Source: Ricinus communis (taxonomy: Eukaryota > Streptophyta > Magnoliopsida > Malpighiales > Euphorbiaceae). Taken from it: a stretch of DNA of 64,000 nucleotides. The notes beneath the pieces were generated by a model. That model did not search any database, had not been told where the DNA came from, and saw nothing but the letters and a program-made list of their open reading frames with translations. Positions 1 through 64,000 of this stretch are shown here, piece after piece. The position numbers were made by a program, and so were the translations under genes. The stretch's first letter is position 1; each line of letters opens with the position of its first letter. The stretch spans positions 28,878,342 to 28,942,341 of the forward strand of contig NC_063256.1 in NCBI RefSeq assembly GCF_019578655.1, read 5' to 3'.

Positions 1-1960
1 TATTATGGAGAATAAGGAATCTTTAGATAATACTTGTTATGTTGAGTTTGAGTCTGAATTTAAGGATGAAAGACCAGCTAGGTTATTTCAAAACAGTTAT
101 ACAAGAAGAAAATAGAATGCCACTGTTATGCCTTCTCCTGACTCTAGTGCTCCTCTTGATGATACTACCATGCCATCGGATGACTCTTCTACTATTGACC
201 CTGAGGTATGTGTTCCCTCTCCTACAACTTCAACTTTAGAGAAAGATTTTAGTCCTGTAACATTAGAAAATGCTATTTTGAATCCATAAGTTATAGATCA
301 CGATCATGGTAAGAGATATCCCCCCCATGAATGTAGAGAACCTGATAGGTTAGGTTTTTCCAAGTCATCTTTTAATGTCACTTATCCTATTTCTGATTTT
401 ATCTCTTATCATCGTCTGTCTAAGGCTCATCTAGCTTTTGCTCTTCAGTTGTCTTCTATGTCTATTCCTAGTCATTTTCAAGAAGCCCTTGGAGATCCTA
501 AGTGGAAGGTTGCTATGGAAGAGGAAATGAAGGCTCTCTAAAAAAATTATACTTAGGAGATGGTTGAGTTGCCATAGGAAAAGAAGACAGTAGGATGCAA
601 GTGGGTGTTTACAGTGAAACACAGGTCAGATGGGATAGTTAAAAGGTATAAGGCTAGACTGGTGGCCAAAGGTTACACTCAAACCTATGGGATTGACTAT
701 CAAGAGACTTTTGCTCCTGTGGCTAAGATGAACACCATTCGAGTCATTCTATCTCTTGCAGTCAATCTAGACTGGCCATTATGCCAGTTTGATGTAAAAA
801 ATGCTTTTCTTCATGGTGATTTGATAAAGGAGGTGTATATGGATCCTCCTCCAGGATTCACACTAGGAGGAGGTAAGGTGTGCAAGCTGAAAAAGGCATT
901 GTATAGGTTGAAACAATCGCCAAGGACATGGTTTGGCAAGTTGAGCTACTCAATGAAGGAGTATGGTTTTAAGCAAGCTTTGGCAGATCATACTCTATTT
1001 TATAAGAGGGAGCATGATGATATTACCTTGCTTATTGTTTATGTTGATGACATGATTGTTACAAGTAGTAATGCTAGTGAGATAGAGAAACTTCGAAGCT
1101 ACTTGGCCAAAATACTTCTTAGGTGTTGAAGTATCTCGGTCCAAGCAAGGATTTTTTCTATCCCGACGGAAGTATATTTTAGATCTCTTAGCTAAAACTG
1201 GTAATTATGCTTGTGAACCTGTAAATACTCCCATTGAGGTGAATCATGGTCTATCTATCTATCCTGATCAGGTTCCGACTAACAAGGAGAGATATCAGAG
1301 ACTAGTGGGAAAGTTGATTTATCTAACCCACACTAGGCCTGATTTATCATATGTAGTTAGTGTTGTCAGTTAGTTTATGCACAATCCAAGTGATCGACAC
1401 ATGAATGCAGTGAATCATATTTTGGCTTATCTGAAGTCCTCTCCAGGTAAAGGTATTATGTTCTCCAAACATGGGCACTTGGATATTATGGGTTACACAG
1501 ACTCTTACTTTGCTGGCTCTAAATTGGATAGAAAGTCTACTTCAGGCTATGTGTCATTCGTTGGAGGTAATCTGGTGACTTGGAGGAGTAAGAAACAGAA
1601 TATGGTGTCACTGTCTAGTGCAGAAGTTGAGTACAGGCTCTTCATCATGCAACCAAAAAGCTTGCTTGGTTAAAAATTCTCTTAAAAGAACTCGGGTTTG
1701 GTCCAAAGAAACCTATGGTACTTTATTGTGATAACACTGCAGCTATTGAGATAGCTAACAATCCGGTTCAACATGATTGAACTAAGCACATTGTACTTGA
1801 CATGAATTATATCAAGGATAATCTGGATTCTGGTATGATAGAGGTTCCTTACATTAAGAGTGCAGATCAGCTGGCCGACATGATGACTCACGCTGTTACT
1901 AGTGGCTTATTTTATGCATCATTATCCAAGTTGGGCATGTGTGATATTTATTTCCTGTAA
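1..1960 (+). pseudogene. Ty1-copia pol, 3' part (RT and RNase H)
   Basis: This is the C-terminal part of a copia polyprotein, cut by the window edge. The integrase-RT linker occupies about 1-600. Reverse transcriptase is open from 605 to 1129, with the VKNAFLHG segment near 795-820 and the catalytic box YVDDM at 1040-1054. A frameshift near 1120 moves the frame. RNase H follows to about 1930, with DRKSTSGY and SLSSAEVEY segments, a second frameshift near 1635 and a stop in the NPVQHD region near 1779. The product would copy element RNA into DNA in virus-like particles. It cannot work here because of at least three stops and two frameshifts. The final codons run into the first 34-bp repeat of the following LTR remnant. 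It is a different copia lineage from the Sirevirus elements downstream. Confidence 0.93.
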
Positions 1961-2052
1961 TCATTCCTATATAGTTGACTTACCTTTCCTGTAATTATTC
2001 CTATATAGTTGACTTACTTTTCCTGTAATTATTCCAATATAGTTGACTTACC
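1951..2052 (+). repeat. Three tandem 34-bp repeats in LTR U3
   Basis: Units start at 1951, 1985 and 2019, each opening TTTCCTGTAAT and containing ATATAGTTGACTTAC. The period is exactly 34 bp and units differ by one to three bases. The array sits about 20 bp upstream of a TATA-like box, where U3 enhancer repeats of copia LTRs usually lie. Confidence 0.9.
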
Positions 2053-2138
2053 TTAAATAGGTCTAGGTATCTTGTATAAATACCTTGAGATATATGGAAT
2101 AAACATAAGAGTGTATTTTTAGTCAATTGTTATTTAGA
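1951..2138 (+). mobile_element. LTR remnant of the first copia element
   Basis: Directly after the pol stop lies AT-rich sequence with three tandem repeats and a TATA-like CTTGTATAAATACC at 2071-2084, the layout of a U3 promoter. I see no clean polypurine tract or TG start, so the left LTR border is lost or altered. The remnant ends near 2138-2147, where the reading switches abruptly into gag of the next element. Confidence 0.6.
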
Positions 2139-2149
2139 ATCACCGACAT

Positions 2150-3656
2150 GACCAACCAACTTCACCATCATCAACAATCTTCAAAAGTTAGGCAAACACT
2201 ATAACCTTATTGATATCAACAACAAGATCCTTAAGGCTCTTCCACTTAAGGACTATAACTCAAGAGTGGCAAGTATAGAAGAAGCCAATGAGGACTTGGG
2301 GAAGGTGTCAACGGATGAACTCATTGGAATGCTTCTCACTTATGAGATGACTCTTAGGAAGGAGGAAGAACAAGAAGAGGAGAGGGAGACAAGAAGAAAA
2401 CCCTTGGCCCTCAAAAGCTCCACTAAAACTCAAGAGAGTGAGAGCTCTAACGGATTGGAATCAAGTGAAGATGAGGATGAAGAACTTGCAATGCTTTCCA
2501 AAATGGTCAAGGAAGTCATGAGGAGTAGAAAAAAAGGAAAGAGGCCCTTTAAGAAATCATTCTCAAGCTCCAACAACAACTCAGACTTCAAAGAAAGCAA
2601 GTAGAAGAAGAGTGATCTTACTTGCTACGAATGTCGAAAGTAAGAGCACATTAAGGCCAATTGCTTCAAGAGCAAAAATAAAAAGAAGTTTGAGAAGGAA
2701 AAGGAGAAGAGAAAGGCATTCAAAGTCACTTGGGGTGATACTTCATCAAGTGAAGATGAAGATGAGGAAGTGACCAATCTATGCTTCATGGCATAAGAAG
2801 ATGAATCAAACGAGGTATGTTCTACATCCCATTCTTGTGAAGACCATGAGTATGAAAATAATTTACATTACATGGAGGATGATGACTTGCTTGAGGTCAT
2901 GAATTTAAAATGTAAAAAATATCATTTGAAGATGAAGGTTTATAAAGAAAAATGCTAAAAACTTGAGCAAGATTTAAATGATCTTCAAAAGAAAATTTCT
3001 ACATTAACTCTCTCAAATGATGACCTTAGAAAATCTTTGAATGATCTTTCATCTCAAACTAATTTCCTAAAATATCTTTCAAAGGGGAATGATTCCTTAG
3101 AGGTGGAAGTTGAAGAACTGAGAAGCTCACCTTAAAATTTCATAAGGGAAAGGAAACTTTAGACACTCTAATTGTGTCTCAAAGACCCCTTTTAATAAAA
3201 TATAGATTAGACTTTAATAGTACATCATTATCATCTACCTCATCTCCTTTTACTTCTAAATTCATCAAGGCCTCAATACTACAAACCTTTTTCATTGAGG
3301 GTGTTGACACAAAGGCCAAGAAACACACAAAAGCTACACCTTCCAAAAGGAAGGAAAAAGCTCCTCAAGTTCCAAAGGCTAAGCTTAAAGGAACCAATCA
3401 TGCATTCATGTATAGGAACAAAGATAAAAAACATACATCTAAAACTTGCTCTTGTATGCATAAAAAATGTTAAAAGGAATAAAGGACCCATGCCTCAAGC
3501 AAAGAGACATTTTAATAAGAGAAAATTTAATCCAAATGTCAAGTGTCATTATTGCATGAGGAATGGGCACATAAATATCTTTTGCTATATTAGGAAGGCA
3601 CAACTCCAACTAGGAGAAACCTTCATGGCTAACCCTAAAGGACCCAAAATAGTTTA
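2150..3656 (+). pseudogene. Sirevirus gag
   Basis: This is a capsid and nucleocapsid precursor. The open run 2266-2604 covers the end of the capsid domain and a charged linker rich in E, D and K. A first zinc knuckle (CYEC...EHIKANC) near 2620-2660 is broken by a stop. A second, intact CX2CX4HX4C (CHYC...GH...FC) lies at 3544-3585. Between them is a Lys/Glu-rich, probably coiled-coil stretch of about 250 codons, with stops near 2600, 2790 and 2955. The 5' end is missing about half the usual gag. It would coat genomic RNA in cytoplasmic particles. Confidence 0.85.
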
Positions 3657-3697
3657 GTACCTAAAAAGAAAGAAAACTTAATTTCATTTTTGTAGGT

Positions 3698-5056
3698 ATG
3701 CTTCAAGTCAACTTTAAAAGAAGGAGTTGGCATGTGGATAGTGGTTGCTCTAGGCACATGACCAGAAATGCGAACCTCTTCTCTCACTTGAAGAAGATTG
3801 ATGGAGGGAAGGTAACTTTTAGGAACAATGCTAAAGGTAAAACTGTAGGCATTAGATCCATTAGTAAGAAATATTTTCCTGTAATTGATGTTCTTCTTGT
3901 TGATGGTTTGAAGCATAACTTAATGAGTGTAAGTCAATTGTGTGACAAGGGTAACAAAGTCACCTTTGACTCTAAGGGTCGCCAAGTCACTTCCTTAGGG
4001 AATGACAAGGAAATCTTTAGAGGAGAAAGATTTGGCAATACCTACACAATTAACTTGCACAAAATTGCTAATGAATCCTTTGAGTGTCTTGTGTCTATTA
4101 GTGAAGATTCTTGGCTTTGGTATAAAAGGCTATGACATGAAAGCATGGATCTCCTTCATAGCCTAAAGGAGGATGAGCTAGTGATTGGATTGCCCAAGGT
4201 GAAAGTCACAAAGGAAAAGACATGTGGATCTTGCCAAATGGACAACACAAAGGATCCTTCAAAGCAAAGAATGTAGTAAGTACTTCTAGACCTCTTCAAT
4301 TAATTAATATGGATTTATTTGGCCCTACTAAAGTTGCTAGCTTAAGAGGAAAACATTATGCATATGCCCTTGTTGATGACTACTTTAGATTCATATGGGT
4401 TAGTTTCTTAGCTCATTAGAATGATGCTTTTGAGGCTTTCAAAAGTTCTGCAAAAAGAGTTCAAAATGAAAAAGGGTTTTGAATTTTTAAAATAAGAAGT
4501 GATCATGGAAAGAAAATTAAAAATATGTTGTTTGAATCATTTTGTAATGAAAATGGCATTTTCCATGACTTTTCATCCCCCGGAACACCATAACAAAATG
4601 GTATTATAGAAAGAAAAAATAGAACTCTTGTAGAGATGGCTAGAACAATGCTCAATGAGTATAGTTTACTTACTTACTTTTAGGTTGAAGCCGTCAACAG
4701 ATCATGCTAAAAAGACCTATTTTAAATAAAACGTCTTATGAGCTATGGAATAGAAGAAAGCCCAAAATTTCATATCTAAGATATTTGGATGCAAATGTTA
4801 TATTTTAAATATCAAGAAAAATCTTGAGAAGTTCTCATACAAAATGGATGAAGGTATATTTTTGGGCTATTCCTTTCTAGCAAAGCCTTTAGGGTATTCA
4901 AAAAAAACGTTTATGGTAGTAAAGAAGTCTATGAATGTTGTTTTTGATGAGTCTAGTACACTTGATCTTGTGAAAGGTTCTTTTGACAATTTTATAGGTG
5001 ACATTGAGAAAATCGAGATCAATGATGATATAAATCAAAGAGGAAAGTCTTCTTAA
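3698..5056 (+). pseudogene. Sirevirus protease and integrase
   Basis: The aspartic protease active site DSGCSRHM follows WHV near 3731-3760 in the open run 3698-4135. The integrase zinc-binding part begins at LWYKRL, where a His of the HHCC motif is Tyr and a stop follows, but CGSC survives. The catalytic core keeps all three acidic residues: Asp (MDLFGP, codon 4312), Asp (RSDHG, codon 4501) and Glu (IIERKN, codon 4609), with the usual 35-residue spacing between the last two. Stops near 4417, 4482, 4590 and 4680 and frameshifts after 4690 disable it. Confidence 0.87.
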
Positions 5057-5329
5057 TCTCAACCTCATCAAGATGAACCCTCTCCACCTCCTCAAGTGGA
5101 AGCTCAATAAGAGTTGCTTAGAGAATGGAGGGAACCAAGGGGGCATCCAAAAGAACTTATCATAGGTAATGTAACTAAAGGTGAAGTACTAGATCTCAAT
5201 TTAAAAATTTCGACAATTATCTTGCCTTTGTCTCTCAAATTGAGCCAAGGACCATTAGTGATGCTCTTAATGATGAAGATTGGGTGATTTCCATACAAGA
5301 GGAACTTAACCAATTTGAGAGAAATCAAG

Positions 5330-6761
5330 TTTTGGAAACTTGTCCCTAGACCCAAAGATCATCCTATCATATTGTTGTAAATGGGTGTATAGGATCAAAT
5401 TAGATGAGCAAGGCTCCACCACTAGAAACAAAAAGTCTGATTGGTTGCCAAAGGATATAACAAAGATGAAGGCATTGACTATGATGAAACCTTTGCTCCA
5501 GTAGTAAGATTATAGGCCATTAGAATATTGCTAGCTTATGCATGTCACATGAATTTTAAACTCTTTCAAATGGATGTTAAAAGTGCATTTTTAAATAGTT
5601 TTATAGAAGAAGAAGTGTATGTTGAACAACCTCCCAGTTTTGAACATCATGAATTTCCAAACCATGTATTTAAATTAGCTAAAGCATTATATGGATTAAA
5701 ACAAGCTCTTAGAGCTTGTTATAAAAGGCTTAGTTCCTTTTTATTGCAAAATGGTTTTACAAAAGGGAAGGTTGACACAACATTCTTTGTAAAAACACAT
5801 AAACATGACATTCTAGTTGTTCAAATTTATGTTGATGATATAGTATTTGGTGCTACTAATGAATCCTTGTGTAAGAAATTTCTAAGTGGATGACTAGGGA
5901 ACTTGAGATGAGCATGATGGGTGAGCTCAAGTTCTTTCTAAGATTGCAAATCAAGCAATGCAAGAATGGCATCTTCATCAACCAATCCAAGTACACAAAG
6001 GAAATTCTTAAAAAGTGGAAGGATGCAAGATTGCCAAGACACCAATGAGCACATCAATAAAGTTGGACAAGGACGAGAAGGGTAAGCCTATTGATGAGAA
6101 GAAATATAGAGGTATGATTTGATCTCTATTCTATCTCACAGCTTCTAGACTCAATATCATGTTTAGTGTATGCTTGTGTGCTCACTTTCAATCTAGTCCT
6201 GGAGAGTCTCATTTGCATGCTGTTAATGAATCTTAAAATACTAACAAGGAACCATGCATCTAGGTCTTTGGTATCCAAAGGATACATCTTTTGATATAAT
6301 TGCTCTCTTCGATGCCGATTATGTGGGTAGCCCCTCAAATAGAAAGAGCATTTTCAGAACCTGCAATTTCTTAAGAGAATGTCTAGTACCTTGGTTTAGT
6401 AAGAAGCAAGTATCGGTTGCCTTATCCACCACCGAAGTGGAATACGTTGCAGCCATATGTTGTTGTACTTAAATTTTATGGATAAAACAACAACTAGCGA
6501 AGTGCTTAGTCACATTCCAATTAAATGCGACAATACTAGTGTAATAAACTTGTCTAAGAACCCCATTTAACACTCTAGGAGTAAGCACATCGACATTAGA
6601 CATCCTTTTTAAGAGATCATGTCCAAAGTGGAGATGTAGTACTAGAATTTATTGACACAAATAATCAACTTGCTGACATCCTCACCAAACCCCTTAGTGA
6701 GGATACATTAAACTTCATTAGGAGAGAACTAGGTGTGCTTGATGGAAATTGTATAAATTGA
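5330..6761 (+). pseudogene. Sirevirus reverse transcriptase and RNase H
   Basis: RT is best preserved at 5528-5893: FQMDVKSAFLNS carries the first catalytic Asp, and YVDDIVFGATNESL has the catalytic pair at codons 5834 and 5837. Upstream RT reading (WVYRIKLDEQGS, GYNKDEGIDYDETFAP) is spread over shifted frames from about 5380. RNase H continues from about 5900 with FDADYVGSPSNRKSIF and SVALSTTEVEYVAA at 6305-6460. Its last part includes the QLADILTKPLSED segment and ends at TGA 6759-6761. Several frameshifts (near 5890, 6020 and 6230) break the reading. Confidence 0.88.
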
Positions 6762-7330
6762 TTGCTTGTTAATTGTGAATGGATTCAAGCTTAGATCAAT
6801 ATGATAAATTTATTGGTTGATTCATCCATTCATACATCAATGAGAATTGCTTATGTTATAGGACAAAAGAAGAAATCACTTGCATTCAAGAAATTTCAAT
6901 TTTGTGTGAAATTTCGAATTCACGGTTGTGATTCATGGGCGCGGTCGCGAAAATGGGCATGAATTGAAGCCTTACTTCTATGGAAAAATTGCCAATTTTT
7001 ACGGTCGTGAACCTAGTCATCGCGGTTGTGAAGCTAGTCAAACTAGCCGTTCTGACAGGAACTTAAAATTCACGGTCGCAAATTGTACGATTCCTGTAAA
7101 TTTTTTGACCCTTACTTTGAACAAATTTTGAGGAGTTAACACTTCTTAAATGAGATTTTACCATTTTGTTGACTGTTTTTTATGCATAAATATCCCACTA
7201 GGCCTTATTACATGCACCTTAAGTATTTCAAACATTCTTCAAGAAAATTCTTCTCTTTCTCAAACCATTCTTTTATACATTTCTACAACCTGCTTCACAT
7301 ATCATCTTCATCTCTCATTTTTTTTCTCAA
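6762..7330 (+). promoter_or_regulatory. Promoter-like spacer before the Sirevirus third ORF
   Basis: No coding potential is seen in these 569 bp. Five copies of a near-palindromic CGGTYGYGA motif lie at about 6921, 6940, 7000, 7020 and 7070 (for example CGCGGTCGCGA at 6940-6950). A TATA-like GCATAAATATCC follows at 7184-7195, then a CT-rich leader up to the ATG at 7331. The same motif type recurs in the element's LTR. Read as an internal promoter for the third ORF; this is inference from layout. Confidence 0.55.
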
Positions 7331-8590
7331 ATGGCTCTTAAGAACACCACTTCCCAAAGGAATAAGGGCAAGGGTAAGGCCTAAGATGAAGATTTTCTTA
7401 CATTATCACTAGGCATACCCATAAGAATGAAGGGTACCACTCAAGAGGCAGGAACCAAGTACAAAACCCTTGCCAAGAAGAAGTTTGAGGCATCTAGAGC
7501 CCTCTAAATGTAGACTTTAGAATGCTTGGGATCTGTGAAGACGTTCTCAAGCACCTCAATAACATTCAAATGGAGAAGTTAGTGTACTTAAGTATGGATG
7601 GGCATAAGGAACAAACTTTAGAGTTCCTAAGTTCTCTAGAAGTGAGCAAGAGGCAAGGAGGAGAACTTGGCTATTTTGGGATGACTTTTAACCTTTTTAG
7701 ACAAAGGTTGCAATTGACAAGGAGTGAACTTGAAAGGATCTTCAACTTCTAAGAACATGGCATCACAACACTCGACGATTTATAAGTAAGTTTAGTTTCC
7801 TTTTGGAAAGAAATTTCTATTGAGACCAAACTTGACAAAAACTCAAATGCTAAACACTTCAAGTCCCTTCTCCATTGGACTCTTCACAGGATCATCACAC
7901 TAAGCCTTCATAGAAGGTATGATGGCAATGAGAAGATAATCTAAAAGGAACTTTGCATGGTCCACAATAGGCCCATTCAATTAACCTACTTCCTCATTGA
8001 TAATCTTCTCCATCTTTCTAAATCTTCTCATGGTTGTGTCATGGTTTCATCTTATATCCCCATGATAGTAAACTACTTCAAACTCCCAACCCCCATAGAC
8101 CTTGTCTTTCTAAAAACTCCTCTATCCTTGAGCACCAACTGTAGAACCATTAAATATTTCCTTCGCTCAAAAGTTCTAAAGAAAAGAGTAATGAGTCTTT
8201 GGAAGTCATTTTGGGTGCTAGTGCCGTGTCATCCATGGAGCAAGCAAGGAAAAAAGAAAAGGGCAAGGTTGAGCATTGAGGCAGGAGAAGAGGAAGAAGA
8301 AGAGGAGGTTGAGGAGACAAGAAGTGAGGAAGAAAGGGCTAAGCAAGAAATGGGTATACCTCAAGGGAGGATTACCCTAAGGGATAAAATGATGATCTTC
8401 ATGACAAGAAAAGCAAAGAGAATTGTGAAGTTCTAGTCTTCTCAAGCATGTTCATGAAGACCTCATTAAAATGAAAAAGCATCATGGGATACCTCCTTAC
8501 CATCCAGATTCTTGGCGCTTATCCGATGATGAGTCTAGTGATGAGGAGGGTAGAGACGAAGAAGAATCAAGTGGTTCAAAGGATATTTAG
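7331..8590 (+). pseudogene. Sirevirus third ORF (accessory / env-like position)
   Basis: A 1260-bp decayed ORF lies downstream of pol, in the place of the env-like gene of Sireviruses. Start ATG 7331 reads MALKNTTSQRNKGKGKA and is then broken. A conserved-looking middle (7522-7752: QMEKLVYLSMDGHKEQ and ELERIFNF; 7957-8160: NRPIQLTYFLIDNLLHLS) resembles the plant retrotransposon ORF-1 / ATHILA ORF family by eye. A Lys-rich stretch then an Asp/Glu-rich stretch follow, and an acidic tail (DESSDEEGRDEEESS) ends at TAG 8588-8590. No clear signal peptide is visible. Function is unknown; the family assignment needs a profile search. Confidence 0.6.
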
Positions 8591-8986
8591 AAGCCATTTA
8601 TTCTCTCATCTCATTTTGCATTGCATTTATATTTTCCATTTCCTTTGTTTTTCATCTTTCTCTCTTTCGTTTCTTTTGTTTTCTTGTACCAATCTATGTA
8701 ATTTTCCATTTTTATTAATATGACTTATTTTCTTTATAAATTAATTGTGATTAATGCTTCCCTATTTTATGGCTTTATATTAATTTCACTTTTGCTCCTA
8801 TGTCCTTTATCCTTCTTTAATGCCTTTACGTGTTTAATCTTTTGAATCTGACAAAGGGGGAGAGAGATAAAAAGCAAAAACATCCTTAACTTACATGCAT
8901 AAATTAAAGGGGAGTCCTGATTTTAAAATTTCTTATCTATTTTTCCTTTTTGCTCAATTTGTTTGCCAAAATAAAAAGGGGGAGAA
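8591..8986 (+). other. Sirevirus 3' UTR with three polypurine tracts
   Basis: T-rich non-coding sequence carries purine runs at 8853-8866 (AAAGGGGGAGAGAG), 8906-8914 (AAAGGGGAG) and 8973-8986 (AAAAAGGGGGAGAA). The last directly abuts the LTR TG and should prime plus-strand synthesis. Repeated tracts are a known Sirevirus property. Confidence 0.8.
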
Positions 8987-9992
8987 TGTTAGCCTAAGTG
9001 CCTTGTCACATGGCTTATTCCCTTATCTTTTGATCTTAACAAACAAATTGTTATTTAAACTAATGTTTCCTTGAGTTTAATGTAGCATAAGTTAAGTAGA
9101 AATACTTCAAAATCGTGACCACACCAAGAGGGCGCGATAGTGAAAATCAATAATTTGGTAGCAGCAACTTCAAGCCTATAATTGCTCAAAATCATGACTG
9201 CATCATGAGGGTGCGACCGCGAAAAATGGAGGTTTCAAAGCAGAAGCTTTTGGCTTGGAAAAGCTTGAAGTCATGGCCACGAAAATTGAAAACTAGAGTA
9301 GCAGATTAAGGCATCAATGATCATATCAGGAAGCTGCCACCATGCCACCACATCAGATAGCCGTGGGAGGCATTTAAACAATTGCGACCGCGATTTGCAT
9401 CTTGACAAGTGCATTTAATGCATTGTCTTAAAGCTAGATTATGTGTACTTTTTAGGATTTACTCATAACGGCTCTTTGAGGTTCTTAGCCTATAAAAACC
9501 ATATTAAAAGGTCATTTAAGGTTGATCAATAACCTCCACAAGTCCACATTATTGTGCTTTCAATTCTTTCTTTCTTGTAATTAATATTTTTCTTTTTTGG
9601 TTGTTGTAAGAGCTTGAATGCTCTTATGACGTTTGAGTGTTGACCAAAACACTTGGTTTAAGGGTTAGTCTAGGAAAACTCTTATAAAGGTTAGCCTAGG
9701 AAAACACTTGTAAGGGTTGTGTATGAGCCTAAGAAACACAATTTGTAAGGTTTAGTATGAGCACTAAAATACTAAGTTGGGAGTGAGCTTGGGAACTCCA
9801 AGTGTAAAGATATAAGTATAGTGAATACCCTAATTGTGAATTGGGGAGTACATGTAGGGTTTGTTAATTTCCAAACCACTATAATTCCTTGTGTACTATT
9901 CTTCATACTCTCTACTCATTCTTCCTTAACAAAACTTTTAATTCACCATCCTTTCTTTATTCACCAATTCAATCCCCTTCTTGGTTCATAAG
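8987..9992 (+). mobile_element. Sirevirus LTR a
   Basis: It starts TGTTAGCCTAAGTGCC right after the polypurine tract. U3 has repeated GCGACCGCGA-type motifs (about 9113, 9131, 9215, 9275, 9384) and a TATA box TATAAAAACC at 9491-9500. The end aligns by eye with the LTR at 60115-61281 (CACCAATTCAATCCCC, then CTTGGTTC), losing about nine bases but keeping the ATAAG that precedes the primer site there. No primer site follows; the next bases are 3' UTR of another copy. Confidence 0.82.
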
Positions 9993-10267
9993 GCTAAACA
10001 CTCTTCTTTATGCTTTTATAAGTTACTCTAATGTTTTTCCCTTTTTGAATTTGACAAAGGGGGAGAAGCTTACATGATTCATTTCATAACTCTTAACTAA
10101 TAATGCATAAAGCGAGAGGGAGCAACATCTTAGGGGGAGTTAAACTACAATCATCAAATTTGAGCACACACTTAATCATTTTTAAACACACACTTACTCT
10201 TACAAAAATCTTTCTAAGTTTTTATCTTTTTTAATCAATTTATTTGTTAAAATAAAAAGGGGTAGAT
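9993..10267 (+). other. 3' UTR remnant of a second, deleted Sirevirus copy
   Basis: This segment resembles 8755-8986: a T-rich stretch, then purine tracts at 10056-10068, 10113-10121, 10132-10139 and a final AAAAAGGGGTAGAT ending at 10267 just before an LTR TG. All coding sequence between LTR a and this UTR is gone. Confidence 0.75.
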
Positions 10268-10819
10268 TGTTAGCCTAATTGCCTTGTCATCCCTTATTTT
10301 GATCTTACCAAACAAATTGGAAGTATTACTGTAATGGTTCTTGAAGTGTTGATATGGTAGCATTAGTTTAAGAATGGTTGCCTCAAGAATCGCTGACGTG
10401 AAGTAGAAACTTCAAGTATATAAAAGCTCAAAATCGCGATTGCACCACGATGGGTGCGATCGTGAAAAGCGAAGTTTCAAGCTAGAAGGAAATGGCTTGG
10501 AAAGCTCGGACTATAATCGCACCTCAAGTGGACGTGACCATAAAACTTGAAGTTTAAAGTAACTATTAGGAACCGCCAATGGTAACATTTGAAAGCCGCT
10601 AATGCCATACCACCACGTCAGATAGCCGTTGGTGGTAGTTCAAGATTCGCGATCGCGAAGTAAGAATCACGACTGTGATTTTACATTCTGACAAGTACAT
10701 TTAATGCATTGTCTTAAAGTAAATTATTGTGAATCTTTTAGGTTATATGAGTACTTGGTTCTTTAGGGTCTTTAGGCTATAAAAATCATATAAAATGGTC
10801 ATTTATGGTTGATCAACAA
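10268..10819 (+). mobile_element. Sirevirus LTR b, cut by a gypsy insertion
   Basis: It opens TGTTAGCCTAATTGCC after a polypurine tract and follows LTR a at reduced identity. It carries the perfect palindrome TTCGCGATCGCGAA at 10646-10659 and a TATA box at 10778. It stops at GGTTGATCAACAA, where LTR a continues for another 450 bp; a gypsy LTR starting TGTC begins at 10820. The candidate 5-bp target site is AACAA (10815-10819). The missing half is not in the window. Confidence 0.78.
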
Positions 10820-12548
10820 TGTCAAAACCCATTTTTCGAATCTAGATATCGAAGGGATTATGGAAAACGCTGTGATGAAATTTACTAACTTCTTGGGTCT
10901 CGGGAGATAAGGACGGGCAAATCCGAGGTTAGGGTTGAGGTTAATCCAGCCAAGATTACCTTTTCAAAATCAATTTAGAGTTAATTGTCAAGAAAAATAA
11001 AGTTTGAGGGTCAAAATGATGGATTTTGCAAGTTCAGGGACTTAATTGTAAATTTTTGAAACTTCCCATGTATAAAGCTGACCGGCTCTACACAGTGCCA
11101 GTTAGGGTTTTCTTCTTCGACGTCATTTTTTTTTTTCACGCTTCTACGTCCAAATACAGGTTCTGAAAGGTAATTAACGATAAACATAGATTTTTAATAA
11201 TATTTATTCAAATCTTAAAGGATTAATATTGGATATTTTATCAATTTATTTTTTGAAAAATGTAAGATTATTAGTTCCTTTAGAATTTCTTTTGAAATCC
11301 TACCTCTATATATAGAAAGTGATAACTAGGGTTAGGGCTAACAAGAAGCCAAAGAACAAGCTGGAGAGAAAAGTTCTGAAGCTAATATTGATTTGAAAGA
11401 AAGAAAAACTTACGTTTATCACTGAGAGTTTAGGTCATTCAAAAGAAGGCCACTAAGATAAAATTGATTTTTGGAAACTTTTTAAAGTCGACAAAGCTTT
11501 TCCAATACCACATCCATCATAGGATTATATGATTAGATTTCTATTTTCATTATGATTTTTTAATCAAATTAGTTTATTAGGATTATATGATTAATCGCCA
11601 TCTTTGTTCTTGTGTGCTCAAGTTTAAGGTTTGTATAGCTTTTAGAGTTTCTAGCTCAATCATTTGTTATTTACTATTTTTATTTTATTTTAATTTTATC
11701 TCTTTCATATTATAATAGTTTTTACCCTCATGCATGTTAAAATAGGCTCTAAGACGTGAGAAATACACAAAAGTTGAAGAAATTAGTCACGGATGCTTGG
11801 AGCCAATCGGCTCTACACCTCCTGCCTATTCTTTTTCTATGTTTATGAGTTTTTGATGTACTTTCATCAATTTTGTATATTGTAGTTAGGTTTTATGGCT
11901 TTTCTTTGCAATTTTAGTTGTAAGCTAGGTTGTAATAGCTAGATTTATCTTTCTATTCTTTATGTTTGTTTGTTTTATGGTTTAATGTATAATAAATAAT
12001 TGTAACATGACTGTCTAATTAAAAAAATGGACATGTAGACTTTAGGTTAAAAATTGGACCGAACATGAAAACTATAGTCCAATAGGCTAATCAACATTAA
12101 TTAGACTTAAGTTCTAAAATTGAAGTAGATTTAGTGAGAATTACCATGTTTTAGTTAACATTAGGTTATATTAGAATTAGGTTCACACAAAATGGGCCTC
12201 ATCATAATATGTAGTCCATCTAGGATTAAAAGCTTGGAAATGCATAACTTGTAATTGGGCTAGACAAGCAGGCTATGGACATAATTAATTAGTAAGCTAG
12301 ATATATAACTCTAATATGGGCTGGGCTTAATAAAATGGGCTAGACCTAGGTAAATTACATTATTATTTGATATGCATGTGTATGAACTACTGTGTTTATA
12401 GGGAATGACTTGTTAAAAAAAAGTAAAGACTAATATACACAAATAAAGAAGCTGGCTTCTGGATCCATCTCTGGATTTGTGGGTAAGCTTCCTTATGGAA
12501 TCTGAGAAACACCACTCATTAGTAAAAGTGTCCCGGTGATTAGCCGGG
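10820..12548 (+). mobile_element. Tat-type gypsy 5' LTR (left-contig copy)
   Basis: It begins TGTCAAAACCCATTTTTCG inside Sirevirus LTR b. A TATA box CTATATATAG lies at 11306-11315. Near-palindromes of the GAGCCAATCGGCTC type occur at 11077-11095 and 11799-11819. The right border is set by the primer-site-like TGGCGACTC at 12549. The same LTR family, diverged, is seen at 24491, at 57.3-58.1 kb (minus), at 58.1-59.0 kb (plus) and near 36.4 kb (minus). Confidence 0.75.
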
Positions 12549-12565
12549 TGGCGACTCTCATCTCC
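12549..12565 (+). promoter_or_regulatory. Probable Tat primer-binding site
   Basis: TGGCGACTCTCATCTCC resembles the TGGCGACTC-type primer site of Ogre/Tat elements and follows a GC hairpin (CCCGGTGATTAGCCGGG). Which tRNA matches is not determined here; the 3' half departs from the usual form. Confidence 0.5.
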
Positions 12566-13321
12566 ATGCTTGTGTTAGTGACTAGTTAGTGTGTTCCCGA
12601 TTAGGTTGAAAAGCCTTATAGTGTCGTGTTCCTGATTCCAGTATATGTGTCTTTAATTTTATTATTTAACAGATCACCATTATCACACATTGTGCACTTT
12701 GGTTCCCATAGCCCTGATGGTGTTGGTTAGTGATTCTTTGGTTCCACTCGAACCTTAGAACTGTGACACTAGCTAACCATCACTCACAAGTAATGAGTGA
12801 ATTTCCTTCATCGCATAGACTCTTTAGTGGGGAGATGAGCTAAGGAAGAACACTTTTTACTTATGGGAACTTTTTATCCTTACCTAAGACTTAGCCCATG
12901 ATAATGACCGTAGTACTCTCCCTTAAGAACCCTATTGCTTGCTGTTTGAGATGTTTCTCTTTATAAGTACTTAAGCCCAAATATTGGAAGGCCTTAGCCC
13001 ATAAATGTGGAATTAGGCCCTAGGCATAAAATACACAAGCTTCCATACTTATACTGATAAATATTGCTTGTTTGTTTTAAATTTGTTTTGAGAGCTTATG
13101 GCATGCGCGTCGGCCTTACTACCCCTTGTTGATAGAGGGCCCAGACCCAAAATCCTAGGGAAGAAGACTCACCATGAACCGTGTGTGGGAGTAGTAAGGT
13201 CGGAAGGATGAATTGTATATTATTATGTGTGCTAGCCTCCCCTTTTCTTCTATCTATGTGCATTGCACGTGCATCATGCATCTCACGCATCGCATGCATC
13301 ATACTAACCCTTGTCTTTTAG
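12566..13321 (+). other. Tat leader with candidate intron 3' end
   Basis: This is a non-coding leader of about 750 bp between primer site and gag. Near its end, CTAAC (13305-13309) lies 12 bases before a pyrimidine-rich TTGTCTTTTAG ending at 13321, the form of a plant branch site plus splice acceptor. The gag-like reading starts just after. A short cluster of GCATG/GCATC words lies at 13260-13300. No donor was assigned. Confidence 0.45.
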
Positions 13322-14875
13322 CCATATAGACTCTCTTGTGGATTGGAAGAGGCAAAATAGTAGGAGATTGGAAAGAGTGCCTATTTCTTTGAGAATCCAA
13401 GCTGTGTTAGAACACCTTGAAAGACCAAGATGCCAAGCTACTAAAGCTACATCTGATATGGCCAACGAGAGAGCTAACGAGCAAGACGTTGAGATCCTCA
13501 AGAACGCTGTCATCAAAGATATAAGGGGTGTGATTCCGGAAGAGCTCCAACAACTCTTGGCTGGGATGGCTGCAAACCAAGCCCACCTGTTGCTCCCATT
13601 GCATCGACTAATCCCCTATTCATTGACTGGTTGTACTTGCCATTTGAGGCTGCTTTACCATTCTAGCTGTCGCGATAATACTAATCTTTGAAGACCTAGG
13701 TAGAAGGGGAGTGCCCCGGAATTTTTGGAATTTGATGATTTATGCTAGACCGGGCTAAGAGGAAGACGCCCTTGCCACCAATGAAGATGTAAGTGGCTTG
13801 GCGCTAGGCTTGACAAAATCAGGTATCTTTGGAAATCAAAGGTTTGGACCTTACCTATGATTTTGAAGAATTGGTTCCGATAGGAGAAGACAAAATTTTT
13901 ATGAAGTTGGAATGCGAGATGAACAAGTTCAGTAGAATTTGGTGATCTGAAAGTTTGTTGAAGTAATATGTAATGATCATGGGAACTACTTAGCTGAGCA
14001 GGACCCAAATTGTTTAACTATTCGTGCTGTCTCTTGAAGGACCCACTGTAAACTAATACCACAGTTCGGAAAAATCCACTAAAGCTGAATGGCGCAATTT
14101 ATATAATTCTTTTATTTAACAGTATGATTACAATATCCATTTAGAAGTGTTGATCAGGGATCTTGAGTCAAGTAGAAACCAAATAAGTCCTTCTCTGATT
14201 TCTTAACCAGATGGAGGAATAAGGCTGGCTAATGAAGAACAAGCCCTCTAAAAAGGACCAAGTTCGTATGGTGGTCTGAAACATTCTTCTAGGATGGGTT
14301 GAAAGGTTGCAGATGATGAACCCGAAAACATTCATGGATTGTACGATGATGGGCTATAGATCGAGGAGATTGAGAACGACAAAAGAAAGATTGTGAGAAC
14401 TGATGGAAGGGCGAATTACCAAGCTGGAGGGAGCATGACCCTGGATGTGAATATTGTGCAACAATTGAGGAAGTTCTCTAGCTCCAAAAAAACCTCTCTC
14501 TAAGATCTTCTAGGGATTGTTACAAAATGGCAATGCTCCAACCTACTACCCTTAAGAACCCATTGAACCCTAATGCACCCGGATATAGACCCAACACCTA
14601 TTGTAAATCCCACTAAGCACCCAGCCACCATACTGAAAACTGCATCTAGCTAAAGCACAAAATTCAGGAGCTTATTGATGCCGGTAACCAACCCAGCACT
14701 AGAAGAAACCCCTTACCAAACTACGACAATACACCATCCCCAAATCAAGTGTCCATGATCAACCCTCATTTTAGTGAAGAGGAGATCATGAACTCTTTTG
14801 AAGACTTATCTAAACTCGAGCCAAAAGCCAAACCAGATAGCCCACAAAGAACCTTCACTGAGTTGGGCCACCACT
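13322..14875 (+). pseudogene. Tat gag (left-contig copy)
   Basis: The N-terminal part reads openly to 13691 (SLVDWKRQNSRRLERVPIS, ERANEQDVEILKNAVIKDIR, EELQQLLAGMAANQ), then breaks. Later fragments read like Tat gag: a segment near 13900-13930 corresponds to PEMNKFNRTGD in the better copy, and NPNAPGYRPNTYC and FSEEEIMNSFEDLSKLEP lie near 14560-14830. Compared with the copy at 27-28.6 kb this one has extra short deletions, so some breaks are likely sequencing errors at a contig end. Confidence 0.7.
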
Positions 14876-15574
14876 AATTGTGGTGTTCCTAAGCCTCACA
14901 ATGGTTAGTATTATTAGTATTACCAAGCCTTCAGGCATGTGACGAACAGGGCAATCGTCTCAGGCATAAGATCTAGGACTTAATCGATTGCGGGGAATGA
15001 AAAGTTGAGCAACTTCCTCAGTATGAGTGCGTAGACCTGCTAGGGCAGCCCTCGGGAAAATTTGACTTTAAGGTATGATATTCGAGACCTCCTTTAGCTG
15101 ACATTCAAAATGAGGATCTTATGCCAAGTGGTTGGGGATCAGACGAAGATCAAGCTGTTTGTGAACCTTGTCTCCTAGAGGTTTGGAAAGAAGGAGAAAA
15201 GAAGTCGGTCACGGCTATCGACATCTGGTATAGCTCTAGGGATGAGTGTGAATTTCAAGATGTCGAGGCCAAGGAGACCCAGGCAGATAATGACTTTTAA
15301 TAAAAGCTGAGGCGGAGTAAAGGTGGGTAAAGCTTGGGTACGGTACGAGCAACATAAGCAAGCACTCATCGGACCATTTAAAGGCTTTAATTCAGGGCCT
15401 TGTTTGGTATAAGCCTTAACCTGATAGCTACCCCAGAAAATGATCAAAATGGTGGTGACAAGACCACTAGGATGATCACCTTCTCGGATGAAGACCATAA
15501 CGGGGAAGAGACCATAATAAGGCCTACATATTGCAACAAAAAGTCAAGGTAAAGAACCCCATGTATGCCCTATT
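14876..15574 (+). pseudogene. Tat protease region, cut by the gap
   Basis: Fragmentary reading continues gag towards protease, up to the N run. The matching segment in the right contig (28563-29266) reads MSVNFKMSRPRRP, FNSGLVWYKP and KVKVKNPMYALLAYS in pieces. This copy is visibly more broken in its last 300 bp (for example at 15300-15360), fitting a low-quality contig end. Confidence 0.55.
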
Positions 15575-16074
15575 NNNNNNNNNNNNNNNNNNNNNNNNNN
15601 NNNNNNNNNNNNNNNNNNNNNNNNNNNNNNNNNNNNNNNNNNNNNNNNNNNNNNNNNNNNNNNNNNNNNNNNNNNNNNNNNNNNNNNNNNNNNNNNNNNN
15701 NNNNNNNNNNNNNNNNNNNNNNNNNNNNNNNNNNNNNNNNNNNNNNNNNNNNNNNNNNNNNNNNNNNNNNNNNNNNNNNNNNNNNNNNNNNNNNNNNNNN
15801 NNNNNNNNNNNNNNNNNNNNNNNNNNNNNNNNNNNNNNNNNNNNNNNNNNNNNNNNNNNNNNNNNNNNNNNNNNNNNNNNNNNNNNNNNNNNNNNNNNNN
15901 NNNNNNNNNNNNNNNNNNNNNNNNNNNNNNNNNNNNNNNNNNNNNNNNNNNNNNNNNNNNNNNNNNNNNNNNNNNNNNNNNNNNNNNNNNNNNNNNNNNN
16001 NNNNNNNNNNNNNNNNNNNNNNNNNNNNNNNNNNNNNNNNNNNNNNNNNNNNNNNNNNNNNNNNNNNNNNNNNN
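15575..16074. other. Assembly gap, 500 N
   Basis: A run of exactly 500 N. A round number is the mark of a fixed-size scaffold gap, not a measured length. Sequence on both sides overlaps by about 13.2 kb, so the true gap may be negative. Reading frames that seem to cross it are meaningless. Confidence 0.99.
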
Positions 16075-17396
16075 GGAACTCATTGGAATGCTCACTGCAC
16101 AGGATGAACTCTTAGGAAGGAGGAAGAACAAGAAGAGGAGAGGAGACAAGAAGAAAACCCTTGGCCTCAAAAGCTCCACTAAAACTCAAGAGAGTGAGAG
16201 CTCTAACGGATTGGAATCAAGTGAAGATGAGGATGAAGAACTTGCAATGCTTTCCAAAATGGTCAAGGAAGTCATGAGGAGTAGAAAAAGGAAAGAGGCC
16301 CTTTAAGAAATCATTCTCAAGCTCCAACAACAACTCGACTTCAAAGAAAGCAAGTAGAAGAAGAGTGATCTTACTACTTGAATGTCGTAAAGTAAGAGCA
16401 CATTAAGGCCAATTGCTTCAAGAGCAAAATAAAAAGAAGTTTGAGAAGGAAAAGGAGAAGAGAAAGGCATTCAAAGTCACTTGGGGTGATACTTCATCAA
16501 GTGAAGATGAAGATGAGGAAGTGACCAATCTATGCTCATGGCATGAAGATGAATCAAACGAGGTATGTTCTACATCCCATTCTTGTGAAGACCATGAGTA
16601 TGAAAATAATTTACATTACATGGAGGATGATGACTTCACTTGAGGTCATGAATTTAAAATGTAAAAATATCATTTGAAGATGAAGGTTTATAAAGAAAAT
16701 GCTAAAAACTTGAGCAAGATTTAAATGATCTTCAAAAGAAAATTTCTACATTAACTCTCAAATGATGACCTTAGAAAATCTTTGAATGATCTTTCATCTC
16801 AAACTAATTTCCTAAAATATCTTTCAAAGGGGAATGATTCCTTAGAGGTGGAAGTTGAAGAACCGAGAAGCTCACCTTAAAATTTCATAAGGGAAAGGAA
16901 ACTTTAGACACTCTAATCAGGTCTCAAAGACCCCTTTTAATAAAATATAGATTAGACTTTAATAGTACATCATTATCATCTACCTCATCTCCTTTTACTT
17001 CTAAATTCATCAAGGCCTCAATACTACAAACCTTTTTCATTGAGGGTGTTGACACAAAGGCCAAGAAACACACAAAGCTACACCTTCCAAAAGGAAGGAA
17101 AAGCTCCTCAAGTTCCAAAGCAAGCTTAAAGGAACCAATCATGCATTCATGTATAGGAACAAAGATAAAAACATACATCTAAAACTTGCTCTTGTATGCA
17201 TAAAAAATGTTAAAGATTAAAGGACCCATGCCTCAAGCAAAGAGACATTTTAATAAGAGAAAATTTAATCCAAATGTCAAGTGTCATTATTGCATGAGGA
17301 ATGGGCACATAAATATCTTTGCTATATTAGGAAGGCACAACTCCAACTAGGAGAAACCTTCATGGCTAACCCTAAAGGACCCAAAATAGTTTAGTA
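16075..17396 (+). pseudogene. Sirevirus gag (right-contig copy)
   Basis: Matches the left copy from mid-gag on. The open pieces 16088-16306 and 16413-16643 carry the Lys/Glu-rich linker and the SSSEDEDEEVTNLC stretch. The second zinc knuckle is frameshifted here by loss of one T in a homopolymer near 17320, where the left copy is intact. Extra short deletions relative to the left copy look like base-calling errors. Confidence 0.8.
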
Positions 17397-17434
17397 CCTA
17401 AAAAGAAAGAAAACTTAATTTCATTTTTGTAGGT

Positions 17435-18775
17435 ATGCTTCAAGTCAACTTTAAAAGAAGGAGTTGGTACGTGGATAGCTGTTTCAGGCACATGACCGAA
17501 ATGCGAACCTCTTCTCACTTGAAGAAGATTGATGGAGGGAAGGTAACTTTTAGGAACAATGCTAAAGGTAAAACTGTAGGCATTAGATCCATTAGTAAGA
17601 AATATTTTCCTCAGAATTGATGTTCTTCTTGTTGATGGTTCAAGCATAACTTAATGAGTGTAAGTCAATTGTGTGACAAGGGTAACAAAGTCACCTTTGA
17701 CTCTATGGTCGCCAAGTCACTTCCTTAGGGAATGACAAGGAAATCTTTAGAGGAGAAAGATTTGGCAATACCTACACAATTAACTTGCACAAAATTGCTA
17801 ATGAATCCTTCGAGTGTCTCAGGTTCATTAGTGAAGATTCTTGGCTTTGGTATAAAAGGCTATGACATGAAAGCATGGATCTCCTTCATAGCCTAAAGGA
17901 GGATGAGCTAGTGATTGGATTGCCCAAGGTGAAAGTCACAAAGGAAAAGACATGTGGATCTTGCCAAATGGACAACACAAAGGATCCTTCAAAGCAAAGA
18001 ATGTAGTAAGTACTTCTGTGACCTCTTCAATTAATTAATATGGATTTATTTGGCCCTACTAAAGTTGCTAGCTTAAGAGGAAAACATTATGCATATGCCC
18101 TTGTTGATGACTACTTTAGATTCATATGGGTTAGTTTCTTAGCTCATTAGAATGATGCTTTGAGGCTTTCAAAAGTTCGCAAAAGAGTTCAAAATGAAAA
18201 AGGGTTTTGAATTTTTAAAATAAGAAGTGATCATGGAAAGAAAATTAAAAATATGTTGTTTGAATCATTTTGTAATGAAATGGCATTTTCCATGACTTTT
18301 CATCCCCGAACACCATAACAAAATGGTATTATAGAAAGAAAATAGAACTCTTGTAGAGATGGCTAGAACAATGCCTCAATGAGTATAGTTTACTTACTTA
18401 CTTTTAGGTTGAAGCCACAATGATCATGCTAAAAAGACCTATTTTAAATAAAACGTCTTATGAGCTATGGAATAAGAAAGCCCAAAATTTCATATCTAAG
18501 ATATTTGGATGCAAATGTTATATTTTAAATATCAAGAAAAATCTTGAGAAGTTCTCATACAAAATGGATGAAGGTATATTTTGGGCTATTCCTTTCTAGC
18601 AAAGCCTTTAGGGTATTCAAAAAACGTTTATGGTAGTAAAGAAGTCTATGAATGTTGTTTTTGATGAGTCTAGTACACTTGATCTGTGAAAGGTTCTTTG
18701 ACAATTTTATAGGTGACATTGAGAAAATCGAGATCAATGATGATATAAATCAAAGAGGAAAGTCTTCTTAATCTC
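17435..18775 (+). pseudogene. Sirevirus protease and integrase (right-contig copy)
   Basis: Same layout and shared stops as the left copy. The protease active-site region near 17468-17495 is damaged (several missing bases around the DSG codons). Integrase core pieces (MDLFGP, RSDHG, IIERK) are still visible between 18045 and 18350. The frame is broken more often than in the left copy. Confidence 0.8.
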
Positions 18776-19049
18776 AACCTCATCAAGATGAACCCTCTCC
18801 ACCTCCTCAAGTGGAAGCTCAATAAGAGTTGCTTAGAGAATGGAGGGAACCAAGGGGCATCCAAAGAACTTATCATAGGTAATGTAACTAAAGGTGAAGT
18901 ACTAGATCTCAATTTAAAAATTTCGATTAATTATCTTGCCTTTGTCTCTCAAATTGAGCCAAGGACCATTAGTGATGCTCTTAATGATGAAGATTGGGTG
19001 ATTTCCATACAAGAGGAACTTAACCAATTGAGAGAAATCAAGTTTTGAA

Positions 19050-20453
19050 ATCGTCCTGCACTCCAAAGATCATCCTATCATATTGTTGTAAATGGGTGTA
19101 TAGGATCAAATTAGATGAGCAAGGCTCCACCACTAGAAACAAAAGTCCGATTGGTTGCCAAAGGATATAACAAAGATGAAGGCATTGACTATGATGAAAC
19201 CTTTGCTCCAGAGGTAAGATTATAGGCCATTAGAATATTGCTAGCTTATGCATGTCACATGAATTTTAAACTCTTTCAAATGGATGTTAAAAGTGCATTT
19301 TTAAATAGTTTTATAGAAGAAGAAGTGTATGTTGAACAACCTCCCAGTTTTGAACATCATGAATTTCCAAACCATGTATTTAAATTAGCTAAAGCATTAT
19401 ATGGATTAAAACAAGCTCTTAGAGCTTGTTATAAAAGGCTTAGTTCCTTTTTATTGCAAAATGGTTTTACAAAAGGGAAGGTTGACACAACATTCTTTGT
19501 AAAAACACATAAACATGACATTCTAGTTGTTCAAATTTATGTTGATGATATAGTATTTGGTGCTACTAATGAATCCTTGTAAGAAATTTCAAGTTGATGA
19601 CTAGGAACTTGAGATTTGAGCATGATGGGTGAGCTCAAGTTCTTTCTAAGATTGCAAATCAAGCAATGCAAGAATGGCATCTCATCAACCAATCCAAGTA
19701 CACAAAGGAAATTCTTAAAAGTGGAAGGATGCAAGATTGCCAAGACACCAATGAGCACATCAATAAAGTTGGACAAGGACGAGAAGGGTAAGCCTATTGA
19801 TGAGAAGAAATATGAGGTATGATTTGATCTCTATTCTATCTCATGACTTCTAGACTCAATATCATGTTTAGTGTATGCTTGTGTGCTCACTTTCAATCTA
19901 GTCCTGAGAGTCTCATTTGCATGTCATAATGAATCTTAAAATACTAACAAGGAACCATGCATCTAGGTCTTTGGTATCCAAAGGATACATCTTTCGATAT
20001 AATTGCTCTCTTCGATGCCGACATATGGGTAGCCCCTCAAATAGAAAGAGCATTTTGAACTGCAATTTCTTAAGAGAATGTCTAGTACCTTGGTTTAGTA
20101 AGAAGTATCTGCTATCTTATCCACCAATCGTTGAATACGCTATGTCATATGTTGTTGTACTTAAATTTTATGGATAAAACAACAACTAGCGGGGTGCTTA
20201 GTCACATTCCAATTAAATGCGACAATACTAGTGTAATAAACTTGTCTAAGAACCCCATTTAACACTCTAGGAGTAAGCACATCGACATTAGACATCCTTT
20301 TTAAGAGATCATGTCCAAAGTGGAGATGTAGTACTAGAATTTATTGACACAAATAATCAACTTGCTGACATCCTCACCAAACCCCTTAGTGAGGATACAT
20401 TAAACTTCATTAGGAGAGAACTAGGTGTGCTTGATGGAAATTGTATAAATTGA
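19050..20453 (+). pseudogene. Sirevirus RT and RNase H (right-contig copy)
   Basis: RT is open at 19238-19582 with FQMDVKSAFLNS and YVDDIVFGATNESL, identical at the protein level to the left copy. RNase H pieces follow with more indels (the DADYVGSPSNRKS region near 20015-20050 and VALSTTEVEYVAA near 20105-20145 are garbled). It ends at TGA 20451-20453. Confidence 0.83.
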
Positions 20454-21012
20454 TTGCTTGTTAATTGTGAATGGATTCAAGCTTAGATCAATATGATAAA
20501 TTTATTGGTTGATTCATCCATTCATACATCAATGAGAATTGCTTATGTTATAGGACAAAAGAAGAAATCACTTGCATTCAAGAAATTTCAATTTTGTGTG
20601 AAATTTCGAATTCACTTGCCAGGATTCGCATGGGCGCACAAAATGGGCATGAATTGAAGCCTTACTTATGGAAAATTGCCAATTTTACTACCGTGAACCT
20701 AGTCATCGCGGTTGTGAAGCTAGTCAAACTAGCCGTTCTGACAGGAACTTAAAATTCACGGTCGCAAATTGTACGATTCCTGTAAATTTTTTGACCCTTA
20801 CTTTGAACAAATTTTGAGGAGTTAACACTTCTTAAATGAGATTTTACCATTTTGTTGACTGTTTTTATGCATAAATATCCCACTAGGCCTTATTACATGC
20901 ACCTTAAGTATTTCAAACATTCTTCAAGAAAATTCTTCTCTTCTCAAACCATTCTTTATACATTTCTACAACCCGCTTCACATATCATCTTCATCTCTCA
21001 TTTTTTTCTCAA
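20454..21012 (+). promoter_or_regulatory. Promoter-like spacer before third ORF (right-contig copy)
   Basis: Counterpart of 6762-7330. The first two CGGTYGYGA motifs (20605-20645) are corrupted in this copy, while TCGCGGTTGTGAAG near 20705 and CACGGTCGCAAAT near 20757 are kept. The TATA-like GCATAAATATCC is at about 20869. The corruption concentrates in CG-rich palindromes, which may be a sequencing effect. Confidence 0.5.
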
Positions 21013-22262
21013 ATGGCTCTTAAGAACACCACTTCCCAAAGGAATAAGGGCAAGGGTAAGGCCTAAGATGAAGATTTTCTTACATTATCACTAGGCATAC
21101 CCATAAGAATGAAGGGTACCACCAAGAGGCGGGTGAACCAAGTACAAAACCCTTGCCAAGAAGAAGTTTGAGGCATCTGAGCCCTCTAAATGTAGACTTT
21201 AGAATGCTTGGGATCTGTGAAGACGTTCTCAAGCACCTCAATAACATTCAAATGGAGAAGTTAGTGTACTTAAGTATGGATGGGCATAAGAACAAACTTT
21301 AGAGTTCCTAAGTTCTCTAGAAGTGAGCAAGAGGCAAGGAGGAGAACTTGGCTATTTTGGGATGACTTTTAACCTTTTAGACAAAGGTTGCAATTGACAA
21401 GGAGTGAACTTGAAAGGATCTTCAACTTCTAAGAACATGGCATCACAACACTCGACGATTTATAAGTAAGTTTAGTTTCCTTTTGGAAAGAAATTTCTAT
21501 CGAGACCAAACTTGACAAAACTCAAATGCTAAACACTTCAAGTCCCTTCCACTGGACTCTTCACAGGATCATCACACTAAGCCTTCATAGAAGGTATGAT
21601 GGCAATGAGAAGATAATCTAAAGGAACTTTGCATGGTCCACAATAGGCCCATTCAATTAACCTACTTCCTCATTGATAATCTTCTCCATCTTTCTAAATC
21701 TTCTCATGGTCAGGTCATGGTTTCATCTTATATCCCCATGATAGTAAACTACTTCAAACTCCCAACCCCATAGACCTTGTCTTTCTAAAAACTCCTCTAT
21801 CCTTGAGCACCAACCGAGAACCATTAAATATTTCCTTCACCAAAAGTTCTAAAGAAAAGAGTAATGAGTCTTTGGAAGTCATTTTGGGTGCTAAGGCCGT
21901 GTCATCCATGGAGCAAGCAAGGAAAAAAGAAAAGGGCAAGGTTGAGCATTGAGGCAGGAGAAGAGGAAGAAGAAGAGGAGGTTGAGGAGACAAGAAGTGA
22001 GGAAGAAAGGGCTAAGCAAGAAATGGGTATACCTCAAGGGAGGATTACCCTAAGGGATAAAATGATGATCTTCATGACAAGAAAAGCAAAGAGAATTGTG
22101 AAGTTCTAGTCTTCTCAAGCATGTTCATGAAGACCTCATTAAAATGAAAAGCATCATGGGATACCTCCTTACCATCCAGATTCTTGGCGCTTATCCGATG
22201 ATGAGTCTAGTGATGAGGAGGGTAGAGACGAAGAAGAATCAAGTGGTTCAAAGGATATTTAG
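21013..22262 (+). pseudogene. Sirevirus third ORF (right-contig copy)
   Basis: Same decayed accessory ORF as 7331-8590, from MALKNTTSQRNKGKGKA to the acidic tail and TAG at 22260-22262. The Glu-rich block (EAGEEEEEEEVEETRSEEE) is intact. It shares the left copy's stops after the N-terminal segment, which shows the damage predates the apparent duplication. Confidence 0.58.
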
Positions 22263-22659
22263 AAGCCATTTATTCTCTCATCTCATTTTGCATTGCATTT
22301 ATATTTTCCATTTCCTTTGTTTTTCATCTTTCTCTCTTTCGTTTCTTTTGTTTTCTTGTACCAATCTATGTAATTTTCCATTTTTATTAATATGACTTAT
22401 TTTCTTTATAAATTAATTGTGATTAATGCTTCCCTATTTTATGGCTTTATATTAATTTCACTTTTGCTCCTATGTCCTTTATCCTTCTTTAATGCCTTTA
22501 CGTGTTTAATCTTTTGAATCTGACAAAGGGGGAGAGAGATAAAAAGCAAAAACATCCTTAACTTACATGCATAAATTAAAGGGGAGTCACAATTTTAAAA
22601 TTTCTTATCTATTTTTCCTTTTTGCTCAATTTGTTTGCCAAAATAAAAAAGGGGGAGAA

Positions 22660-23662
22660 TGTTAGCCTAAGTGCCTTGTCACATGGCTTATTCCCTTATC
22701 TTTTGATCTTAACAAACAAATTGTTATTTAAACTAATGTTTCCTTGAGTTTAATGTAGCATAAGTTAAGTAGAAATACTTCAAAATCGTGACCACACCAA
22801 GAGGGCGCGATAGTGAAAATCAATAATTTGGTAGCAGCAACTTCAAGCCTATAATTGCTCAAAATCATGACTGCATCATGAGGGTGCGACCGCGAAAAAT
22901 GGAGGTTTCAAAGCAGAAGCTTTTGGCTTGGAAAAGCTTGAAGTCATGGCCACGAAAATTGAAAACTAGAGTAACCGTTAAGACTGTCAATGATCATATC
23001 AGAAAGCTGCCACCATGCCACCACATCAGATAGCCGTGGGAGGCATTTAAACAATTGCGACCGCGATTTGCATCTTGACAAGTGCATTTAATGCATTGTC
23101 TTAAAGCTAGATTATGTGTACTTTTTAGGATTTACTCATAACGGCTCTTTGAGGTTCTTAGCCTATAAAAACCATATTAAAAGGTCATTTAAGGTTGATC
23201 AATAACCTCCACAAGTCCACATTATTGTGCTTTCAATTCTTTCTTTCTTGTAATTAATATTTTTCTTTTTGGTTGTTGTAAGAGCTTGAATGCTCTTATG
23301 ACGTTTGAGTGTTGACCAAAACACTTGGTTTAAGGGTTAGTCTAGGAAAACTCTTATAAAGGTTAGCCTAGGAAAACACTTGTAAGGGTTGTGTATGAGC
23401 CTAAGAAACACAATTTGTAAGGTTTAGTATGAGCACTAAAATACTAAGTTGGGAGTGAGCTTGGGAACTCCAAGTGTAAAGATATAAGTATAGTGAATAC
23501 CCTAATTGTGAATTGGGAGTACATGTAGGGTTTGTTAATTTCCAAACCACTATAATTCCTTGTGTACTATTCTTCATACTCTCACTCATTCTTCCTTAAC
23601 AAAACTTTTAATTCACCATCCTTTCTTTATTCACCAATTCAATCCCCTTCTTGGTTCATAAG
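22660..23662 (+). mobile_element. Sirevirus LTR a (right-contig copy)
   Basis: Starts TGTTAGCCTAAGTGCC after AAAAAAGGGGGAGAA and is almost identical to 8987-9992. The upstream 3' UTR (22263-22659) repeats the triple polypurine layout. A few bases near 22970-22995 differ. Confidence 0.8.
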
Positions 23663-24490
23663 GCTAAACACTCTTCTTTATGCTTTTATAAGTTACTCTA
23701 ATGTTTTTCCCTTTTTGAATTTGACAAAGGGGGAGAAGCTTACATGATTCATTTCATAACTCTTAACTAATAATGCATAAAGCGAGAGGGAGCAACATCT
23801 TAGGGGGAGTTAAACTACAATCATCAAATTTGAGCACACACTTAATCATTTTTAAACACACACTTACTCTTACAAAAATCTTTCTAAGTTTTTATCTTTT
23901 TTAATCAATTTATTTGTTAAAATAAAAAAGGGGTAGATTGTTAGCCTAATTGCCTTGTCATCCCTTATTTTGATCTTACCAAACAAATTGAAGTATTACT
24001 GTAATGGTTCTTGAAGTGTTGATATGGTAGCATTAGTTTAAGAATGGTTGCCTCAAGAATCGCGACCGTGAAGTAGAAACTTCAAGTATATAAAAGCTCA
24101 AAATCGCGATTGCACCACGATGGGTGCGATCGTGAAAAGCAGAAGTTTCAAGCTAGAAGGAAATGGCTTGGAAAGCTCAGACTCGCAATCGCACCTCAAG
24201 TGGACGTGACCATAAAACTTGAAGTTTAAAGTAACTATTAGGAACCGCCAATGGTAACATTTGAAAGCCGCTAATGCCATACCACCACGTCAGATAGCCG
24301 TTGGTGGTAGTTCAAGATTCGCGATCGCGAAGTAAGAATCACGACTGTGATTTTACATTCTGACAAGTACATTTAATGCATTGTCTTAAAGTAAATTATT
24401 GTGAATCTTTTAGGTTATATGAGTAACGGTTCTTTAGGGTCTTTAGGCTATAAAAATCATATAAAATGGTCATTTATGGTTGATCAACAA
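23663..24490 (+). mobile_element. Deleted Sirevirus 3' UTR and LTR b (right-contig copy)
   Basis: 3' UTR remnant to 23938, then LTR b from TGTTAGCCTAATTGCC at 23939. The Tat LTR interrupts it at 24490, as in the left copy. The palindrome TTCGCGATCGCGAA is kept near 24317. Here the sequence at about 24059 reads AATCGCGACCGTGAAG, a cleaner motif than the left copy's. Confidence 0.78.
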
Positions 24491-26230
24491 TGTCAAAACC
24501 CATTTTTCGAATCTAGATATCGAAGGGATTATGGAAAACGCTGTGATGAAATTTACTAACTTCTTGGGTCTCGGGAGATAAGGACGGGCAAATCCGAGGT
24601 TAGGGTTGAGGTTAATCCAGCCAAGATTACCTTTTCAAAATCAATTTAGAGTTAATTGTCAAGAAAAATAAAGTTTGAGGGTCAAAATGATGGATTTTGC
24701 AAGTTCAGGGACTTAATTGTAAATTTTTGAAACTTCCCATGTATAAAGTCGACTGCATGGCACAGCTGCTGCTAGTAGGGTTTTCTTTCTTGACGCTATC
24801 ATTTTTTTCACGCTTCTACGTCCAAATACAGGTTCTGAAAGGTAATTAACGATAAACATAGATTTTTAATAATATTTATTCAAATCTTAAAGGATTAATA
24901 TTGGATATTTTATCAATTTATTTTTTGAAAAATGTAAGATTATTAGTTCCTTTAGAATTTCTTTTGAAATCCTACCTCTATATATAGAAAGTGATAACTA
25001 GGGTTAGGGCTAACAAGAAGCCAAAGAACAACTGGAGAGAAAAGTTACAGAAGCTAATATTGATTTGAAAAAGAAAGAAAAACTTACGTTTATCACTGAG
25101 AGTTTAGGTCATTCAAAAAGAAGGCCACTAAGATAAAATTGATTTTTGGAAACTTTTTTAAAGTCGACAAAAGCTTTTCCAATACCACATCCATCATAGG
25201 ATTATATGATTAGATTTCTATTTTCATTATGATTTTTTAATCAAATTAGTTTATTAGGATTATATGATTAATCTGCCATCTTTGTTTACTGTGTGCTCAA
25301 GTTTAAGGTTTGTATAGCTTTTAGAGTTTCTAGCTCAATCGACTGTTATTTACTATTTTTATTTTATTTTAATTTTATCTCTTTCATATTATAATAGTTT
25401 TTTACCCTCTATGCATGTTAAAATAGGCTCTAAGACGTGAGAAATACACAAAAAGTTGAAGAAATTAGTCTGGATGCTTCAGAGCCAATCGGCTCTACAC
25501 CTCCTTGCCCTATTCTTTTTTCTATGTTTATGAGTTTTTGATGTACTTTCATCAATTTTGTATATTGTAGTTAGGTTTTATGGCTTTTCTTTGCAATTTT
25601 AGTTGTAAGCTAGGTTGTAATAGCTAGATTTATCTTTCTATTCTTTATGTTTGTTTGTTTTATGGTTTAATGTATAATAAATAATTGTAACATGACTGTC
25701 TAATTAAAAAAATGGACATGTAGACTTTAGGTTAAAAATTGGACCGAACATGAAAACTATAGTCCAATAGGCTAATCAACATTAATTAGACTTAAGTTCT
25801 AAAATTGAAGTAGATTTAGTGAGAATTACCATGTTTTAGTTAACATTAGGTTATATTAGAATTAGGTTCACACAAAATGGGCCTCATCATAATATGTAGT
25901 CCATCTAGGATTAAAAGCTTGGAAATGCATAACTTGTAATTGGGCTAGACAAGCAGGCTATGGACATAATTAATTAGTAAGCTAGATATATAACTCTAAT
26001 ATGGGCTGGGCTTAATAAAATGGGCTAGACCTAGGTAAATTACATTATTATTTGATATGCATGTGTATGAACTATCGTGTTTATAGGGAATGACTTGTTA
26101 AAAAAGTAAAGACTAATATACACAAATAAAGAAGTCAAGCCCGGATCCATCTCTGGATTTGTGGGTAAGCTTCCTTATGGAATCTGAGAAACACCACTCA
26201 TTAGTAAAAGTGTCCCGGTGATTAGCCGGG
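24491..26230 (+). mobile_element. Tat-type 5' LTR (right-contig copy)
   Basis: Begins TGTCAAAACCC, with TATA CTATATATAG at 24978-24987. The palindrome AGCCAATCGGCTCTACAC lies near 25481-25499. The palindrome site corresponding to 11077-11095 is garbled here (24746-24775). The primer-site-like TGGCGACTC starts at 26231. Confidence 0.74.
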
Positions 26231-26998
26231 TGGCGACTCTCATCTCCATGCTTGTGTTAGTGACTAGTTAGTGTGTTCCCGATTAGGTTGAAAAGCCTTA
26301 TAGTGTCGTGTTCCTGATTCCAGTATATGTGTCTTTAATTTTATTATTTAACAGATCACCATTATCACACATTGTGCACTTTGGTTCCCATAGCCCTGAT
26401 GGTGTTGGTTAGTGATTCTTTGGTTCCACTCGAACCTTAGAACTGTGACACTAGCTAACCATCACTCACAAGTAATGAGTGAATTTCATCGTGATAGACT
26501 CTTTAGTGGGGAGATGAGCTAAGGAAGAACACTTTTTACTTATGGGAACTTTTTATCCTTACCTAAGACTTAGCCCATGATAATGACCGTAGTACTCTCC
26601 CTTAAGAACCCTATTGCTTGCTGTTTGAGATGTTTCTCTTTATAAGTACTTAAGCCCAAATATTGGAAGGCCTTAGCCCATAAATGTGGAATTAGGCCCT
26701 AGGCATAAAATACACAAGCTTCCATACTTATACTGATAAATATTGCTTGTTTGTTTTAAATTTGTTTTGAGAGCTTATGGCATGCGCGTCGGCCTTACTA
26801 CCCCTTGTTGATAGAGGGCCCGGACCCAAAATCCTAGGGAAGAAGACTCACCATGAACCGTAGCGGGAGTAGTAAGGCTCAAGGATGAATTGTATATTAT
26901 TATGTGTGCTAGCCTCCCCTTTTCTTCTATCTATGTGCATTGCACGTGCATCATGCATCTCACGCATCGCATGCATCATACTAACCCTTGTCTTTTAG
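26231..26998 (+). other. Tat primer site and leader (right-contig copy)
   Basis: TGGCGACTCTCATCTCC at 26231-26247, then a non-coding leader. The same CTAAC branch-like word and TTGTCTTTTAG acceptor-like end (AG at 26997-26998) immediately precede the gag reading. Small differences from the left copy occur near 26480 and 26860. Confidence 0.5.
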
Positions 26999-28562
26999 CC
27001 ATATAGACTCTCTTGTGGATTGGAAGAGGCAAAATAGTAGGAGATTGGAAAGAGTGCCTATTTCTTTGAGAATCCAAGTCGTATAGAACACCTTGAAAGA
27101 CCAAGATGCCAAGCTACTAAAGCTACATCTGATATGGCCAACGAGAGAGCTAACGAGCAAGACGTTGAGATCCTCAAGAACGCTGTCATCAAAGATATAA
27201 GGGGTGTGATTCCGGAAGAGCTCCAACAACTCTTGGCTGGGATGGCTGCAAACCAAGCCCACCTGTTGCTCCCATTGCATCGACTAATCCCCCTATTGCT
27301 GTTGACCTGGTTGTACTTGCCGCTGAGACTGCTGCTACCATTACAACTGCTGTCGCGACCAATACTAATGCTGAAGACCTAGGTAGAAGGGGAGTGCCCC
27401 AGAATTTTTTGGAATTTGATGATTTATGCTAGACCAGGCTAAGAGGAAGACTGCCCTTGCCACCAATGAAGATGTAAGTGGCTTGAGCGCTAGGCTTGAC
27501 AAAATACAGGGTATGCTGGAAATCAAAGGTTTGGACCTTACCTATGATTTTGAAGAATTGGTTCTGATAGGAGAAGACAAGCTGCCTGCAAAGTTCAGAA
27601 TGCCCGAGATGAACAAGTTCAATAGGACTGGTGATCTGAAAGTTTGTTGAAGTAATATGTAATGATCATGGGAACTACTTAGCTGAGCAGGACCCAAATT
27701 GTTTAACTATTCGTGCTGTCTCTTGAAGGACCCACTGTAAACTAATACCACAGTTCGGAAAAATCCACTAAAGCTGAATGGCGCAATTTATATAATTCTT
27801 TTATTTAACAGTATGATTACAATATCCATTTAGAAGTGTTGATCAGGGATCTTGAGTCAAGTAGAAACCAAATAAGTCCTTCTCCGATTTCTTAACCGGG
27901 ATGGAGGAATAAGGTCAAGCACGAAGAACAAGCCCTCTAAAAGGACCAAGTTCGTATGGTGGTCCCAAACATTCTTCTAGGATGGGTTGAAAGGTTGCAG
28001 ATGATGAACCCGAAAACATTCATGGATTGTACGATGATGGGCTATAGATCGAGGAGATTGAGAACGACAAAAGAAAGATTGTGAGAACTGATGGAAGGGC
28101 GAATTACCAAGCTGGAGGGAGCATGACCCTGGATGTGAATATTGTGCAACAATTGAGGAAGTTCTCTAGCTCCAAAAAAACCTCTCTCTAAGATCTTCTA
28201 GGGATTGTTACAAAATGGCAATGCTCCAACCTACTACCCTTAAGAACCCATTGAACCCTAATGCACCCGGATATAGACCCAACACCTATTGTAAATCCCA
28301 CTAAGCACCCAGCCACCATACTGAAAACTGCATCTAGCTAAAGCACAAAATTCAGGAGCTTATTGACGTCGCAGAACCAACCCAAAGACTAAGAAACCCC
28401 TTACCAAACTACGACAATACACCATCCCCAAATCAAGTGTCCATGATCAACCCTCATTTTAGTGAAGAGGAGATCATGAACTCTTTTGAAGACTTATCTA
28501 AACTCGAGCCAAAAGCCAAACCAGATAGCCCACAAAGAACCTTCACTGAGTTGGGCCACCAC
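26999..28562 (+). pseudogene. Tat gag (right-contig copy, better preserved)
   Basis: A capsid precursor of the Tat lineage. Open pieces: 27134-27382 (ERANEQDVEILKNAVIK, EELQQLLAGMAANQ) and 27426-27650 (MLDQAKRKTALATNE, ARLDKIQGMLEIKGL, PEMNKFNRTGD). The PEMNKF(D)GTGD-type box normally opens the core capsid domain of Tat/Ogre gag. After it, most of the core is frameshifted, and tail pieces PNAPGYRPNTYC and HFSEEEIMNSFEDLSKLEP are recognisable at 28260-28520. Numerous stops make it dead. Confidence 0.75.
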
Positions 28563-29960
28563 TAATTGTGGTGTTCCTAAGCCTCACAATGGTTAGTATT
28601 ATTAGTATTACCAAGCCTTCGTGCATGGACGTAATGTGGCAATCGCCCTGCATAAGATCTAGGACTTAATCGATCATGGAATGAAAAGTCGAGCAACTTC
28701 TCAAGATGAAAGTGAGACCGCTAGGGCAGCCCTCGGGAAAATTTGACTTTAAGGTATGATATTCGAGACCTCCTTTAGCTGACATTCAAAATGAGGATCT
28801 TATGCCAAGTGGTTGGGGATCAGACGAAGATCAAGCTGTTTGTGAACCTTGTCTCCTAGAGGTTTGGAAAGAAGGAGAAAAGAAGTCGGTCACGGCTATC
28901 GACATCTGGTATAGCTCTAGGGATGAGTGTGAATTTCAAGATGTCGAGGCCAAGGAGACCCAGGCAGATAATGACTTTTAATAAAGAAACTGAGGCAGTA
29001 GGTAAAGGTAAGAAAGCTTGGGTACACGAGCTGAAGCAACATAAGCAAGCACTCATCGGACCATTTAAAGGCTTTAATTCAGGCCTTGTTTGGTATAAGC
29101 CTTAGCACAATAGCTACCCCCGAGAAAATGATCAAAATGGTGACTGACAAGACCACTAGGATGATCACCTTCTCGGATGAAGACCTACCACTTGAGGGAA
29201 GAGACCATAATAAGGCCCTCTATATTGCAACAAAAGTCAAGGTAAAGAACCCCATGTATGCCCTTCTTGCATACTCCCTAAGCTGAGATACTGCGAGAAA
29301 CCTGAAACTATAATATATGGTTATATGGGCCTATGATGAGATAAAAAGAGATGTGAAAAGAACATTTTCAGCACTGGTGAATACGGGTCGTATTGAATCC
29401 TAGGTGGAGTTCACCGTCTTAGACATCCTATTAACTTTTGCATTATTATTAAGAAGACCATGGTTCCATACCCTAGGAGGATTTCCTTCCACTGTACATC
29501 AGAAGGTAAAGTTCCCTTATGAAGGCGAGATCGTCACCATCAATGCTGAAGGTGGTAAGGTTCTCTCAACTATCCAAGAAGTTCTTAAGGAGCTGGATGC
29601 CCCTACTGAATTCCAAGTAGCTGTTCTCTATGAGGACTACATGGATCCTAATGTAGCCAGCATGTTCAAGAAAATGAACTTATACTTGGAATAAGGCTGG
29701 ATAAGAATGAGCAAGGTATCGCGGAGTTGCCGGACTTCAAAGGTCAGAAGACTTGGAGTGGATTAGGTTATACCAAAAAGGAGGATGAGGGCAAACCAAA
29801 GGGTAAGACTCTAAAAGACGTGTTCGTCAAGGAGTAAAAGCCCTACTTTGGGGAGCCCAAACCTGTTATTGTAGTTGGGACTAAGGTACCACAGTTTGAG
29901 ATTTTCAAGAACCTAATTATTGATAGGATGGTCGAGCTGAGTATCAAGGAAGTTTGAGAG
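28563..29960 (+). pseudogene. Tat protease with G-patch-like tail
   Basis: Fragments from 28563 lead into a protease C-terminal half that is open at 29404-29694 (FTVLDILLTFALLLRRPW, then VHQKVKFPYEGEI). The LLGRPW box of retroviral-type proteases reads LLRRPW here. After a frame change near 29690, the reading GLGKNEQGIAELPDFKG and WSGLGY at about 29700-29770 looks like a G-patch, which Tat elements carry behind protease. The DSG active site is not recoverable in the broken region before 29400. This part crosses the point (29266) where the left contig ended. Confidence 0.72.
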
Positions 29961-30338
29961 AAAGTCACCACCAAGATGGAAGAGTTGAAGCTGGAAGAGT
30001 TCACTGCTCAGTCGGAGAAAATAAGTCAAGATGAACTAGCTGCTCTTATAGAAAATAACATTATTAATATTATTTATAATTACGTAATAACATCCGATAT
30101 TTATGAGGATGATGTTCCTTTCCTTTCCAAGATCAATGATATGAAAAATTTTGCTTACCTGTGTGATGTTTCTCCTGATGGTAGTATGCATTTTGATAAT
30201 CATGACATATACATGTTTGACATCAATTCCATATAAATTGATTCATTGAATGTAGGCAAAGATGTAAATCCATGAAACATTTTGATAGCTCATGATAAAA
30301 CTCTTGAAGAGAGGAGAGAATAATAGAGAAAAGAAAAG

Positions 30339-31087
30339 CGGTATTTGCTTGGTCCTATGACGACATGCCAGGTCTAGACAGGAAAATTGCAGAGCACCAT
30401 ATCCTGACTGATCCACACATCAAGCTGATCAAACTGAAGATGAGAAGACTAAGGCCGGAATGGGTAGAGAAAATATGAGAAGAGGTTGCTAAGCAGGTTA
30501 AGTCCAATTTCCTTGACGTGGTTGACTACCCCGAGTGGTTGGCAAACATTGTTGTAGTTCTGAAGAAGGATAGTAAGGTTTGAGTGTGCGTGGTATAGAG
30601 ACTTGAATAAGGCATGCCCTAAGGATGCCTTCCCTCTTCCTCACATAGATGTAATAGTTGACATTGCCGCCTCGAGTGCGATGTACGCATTTATGGATGG
30701 GTTCTTTGGGTACAATCAGATTATAGTGGTAGTGTTGGAGAAGCTAAAAACATCATTTATCACCAAGTGGGGGACGTACTACTACAAGATTATGCCTTTT
30801 GAACTAAAGAACGCTGGGGCAATCTATCAAAGAGCAGCCACTACCTAGTTTCACGACATATGTACAAGAAGGTGGGGGTGTTTGTGGATGACATGATGGT
30901 AAAGTCTGAAACAAGGGAAGGACACTTCCAAGCTCTTAATAAGTTTTTAGAATGAGTGGAAAGGTATAACCTAAGACTCAATCCAAATAAGAGCATGTTT
31001 GGAGTTACAATGGGGAAGTTGTTAGGGCACATAGTAAGTTAGTGTGGCATAGAGATCGATCCGGACCAGGTCAAGGCTATTCAAGAG
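30339..31087 (+). pseudogene. Tat reverse transcriptase
   Basis: N-terminal RT reads FAWSYDDMPGLDRKIAEHH from about 30338, then KVKSNFLDVVDYPEWLANI. The RDLNKACPKDAFPLPHIDV and MDGFFGYNQI segments at 30600-30720 are typical of the Tat lineage, with the first catalytic Asp in FMDG. A frameshift near 30845 follows the GAIYQRAATT segment, then FVDDMMVKSE carries the catalytic pair (FVDD at 30881-30892). Stops occur near 30477, 30583, 30953 and 31040. It would synthesise element DNA from RNA. Confidence 0.9.
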
Positions 31088-31519
31088 ATGCCAACATCGA
31101 AGATGGAGAAAGAAGTGAGAGGTTTTCTAGGACATTTGCAATACATCAGCAGGTTCATTTCTAAGCTTATAATGGTTTATGATCCTATCTTTAAGCTTTT
31201 GAGGAAGCATCAACCCATTGTGTGGGATGAACATTGTCAAAAGACCTTCAATAGAATCAAAGAGTATCTGATGAAGCCACCAGTACTAAAGCCACCGAAG
31301 GATGGCAAGCCATTGATCCTATACTTAGCCTTGGAAGAGGAAGCCATAGGGGCAATGGTAGCACAGTGTGGACCTAATGATGTGGAGCATGCTATCTTTT
31401 ACCTCAGTAAGAAGTTGTTGCCTTATGAGTCGAAGTATAATCTCGTGAAAAAGATGTGCCTAGCTATGATATGGGCTACAAGGAAGTTGAGGCAATACTT
31501 TCAATCTTATAAAGTGTAG
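31088..31519 (+). pseudogene. Tat connection domain and first RNase H
   Basis: This 143-codon run is open: VRGFLGHLQYISRFISKL is the RT thumb/connection, and PLILYLALEEEAIGAMVAQ to AIFYLSKKLLPYESKY and ATRKLRQYF is the gypsy RNase H. The first catalytic Asp is not visible in LILYLA. Tat elements usually have a degenerate first RNase H backed by a second one, which is present downstream. It ends at a stop just after QSYKV. Confidence 0.88.
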
Positions 31520-31744
31520 GCAATTTCGAAAATAGATGCTTTGAAGTACCTATTTGAAGATCCATCTCTTACAAGGAAGTCGGCTAGATGGTTAGTACTC
31601 CTAATAGAGTTTTATATTTAGTACATCACTAAGAAGGTGGTCAAGGGTAGGGCCGCAGTGGAGTTCCTAGCTTAGAATGCAAATGAAGGAGACGACCCTT
31701 GGGATTTGGAGTTTCCTAATGAGAATTTAGGGATAATCAAGATC

Positions 31745-32140
31745 TAGGAGTGGAAGATGTACTTTGATGGAGCTGTAAATGCAAGAGGTGTAGGCTTAGG
31801 AGTAGTTCTGATCACACCAGAAGGAGAGATGCTATCAATGGCCAAGAGATTAGACTTTAGAGTGACTAATAATATGGCAGAGTACGAAGCATGTTTATTT
31901 GGATCAGAAGTGGTCGTGGTAGTAGGGGCTAAGCACTTGATGGTCTATGGAGACTCCACGCTAGTAATCCAATAAGCTCTCAAGGAATGGGAAGTAAAAG
32001 AAGAGAGTTTGAAGCCATATGTCAACTACCTCAAGACTTTAGTATGAAACTTCTCCAAGTGTTCCTTTGTACACTTGCCTCGAGACGAGAATTAGATGGC
32101 GGAAGCATTGGCTACCCTATCATCTATGTAGGACAATCGC
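31745..32140 (+). pseudogene. Tat second (archaeal-type) RNase H
   Basis: Open at 31757-31975. MYFDGAVNARGVGLGVVL holds the first Asp, NNMAEYEACLFG the Glu and VYGDSTLVIQ the next Asp, so the visible catalytic residues are kept. A stop follows VIQ, and the rest continues in shifted frames to about 32140. A second RNase H of this kind is diagnostic of the Tat lineage and would remove RNA from RNA-DNA hybrids during reverse transcription. Confidence 0.88.
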
Positions 32141-33478
32141 TTGCAGCTTTCAATGAAACCTTTGGTGATTGTGAGATCGAGTGCGCCTTGTTATCAAGGG
32201 GATCGGATAATGCAGGTTCAGATAGGACCGGAAGAGAAGCCATGCTTCTATGATCTAAAGAGTTTTATAGAAAACAAAGAATATTCAGAAGAAGTGATTG
32301 CTAGGGAAAGGAGTGTGTTGCGGATTCAAGCTAGGAATTACATAAGCCATAAGGGAGTCCTATATAAAAGAATAATGTCGGGTGTACAGCTCCGATGTGT
32401 GACTAAAATAGAAGCTCAAGTAGTGATGGACGAAATACACAAAGGAGTGTGCGGGCCTCATATGAACGACGTAGTGTTAACTAGAAAGATCATGGGGCAA
32501 GGCTATTATTGGTTAACAATGGAAAAGGATTGTATAGCACTTGTGAGAATATACCCTGAATTGCAGCTGTAAAGTGATCTGAGTCACGTACCTCCGATTG
32601 AGCTGCACAACTTAACATCTCGTTGGCCCTTTGTAGCTTGGAGGATCAACATAATTGGTGAAATAAAACCTACCTTGAATGGTCATAGGTCCATAACTGT
32701 AGCAATTGGCTACTTCTCGAAATGGGTCGAAGCTGAGTCATTCACCATTGTGTGGGTAAGGCAAATAGGTAGATTTATAAAAAGGAACCTGATATGTAGA
32801 TATGGGGTCCCATATCATGGCGTGATGGATAATAGGGTACAGTTCATGAGTGAGACAATAGACTTGGTAACAGAATACAAGATCGAGCATCACAGATCTT
32901 CTCCGTATATACCTAAGGCGAATGAAGTGGTAGAGGCAGCCAACAAGAACTTGAAAAAAATACTTTCGAAGATGGTGTGCAATCAGAAGGACTGGTCGTT
33001 TCGATTACTCCTTGCACTTTGAGGATGTCAGACAACCGAGCAAACATCGATGGGCAAACACTGTACTATATGGTTTATAGGACTGAAGAAGTTTTGCCGG
33101 CTGAGTTAGAGTTGAAGCCTGTAAGAGTTGTATTAGAGGCCGAAATATCAGAGTATCAATGGGTTGAGCAGAGATACCAGCAATTGGCTCTAGTTATGGA
33201 GAAAAGAATGAAAGCCCTATACCACATGTATCAAAAAAAGGATAGCTAGGGCATTCAATAAAAAAGTAAAGCCAGGAAAGATCAGAGCTGATGATCTAGT
33301 ATTAAAGCATACAAGGCCTACTACATTCGATTCAAGAGGGAAGTTCAGGCCAAATTGGAAAGGCCCGTACTTGGTAAATAAGATCTTGGACAAAGGTACT
33401 GCTAAGATCTTAGGCCTAGAGGGGAACAAATTCACTGAACCAATCAACTTAGATCGTCTCAAGAAATACTATGTATAA
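32141..33478 (+). pseudogene. Tat integrase
   Basis: The zinc-binding part (EIHKGVCGPHMND at about 32435-32475 and MEKDC at 32519-32533) has lost its final CX2C: the expected position reads YPELQL. In the core, the first catalytic Asp codon is Asn (WRINIIGE, codon 32648). The second Asp (VMDNRVQF, codon 32828) and the Glu (VVEAANKN, codon 32933) remain. The AIGYFSKWVEA segment has Gly for a conserved Asp. After a break near 33000, the C-terminal part runs through YQWVEQRYQQLAL to GKFRPNWKGPYLV and LDRLKKYYV, ending at TAA 33476-33478. Confidence 0.88.
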
Positions 33479-33821
33479 AAATAAAAATAATAGAAAAAAT
33501 AGCTTGCTAATCAGAAAACCTCAAAAGATTGGTCAGGCAAAAGTCAGGGCAAAAGGGAGAAAATAATCATCTAGAAAATCTGAAAAGATTACTGATGACA
33601 TGAGTTATATCGTGAGAAATCAAAATGTACCCATCTAGGCTTTTATTAAATGAATAAATTGTTTAGAATTGTTATTAAACATATATATGTCTATTTACCA
33701 TTCTACACACTAATTAAAAGAAAAATAAAGCCAAAAGTTCTAAGTAAAATAATTGAGATCTAAAAGAAGCATATTTTCTATCTTCTTCTTCTCTTAACAT
33801 CTGCATCCCTAGATAGAGCAA
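33479..33821 (+). other. Tat 3' UTR remnant
   Basis: A-rich non-coding sequence with repeated words of the AAAACCTCAAAAGATTGG and GGCAAAAGTCAGGGCAAAAG kind at 33515-33560, typical of sequence just downstream of Tat pol. A related word (GAAAAGGGCGGCTTAGGC) recurs at 34376-34393. No 3' LTR is found; minus-strand sequence follows. Confidence 0.55.
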
Positions 33822-35050
33822 CTAGTTCTCGAGTCCTCTTGAATCGGGTGAAGCCAAGAGAAGTGGAAATCTAAAGCTGAATCCAGCCTTGAAGTTTTCA
33901 TCGGTGGTCAGATCGCCTTCAAAGTCAAGGTTTCGCTCTATCTCCAAATAGAGCCAAAGTCTCTCAATCTTATCCAAGAAGTCTTGTCTGAGTGGGAAGC
34001 CTTTGAATTCAGGTGGGAATTTCAAGATTCATTGCTTCTGCCCATACTAGCGGAAAAGTCTCGAGGGTGTGTAAAAGGTGGATGCCCATAGTCGAAGTAA
34101 GGGTACATAATCACCATATACCATGTGTTTTACATGCTTGATTCTCCATCAAGGGCAAGTCCAACGAATGAGAATGTCCGGGATGCCTTTCATCTAGGAA
34201 ATCTAGCTGTCATGACCCCGTGGGATAACAACAGCTCGAATCTGCATGTGCTTCGACTTGTACTTGTCGATATTTATCGAGATAGTCAGTATTTGAAGCT
34301 TCTCTTGCGCCAAATCTGCAAAGAGAGAAAATAAGAAAAGAAAAAGGAGAGAAAAAAGAAGCTAAGTTGAAAACTCGAAAAGGGCGGCTTAGGCAAAAAT
34401 TAAGGCAAAAGAAATAGTAAAAGAAAAGAAATTTGGCTGTGTACTTGTAAGAAAATGAGGCTGCCACCAAACCGTTGATGGGTTTTGTACATGTCCAACC
34501 CAATGATGATTTCAGCCAAGATGATTGGAATTGGATTTGCTCCATGGTTTACCTAGTCAATAATGCCAGCAATTCTGATATCTCCCTCTCCTTGAGGAGA
34601 AATCAGTAGAACTTGGGCATAAAGGCAAAAGCGCAGCATCCAAATCCAAGAAGGCGTACATTTTTCCTTCTTCTCATAGCAAGAAATCAATAAAGTAAGG
34701 GTAATGTACTCATCAATAGAATGGAAAAGTACCTTACCTGGGAGCATGTCGAACAATTCCACTAGTATGCTAGTAAAAGGCTCATTGAGTTTTGGCAGGG
34801 CAATGGGATGCGTAGAATCCATGAGGATGCCAAGAATAACAGATAATTCTTCAATCCTAGGGCACAATCTTGTCCATTAAATCTAAAGACATGGTCCCTT
34901 GGGCACTAAAATTTGACAGCAAAATGGAGAAACCCATAATCAAGTTTGGTGTGTTGCATGGCCTTGAAAGAGGAAAGATGGTTTCCCAAGTTTAATCCAA
35001 TCATCACCTACTAGGGTTTTGAGGAGAGTTTGCAGGCTTTTGGCACCCTT
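33822..35050 (-). pseudogene. Tat-type accessory ORF, DUF7745-like
   Basis: Reads on the minus strand from an ATG near 35058 (MSQKGAKSLQTLLKTL) in shifting frames. KLDYGFLHFAVKF and DHVFRFNGQD come near 34940-34860, then IEELSVILGILMDSTHPIA and LVELFDMLPGKVLF (34553-34867), NPIPIILAEIIIGLDM near 34530, DYVPLLRLW near 34090, and PPEFKGFPLRQDFLDKIERL (33822-34025). The (P)TLEEFSVILG-like and YVPLLGLW-like segments match, from memory, the ORF1/aORF of Tat and Ogre elements (DUF7745). A stretch at 34330-34450 may be an intron: the minus strand shows CT-rich sequence ending TTTGCAG near 34323. Function unknown. Many stops. Confidence 0.6.
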
Positions 35051-35412
35051 TTGAGACATATTTTTGGCTTTTTGAAGTGTGAAATCACATGTTAAGAAGT
35101 GAGGGGGCTTATGGATATATATAAGCCTCAAATCAGTATTTGATTCGGACTCTGCAACTGCAGAGCCAATCGGCTGTACATGGAGCCGAATCGACTGTAC
35201 CGTCCTATGCATTTTTTGGCCAATTTTAGTAATTTTTCGGGTGTTCATTTGGTATAAGCTCACACAAATGCAATAGTAAAAGGAAATGAGCAAAATGGAA
35301 GTAATTCAAAAGCTAAAGTCGATGATTTTATATATTTTCAAAAAGTCAAAAGTCTATAAGAGCTTTAAAAGTCAATAAGTTCTATAAATAAAGAGGGAAA
35401 GTGCAAGCAAGA
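35051..35412 (-). promoter_or_regulatory. Promoter-like region of the Tat accessory ORF
   Basis: On the minus strand, two near-palindromes lie side by side at 35161-35202 (GAGCCAATCGGCTGTAC and GAGCCGAATCGACTGTAC on the plus strand). Next comes a TATA box (GCTTATATATATCC on the minus strand, 35111-35124), a short leader and the accessory ORF. The palindrome type is that of the Tat LTR. A homologous region in plus orientation is at 59690-60068. Confidence 0.6.
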
Positions 35413-35741
35413 TCATAAGTCAGGGTTCTCTCTCGAATCCCTAATCCCATTGTTTGAATCAGTGTCCATCCCTTGGGTCCGCAAGGCCAATAGTTGAAAT
35501 ATTAGCGTGTCGATCCGATGTTGCTGAGCATCAATCTGACACTGTTGGTCGTCCACTTGCCCCTACAAGCCCTCATGGTTCCTCTAATGAAAACTCGAAA
35601 GGAGATTAGTTAGTGCATTTCATACATGCATACATGCATACATTGCATAAATCATCTTCTTACCCGCTAGTCCTCACCGAGGATAAAGAATTGCCTCATT
35701 GTGGCACCAACCAGCCGATGTACATACTCAAATTGATCTCT
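35413..35741 (-). other. Intron-containing module upstream of the accessory ORF
   Basis: Minus-strand exon-like 35664-35741 reads DQFEYVHRLVGATMRQFFI. A GTAAG donor at 35663-35659 and a CATTAG acceptor ending at 35584 bound an 80-bp intron-like gap. Exon-like 35583-35413 reads GQVDDQQCQIDAQQ and DTLIFQLLALRTQG, probably coiled coil, to a TGA at 35413. The homologous plus-strand copy at 59375-59685 has the same borders and an 81-bp gap. In-frame stops remain in both. Function unknown. Confidence 0.5.
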
Positions 35742-36691
35742 CTAGACATGTATATGCAAAATATGTCACTAACTTTTCAGGAAAAGAAAATGTGAAAACA
35801 CAAAGCAGAAGAGTAACTTATATATGCGCAAGTGTTCAAAGTGAATTCCGAAGGGAGGCAATGTTCTATGGCGAGTCGGTGCTTTATCATTATCATAAAG
35901 GCTCCAATATGAGACCATCGAATATGGAGGGAATGAAACGCTCCCCAGAACCACATCAAACATGATTGTAGGAGGTGCCTCGGAGGTAGCACCAGTAGAG
36001 GACTAAGAATGTAAAAAAAGTAATTTCCTAAAGTGGTAATTATCATTTACCATATGCTTCTTGCCATATTATACTAGTTATTGTTTAATATTTAACAATT
36101 TTTTTTATCTTTTCATTTCTAATTTTATATTAAAAAATTATTTTATTAAAATTTCCATTAAACAATCTAGATTTGGTTTTCTATCTTCCCTTGATTTTGG
36201 GTGTAATATATAAATTGTGCAGTGAATGCGGCTTTTCCGCGCCCATGTCATAATGTCAGAGGTTATCTCATTTGTATTAGGCCTGTTTAGAAATGGTCCA
36301 TTCGGGAGGAGGTCTCAAGGGATCATGACAACTGCATTGACCGCTGATTATCAAAGAAGAGTAAAAGTCACCACCTGGAAAAGATAACCAGGACAAATAG
36401 AGATGGGTGAAGGATGGTGGATCAGATTCCTCGTAAAGAGCCTAACTTTTCCCTTCCTCAAATCAGAGATTTGGATTTGGAAAATTAGGTACGCATTGGG
36501 AAGGGATTAGGCACTCCAACACTCTTGGATATAGAGTCCAGCCTCCACTAGACTCTAAGGCTTTTGGTTTCCTAAATCATACTAACCTAGCTTGGCTACT
36601 ATCCATTTTATTACGAGGATACCTTATTATCTTTATTTAGACATGATAAATGATGGAAAGGAGATACTGACCTAGTCATGCATCTACCTGG
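35742..36691 (-). mobile_element. Tat-like LTR tail and leader, minus strand
   Basis: On the minus strand, a GC hairpin and the primer-site-like run (GTCCTGGTTATC and CCAGGTGGTGACTTTTAC, about 36365-36395) correspond to 12530-12560 and to 58985-59010. CCAAATCCAAATCTCTG near 36460 also corresponds to the LTR end region of 12460-12500. The segment 35742-36200 is leader and ORF remnant (MVSYWSLYDNDKAP near 35900). The start of this LTR is hidden by the TGTAATACCC element at 36692. Confidence 0.5.
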
Positions 36692-37462
36692 TGTAATACC
36701 CTTAAATAAAATAAAAATAATAATAATAAGTAAATAAATAAATAAAGAAAGAAAACTTTTTTTCTTCTTTCTTTTTCTTCTTCTTCCTCCATTTTCCTTC
36801 TCCCCTCGGTCACCTCCCTCTCCTTGAGAACAGCCTCCTCTCGCCATCCTTTCGCTTGCTCGACTCCAGAAATGAGCTATCCGGATCGGAACCCCGACCG
36901 AGCTCCTCACCATTTTTTTCCCTGCTTCAACAGGCAAATACCCTAAAGCTGAAATTTTCTACCTTGATCTAGTAGATTCCGGCAAAGGCATTTGCATTTT
37001 TGGACTCCCTACAACTCAAGCTACGCTAGGCGCTTCTAGATTTGAAATCTGACATCGTTGGCGGTACCTGCTTTCAGACCCCAGTTTCTTCCGGACGTGC
37101 AGAATTTCATATTTTTGGTTTGCTATAATTTTGTTCGGACCTTAAAAATTATTTTAGAATATTAGAAAATATTGTTACTATTATTTTTAATTATAATGTA
37201 ATTAGATTTAATTAATTATGACTTAGATATAAATATTACAAATTAATTATTATGATTAATTATTGTTCAGTTTTGTGGTAGATGTGGTTGTGTTTGATTA
37301 GTTTAAATACCGAAAAAATTTTTGTGGGTTGGTTGTGAAATAAATATTAATGACGGACCGTCTGTAATTAATTGTGATATGTGGTGGGTTGCGGAGTCGG
37401 GGAAAAGTAATGCAGTTTTGATGGCCCAATTCCCGTTAAATAATTGCGGAATATTTGAAGTG
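36692..37462 (+). mobile_element. Unclassified LTR, left half
   Basis: Starts TGTAATACCC, a common start of gypsy chromovirus LTRs, then a short A/T-rich microsatellite and a CT-rich stretch. It is interrupted after AAGTG (37458-37462) by the Athila-type nest and resumes after the second AAGTG at 45727-45731. No coding sequence belongs to it here. A possible 5-bp target site before it is CCTGG (36687-36691); the matching right copy was not found. Confidence 0.55.
36713..36748 (+). repeat. AAT/AAAT microsatellite
   Basis: A run of AAT and AAAT units next to the start of the unclassified LTR, followed by a polypyrimidine run at 36757-36790. Confidence 0.8.
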
Positions 37463-38277
37463 TGATAGGCTTTTGTGTAGCTAAAATTTAAGGCAGTGAA
37501 CCTATCGATGCAGAGTAGCATAAATGGTGAGTATCAAGGTCATATTCTCGGGAAAGGGTGATCCTAGAACTACTGCAGCATCTTATATTATCTAACCTTA
37601 ACAAAATCGATGAAGTTACTATGCTATGATTAAATGTAAACAAGTGGTTAACTAAGTGTCAGATAGTCTGAAAGGATTTAGTAAAACAATCAAAGGAAAA
37701 AGCAAACCCAAAGGGACCTAGGCTAGTTGGATTTTAGTGAAGATAAAGATTATATTGATTACCAATTATAATTATCCGTGGACGAATTCTTAACTGAATT
37801 CGGTTTCCTCTCGAGATAACCAAATTCCTAAACCTAATAACCTAAAGTTGGAATTCTTCCTAATGATCGATTATTAAATTAGCATTAAGCTTTAACCCGC
37901 CTATATTAAGCTTTGTTAATTCTTAATCCGGCTAGTTAATTACCCTTATCTCTAAGTGATCATTAACCAGTTCTTGCTATTTAAATTTCCAATTACTAAA
38001 TGAATTTCTCAATTACAATAAGCAATCTAAATACCAGAACTCACAACGTCTCATGAATAATGTGATTTCTCATTAATAATGAAAGCAAGAAGAGACAAGC
38101 ATTGATAATCAAAATCTCATAAGCATTAAAATCAATCCAACAACATAGGAACCCTAATGGGTTTGACATTTAGTTACTCATACTAATAAGCAACACAAAG
38201 TAAAGAACAATTCAAAAAAGTAAATTGAAGGCATGCACACCCTTCTTCTTTGAGTTGGATGAAAAACCCTAAATTTT
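37463..38277 (-). mobile_element. Athila-type solo LTR, minus strand, 3' part
   Basis: Read on the minus strand it ends with CATCGATAGGTTCACTGCC and CACAAAAGCCTATCA. It aligns by eye with the right part of the inner Athila LTR (38313-39144 and 44310-45148), about 30 percent diverged. Its other part is 45154-45726, whose minus-strand start is TGATGTGCATC. The two parts are flanked by AAGTG at 37458-37462 and 45727-45731, a clean target-site duplication. It is therefore a solo LTR split by a later insertion. Confidence 0.78.
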
Positions 38278-38312
38278 CAATAAATATGCATAGAATCATC
38301 TACATCAATTAC
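38278..38312 (+). repeat. 35-bp micro-inversion at the LTR tip
   Basis: The reverse complement of these 35 bp reads GTAAT followed by TGATGTAGATGATTC and so on, i.e. the target site plus the first 30 bases of the inner Athila LTR. The intact right LTR begins with the same bases at 43775, one mismatch apart. The segment thus lies inverted where the 5' LTR tip should be, and about 510 bp of LTR behind it are missing. Confidence 0.85.
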
Positions 38313-39144
38313 ATACTTGAGGCTGGTTTCAGAATTGGCACTTGCGACATTTCCACTTCGATTCGAGAGAAGAGGGGTTACATGTTCCATTTTTTTTTCT
38401 ATTATTTATTTTCTTTTGTATTTGTTTCTTTCATTATGAGTAGCTAGGGCTGCCGAACCTATTGGGGTTCACCTTTGTTGATGGATTGTGCTTAATTATT
38501 GGATTTTTATCTACTATTTTTGCAATCTTCTTACTGTTTAGTAATAAAGTTTGATTCAATTAATTTGAGACGTTGAATTAATTATCTTTTGGGTTGTTTC
38601 TTGACATTGAGAAATGCTTGTTACAACTGGAAATTGAATGGTAAGAACTGGTAGTTAACACTTAAAGATAAGGTTAATTCACTCGCCAGATTAAGAATTA
38701 ACAACTCTTAATAGATCTAAATCACGCTTAATGCTAATATGTAATAATCTGATAAGAAGAGATTCCATTAGGTTAGAGCAGGTTTAGGAACTTGGTGAGC
38801 TCAAGAGAGGAGCCGAGTTAAATTCAGGATTTAGGCACGAGTAGCAAGATTAATAATTTATAAAATCAACCTTAGAATTCCATCACTTAGGTCCCCTTTG
38901 GGTTTGCTTCTTTTGTTACGGTTGTCTTTCGACTGTCGCTTGCTGTTCATTCATTTATTTGCATTCATAGTCAGTAGTTAAGTAATTTCGACTTCTCACA
39001 CTTTATTTCAGATTAGATAACATAACGAACAATAGTAACTTTAGGTTCACCCGATCTCCAGGGATACGACCTTGATACTCACTAGTGCTAGGCCGCATCG
39101 ATAGGTTCACTGCCTTAGGTATAGGTTGCATCAGTAGCCCATCA
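38313..39144 (+). mobile_element. Inner Athila-type 5' LTR, truncated
   Basis: Matches 44311-45148 of the right LTR closely (for example TTGGCACTTGCGACATTTCC). It ends GTAGCCCATCA, three bases before the T-rich start of the primer site. U3 is absent because of the deletion and inversion at its left tip. Confidence 0.92.
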
Positions 39145-39150
39145 AGTTTT

Positions 39151-39168
39151 TGGCGCCATTGCCGGGGA
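39151..39168 (+). promoter_or_regulatory. Athila primer-binding site (tRNA-Asp type)
   Basis: TGGCGCCATTGCCGGGGA, one mismatch from the canonical Athila site TGGCGCCGTTGCCGGGGA complementary to a plant tRNA-Asp 3' end. It sits six bases after the LTR CA end. Confidence 0.93.
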
Positions 39169-39300
39169 CAAGTAACGGTGAACTAGCATGAATTGTTTTT
39201 GTATTAATTTAGTCATTATCTGTTTATTTATTTATTCCTTATTCTTTATTTTATTATTTTGCTGATTGGTGGTTGTTTAGTTGTCAGTTTCAGGTAGTTT

Positions 39301-40955
39301 ATGATCAGGAGCTCTAACCCTGATCCCATAGCACCCTTTATCCTAATTCAAGCGCCTCCCGCGGGATTATTGAGGAGACGCTTGCGCGCTGAGGAGGAGG
39401 ACGGAGTTACAGTTCAGGTTCAAGAAGCTGACGCGATGGAGAACCTCAATCCCCAGGCCGATGATGATTAGAGGACGATGTACGAGTTTGCTCGACCATC
39501 TTTAGATGGTACAAAAACTAGTATAGTCAGACATGCTGTAGCGGCCAACAACTTTGAAATAAAAACCAATGTTATCCAGATAATCCAGCAGAGCGTGTAG
39601 TTTGGAGGATTGCCCAGCGAGGATCCCAATGCTCATATCTCCAACTTTTTGGAGATTTGTGACACATTCAAGATAAATGGAACAACCGATGACGCCATTC
39701 GACTGAGATTGTTTCCATTTTCCTTGAGGGACAGAGCTAAGAGATGGTTGCAATCTCTTCCACAGCAGACAATTATCACCTGGAAGGCGTTGACTGAAAA
39801 TTTTTTATATATGTATTTTCCTCCTGCTAAAATTGCTAAACTTAGAAATGACATATCGTCTTTTGTGCAGTTTGATGATGAAAGCATGTACGATGCATGG
39901 GAGAGGCTTAAGGATCTTTTTGAGATGCTACCCACATCACGGGTTGCTAGTGTGGATGCATGTTCAAACCTTCTACAGCTGGTTGAACCTTACAACGAGG
40001 TAGATGGTGGATGCTGCAGCAGGTGGGGCGTTAAACAGTAAGACGCTCGAGCAGGCTCAAAATTTGATAGAGGAAATGGCCATGAATAATTATCAGTGGC
40101 AATCCTCTAGGAACCGACCGGGAAGACAAGGAGTGGTCAACCAAGTAGATTCTACACAGCCTTATGGCCTGTGGAGCTTCCACCAAGAAGATTAACCAAC
40201 TCAGATGCCGCTCATGCAAAGAAACGCTGGTCATGAAGTTTTGTGGTGGTTCTGACCATGCGAATCGACTGTGCGGGAGGTATGTTTGCTTCATCTTCCT
40301 ATACTTTTCCATCTCGCTTCTATTGTGTCTTCGATGTCGAGCGGGGACGATTATATGGGAATGCCACAAGGCAAGAGAACGATCCTTACAAAGAACACAT
40401 ACAACCCTGGGTGGCACAATCATCCCAACTTCGGTTGGAGGAACAATAATGCCTGTGGTCCACTGAGTTTTTAGAGACTTCATCAGCAGCCACATCAACA
40501 ACTAGCTGGGCCTGCACAAGCTCCTCCTCCACCAGAAAAGAAATCAAATTTAGAGGAGCTTATGATGAAGTTTGTGACGTCTACGGAGTTGAGGTTCCAA
40601 AGAACCGATAGTGCACTTAGGAACCAGTGGGCCTCGATCTGAACTTGAGACCTAGATTGGCCAAATCTCTAAGATGTTGTCCGAGAGGCGTAAGGAGCTC
40701 TCCCTAGCACCACCGAGTCTAACCCGAGGGAGCACGTGAACGCCATCACTTTGCGTTCAGGTAAGTTAGTTTCAGCTCCTTCTAAGCCTATTTTTGACGA
40801 CTCCACTATTGATATGCAGGTTGAGGCGAGCAACAAGGTTAGGGAAACTGAGGGACAAAAGGTGAAATCAATTCCAGTCAAGGAATATCAACCTAAGATT
40901 CCTTATCCTGCTAGAGGCAAACAAGTAGAGGCGCAAAGCGTCCAAGTAAGTTTTT
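39301..40955 (+). pseudogene. Inner Athila gag
   Basis: Begins MIRSSNPDPIAPF at 39301. A stop at about 39469 follows NPQADDD. The capsid core is open at 39610-40041: DPNAHISNFLEICDTFKIN, RLFPFSLRDRAKRWLQSLP, SSFVQFDDESMYDAWERLK. A frameshift near 39990-40010 precedes a reading into NLIEEMAMNNYQW. The zinc finger CGGSDHANRLC near 40245-40280 lacks its first Cys. Later pieces (ITLRSGKLVSAPSKPIFDD at 40736-40957) are the linker to protease. Clearly Athila gag, with several stops. Confidence 0.88.
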
Positions 40956-41000
40956 AGATATTTTTAGACAACCTGCGTATTAACTTACCTCTTATTATGC

Positions 41001-41933
41001 ATGGAGCAGAGCGTCAAGTATGCCAAGTTCTTAAAGGACATACTTAGCAGAAAAAGGAAGTTGGAGGAGGTAGCCTATGTTCAGCTTAACGAGGAGTGCT
41101 CAATGGTGTTTCAGAGCAAGTTGCCAAAGAAATGTCACGATCAAGGGAGTTTCACTATTCCTTGCACTTTAGGTAATTTTTGTGTTGATGATGCATTAGC
41201 TGATTTGGGGGCTAGCATAAATGTCATGCCCACTAATTTGTTCAATAAGCTAGGTTTGGGGGAGGCAAAATCCACTAGGATGTGCATTCAATTAGCTGAC
41301 CGTTCTATTAAGCTTTCTAGGGGAATTGTGGAGAATGTGCTAGTCAAGGTAGATAAGTTCATATTTCCTGTGGACTTTGTGGTTATGGCTATAGATAATG
41401 AGCATGGTGTACCATTGATTTTGGGGAGACCTTTCCTTGCCACAGCTAGAGCTAAAATAGACGTATTTGAGGGGAAGTTAGAAATTAATGTAGGGGATGA
41501 CTGTGTTACTTTTAGTTTACCCCCATTTGATAGTTCTTCCACCGACCATGTTCATGCCATTTGTAGTATTGATGGAATTGGTCCTGCATGTAATAAACAA
41601 CCACAAGATGTACAAATGGATGATGCTATATATGTTTCTTTCCCCGTTAATATGTGTTATTCATCTGAAGAAAACAACTTCTATCAATTTGAGACTTTGT
41701 GCTATGATAGACTCGAGAAGGGTAGTTGCAAGTTTGTTTTTGACAAGTCACTTAGCCGGAATTCGGAGTGGATGAATGGGCATCCCAAATCGGTGCAGAG
41801 AGCACCTCCTTGGTCATCTACTGCACACATTGGACCTTCTCGTTGCGCTTATATGCCTCGAGCCCCAACTTACTTTGAGCCCACCTTCTCAATTTGCCCG
41901 CGATGCAGGAATGCTGCTGCAGAGTCCAGCTAG
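41001..41933 (+). CDS. Inner Athila aspartic protease region
   Basis: A 310-codon uninterrupted frame, the longest in the window. KYAKFLKDILSRKRKLEEV is the typical Athila segment before protease. ALADLGASINVMP holds the active-site Asp, and PLILGRPFLATARAKIDV is the conserved flap-to-end part with ILGRPF. A Cys/Tyr-containing linker follows, and it stops at TAG 41931-41933, where RT would begin in a full element. ATG 41001 is simply the first Met in frame; in the ancestor this was part of a gag-pol polyprotein. No RT, RNase H or integrase follows before the LTR, so the element was probably non-autonomous. Confidence 0.82.
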   Translation: MEQSVKYAKFLKDILSRKRKLEEVAYVQLNEECSMVFQSKLPKKCHDQGSFTIPCTLGNFCVDDALADLGASINVMPTNLFNKLGLGEAKSTRMCIQLADRSIKLSRGIVENVLVKVDKFIFPVDFVVMAIDNEHGVPLILGRPFLATARAKIDVFEGKLEINVGDDCVTFSLPPFDSSSTDHVHAICSIDGIGPACNKQPQDVQMDDAIYVSFPVNMCYSSEENNFYQFETLCYDRLEKGSCKFVFDKSLSRNSEWMNGHPKSVQRAPPWSSTAHIGPSRCAYMPRAPTYFEPTFSICPRCRNAAAESS

Positions 41934-43774
41934 ACGACTCAAACAAAAAGAAGCTCCTTCGGGAGGCATTCCCGAATCTATTTATGCTTTTTGAATTGTT
42001 GGACATCCTTTTATTTATGTAGTTATTTTTTTAGTTAGATACTTCAGTTTGTTTTTAGTTTGTTTTATTTTGAGGAGATTTTATTTTATTGAACCTTTTA
42101 CTAGATGTTGCTTGGGATGTGTTTATTCTTGAGTTTTGCAGGAGTTTGCCTACTTGATACTCATACGTAATTTTGAGGACTAACATATTCTGGAGTGTTA
42201 AAGCACATATCAAGGGCAGTATCCATTAGACCTTCTAGTTTTTATCTCTTTCTATTGTCTTGTTTTTCTTTTGATTTTCCAAATTTTTCATGGACTCCTA
42301 CAATTTGCTTCTTTCAGCGTGATTTTATTTCTTTTCTTTCGAGTGCCTACCTTGTTCACATCGAGGATGTTGTTTTTCTAAGTGTGGGTAGGTACCTTAG
42401 TTTTACGGTGTACTAATTTTGTTTCTACTGTTTTTATCTTGCTTTCATTTCCCTTATTGATTGAGTCCGTTCATTCTTACTGTCCTTATCTTGAGTTTTG
42501 TTTTTAATCAAGTAGTTGATAATTTTTCTCTTTTGAATGGATACCCGTATAGCTTTTATCGAATCTTGTTGAAAGAAGGCAATGAACGAATCTTTTAATT
42601 TCAATCAAGCCAGGTAAAACTGGTATTTTTCCTTAATTTTTTTATTTTACTTTATCTCGGATATAGAACACTGCTAATAGTGATGCTTATTAGATTGTTT
42701 GATTGTTTAAACTTTGGTTTGAGAATTCATGCAATTTTATCCCACTCAAATGGTGAGGCTTTTATGCTCCTTCTGTTTTTTATTAGTGAGCATTGTGCAG
42801 AATTTTTGCTTTTAGAACTTGCTTTGTGATGACTTTTGAGATTACATGAATTTTTGATAATCATGAGATGATTTGGGCACTTAGGAATTACACAATTTGG
42901 CCAAAAGCCTAACCTTGTCTTTCCCTTAGTGAACCCATTTTGAACCTTAGCCTTTTTCTTTCATTGTAATTTACCTCTAACACTCATTTTATCACTTCTA
43001 TTCATTCTATCATTCTTTCTACCATTATTGCTGGAAATTACGTACGTTTATGCTGCATTTCATTTTGGATCAATTTGCATTTACTCATTAAGTTACTAGA
43101 TTTTTCGTAGATGCTCCCTTCAATCCAAATGGTACATATCATTTTACTACTTTGATTGAGCATTGTATTACTTCATCATGCGTTATCTGTTGTTACAGGA
43201 GTAAAAAAGAAAAATATTTCGAGCATCATCTTATTATTAGAGCAACTTAGTATTCAATGTACAACATTTAATCCTTGGCTATATTATTGCATTACCTGCA
43301 TAATTTTCCAGCAACTTTCAGCTCACTTTCCATATTTCTCCGTACCCTACCTTAACCCCATTACAACCTGGCTCAAAACCCTTTGATCATATTTATTAAC
43401 TATTTCACAGTGGTGGAGATCGGATCTATAAGTAAGCTTATGGTAAGCACCTTTTTCTGTACTTTTGCATTGAGAGCTTGATGATATTCTTTCACCTATA
43501 TACACTTGTGTGTTTTGAGTGACATCTTGTAAGGCATGGTTCTCAAATTCTCAGTTTGGATGGTTTATCATTTTAATTTTAGCATCTTTATTAACTCTGT
43601 TCTCTGTCTCAAGGATTTAGTAATTTAGGGATTTTAAGGAAATTCGTCACGGAGTTTTGAGACTTGTTTTGAGCTAACCTTTTGCAAAGTATTTGATTGA
43701 GTTATTTGGTATCTGTTTGAGGAGTGAGTTGTTGATTGCTTGAGGACAAGCAAACACTTAAGTGTGGGGTAGTT
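41934..43774 (+). other. Inner Athila non-coding 3' region and polypurine tract
   Basis: About 1.8 kb of T-rich sequence without a recognisable domain. CTAAGTGTGGGTAGG at 42378-42392 and AGTGTGGGGTAGTT at 43761-43774 are polypurine-type tracts, the latter directly before the LTR TG. CTTGAGGACAAGCAAACAC at 43740-43758 is a usual Athila word before it. I see no trace of pol. Confidence 0.75.
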
Positions 43775-45148
43775 TGATGTAGATGATTCTATGTATATTT
43801 ATTGATTGTTTATCAGTCGTTTATTCGTGTATTTGAGTCATATTTATTCTTGTTTGATCGCACTTTGGTGTTTTTCTGAGTTTTTCAGGCTTTCAGACTC
43901 ATTGATGGGAAATTAATTGATTTTCGGGCAGAAACCAAGCTATATGGATGATTTACGCATATTAGATGTTTATCGGAGTCGATTCCTCGATTAGTGAGCA
44001 ATTCGAGGCCTTTGCACTGGCAATTGCACGGCCATGCACATTTGCACGGCCTGTTGCACGGGCCGTGGCATGGGCCATTGCACGGGCCATGGCATGGGCC
44101 ATGGCACGGTCTAGGGCACTTCTGCCTATAAGTAGGCACACGTAAAATGAGATAGGGTTCTGCTTCTGATTTTTGAACTTCTCTACGCGCACGACGTTTT
44201 ACTTTTGCACCTCTGTTCTTGATATTTTGGGAGACCAACGTCAGTTCAAAGGATTGATTTGGAGGATTCAAGCAAAGATTGAAGTTTCTAGACGATTGAC
44301 CGAGACATCCGAGATCCATACTTGAGGTTGGTTTCAGAATTGGCACTTGCGACATTTCCACTCCGATTTGAGAGAAGAGGGGTTACATGTTCCATTTTCT
44401 TTTCTGTTATTTATTTTATTTTGTATTTGTTTCTTTCATTATGAGTAGCTAGGGCTGCCGAACCCATTGGGGTTCACCTTTGTTGATGGATTGTGCTTAA
44501 TTATTGGATTTTTATTTGCTATTTTTGCAATCTTCTTATGTTTAGTAATAAAGTTTGATTCAATTAATTTGAGACGTTGAATTAGTTGTCTTTTGGGTTG
44601 TTTCTTGACATTGAGAAATGCTTGTTACAACTGGAAATTGAACGGTAAGAACTGGTAGTTAACACTTAGAGATAAGGTTAATTCACTTGCTAGATTAAGA
44701 ATTAACAACTCTTAATAGATCTAAATCACGCTTAATGCTAATCTGTAATAATCTAATAGGAAGAGATTCCATTAGGTTAGAGCAGGTTTAGGAACTTGGT
44801 CAGCTCGAGAGAGGAGCCGAGTTCGATTCAGGATTTAGGCACGAGTAGCAAGATTGGTAATTTATAAAATCAACCTTAGAATTCCATCACTTAGGTCCCC
44901 TTCGGGTTTGCTTCTTTTGTTACGGTTCTCTTTCGACTGTCAGTTGTTGTTCATTCATTTAGTTGCATTCATAGTCAGTAGTTAAGTAATTTCGACTTCT
45001 CACACTTTATTTCAGATTAGATAACATAACAAACAGTAGTAACTTTAGGTTCACACGATCTCTAGGGATACGACCTTGATACTCACTAGTGCTAGGCTGC
45101 ATCGATAGGTTCACTGCCTTAAGTGTAGGTTGCATTAGTAGCCCATCA
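43775..45148 (+). mobile_element. Inner Athila 3' LTR
   Basis: 1374 bp from TGATGTAGATGATTC to GTAGCCCATCA, followed by GTAAT (45149-45153), the target site whose left copy is in the micro-inverted segment. U3 contains the GCACGGGCC array at 44010-44120. A TATA-like CTATAAGTAGG lies near 44126. The right 840 bp match the truncated 5' LTR with few differences, so insertion is fairly recent relative to its surroundings. Confidence 0.92.
44010..44120 (+). repeat. GCACGGGCC near-palindrome array in U3
   Basis: About nine GCAYGG or GGGCC units in 110 bp, for example TTGCACGGCC, CACGGGCCGTGGC, CATGGGCCATTGC, CACGGGCCATGGC. The cores GGGCC and GGCC are self-complementary with GCA/TGC arms. The array lies just upstream of the TATA-like region of the LTR. 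Confidence 0.85.
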
Positions 45149-45153
45149 GTAAT

Positions 45154-45726
45154 CCTTCTTTCAATAGATGAAATGGTCTTCTAAAGTCGAGTATTGAAGT
45201 CTGGGAAAAGATGGCTTATGCTTGTATATGTGAAATCAAGTCAGAAAATCGAACCCTAATTCAATAAATCGTATTTGCCTATGTAAATCTCTCAACACGG
45301 CTGTGGCCAAGCCTGTGTTGATCAGCATGGGCGGAGTCCAGGCCATGCTGGACCTCCGCATCCCGCAACTCACGACTTCTTCCTGGCCGTGCCCTCGCCA
45401 GTTCTAAGCCACCACAGGCTGTGGTGGAGGCCGTGATGGGTTTGGAAACTGTGCCAAAATGGCACTCTTGAAGGTCAACTATTTGATGGTTCAGCATAGC
45501 TAGAGTCCAGGCCGTGCTCAACCTTGGAATGCTAGTCCTTGCTCAATTTTGATGGATTCTGGTCCGTAATTACGCGTATTTCACTCAATTACTGATAATG
45601 TCCCTTGATAATGACCTGAAACATGAAAGGAACCAAAACATAGGTGATTCTAGCATAAAACAAGATTACTATGCACAAAAATGTAAGCTGTTAGGCATAT
45701 AAATATGTATAAAATGATGCACATCA
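45154..45726 (-). mobile_element. Athila-type solo LTR, minus strand, 5' part
   Basis: On the minus strand it starts TGATGTGCATCATTTTAT at 45726 and carries U3 with scattered GCACGGCC and GCATGGCC words (about 45300-45520), the same word type as the inner LTR. It runs up to the inner insertion at 45153 and joins the part at 37463-38277. AAGTG follows at 45727-45731. Confidence 0.78.
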
Positions 45727-46560
45727 AAGTGTTTCTAACAGGTTATGGACTCATTATACAGGGGTTAAACGTCCATATTTTAGGGGAGGTTCTGCGGAAT
45801 TTTTGGTCGAATTTCCGACTCGGAATTTCTTATGCAATCTAATCTAGGAGTCTAGACCTAGGAAAAATTAAGAATATTTTATTAACTGAGTTATTTTCAT
45901 GAATAGATAATCGATCCGTCCAGCCAGCTCCACCCAAGGTGTCCAGTCAACTGCACTTATGTCATGTTTAAATTAAATGCAATGCTAATGGGTTTATAAG
46001 TACTTCGATTATTATTAGCATTAATTTTATTTGATTAATAATTACTACAAATACTAGTATCATCATTATTACAAATTTTATTTTCGTTATTCCCGATATC
46101 CTTATTGTCATTTATTATTATTATTATTATTATTGGCTATTATCTTTACTTTCATTTTATTATTATTATTATCACATATAATTTTCATGTCTGCTATAAT
46201 TGTAACTTCGAGATGAGGCGGCAGTAGAACATGCCACCTGATGGGTTGCATCAGGACCGTGTGCGCACTGGTATTAATCAAAGACAGGTAGTAAGAGATT
46301 ATTTTTAGGATTTGCCCTAGTTAAGTACAACTCTCTAGGCTGTGAAAATCTTACTGCCAGAGGAAAGGTTCCTAGTCGAGCTTTGCTCTCTAGGCGCTGG
46401 CTTTATTGGGAATCAAGTGACCAGGCTAGATTTAAGGACCTTAGTTGAGCTTCGCTCTCTAGGTACCAGTTCTATTAGAGTAAGAGAGCCGAAAGGCTGC
46501 TAGTATTGGGGTTAGGGTTTTGCTGAAGTACTCGTCCCATAAATGTTTAAATTGTATTTT
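45727..46560 (+). mobile_element. Unclassified LTR, right half and possible leader
   Basis: Continuation of the LTR that starts at 36692, after the target duplication AAGTG. TTTAGGGGAGGTTCTGCGG near 45780 and the repeated GAGCTTTGCTCTCTAGG / GAGCTTCGCTCTCTAGG (46377, 46447) are LTR-like features. The exact LTR end is not seen: a TGGTATTAATC near 46270 might be a decayed initiator-Met primer site, but this is weak. Confidence 0.45.
46104..46182 (+). repeat. TTA/TAT microsatellites
   Basis: Two runs of ATT units (about 46110-46133 and 46156-46176) in an AT-rich part of the unclassified LTR. Confidence 0.85.
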
Positions 46561-47000
46561 TTTGAATCATGGCATGACATAGGTTTTAACATAATATGAT
46601 ATCTTATTCTGATTAAATAAATATTTTATTAAGAAGGCTGTATTTATTATAGGATTATATGATTTTAACTCACTCTTGAGACTGACAATAAGCATATCGT
46701 ACCTTTCTTGTTGATACTTTCCGGCCATTAGGAATGGAGATGCTTCTCTTCTCATCATCCTTAGTGGCTGGTGCACTGATGTTTGCTTTGTTCTTCCCTT
46801 GTTCTTTTCCATGGAAGTCCTCAATTGCTTCTTTTTTAGTTTAAATAACTTAGAAATTTTTAAAATTTATGAAGGGGATAAAGAAAGAAGAAGAATGAAG
46901 CAAATTGATGATGAAAATGATGAGAAAGTGCAAAAGTTGTAGAGAGGAATGACAAAAAGTGAGAAAGAGTGTGGTAGCTAGGTTTTAGTCTTAATTTTGA
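46561..47000 (-). pseudogene. Truncated start of a second env-like ORF (Athila)
   Basis: On the minus strand an ATG at 46812 reads MEKNKGRTKQTSVHQPLRMM and continues QQERYDMLIVSLKSEL before being lost near 46640-46560, where the unclassified LTR side begins. A CT-rich leader and a promoter-like region lie upstream (47001-47290). Leader words (AAACCTAGCTACCACACTC, CTCTACAAC) match the leader of the env-like ORF at 48705. So this is a second, truncated copy of the same gene start. Confidence 0.5.
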
Positions 47001-47290
47001 GTGTGAAATGGGCTTAAGAACCCTAACTGCAACTTTATACTGCTTGAGCAACACGGATAGTGTCACTTTTATGCAGAAGATGGCACGGATCGTGTCACCT
47101 CCCTTATTAATTTTTTTCTTCGATGTAATGGCGCGGACCATGTCACCTTTAAGTTAACTTCTACATGGATCGTTTCATAGGGTAGACTCTTTTCTCTATC
47201 ATTTTTCTTCTCGCACAAATAATGTCACTTTTCCTTGTGAAGTGACTAGGACTGTGTGGATAAATAAAAAAACTCCTATGCATTAAATCA
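47001..47290 (-). promoter_or_regulatory. Promoter-like repeats, second env-like unit
   Basis: Six copies of a near-palindrome TGRCACGGAYCRTGTCA (plus-strand reading) start near 47049, 47081, 47129, 47161, 47213 and 47242. On the minus strand they precede a TATA-like AGTATAAAG (about 47035-47043). The same motif is in the Athila LTR at 55031-55243 and in the promoter at 48900-49100. Confidence 0.6.
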
Positions 47291-47586
47291 AAATTCATAA
47301 TTTGGCATGCATATAAATTTCTCATAATTTCACACATATGCACCACAAATTCCAATACAATAAAATAATAAGAAAAATAATAATGAAGAACAATCAAACT
47401 TATCAGTAACTAATTGACAAAGAACCAACTAAATTCAACAAAGATAACACACTATAAATGTATCTTACAGAAAACTAATAACTAAAAAAAAAGATTGTCA
47501 TGTGTTCAACTCATTTAGAGTTGGCACCAAAATACTTAATCAACATGAGCATTAGGCAAAGTCACAGAGAGGAAAGATTGGAGATC

Positions 47587-48705
47587 TTAATCTTCATTGG
47601 ATGAGATTTTCGTAAAAGATTGCGGCGGCACTCCCAAGAATTCAATAGTCTGTTCAACATTGTCATTAATGTTGCTCACCTCGATTTGCATGTCAGTTAC
47701 CATCCTTTTAATCTCATAAATCTCTCTCTTTGCCTCTCTAGCTCCTTTCTCCAGGTTTTTTAATTTCTTCAAAATCTTAGTTTTGATAGAAGACTTGACT
47801 TCCATGTCATCACCCTCATCATCCTTTTGTATTCGGCTATGACTTTCTTGCCATTTATTAATCACATACACCTCATGGACCATATGAATCATTCCCATAG
47901 ACTCTAAAATTTTCAAGTTCAATATCAAGCATCCGAGAATTTGGGGTAGCTCAATTTGCTCTAAATCGAAAGCTCCAACCATCTCTACTATCCATGTGAT
48001 CATACCTCCCACCATTAGATCATACTTATGATTCAGTGTCTAGTTCAAATGGTTGATAAGATAATAACCACTGTTCAGTTTTACCCCCCTTCTTCTACAC
48101 TAGAGAATATACAGCTCATTTCTATATACCTTTTGAATGCTTATATCTCTACCAAAAATTATGCATGACAATAAACTGTATATACCTTAATGCTGGATCT
48201 TTGATGCTGGAAGTAGTGGACTTAGCCGGAACGTATACCGTAGATGACCCCATAATTTTCTTTCAGAATTCTTGTTTATCAAAATTTGGGTCTTCCTCAA
48301 TAGTAGCATTTTTGGGAAAATTAAATGACTCATTAATGTCCTTTAAAGACCTCTTGAACATCAGATGCTTAGATACTTTGAAACACAACTGAGTATTTTG
48401 CTTTGAACCTCTTATGCTTAGGGTGTTCAAGAAAATGAGAGTTAGTTGGCGATAGGCTTTTAGCTTGACTATTACAAAGTAATCCTAACCCACATTGTAT
48501 ATGTACACACATGCCCTCTCCCACAAACCCACTTCCTCAATGTGTCTTGATATAAATAACGAACGGATTCCTACCCCTTATCTTCTAAACTCATATATCT
48601 TCCTTTTTGAAAGAAAGTGAGCCATAGAAAGAGAGTATCAACATCTAGTTTCTCCTCCTTGTGGTGTTTTGCTATGGATTTTCTTAGCTTAAGACCATTT
48701 GCCAT
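47587..48705 (-). pseudogene. Athila env-like (third) ORF
   Basis: Minus-strand start near 48705 (MANGLKLRKSIAKHHKEE). The middle is recognisable in shifted frames: NATIEEDPNFDKQEF near 48310-48265, then STTSSIKDPALRYIQFIVMH near 48215-48160. The last 142 codons are open (48015-47587): VGGMITWIVEMVGAFDL, then a Lys/Glu-rich coiled-coil-like stretch (ILKKLKNLEKGAREAKREIY, VSNINDNVEQTIEFLG). The PALRYI and VIGGIIT-like segments recall the ORF downstream of pol in Athila/Calypso elements. Position and pattern fit; function is unproven. No clear transmembrane helix is visible. Confidence 0.6.
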
Positions 48706-48859
48706 TTGCAAACAAGGGTTTTAGATGGAAATTTTTTTGAAATGGGGGTTTAGAAGGAAATAAAGAGGAAATGTTATAAAGGAGAAGAGAAAATAAATGT
48801 TGTAGAGGAAAGAATAGTGGTTGACAGCTAGGGTTTGAAGTTTAAGAAGAGATTTGCCT

Positions 48860-49110
48860 TAGATTCCTCAAAAGATGGCTTTTATACTTTTAACACATCA
48901 TGTCCCGCATGGACCATGTCATTTTTAAGGCAAATCTCATATGGACAATGTAATAAAATAGAAGGTCTTCTAAAATCTGACATGGATCATGGTGGTTATA
49001 AGGAGAATTTGACAAGGACTGCGCTACAAAACATAAGGTCTTCTAAAATCTGATATGGACCATGTCACTTCTAAGGTAAAACACACATGGACCTTGTCAC
49101 AACTGATTGT
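48860..49110 (-). promoter_or_regulatory. Promoter-like repeats before the env-like ORF
   Basis: Six near-palindromes of the ACATGGACCATGTCA type start near 48904, 48936, 48977, 49008, 49051 and 49084. On the minus strand a TATA-like AAGTATAAAAGCC (48878-48890) and a CT-rich leader follow. The motif is that of the element's LTR U3. Confidence 0.65.
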
Positions 49111-49560
49111 AGACTTGAGATTTTACTCTCTTTATCTATCCTTCTCCATTCCACACTTTGCCCAAATACCATATTGATTAATCATCTCAATGGAGCACAA
49201 TTCACAACATACCAACACATAGAATATCTCAAATGAAAACAATGAACAGACAAATAGAATGAAAAAAGTTTGAGATATCACCCGCATTGGTGGTTCCTTC
49301 ATTCTTTATTCGTCATTCCATGGTTCCACATTCTGTTGTTTCAACCTATATTGGACACAAAATTGAATTTAGCTTGAGATTATTTCTTTCAACAAAATTA
49401 AACTTACTATTCAACTAAAACTTGGAGTGCCTTCCAAGAGCTCTTGTTTAAGGTCATTAGCTCAACCCTTTTCTTCACTTTGCTTCGAGCAAAGCCATTG
49501 TAGCTACATGTTTTGGGAATGTTCCTCCCGTGAAAGCCTTTACTCTTTATCCATTGACCT
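49111..49560 (-). other. Spacer between Athila pol and env-like promoter
   Basis: AT-rich sequence with no recognisable domain on either strand. It follows the frayed end of integrase and precedes the promoter-like repeats. Confidence 0.5.
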
Positions 49561-50515
49561 TGAATCTTCCACCTTTAAGATTCTCCAACTCTATTGTCCC
49601 ATTACGGAAGCACTTGTACCACTTTAAAAGGTTCGGACCATCTTGATTTGAGCTTTAGTCTTGAATTAAAAAGCAACACTAACTAACCTTCATGAAAAGT
49701 CTTTCGAATGATCAAGTTATTGTGCCACTTACTTGTCATTTCCTTATAAAGTTTGGCAAGATCATCATTGATGCCTCAATTCTTCCAGCTCATTTAGTTG
49801 CAGAAACATCTTCTTTTCGGCTTTCCCCAAATCAAAATTCAATGTCTTAATGGCCTAAAATGCCTTGTGTTCTAGCTCAACGGGCAAATGGCACAACTTA
49901 CATAGACCAACCTATATGGGGACATCCCAATAGGTGTCTTGTATATTATGCGATACGCCCATAATGCATTGTCAAGCTTTGTCACCCAATCCTTCTGAGA
50001 GGAGTTGACTGTCTTTTCAAGGATCCACTTGAGCTCTCTGTTAGAAATTTCAACTTGACCACTTGTTTGGGGGATGGTATGGAGTTGCTACCTTGTGGTG
50101 CAAGCCAAATTTAGCTAGAAGAGCTTCAAAATGGCAATGACAAAAGTGCGTCCTCCCATCGCTGATTATAGCCCTTGGTGTTCCAAACCGAGTAAAGATA
50201 TTACTCTTCAAGAAATTCACTACCACCTTGGCCTCATTTGTGGTTATTGCCTTGGCTTCCACCCATTTTGTCACATAATCCACTGCCATTAGGATATACT
50301 GATAACCAAAAGATGGTGGAAAAAGACGCATAAAGTCTATCCCCCAAATATTGAAAGGCTCTAAATATCAAATTTAAAGTCATCTCATTTTGCTTCGAAA
50401 TATTTCCACTTTTTGACAGTGATCACAATATCTCAAAAAGATTTGAGCATCCGTAAACAAAGTTGGCCAAAAGAAACTGCATTGAAGAACTTTTGCTGTG
50501 GTTCTATTAGCACCA
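49561..50515 (-). pseudogene. Athila integrase
   Basis: Minus-strand reading: RTTAKVLQCSFFWPTLF and CDHCQKVE give the zinc-binding end. WGIDF (first catalytic Asp), MAVDYVTKWVEA and IISDGRTHF (second Asp) follow at 50331-50160. After a frameshift near 50065, [16 protein letters not shown] carries the Glu and [20 protein letters not shown] continues. AIKTLNFDLGKAEKK is the usual C-terminal part near 49830. Catalytic residues are present but the frame is broken. Confidence 0.87.
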
Positions 50516-51090
50516 AAGTTGGTCTCCTCGCACCTAGCAAATACTTTATCAAGATTCTTCAAGCATTTGTCGAATGAGTCTCCGAACATCAAAAAATCAT
50601 CCATAAACACTTTCCACCATATCCGAAGAAATAGCCAACATAACCTTTGAAAAGTAGCCAGTGCATTACATAGGCCAAACGACATCCTCTTATAAGCAAA
50701 AGTCCCATAAGGACATGTAAATGTAGTCTACTCTTGATCTTTGGGAACAATCACTATTTGGTTGTAACCAAAGTAGCCGTCTAGAAAACAATAGTACGCA
50801 TGACCTGCAATACCCTCTAGAAGTTGATCTATGAACGGAAGAGGGAAATGGCTTTTCTTGTGACTGCATTCAACTTGCGATAGTCAATACATACTCTCCA
50901 TCCATTAACTACTCTTGTAGAGATCAACTCATCTTCCTCATTCTTTACCATGGTCATCCCCTCTTTCTTAGGTACACACTAGATGGGACTCACCTAAGAA
51001 CTATCTGAGATTAGGTAAATAATCTCGGCATCTAAAAGCTTTGCAACCTCTACTCTTACCACTTCTTGCATATACAGATTCAATTACCTT
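50516..51090 (-). pseudogene. Athila reverse transcriptase, internally deleted
   Basis: Minus-strand RT begins AKLLDAEIIYLISDSS near 51050, then WRVCIDYRKLNAVTRK near 50910 and MSFGLCNALATFQR at 50685. FMDDFLMFG (catalytic pair) follows near 50610. It stops at FARCEETNF, where the next codons already belong to the integrase N-terminus. The RT C-terminus and the whole RNase H, normally about 250 codons, are missing in one deletion with junction near 50505-50520. Confidence 0.87.
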
Positions 51091-52250
51091 TGATGGTCTA
51101 CTCTTGGCTTATGTCCTTCCTCCAAAAGAATCTTGTGCATATCAAATGAAGGATTAATCCCTTTGATGTTAGAAATTTGCCATCCAAAGCTTTCCATCTA
51201 CCTTTCACCACTTGTTTTTCTTTCCCCGGAGTAAGATTGTTTGAAGTGATTATTGGAAGTGTCTCATTAGGTCTAAGAAAAGCATATCTAAGGCTACATG
51301 GTAAAGGTTTTAGTTCTAATTTTGGCAGTTTGTGGATGGAGGTGGGAGTTGGTGTTAAGTTTTTCCTCAACTCATCATTCGTCAAAATTTTTGGGTAAAA
51401 CGAATTTTGTGAGTCATCTTCACTTCCCACTTCATCCATTATGCTCTCAATTTCTTTCACTTCTTCGCTCTCTAAGATTACTTCCTTCCTAACTCCTCCA
51501 CTACTTCATCTAGGATCTCAACTCTCATACAAATAGCTTCTTCCTCACCCTTATGCTTCATGGACTGAAAAATATTCAGCTTCACTTCGTTATCTCCAAC
51601 TCTCAATACAAGATTACCATTGAAGACATCATGAATGGTCTCCTTAAGATGATTGGGACTTTTTTATCTTCTTCGCAATCCAAGACAATAAAATCCACCG
51701 AGAAAAAGAATATGTCCACCTTGATTACTCCTAATGGCTCCCTATGGTTGTTTACCGAATGATTCACCATTTGGAGGCACACTCATGTTGGTCGCATTTC
51801 GCCTAGTCCGAGCTTCCTGAAAATAGATAAAGGCATAAGATTAATACTTGCACCTAAATCTAGCAAATCTTTCTTAAATTTAATATTACCAACAGTGCAT
51901 GGGATAGTAAAACTCCATGGATCTTAAAGCTTTTATAGCATCCGGTTGAGCACAATTGCACTATAACTTTCTGTCACTGAGATGGTGTCATACTCCTCTA
52001 ATTTCTTCTTGTTGGAGATGAACTCCTTAAGAAATTTCACACAATTAGGCATATGGGCAAGAGCCTCCATAAATGGAATATTAATTTGGAGCTTCTTAAA
52101 CATCTCCAAGAACTTAGCATATTGCTTTACATCCACATGCCTCTTCAACCTTTGAAAATATGGAATGGGAGGAACATATGGAGGGATCTTCGATGGTAGA
52201 GGAGTAGCATCCTCTTTGTCTTCCTTAACAAGCTCTCCTTGATTAGAGGA
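51091..52250 (-). pseudogene. Athila protease and linker
   Basis: On the minus strand 52148-51933 reads QYAKFLEMFKKLQINIPF and EALAHMPNCVKFLKEFI, the segment before protease. KKDLLDLGASINLMPLSIF (active site Asp) lies at about 51877-51821, and VPIILRRPFMMSS is the GRPF box with Arg for Gly. The linker to RT, open at 51460-51098, reads KLPKLELKPLPCSLRYAFL. A stop at about 51930 and others break the frame. Confidence 0.86.
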
Positions 52251-53786
52251 AATTAGTGCATCATCCTCGAAATCAATGTGAGGTGTGGCTACATTAACCT
52301 TAGCTTTACCCTTGTCCTCCTTCTTTTACCCCACTTTGAGGTCTACTTTCCTTTTACTTCTAAGAGAAATGGCTTTACAATGTTCCTTTGGATTCTCAAT
52401 GTTGCTTGGCAAACTCCCTTGTGGCCTTTGAGTTAGGGACTTAGTAATTTGCTCCATTTGCATCTCCAAGTTATGGATTGAGGAAGAATGATGCTTTGCA
52501 ATTTGATCTATTTTTGCTTCTAGCTTCTCATGATTGTTATTGATAGCACTCACAAACTTCTCTAAAGCAACTTCCCAAGCTTGCTTCCTTTCTTAGGTTG
52601 GAGGTTGGGGGTGGGAGTTGTAATTTGCTTGTTGAAAGCTGGGCAGAGCTTGGGGTCTTTGAACATTACCCCATCCAAAGTTTGGCTGATTTTTCCATAT
52701 GGGTTTATAGGTGTTCGAATAAGGGTTGTTGACTTGTCGGTTTGTGAAGTTTCCAACATAGCTCACTTGCTCTAGTGAAGATTAGGAAAATAAATTTCCC
52801 ACTTGAAAATCTACACTTGTATGACAATTACCCCCGCACAACTCACAAATCAGAAAATTCGTAGAGTTGATAGCATTACAATTCATAGAGCTTACTTGCT
52901 TTGTTAAGTTAACAATCTAAGCTTGTAGGCTGTCAATGCATTTACCTCAATCTTACCTCCATCCTTAGGCATCTCAGTCCTCTCATTCGTCCATCTATAA
53001 CTGTTTGAAGCCATTTCCTCTATTAATTCATAACCCTCATCTACTGATTTCTTCAATAAATTTCCTCCAGCCGCCATATCTAAGGTGTCTCTAGTGGAAG
53101 AAACCAACCCATTGTAAAAATTACTCACTACCATCCACTTTGGAAACCATGATGTGGACAATGCCTCAAAATATCCTTATATCTCTCCCATGCATCATAC
53201 AATGACTCATCTCTTCCTTGTCTAAAATTTGAAATTTCGGATCTCAACTTGGATGACTTTGCTGATGGAAAATATTTGCTAAGAAAACACTTCACTAACT
53301 CATCCCAAGTGGTAATTGTTTCCGGTTGCAAAGAATTCAACCACATCCTTGCTTTATCTCTGAGAGTGAACGGAAAAAGTCTAAATTGAACTGCATCTTC
53401 ACTCATTCCATTAATCTTGAATGTGGCACACACATCCAAAAAGAATTGTATATGCTCATTCGGCTCCTCATTAGCCAACCCATAAAATAAGGAACCTATA
53501 TGAATGATTGCTGGTTTTATCTCAAAATTATTTGCTTCCACCCTTGGCCTTCGGATACTACTTTGTTCTCCTTAGGCAAAAGGTGTAGTGAAGTCCATAA
53601 TCGGCCTGTCATTCTCTGATGGTGGCCCATGTTGCTCATTGGTGCTCTAGGAAAATGATTCTCTTGATGAGCCATGATTGGTAACCATGGTAGTCTCTCT
53701 CTCAAAGCTCTATTCAATCGAAATGTTTTTTCTATTCTCGGATCAAAAGGCACAAGCGCACTATCAAAACTTTTTGTTCTTCGCAT
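52251..53786 (-). pseudogene. Athila gag (minus-strand element)
   Basis: Start MRRTKSFDSALVPFDPRIEK at 53786, then a frameshift near 53530. The capsid core is open at 53541-53128: EEPNEHIQFFLDVCATFKIN, RLFPFTLRDKARMWLNSLQ, FRQGRDESLYDAWERYKDI. Further pieces are DTLDMAAGGNLLKKSVDEGY, the zinc finger CELCGGNCHT near 52835, PKLCPAFNKQITTPTPN, and a coiled-coil-like HNLEMQMEQITKSLTQRPQG at 52553-52326. It is diverged from the inner Athila gag but clearly the same family. Confidence 0.88.
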
Positions 53787-53873
53787 GCACCAACACAAGT
53801 ACCCATAATCAATAAAATAAAACAAAACATTAGATTACTAGCAACTAACTTGGTATCAATATCACATAAACAA

Positions 53874-53891
53874 TCCCTGGCAATAGTGCTA
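53874..53891 (-). promoter_or_regulatory. Decayed Athila primer-binding site
   Basis: The minus strand reads TAGCACTATTGCCAGGGA. It differs from TGGCGCCGTTGCCGGGGA at five positions, all transitions (G to A or C to T), the pattern left by deamination of methylated cytosines on both strands. It lies just inside the LTR end at 53901. Confidence 0.85.
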
Positions 53892-53900
53892 AAAACTTCT

Positions 53901-55467
53901 TGTGGAATTCCTGCAAGTATAAGGATCACACAAAAGTAATTAACTGAGAGTAGAATATCGTCCCACGAGGACTGAATCTATGATAACTGAAATTAATTAG
54001 CTAACTAATATCTAACAACCGATATTGGATTAAAAGAAATAAAAATAAACTTTAGTACTACTTTAAACTAATAAATTATATTCGAGCTAATTAAAACAAA
54101 GGAAAAGATTCAAGCGAAAGGATTACTAGGGCTTTTGATCTCACTTAGATCCTATTATGTTTGACTGAGCTAATGAAAAGAACCTAATATGCTATGCCTC
54201 ACTCACCTAAATTAGTTAAGTTAACCCTTACCTCTAAATTATTAACTCCTACCCTTAATCTCTAAAGGATTCACTCATTTTCTTGAGGGATACTCTCACC
54301 TATTCACCAAGAAATACTCACAATCCCACAAATCTTAAAGGCTCACAAGGCATAGTTAGGAAAAAGAGTGACACTTAGTGTCTAAGAGGCATCTCTACCT
54401 AGTATACTCCTAAGGCAAGCATTTTATCAAGCACCCTGAGTGCAAACGTGTCAGTCAACACCTCAAGCCGAAATAAATTCATATTTATTGGCCAAACAAA
54501 AGAGAATAGCAATTATAACAGAAATCTTGAACATTAAACATAAGAGATTTCAAATTAATTAAGCTCAAGTCAAAATCCAATATTCACTAAGTTAAATCAT
54601 AAACCTAGTAAGGATTTAGTTGTTCATCCTTAAAAGTGTAATAAAAAAGAGAGAAATCAAGGTATCCAAAGTCATTAGAAGCTTAAAAGACATAAAAATG
54701 AAAAATTCAAGAGTTGAAATGAAATGAAACTAAGAGTAAAGAGCAATATTTCTCCAACTCCACTTGCAAATACTTTAGATTAATCTTTCTCGCTTCCAAT
54801 CCTCTTCTCAAGAGCTTGAAATATTTTCCAAAATAAAAACCTCCAAGGAAATCTCTTAATTTCCTTTTTGGTATAAATTCCCAGTTTTTTCTTTTCTTTG
54901 ACGGCTTCCCTTTTACCTTCTTGCCCTAAGTGTCTAAACGATGAGTATTTATAACCCCCTTGATGTTGCTCATGTGTCTTTCAATTAAAACGAAACTTCC
55001 AGCTTGACCGTGTTGGCTTTATGCAAAAAGTGACATGGACCATATCAGGGTGTGAAGCATCTCTTAAATATGAAACCCGCGTGACATGGACCGTGTTATA
55101 AATAGTAGCTTCCTAAGAGATTGACACAGACTATGTCACTTTCCTTCATAAATTGACACGGACTGTGTTGTAAAATAATAGCTTTTCTTCAGGGTGACAC
55201 TGATTGTGTTACTTTTCCTCATAAAATGACACAAACCATGTCAAACACTTGGTCACACAAGGATCTTGAATTCTTGATGCATTCTTGGCTCTTCTTGCTC
55301 ATCCCTTCTTTTACACCCTTCTTTTCTCGATTTTTCTTCTCTTGCTCAAACCTACGACAAAAAGAATAAAAAGTGTGAGAGGGGTCATATTCAACTTAAT
55401 TTGCATCAATTTCTATAAGTTTTTATGCCAAATAGGTCTAATTTGTAGGTGAAATACACTTACATCA
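53901..55467 (-). mobile_element. Athila 5' LTR, minus strand
   Basis: 1567 bp. The minus strand starts TGATGTAAGTGTATTTC and ends GAATTCCACA before the primer site. U3 has six TGACAYRGACYRTGTCA near-palindromes (55031-55243), and a TATA-like GGTTATAAATACTC follows on the minus strand near 54960-54945. The 3' partner LTR was not found in the window. The flanking 5 bp are AACAA (plus strand, 55468-55472). Confidence 0.85.
55031..55243 (-). repeat. TGACAYRGACYRTGTCA array in Athila U3
   Basis: Copies at 55031-55047, 55082-55097, 55122-55138, 55154-55170, 55195-55211 and 55227-55243, e.g. TGACACAGACTATGTCA. The outer TGACA/TGTCA arms pair perfectly in four of six copies. Spacing is about 32-51 bp. 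Confidence 0.85.
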
Positions 55468-56549
55468 AACAAGTTTAGCTTTGAATTTTAGGCCCTCGAG
55501 ATTTTCAAAATATTTGCATAAGTGAAGAGACTTCTACTCCTGAGACACTAGAAGGGAGTAAAATGCTTCCAGACACCACCAAGAGACCTACAAAACGAAA
55601 ACCTTAAGTGGAGAAACAAAGATTTATGTCTTTATGGTTGGTTTGTGGGCTTAAAGGTGTTGAGTTTATGGAAGTGGGTGTTTTGAGGGTCTTTGCCAAG
55701 AAATGTAGACTTTAGGGTGGGGGAGTGCTTTTTAGTTGCTAGAGGTGTTTAATAGAAGAGTTTTAAGGTGGTAGGGAGGTGGTTTAGAGGTGTAATGAAT
55801 ATGGGTTAGTGGTTGCACAAGTATGGAGGTATGTATAAAGGAGTAAAGGATGAAGCTTTTAGGGTTTTATGTGGAAGAAAGTGGCTAGAATTGTTAGAGA
55901 GAATGGTCTAGAGAATGGAAACTTAGGGTTTTTTGTTATTATTAAAGGTTTAGAGTTGTGGCTATTGCTTTATATTTTAATGATAGCATGTGTCCCTAGG
56001 TTTATTCCCACTGCCAAATGCATAAAATTTAGAGTTAATAGCCTTTTGGAGCCTAAACCCATGCAGATTATCGTTTAGGCCACGTGGGCTTTACTAAGAA
56101 TGTGGGCTTCGCTTTGGGCTAACCTTATATGGGCTTAGCTAAGCCCACGTGGAGTTGGCCTTACCCTACGTGGGTTTAAGGTAGTCCATTAGGGTTTTGA
56201 GTCGTGAGTGAGGTTTTCAGGTTCCGAATTAGGGTATTTAAGGATTCTTTTTCTCTCGTTAATGCCTTCTAGAGGTTCTTAGTGTCCTTAGGTGCCTTTC
56301 AAGGCTTTTTTCCCTTTGCTTCTCAAAGTTCACTCTACTAGACTTATCCTAGTCTCACATCGAGCTTATATAGTCGAGGAGCAAAAGTTAAATAATAATA
56401 ATTTGCCCTTTGCTTTGGAAAATGAGTTCTTTAAAAATTAGTTTTGCACGTAAAATAAATTTTGAGAGAATGAGTTTGAGTCCAAGCATAATGAATTAGA
56501 TGTCACCTAATCATGATCTTTGGATTTGAAGTCTTATTTGCTGAAGCAT
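55468..56549. other. Unassigned AT-rich stretch with G-box palindromes
   Basis: No coding sequence recognised. At 56078-56180 are GGCCACGTGGGC (56078-56089), the perfect 16-bp palindrome GGGCTTAGCTAAGCCC (56131-56146) overlapping CCCACGTGG (56144-56152), and CTACGTGGG (56166-56174), followed by a TATA-like GGGTATTTAAGG near 56234. The layout resembles a U3 promoter of another LTR, but no LTR borders are seen. Confidence 0.45.
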
Positions 56550-57215
56550 GAAGCACCACTTCACTGCTGCGATGGATGTTGTTTTATGGCGAAGACACCG
56601 TCTTGCCCCAAGGATAGGAGGCACCATCTCGCTATCTTTTGCATGTTGTGGAAAGGATCAATTTGCTGTGGGAGCCACCATCTCACCACTTTGATTGGAT
56701 GATAGGACATGAGGCAACACCTCACTGGCTAAAATAATTTCGAGAGACACCATCTCACCGTTTGAAGTTGTAGAATACACCATCTTGCTACTTTACTGAA
56801 GTTGCAGGACCAAAGGCACCACTTTACCACTTGAAAAGAATTTTAGGAGACACTATCTCGTCGTTTGAAGTTGTATGAGACACCATTTTGTTACTTTATT
56901 GAAGCAGGAAGCACCACTTCACTATTGATAAATGAGCTCCTATAGGGAAGACACCATCTTGACCTCAGGGTAGGAGGCACCACCTCGCTGTCTGCTCAAA
57001 TTCCGAGAGGCAACATTTCATCATTATTAAGGTCGTAGGAGACACCATCTCGCTACTTGTTAAGGCAGGAAGCATCACTTTTCTATGTTAATAAATGAGC
57101 CCCTATAGAAAAGACACCATCTTGCCCTTAGGATAGGAGGCACCACTGCGCTATTTGCTCGAATTTTGGGAGACACCATCTCGTTGTTTGTTGAGGTTGT
57201 AGAAGACACAATCTT
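56550..57215. repeat. Minisatellite of short inverted repeats with CACCA centre
   Basis: Twenty 13-bp units begin at 56550, 56592, 56618, 56672, 56711, 56744, 56774, 56813, 56847, 56877, 56908, 56948, 56974, 57007, 57039, 57069, 57111, 57137, 57170 and 57203. Each is a 4-base left arm, a CACCA-like centre and a 4-base right arm. Arms come in matching pairs: GAAG/CTTC, AAGA/TCTT, GAGG/CCTC, GAGA/TCTC. Spacing is mostly 26-42 bp, with a higher-order period of about 161-164 bp. No coding frame. Confidence 0.88.
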
Positions 57216-57299
57216 GCTAGTTCTTTGAGGCAATTTCAATTGAATTATACATAAATAATAAAAAAATAAAAGAATTTGATAAACTATAAACATACTAAA

Positions 57300-58107
57300 C
57301 ATGAAATAAAGATTAGAAAAGTCATTAGATAAAAGGGTACTTTCTTAAAATCATGCTCAATTGAGAACGACAGGTGTTGAGGAGGAGGTTGAATCGAGGA
57401 TTGGATAGGAATCTAGAGTGTTTTGGCTATGTGTTTGATTTTTGGAATTTTGTGTATTGCTTCTGAAAACTTACTGCCGTTATGTTGATAATTGCCAACC
57501 TCTCAAGCCTAGGATTTCATTTTCTATTTATTGGGAAGGATAGAGGAAATCCTAGAGACTTAGATATACATTCTTTAGTTATTTGATAAATATCAATAAA
57601 TAAAAATATTTTTGGACTTGTCAAAACTGTTGAATGATGAATATTGATAAATATTGAATAAATCAAAATAATATTAAAAATGTAAATAATAATCAATAAA
57701 ATATATTAAAGACATATTTTTAATTATTTTTAAAAATGCCCTAAAACGACGTCAAATTTTGAAATTAGAGCCATTCTGGACTATGTATAGCCAATCAGCT
57801 TTGGCTCTGTGTACAGTTGATTTGAATGTATGCAGAGCCAATTCGCTCTAGGTTGGCAATTTTTAAAAAATTTTATATTTGACCCCTGAATATTTCAAAA
57901 ATTTCAATTTCATCTTGTAAACTTAATTTTTCTATCAATTTAGTCTAAGTTGATTTCAAAAAATAATTTTTGGTTTAATTATTTGCAACCCTAGCTATGA
58001 TTTAACCATCCACAATCCCTTGAGACTCAGGAAAGGTAATAACTTTCATCATCAGATTTTTCATAATTCTCTCGATATCTAAATCCAGAAAGTGGGTGCT
58101 AACAGGT
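57300..58107 (-). mobile_element. Tat-like LTR fragment, minus strand
   Basis: On the minus strand it starts TGTTAGCACCCACTTTC at 58107. The words TTTAGATATCGAGAG and GAATTATG match the Tat LTR start at 10820-10875. Near-palindromes of the AGCCAATCAGCT and GAGCCAATTCGCTC type lie at 57787-57851. The lower border near 57300 is approximate; a TATA-like AATAAATAG lies near 57515. Confidence 0.65.
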
Positions 58108-59090
58108 TGCCATATTTAGTTGAGTATCTATTTAAATCTGCTTTTGAGTTTATTAATTACTGTTGGTCTATTCAAAATCTATTAATGTTATTTTGCCCTA
58201 GAAATTAGTTTATTTACTTGTTTCGTTATGTTATATATATATATATATTATATTAATCATTATTTTGTATTTTTTATGCATGTACATTGATTATATGGGA
58301 ATTCTGAAGTTATTGTCTGCTTGACTCGGCTTAGAACTAGCCCTACAGCCGATCGGCTATACACAAAGCTGATCTTCACACGATGATCGGATGTTGCTAT
58401 TTTATGCCTATTTTATTCGTATTTTTATATATTTTTCCTATTTTATTCTTGCAAATGTAATTTTATTTTTCTTGCTTTCTTGCTTTCTTTGATATATGTA
58501 ATATGTGAATAGTAGAAAAATATTTGCTTGATTATTAATTAAAAATAACTCATATAGACTTGGGGCTTTAAATTTTGGATTTTGGCATGCAACTTATAGT
58601 CCATTAGGTTAATAAGATGGTGATTAGGCCTAATAATAAATTCAATTACACTTAGATGGATTTTGCCATGTTTAATTAATAGACTGACCCATTTAACTTA
58701 GAAAATTAAAACAGGCTTTGTATGTAAAAAGTAGCCTATTTAGGAATAATGGTTGGTAAACTCGGGGTAGGCTTGATAAAATGGGCTAAAATTAGGTGGA
58801 CTTATAACATGCTGTATTGCTTATGTGTAGAAATATTATGTTGCATTTATAAGGAATAGACTATTAACTAATAAAATTAAAGGTAGGAATACACAATTAA
58901 GGAAGTTCATTTTCAGATCTATCTCTGAATACAGCAAAGCTTCCTTAAGAAATCTAGTTATGCCACGTAAGAAGTAATAGTGTCGTAGTGACTTACCCAG
59001 GTGGCAATGCCCTTTCTCCGTGCTAGTCTATATGACTCGTTAGCATGTTTCCAATTAGGCTAAGAAGCCTTGTAGTGCCATAGTTGCTAA
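58108..59090 (+). mobile_element. Tat-like LTR 3' part and primer-site region, plus strand
   Basis: Follows the LTR's second half at 11600-12620: GTCCATTAGGTTAATAAGATGG, shortened here to GTCCATTAGGTTAATAAG, TGATAAAATGGGCTA, AAGCTTCCTTAAG, then CCCAGGTGGCAATGCCC near 58997 in place of the primer-site region. The perfect palindrome AGCCGATCGGCT is at 58347-58358. It abuts the minus-strand LTR start at 58107, so the two LTR pieces lie head to head. Confidence 0.65.
58222..58251 (+). repeat. AT microsatellite
   Basis: A TA dinucleotide run of about 20-24 bp followed by TTATATT inside the Tat-like LTR part. Confidence 0.85.
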
Positions 59091-59689
59091 GGACATTTAG
59101 TTATGCGCTCGAAACTGCTGCCCATAAACACCTCTTACGATGATGTCAGATGTGATTCTTGAGAGCATTTTGTTCCTCTTGGATATGACCATGTCATATT
59201 GGAGTCCCTCTAGCACCCTCGACCACCAACTGGCTCTAAAGTTGATTCTCCCTCCAAAGTTCACTTCTAGCATATGCACCTATGTGATTAGCGTTTCCTT
59301 TTATTACTTTTTCTTATCTTTACTTTCTTAAAACGTCAGTAGCACATGTATATACATAATCTAACACATTTAAAGAGATCAGTTCGAGCATATACACTAG
59401 CTCATTGCTGCCGGTAGGAGACAATTCTTCATTGTCAATAAAGACTAGAGGGTAAGTTAAACAAAAATGAATATGTATGATATGTATGTATGTTTCTTAA
59501 TGCATGTTTAATCCTTTAGGTTTGTGCAATAGGACCATAAGGGCTTATAGGGGCAAGTTGATGCTCAGCAGTAGTGGATCGAGACTTTGACACTCCAGCT
59601 ATCTGCTCTTCGGACCTAGGGCCTAACGACCGAGTTGGATAAGGGGATGGATGATTTCAGGGAGGGCTCTAGTGAATTCTCTTGACTAT
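59091..59689 (+). other. Intron-containing module, plus-strand copy
   Basis: Homologous to 35413-35960 on the minus strand. The upstream piece reads MSYWSPSSTLDHQLALKL and LPPKFTSSI near 59187-59280. The exon-like piece from about 59376 reads DQFEHIH and LIAAGRRQFFIVNKD, and ends at a GGTAAGTT donor (GT at 59452). An acceptor-like GCAATAG ends at 59532, giving an 81-bp gap. GQVDAQQ and IETLTLQLSALRT follow to a stop near 59685. Stops inside show decay. Confidence 0.5.
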
Positions 59690-60114
59690 TGTAGCTTTTT
59701 TTTTATTTTAGGACACTATTTTGTATTGATACTTATTACTACACTTACTATGGCTATATAACACTGGATTTTGATATTAACCTTTATTGGATGCATATTT
59801 TCATTATTCAACATTAATTTTTACATATATATGACTTGTATGAATGTCAGAATGCAAAAATACATTGAAAAATGAGATTTTGGGACCGGGCCACGTCATA
59901 CAACTGATCGACTATGCATAGAGCCGATTGGCTCTTCACTTGTAGAGTTTGACTTTGGCTTGAGTTCTTGCATTATAAATACACACAATTTTCTTTACCC
60001 TAGCTCTGAAAATATAACTTAGAATAGTGCAACAGCCCTTAGAACCCCTCTCAAAACCCTAACTAGTGATGAATAGATCAAGCTTAGGAAACTCCATCTC
60101 TCTTCCTTCAAGGC
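59690..60114 (+). promoter_or_regulatory. Tat accessory-ORF promoter, cut by Sirevirus
   Basis: Two near-palindromes at 59901-59939 (CTGATCGACTATGCATAG and GAGCCGATTGGCTC), a TATA box CATTATAAATACAC at 59971-59984, a leader, and an ORF start near 60069 homologous to the minus-strand ORF near 34995 (shared CTTGGGAAAC-like and TTCAAGGC words). The Sirevirus LTR begins at 60115, right after AAGGC. Confidence 0.6.
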
Positions 60115-61281
60115 TGTTGACCTAAGGTGCAATTGATCTCTATTTTGATCCTAACAACCAAATTAATTATCTTTAACATCATGACTGAGTGTCTATATGA
60201 CAAAGCATCAAAGGAACCAAGCTTATCCTAAACATTCTTGAGCCTTGAAGCAAGTCTTGTAAAAAGGCCCCAAAAGCGGGAGGGTGCTTCCAAGGCGCAG
60301 GGGCGCTTTTCATATGACCAAAAGTTTACAAGACATTGAAAATTCCACCTGACAGCAAGCCAATTGCCTCATGACACCTGGTAGTCAAAGTGCCAAAGCT
60401 TCAAGAATTGCGAGGGCGCCTCACGTTAGGCCTTGAGAGTAAAACTGGTAGAAGATAGCATGATGAGAAGTGCGATGGTGCTTCTAGATGAGGAAAAGGC
60501 AAGTGTGAGGATGGTATTGTGGCTGGGGGGGCAGTTTTCACAATTAATTCAATGTCAGTAATCGTTGACATCTTAGCCACCCTATCAGTGCCACGTGGCT
60601 AGTGCTGTTGGAGCCCTAACATCTCTTTTTAGAATGTGCGAACGCGCTTGGAGAGCACAGAGGTGCTTTCCATGAATTTAGGAAATTTTTGCCAAGTCAT
60701 CAAATCTTTCAATTTAAGAGTTTTGGCCTTATTACAATGTCTCCAAGAGGTTGGTATATGTATAAATACCCTACATAAAGACTCTACAACTAAGTGTGTG
60801 AATTCGATATACTAGAACTCGTACAAATTTATTTCTTAGCTTTCTACACTAAATTTCTTTCTTTGTAAAGTTTATTAAGTTGAAACTCTTTGTTCAACTA
60901 AAACTCAAAAGGGTTATTATATGAGCCTAGGTATTAAAAGTATAAGGAATTAGTTGTTGAGTAACCATTAATACTCAAGGGTTAAGGGAATTAGTGAGAG
61001 ATTGATTCACTAAGGGAAAAGATTTAGTATAAGCCTTGAAAACACCAAGTTGTTAGGTAAACTTGTAAAACGCAATCTTAGTGATTATAGTGAAACACTC
61101 AAGTGTGATCTTGAGGAGTGGATGTAGGGAGTTTTGTTCCCGAACCGCTATAAATCCTTTGTGTCATCTTTTCTAACCCTTACTCTCCCTACATTATCCT
61201 TAATCTCTTATTTATCTAAAATCATTATTTTCCGCAATTTGAGGTCACCAATTCAATCCCCTTTCTTGGTTCCAAAGGACA
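60115..61281 (+). mobile_element. Sirevirus 5' LTR (third element)
   Basis: 1167 bp from TGTTGACCTAAGGTGC to CCAAAGGACA. U3 has about six GCG(A)GGGYGCTTYC-type words (60277-60300 twice, 60410, 60471, 60640, 60661). TATA box TATAAATACC is at 60761-60770. The LTR end word CACCAATTCAATCCCC is shared with LTR a. It is diverged from LTRs a and b, so a different family member. The candidate target site is AAGGC (60110-60114); its partner lies beyond the window. Confidence 0.88.
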
Positions 61282-61286
61282 ATAAG

Positions 61287-61298
61287 TGGTATCAGAGC
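61287..61298 (+). promoter_or_regulatory. Primer-binding site, initiator tRNA-Met
   Basis: TGGTATCAGAGC, the canonical plant copia primer site complementary to initiator tRNA-Met, five bases after the LTR CA end. Confidence 0.95.
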
Positions 61299-61347
61299 AA
61301 GTTCACTCTTATCAAGCTTAATTGCGAGTGTAAAGATCATAGCAACT

Positions 61348-62408
61348 AATGAAGGAGCCTAACACCTCAAGCTGTTCTTCGACGGATCCGACTATGCATT
61401 TTAGAAATTCCATATGGAAATATATTTGGATTCCTATGGCATTGAAGTGTAGTACTATGTAGTGAAGGAATGGAAAGCTCCTACCGAAACAAAGAATGAT
61501 GAAGAAAGAATCCTTCCTAGAGAAGAATGGGTTGATGCCCACAAGAAGCACAACCACAAGAACAAGCAAGTAATGGCTATACTTATGAGTTGCCTCTTTT
61601 GAGAAGAATATGAGGGAGTGCATCATTGCACTATGGCTCATCGAATTTTGACTACGTTGGAGAATTATTATGAAGGCACGAAGCAAGTAAAATCAAGGAA
61701 GATTCAAATGGACATCACCAAATATGAGATGTTCAAGATGAAGCCTAATGAGTCCGTCACCGATATGACAAATAGACTTCTCACCATCATCAACAACATG
61801 AGAAAGCTTAGAAAGCACTATGAGCTAATGGACATCAACAAAAAAAATCCTTAGGAGCCTTCCTTCGGATAAATATGGACAAGAAGGAGGGAGTCACTTG
61901 CTATGAATGTGGGAAGCAATGGCATATCAAACCAGATTTTACTAAGTACTTGAAGAGGAAGAAAGGAGATAAAGAGAAGAAAAAGGATTTGAAGGCTACT
62001 TGGAGTGATGCATCTTCGTCCTCCAACAATGAAATTGAAAGAGAAGAGGAGGCTAATCTTTGCTTCATGGCAAATATGGAAGACTCCCAAGAGGTATATT
62101 CCACTTATCATTCATGCAATTCTTCTTCTCATTATTCATCTTCTCATTCTTTTAGTTATGACTTATTGGATGATGAGAATGAGCTGTTACAAAACATGCT
62201 TTCAAAATTAAATTTCTACAAAAACAAATGTTCTAGCTTGGAGGAAGACCTTAAAATTTCAAAGAAGGAAATTGCCTCCTTAAACACTTCCAATGATGAG
62301 CTAAGGAAATCATTGGATGATGTTTCAAAAGAAAAACTTTTTGAAGAGAACAATTCTTTGAAAAAATGTGAAATGCAAAATAAGGAAAATGCATCTTTTC
62401 ATGAATGA
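61348..62408 (+). pseudogene. Sirevirus gag (third element)
   Basis: Capsid reading in shifting frames: MEIYLDSYGIEVQYYVVKEW near 61410, then an open piece 61618-61854 (MAHRILTTLENYYEGTKQVK, FKMKPNESVTDMTNRLLTII). From 61875 the next piece is open to TGA near 62408. Its zinc knuckle CYECGKQWHIKPDF has the final Cys replaced by Phe (codon 61938), a basic and Asp/Glu-rich stretch follows, and then a coiled coil rich in L, K, E, N. Gag appears shortened after this: the second knuckle of the other Sirevirus is not found before protease. Confidence 0.85.
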
Positions 62409-62519
62409 ATTTTCCAATACTAACCACAAAGGACCCAACCTTGTTTGAGTACCTAAAAATTAAGTGAATTGACTCCTTTTTATAGTTTTTTTCTTAAATC
62501 CACAAGCACAAATCTTTGA

Positions 62520-63540
62520 CATGTTGATAGTGGATGTTCAAGGCATATGACGGGTGACAAGAGCCTCTTTGTAAATGTCAAGGATTATAAAGGAGGGACA
62601 GTAACTTTTGGAAATGATGCCAAGGGTAAGGTAATTGGCATCAGCTCCAATAGTAAGGATGGTAAATCTTTTTTTGATGATGTTTTCCTAGTTTATGGTT
62701 TGAAACATAATTTATTGAGTGTGAGTCAATTGTGTGATAAAGAGAACAAAGCCGCTTTTGACTTCAATGGATGTCTTGTCAATTCCCTAGTGGATGACAA
62801 AGTGATATTCAAAGGAGAAAGAAGTGGCAACACCTACACAATTGACCTACACAAAGTTGCTAATCAATCTTTCAAGTGTCTTGTGTCTATTAGTGATAAA
62901 TCTTGGCTATGGCATAGAAGACTTGGACATGCAAGCATAGAGCTTCTACACAAGTTAGCCAAAGAGGAGCTAGTTAATGGACTTCCCAAAGTGAAGTTCA
63001 TCAAAGACAAGCCTTGTGAACCATATCAAATGGGAAAACAACATCTATCATCCTTTGAATCCAAAACTATTGTAAGTACTTCTAGACCACTTCAACTATT
63101 ATATATGGATTTGCTTGGACCTATTAGAGTAGCTAGTTTGGGTGGAAAGTCATATGCATTTGTGATTGTTGATTATTAATCTAGATTTACTTGGGTTAAT
63201 TTCCTTGCTCATAAGAATGAAGCTTTCAATATTTTCAATTCTTTTGCAAAACATGTTCAAAATGAAAAAGGGTATTTGATTTCCTCTATAAGGAGTGATC
63301 ATGGAAAACAATTTAAAAATGATCTTTTTGAAAACCTTGGTAAAGAATTTGGAATTTCTCACAATCTTTCAGCTCCTAGAATTCCCCAACAAAATGGAGT
63401 TGTGAAAAGGAAAAATAGAACACTAGTGGAAATGGCTAGGACAATGCTCAATGAGTATAAACTTCCTTCTTACTTTTGGGCTGAAGCCGTTAACACTAGT
63501 TGTTATATTGCAATTAGAGTTTTCAAAAGCTGTTACTAAA
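62520..63540 (+). pseudogene. Sirevirus protease and integrase (third element)
   Basis: The protease active site HVDSGCSRHMTGDKS begins at 62520; the codon before HV, normally Trp, is TGA. From 62547 to 63179 the frame is open: VSISDKSWLWHRRLGHASI holds the integrase His pair, and CEPYQMGK has Tyr (codon 63024) for the last zinc Cys. Core residues are Asp (MDLLGP, codon 63108), Asp (RSDHG, codon 63297) and, in the Glu position, Lys (VVKRKN, codon 63405). A stop at 63177 breaks DYSRFTW. The visible changes suffice to kill integration. Confidence 0.9.
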
Positions 63541-64000
63541 CAAAACTTCAAGCTTTGGAAAGGAAGAAAACCTAAGGTCTTATATTTTAGAGTTTTTAGT
63601 TGCAAATGCTAAATTTTAAATACCAAGGACAACCTTGGAAAATTTGATGCCAAAACCGATATAGGAATTTTCCTAGGCTATTCCACCTCAAGCAAAGCTT
63701 ATTGAGTCTTTAACAAATGTACTTTAGTAGTTGAAGAGTCTATGAGTGTAGTTTTTAATGAATCAAAACAAGCTTGATCTTGGGAAAGGTGTTTGTGTGA
63801 ATGATCATGTAGGTGCATTTGAGGAACTCAAGCTGAATGTTGATGATCCCTCAAAAGGAGTAGACAAACCTATAGAGGAAGTTCAAGAAGATCAACACAA
63901 TCAAGATGCAACTCAAGACCTTCAAGAGATGGAAAGCTCCTAAAGTCTTCTAAAAGCTTGGAACTTCAAAAAGGATCACCTTCCTACTCAAGTCATTAGA
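63541..64000 (+). pseudogene. Sirevirus integrase-RT linker (runs off window)
   Basis: Frames shift repeatedly: FKLWKGRKPKVLYFRVFSCK near 63550-63605, GIFLGYSTSSKAY near 63665, VEESMSVVFNESKQ near 63730-63770, then a Asp/Glu/Gln-rich linker open at 63758-63943. This is the region after the integrase core; RT should begin just beyond the window. Confidence 0.8.

Follow-up and report, generated by a model that had tools for sequence, protein, structure and literature searches.

Lineage-specific palindromes common to the LTR and the accessory-gene promoter in three retrotransposon lineages of Ricinus communis

Sireviruses carry RM boxes in their LTRs and again before the ENV gene, and Bousios et al. 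(2010, PMC2829016) put these boxes forward in favour of an internal promoter. In the parts of that paper drawn on here, 77 of the 79 linker RMs lie before ENV, none lies there in the four ENV-less Sireviruses that bear RMs, and among Ty1/copia elements the boxes are said to be confined to Sireviruses. The Athila and Tat lineages are sister clades of the OTA superclade (excerpts of PMC6317226), and in the same excerpts Neumann et al. (2019) ask whether the additional genes found in plant LTR retrotransposons function at all. For Athila6A, whose transcription start sites are annotated, a promoter of the ENV ORF is described (excerpts of PMC4977677). Grande gene23 has a promoter of its own, from which it is transcribed, and encodes a nuclear protein (Gomez-Orte et al. 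2013, as cited in passages of PMC7264820 and PMC11963269), and DNA binding is predicted for the antisense gene TRP28 of Retand (same passages of PMC11963269). In VANDAL elements, arrays of short motifs specific for the element family are recognized by the family-specific accessory protein VANC, which acts in anti-silencing through removal of methylation (excerpts of PMC12844716).

A stretch of 64,000 nt of Ricinus communis NC_063256.1 (the window) contains elements of all three lineages, and the genome (315.5 Mb) was scanned for their relatives. Each lineage possesses a private palindrome that is common to the LTR and the accessory promoter, as is confirmed in relatives genome-wide. A first-pass annotation of the window had taken this design to be new. 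The Sirevirus case was already published in 2010, while for Athila and Tat no prior report of palindromes shared by LTR and accessory promoter was found in the portions of the literature covered.

Palindrome arrays in the window

The Sireviruses are recognized by an RVT_2 match (Ty1/copia RT) and by the PPT AGGGGGAG adjoining the 3' LTR, which stands ahead of TGTTAG in the window copy as well as in L041 and L045. In Sirevirus-1 (plus strand), five palindromes of the TCGCGGTCGCGA type lie ahead of ORF3 at 6920-7081, as found by exact-word scan and by the LTR1 model. They are followed by the TATA-like box CATAAATA of the ORF3 promoter (7184-7192) and by the broken ORF3 itself (7331-8433), which matches PF03078 at 7519-7959 (36.5 bits, cut-off 20.2). 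The 3' LTR (8987-9990, end approximate) has palindromes at 9107-9393 and a TATA box at 9491. The LTR of a second Sirevirus (10268-10823, plus) has them at 10390-10678, and the LTR of Sirevirus-3 contains words of the GCG/GCGC type at 60276-60670 (plus). CGGTYGYGA had been annotated five times in the internal array and again in the LTR. Four copies are exact (6923-7031), while the fifth, in 7070-7081, is one base off; the Sirevirus-1 LTRs lack the exact word but hold its relatives TTGCGACCGCGA and TCGCGATCGCGA. The whole window has six occurrences (0.27 expected). A model built from LTR1 words alone finds five matches in the internal block.

The Athila lineage is recognized by a Retrotrans_gag match (Ty3/gypsy gag) and by a PF03078 (ATHILA ORF-1) gene after pol. 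In Athila A (minus strand) the U3 of the 5' LTR holds six 17-bp palindromes (55031-55243; TATA 54953-54946), spaced 51/40/32/41/32 along the plus strand. Six more, spaced 32/41/32/41/32, are located at 48905-49099 ahead of accessory gene 1 (TATA 48886, ATG 48705). This gene (47586-48705) is env-like and broken, and PF03078 is matched at 48140-48541 (41.3 bits). A third array, at 47049-47259, precedes accessory gene 2 (TATA 47039, ATG 46812). Six sites had been claimed for each array, which holds for the LTR and gene 1, while the model gives five for gene 2. The third array had been ascribed to a second env-like start; the array is there, but the gene that it precedes is another accessory gene within the same element. 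Its assignment to another element was rejected, as gene 1 is followed by gene 2 on the same strand also at C7:20.04M, C4:8.28M and C10:1.77M. A second Athila, Athila B, has U3 palindromes at 44012-44118 (plus strand) and no recognized env-like ORF. Neither Athila model detects an internal array in it, and a motif-free scan from its U3 gives no internal block. The 17-mer model from the six Athila LTR sites yields 27 matches in the window (6.4 expected): the 6 training sites, 6 in 48905-49099, 5 in 47049-47259, 4 in the U3 of Athila B (44054-44118) and 6 elsewhere.

Tat-1 displays the antisense accessory ORF after pol of its lineage. Tat LTR1 (10824-12545, plus strand, ends by eye) has palindromes at 11075-11088, in U3, and at 11800-11813. 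Within 57787-58359, a minus-oriented LTR carries them at 57788 and 57835, and a plus-oriented LTR piece at 58346. The sites at 11800 and 58346 are downstream of the LTR TATA region, outside U3. A 3' LTR of Tat-1 was looked for and not found. The Tat-1 accessory promoter (35163-35196, minus strand) consists of a palindrome pair 20 bp apart, with TATA from 35123 downwards, and the antisense ORF (34213-35059, minus) is broken. The Tat-2 promoter palindromes (59901-59934, plus) are followed by TATA at 59974-59981 and by an ORF start (60009-60114, plus) that is homologous to the Tat-1 ORF and cut by a Sirevirus at 60115. Pairs had been annotated at both promoters. The LTR-trained model matches one palindrome of each (35163-35176 and 59921-59934), while the other (35183-35196 and 59901-59914) is degenerate and under threshold. 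The model has 13 matches in the whole window against 6.4 expected, a modest excess for Tat if the window is taken by itself. A Tat-2 cassette in sense after the 5' LTR was dropped because of LTR orientation, which makes it likelier that Tat-2 is a minus element in which the antisense order is the usual one and a piece of LTR has been inserted.

Ranked by 9-mers shared with LTR U3, the two Athila blocks are 1st and 2nd of 2,453 200-bp windows, and the Sirevirus block is 5th, the four places above it being taken by windows of another Sirevirus LTR. With the LTR2 query the two Tat promoters rank 1st and 3rd; the LTR1 query puts them 3rd and 4th, behind two unrelated windows. A scan for any recurrent palindrome, run without lineage information, did not single out the Athila A or the Tat blocks. 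CpG islands were rejected as a common rule: the Sirevirus internal array is among the top 0.1% of 3,155 200-bp windows by CpG count (14 CpG), whereas Athila array 1 has 2 CpG (36th percentile). A 13.3-kb tandem duplication was also rejected as a real event, since 500 N separates the copies and it looks like an assembly overlap; the second copy is therefore not counted as independent. The copies differ mostly by small indels, many in homopolymers (one 461-bp stretch aligned).

Relatives across the genome

Models trained on the LTR words of the window alone were applied to the accessory-gene promoters of relatives, with 200 column-permuted models as control. For Sirevirus, 12 of the 39 non-window hits of the genome search were fetched, and for Tat 20 of 40. 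The Athila sample comprises twenty 10-kb stretches (200 kb), representing five gene-1-query loci, one of which was recovered by motif pattern too, and four motif-pattern loci. The majority of stretches was picked via the motif itself or via an array-containing query.

The Sirevirus model, whose training words were selected for likeness to the word previously noticed in the internal block, finds 41 matches in the promoters of 12 of 12 relatives (0.40 expected; permuted-model maximum 19), the weakest copy having a single match. LTR-side matches are present in 10 of the 12, and some of the remaining two may stop short of the LTR. The TATA box of the ORF3 promoter reads TATAAATA in 10 of 12, the remaining two having TATAAATG and TATAAGTA. 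For Athila, 26 matches are obtained in 7 of 7 blocks (0.18 expected). The gene-1 blocks account for 20 (5/5; 0.10 expected; permuted-model maximum 6), two of them with only two matches each, and the gene-2 blocks for 6 (2/2; 0.08 expected; maximum 2). The Tat model gives 22 matches in 15 of 20 promoters (0.25 expected; maximum 10) and none in the other 5; a TATA-type match is found in 17 of 20. The expectation that accessory promoters of relatives carry the motif is borne out throughout in the Sirevirus and Athila samples, and in the larger part of the Tat sample.

As anticipated, the motifs are rarer in other internal DNA: 18.8 kb of ORF3 DNA contains no match to the Sirevirus model (1.88 expected), and no Athila cluster of at least three falls within gag- or pol-matched stretches of the 200 kb. 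The 11 such clusters lie in LTR U3 (6), before gene 1 (3), before gene 2 (1) and in unassigned DNA (1). Just two of them were reached wholly without an anchor, namely the LTR cluster of L024 and the one before gene 2 in L035. Altogether 86 Athila matches were counted, of which 29 lie outside clusters, somewhat more than the 20 expected in all.

The motifs were also correctly said to differ between lineages and to be common within each. The cross-matrix of matches (Sirevirus, Athila, Tat: 41/0/0, 1/26/0, 0/0/22) is diagonal save one match. RM boxes have a CGG-CCG core; by eye, the sites here contain CGGTCG in the internal Sirevirus array, GCGAYCGC in the Sirevirus LTR, CGG-N-CCG in Athila and CCG-AT-CGG in Tat. 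A blind prediction for the accessory block of Sirevirus-3, beyond the window, succeeded in position and word class, but the block fits the LTR model of the other Sirevirus better than its own (6 matches vs 2). Scans of viral contigs gave no relatives.

Chance or base composition is a most improbable explanation of these counts. Beyond the modest Tat excess in the window nothing of weight speaks for it, and controls with shuffles, permuted models and backwards patterns contradict it (GAGCCRATYGGCTC has 941 occurrences genome-wide, the backwards pattern one). Because the copies are related, matches and spacings are not independent, and Rayleigh values for spacing are not probabilities.

Candidate functions of the arrays and accessory proteins

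In many copies lineage-specific arrays are observed directly at the same position, with spacing modes common to LTR and internal arrays, and TATA boxes then follow. From this we infer that the arrays are transcription-factor sites and that the accessory mRNA starts there. Each lineage would possess a private palindromic operator whose copies, set at preferred and roughly helical distances, form arrays at two or three promoters with a TATA box: that of the LTR, from which the genomic RNA would be made, and that or those of the accessory gene(s). A private operator at both kinds of promoter would let one dimeric, palindrome-specific factor switch genome and accessory gene together. That a single lineage-specific DNA-binding factor drives both is probable.

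The internal arrays could instead be functionless remnants of duplicated U3 DNA. Spacer likeness between the Athila LTR and the gene-1 array is reached by only 11 of 1000 shuffles, and common descent therefore explains part of the likeness. In addition, a 90-bp piece of the gene-1 query has an 80% match at C2:32.4M, inside an LTR U3 array. However, the likeness of LTR and gene-2 spacers is reached by 562 of 1000 shuffles while motif and spacing persist, and blastn of Sirevirus LTR1 against the internal block yields no alignment at E 1e-3. Position and TATA are preserved in divergent copies. Transversions are fewer at Sirevirus motif columns (5.4% vs 8.8% and 10.9%; 43 of 1000 random placements as low), a weak argument against remnants. 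Plain identity at these columns is 0.67, below the 0.79 of the spacers, and this counts against the operator reading. Overall, the remnant explanation is unlikely.

It is similarly doubtful that the palindromes work at the level of RNA or chromatin, be it as hairpins, in packaging, as an insulator or as an integration target, with the accessory gene expressed via splicing or readthrough. The palindromes could fold, Tat copies are present downstream of the LTR TATA region as well, and splicing in Bagy2 and stop-codon suppression in SIRE1 are published, as far as the partial sources go. Against this, a TATA box follows the array in all three lineages, and the Tat array precedes an antisense ORF that sense splicing or readthrough could not express.

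If one factor per lineage is indeed at work, it may come from the host, a different transcription factor for each lineage, with the accessory protein uninvolved; the chances of this version are somewhat under even. It would agree with Athila B, which has no recognized env-like ORF yet retains a U3 array of the same class, and, in the cited parts of PMC2829016, with ENV-less Sireviruses that retain LTR RMs and with the matching of RMs by Bousios et al. mainly to stress-related plant sites. A single shared host factor is less expected from three palindromes in one genome, each nearly lineage-private, but there may be three different host factors.

Alternatively, the factor may be the accessory protein. 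Unexpectedly, the Sirevirus and Athila accessory ORFs match one family, PF03078. The lineages had been called unrelated; they belong to two superfamilies, Athila and Tat being sister clades, and two of the accessory genes share this family. Gene-1 pieces taken alone stay under the cut-off (window 15.6 bits, L028 19.2 bits) or, for L023 and L020, give no PF03078 match, as do the Sirevirus pieces window:7945-8433 and L040:920-1306. Profile comparison of Sirevirus ORF3 is weak with Athila gene-1 pieces (probability 3.8, E 0.011) and gives E 3e-5 and 2e-5 with an Athila gene-2 piece, each as a single comparison. The occurrence of PF03078 in a Ty1/copia and a Ty3/gypsy lineage suggests that such a gene moved from one superfamily to another or goes back to a single remote origin. 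In the Tat/Ogre/Retand lineage the accessory ORF is expected to carry Transposase_28 or a plant mobile domain; for the broken pieces of the Tat accessory ORF here no Pfam match over the cut-off was obtained, and a protein search with a piece of it gave no relatives.

By analogy with VANC, the accessory genes of Sirevirus and Athila, and perhaps that of Tat, might encode element-specific regulators that bind the palindromes of their own promoter and LTR, the Sirevirus and Athila proteins being homologous with diverged recognition words. This reading is tentative. If true, the regulators would be transactivators or anti-silencing factors in a self-amplifying loop within retrotransposons, and what is called the 'envelope' in plant endogenous retrovirus-like elements would be a gene regulator.

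Comparison with known systems

The presence of the same lineage-specific operators in accessory promoter and LTR speaks for selection on regulated expression, and it couples the accessory gene to the element's own activation. The question of accessory-gene function thereby becomes testable, with one binding assay per lineage.

As far as the cited parts of the sources go, the arrays resemble the Sirevirus RM boxes in being palindromic and CpG-containing, and in lying before the LTR TATA and again before the accessory gene. Compared with that description (PMC2829016), Ty3/gypsy elements, spacing and lineage specificity are added here. Athila6A likewise has an accessory gene with its own promoter, and motif sharing with the LTR is not described in the excerpts of PMC4977677. 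Grande gene23 and Retand TRP28 are antisense accessory genes of the Tat lineage, as in the Tat elements here; the passages cited describe no motif shared with the LTR. The VANDAL/VANC system, as excerpted, belongs to a DNA transposon, whereas the elements treated here are retrotransposons, and recognition of their arrays by a protein is predicted from sequence.

Composition of the window and its shared palindromes

The window (C1:28878342-28942341 of a 315.5-Mb plant genome) is a stack of old LTR retrotransposons, whose borders were judged by eye. The forward strand carries the terminal part of Sirevirus-1 (ORF3, then the 3' LTR from 8987), Tat-1 with an antisense accessory ORF (35059-34213), Athila B (38.3-45.1k, the second Athila, in which no env-like ORF was recognised) and the Tat-2 accessory promoter at 59.9k, interrupted by Sirevirus-3 at 60115. 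Athila A lies on the reverse strand, from its 5' LTR near 55.5k to a pair of accessory genes that start at 48705 and 46812.

A 13.3-kb stretch is present twice (2317-15571 and 16076-29264, 96.8% identity), flanking a gap of 500 N. Rather than a tandem duplication, it resembles an unmerged overlap between two contigs; in one 461-bp stretch that was aligned, small indels, many of them in homopolymers, make up most of the differences. At 8987-10823 two Sirevirus 3' ends, about 67% alike, stand back to back: an LTR, then a piece of linker containing polypurine tracts, then another LTR. An inverted LTR at 37488-38308 faces the 5' LTR of Athila B, and U3 is seemingly missing from both at the junction. 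A third Athila-type LTR (45280-45728, minus strand) has CACGGCC words in its U3 and seemingly received the insertion of Athila B. A degenerate repeat array with GGAGGCACCACC-type words occupies 56542-57225.

The palindromic words were first searched for exactly, with shuffled controls, then with models built from LTR words alone, one per lineage, and then by a motif-free ranking of 200-bp windows on the 9-mers common to each LTR U3. All three approaches indicated the accessory promoters. In the motif-free ranking one LTR as query placed the Tat promoters 1st and 3rd; the other placed them 3rd and 4th, with two unrelated windows ahead. The first-pass annotation had claimed that each lineage repeats its own LTR palindromes before the accessory ORF, and its details needed some correction. 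Related Sirevirus words occur in LTR and accessory promoter, but the exact word is absent from the LTRs of the first copy. The second Athila array exists, with five sites above threshold instead of six. The Tat promoter pairs are present, each with one degenerate member, and the Tat motifs do lie in the LTRs, although two sites are 3' of the LTR TATA region.

It had also been predicted blindly that the ORF3 promoter of Sirevirus-3 would carry words of its own LTR. This promoter was sought at a rough position set by the Sirevirus-1 layout (C1:28943700-28944899), where a repeated stretch with a period of 151 bp and up to 19 CpG per 200 bp lies at about 500-780 of this region, with pol ending at about 310 ahead of it and an ATG following at 984. 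The two matches of Sirevirus-3's own LTR model (expected 0.12) are located in the block and are copies of a single repeat; the Sirevirus-1 LTR model gave six. Position and word class were thus as predicted, but the block is not specifically nearer its own LTR.

Arrays in relatives from the same genome

The LTR-trained models were applied to 12 Sirevirus relatives (3.2 kb each, out of 39 other places), 20 stretches of 10 kb surrounding matches to Athila, and 20 Tat promoters (126 bp each, out of 40 other places), all from the window's own genome. The Sirevirus model gave 41 matches spread over all 12 internal blocks (3,960 bases; expected 0.40), and none across 18,840 bases of ORF3 (expected 1.88). 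For Athila, 20 matches fell in five of five gene-1 blocks (expected 0.10), two of which had just two each, and six in both gene-2 blocks (expected 0.08); the Tat model gave 22 in 15 of 20 promoters (expected 0.25). None of 200 column-permuted models equalled the real counts, the maxima being 19 (Sirevirus), 6 (gene 1), 2 (gene 2) and 10 (Tat). Each model is nearly blind to the blocks of the other lineages: the cross-matrix over Sirevirus, Athila and Tat reads 41/0/0, 1/26/0 and 0/0/22. In the whole genome GAGCCRATYGGCTC, the Tat palindrome, has 941 occurrences versus one for the reversed pattern; the 50 places listed include four pairs of close neighbours, at distances of 20 or about 40 bp.

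Over 200 kb the Athila model made 86 matches (expected 20); 29 were unclustered, and the other 57 formed 11 clusters of at least three. Six of the clusters belong to LTR U3, gene 1 is preceded by three and gene 2 by one, and one lies in unassigned DNA. The stretches were mostly picked by motif or by an array-containing query, and only an LTR cluster (L024) and a gene-2 cluster (L035) are free of either anchoring, so the placement of the clusters, not their number, is the result. The remaining cluster (7306-7395 in fetched stretch L029) belongs to four Athila-type palindromes at 7270-7395, three above threshold, with 41- and 32-bp spacing, in DNA matching no Athila part; it may be an LTR that has diverged, or a promoter of the host.

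Many palindrome spacings are near whole helical turns. Counting neighbouring sites at most 75 bp apart (90 bp for gene-2 arrays), window arrays included, Athila spacing was exactly 32 or 41 bp in 22 of 32 LTR cases and 14 of 19 gene-1 cases, and 32 bp in 4/8 for gene 2. Sirevirus LTR sites were 19-21 bp apart in 13/17; internal sites had 19 or 21 bp in 8/25, with the next modes at 50 (6) and 60 (3). The Tat promoters had 20 bp in 6/7, and five Tat-containing 10-kb stretches 20-21 bp in 8/13. Because the copies are related, no probability is attached to these counts. The Athila spacer sequence is mostly lost between arrays: with motifs masked, spacer similarity was reached by 11 of 1000 shuffles for LTR versus gene-1 array, 562 for LTR versus gene-2 array and 72 for the first versus the second array.

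Of the 12 Sirevirus relatives, 10 show TATAAATA at the same alignment position, where the other two show TATAAATG and TATAAGTA and the window's copy the TATA-like CATAAATA. A TATA-type match was found in 17 of 20 Tat relatives; where the last palindrome match started at 51-53 and TATA was matched, the latter started at 104-106, about 40 bp past the palindrome end. In Sirevirus motif columns transitions reach 27.5% and transversions 5.4%, versus 8.8% in spacers and 10.9% downstream (a rate as low in 43 of 1000 random placements). This pattern would be as expected for methylated CpG words formerly under constraint. Plain identity is lower in motif columns than in spacers (0.67 versus 0.79), which may be counted against constraint.

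Accessory gene families

Pfam PF03078 (ATHILA ORF-1; cut-off 20.2 bits) matches gene 1 of the window's Athila (48140-48541, 41.3 bits) and also its Sirevirus ORF3 (7519-7959, 36.5 bits). Counting those of the window, a match to the family follows the promoter match within 130 bp on the same strand at no fewer than 14 of 41 places for Sirevirus and at least 2 of 6 for Athila gene 1; the genome holds at least 91 matches, with 92 of 342 candidates scored. Sirevirus pieces from relatives scored 42.5, 26.0 and 24.5 bits, one was at the 20.2 cut-off and one below it (13.8), as were Athila gene-1 pieces taken alone. A profile of the latter weakly resembles Sirevirus ORF3, to which an Athila gene-2 piece is directly similar. 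Given PF03078 in both and the likeness of gene 2 to ORF3, one family of accessory genes seems common to a lineage of Ty1/copia (Sirevirus) and one of Ty3/gypsy (Athila). No piece of the Tat accessory ORF has a Pfam match above cut-off.

In their available texts, Neumann et al. 2019 (PMC6317226) state that 16% of Athila elements have PF03078 and sort SIRE extra ORFs into 19 groups that resemble each other little or not at all; in a sunflower paper, PF20167 is linked to PF03078 in Athila. No report of PF03078 in Sireviruses was found in the accessible text of the non-subscription literature searched.

A candidate factor and known systems

The Sirevirus third of the finding is already known; the first-pass annotation had presented the match to accessory promoters, in three lineages, as new. 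According to the available text of Bousios et al. 2010 (PMC2829016), 13 Sireviruses carry palindromic repeats in the LTR ahead of the TATA, with a CGG-CCG core in all but one repeat. Nine of these elements have an ENV gene and carry repeats in the linker as well, 77 of 79 linker copies being upstream of ENV; in the four without ENV the linker has none. These linker repeats were taken as support for an internal promoter. An ENV ORF promoter is mentioned for Athila6A, annotated for start sites (2016, PMC4977677), and Grande gene23 (Tat) is cited as having its own promoter (PMC7264820, PMC11963269). The same accessible, non-subscription literature yielded no description of motifs that Athila or Tat accessory promoters have in common with the LTR.

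It is quite probable that in each lineage one dimeric DNA-binding factor is active at both sites; it would bind the palindromes and act on the LTR promoter as well as the accessory promoter. Two observations lean towards a factor made by the element, perhaps the accessory protein: in a single genome the palindromes are private to each lineage, and the accessory genes are homologous whereas the words have diverged. The env-less elements that retain LTR arrays lean the other way, towards a factor that is host-made or supplied in trans. Among known proteins, the Retand TRP28 proteins (Tat) are predicted to bind DNA (PMC11963269, available text). An element-made factor of these retrotransposons would resemble VANC, the family-specific anti-silencing protein of VANDAL DNA transposons that recognises its own element's short motif arrays.
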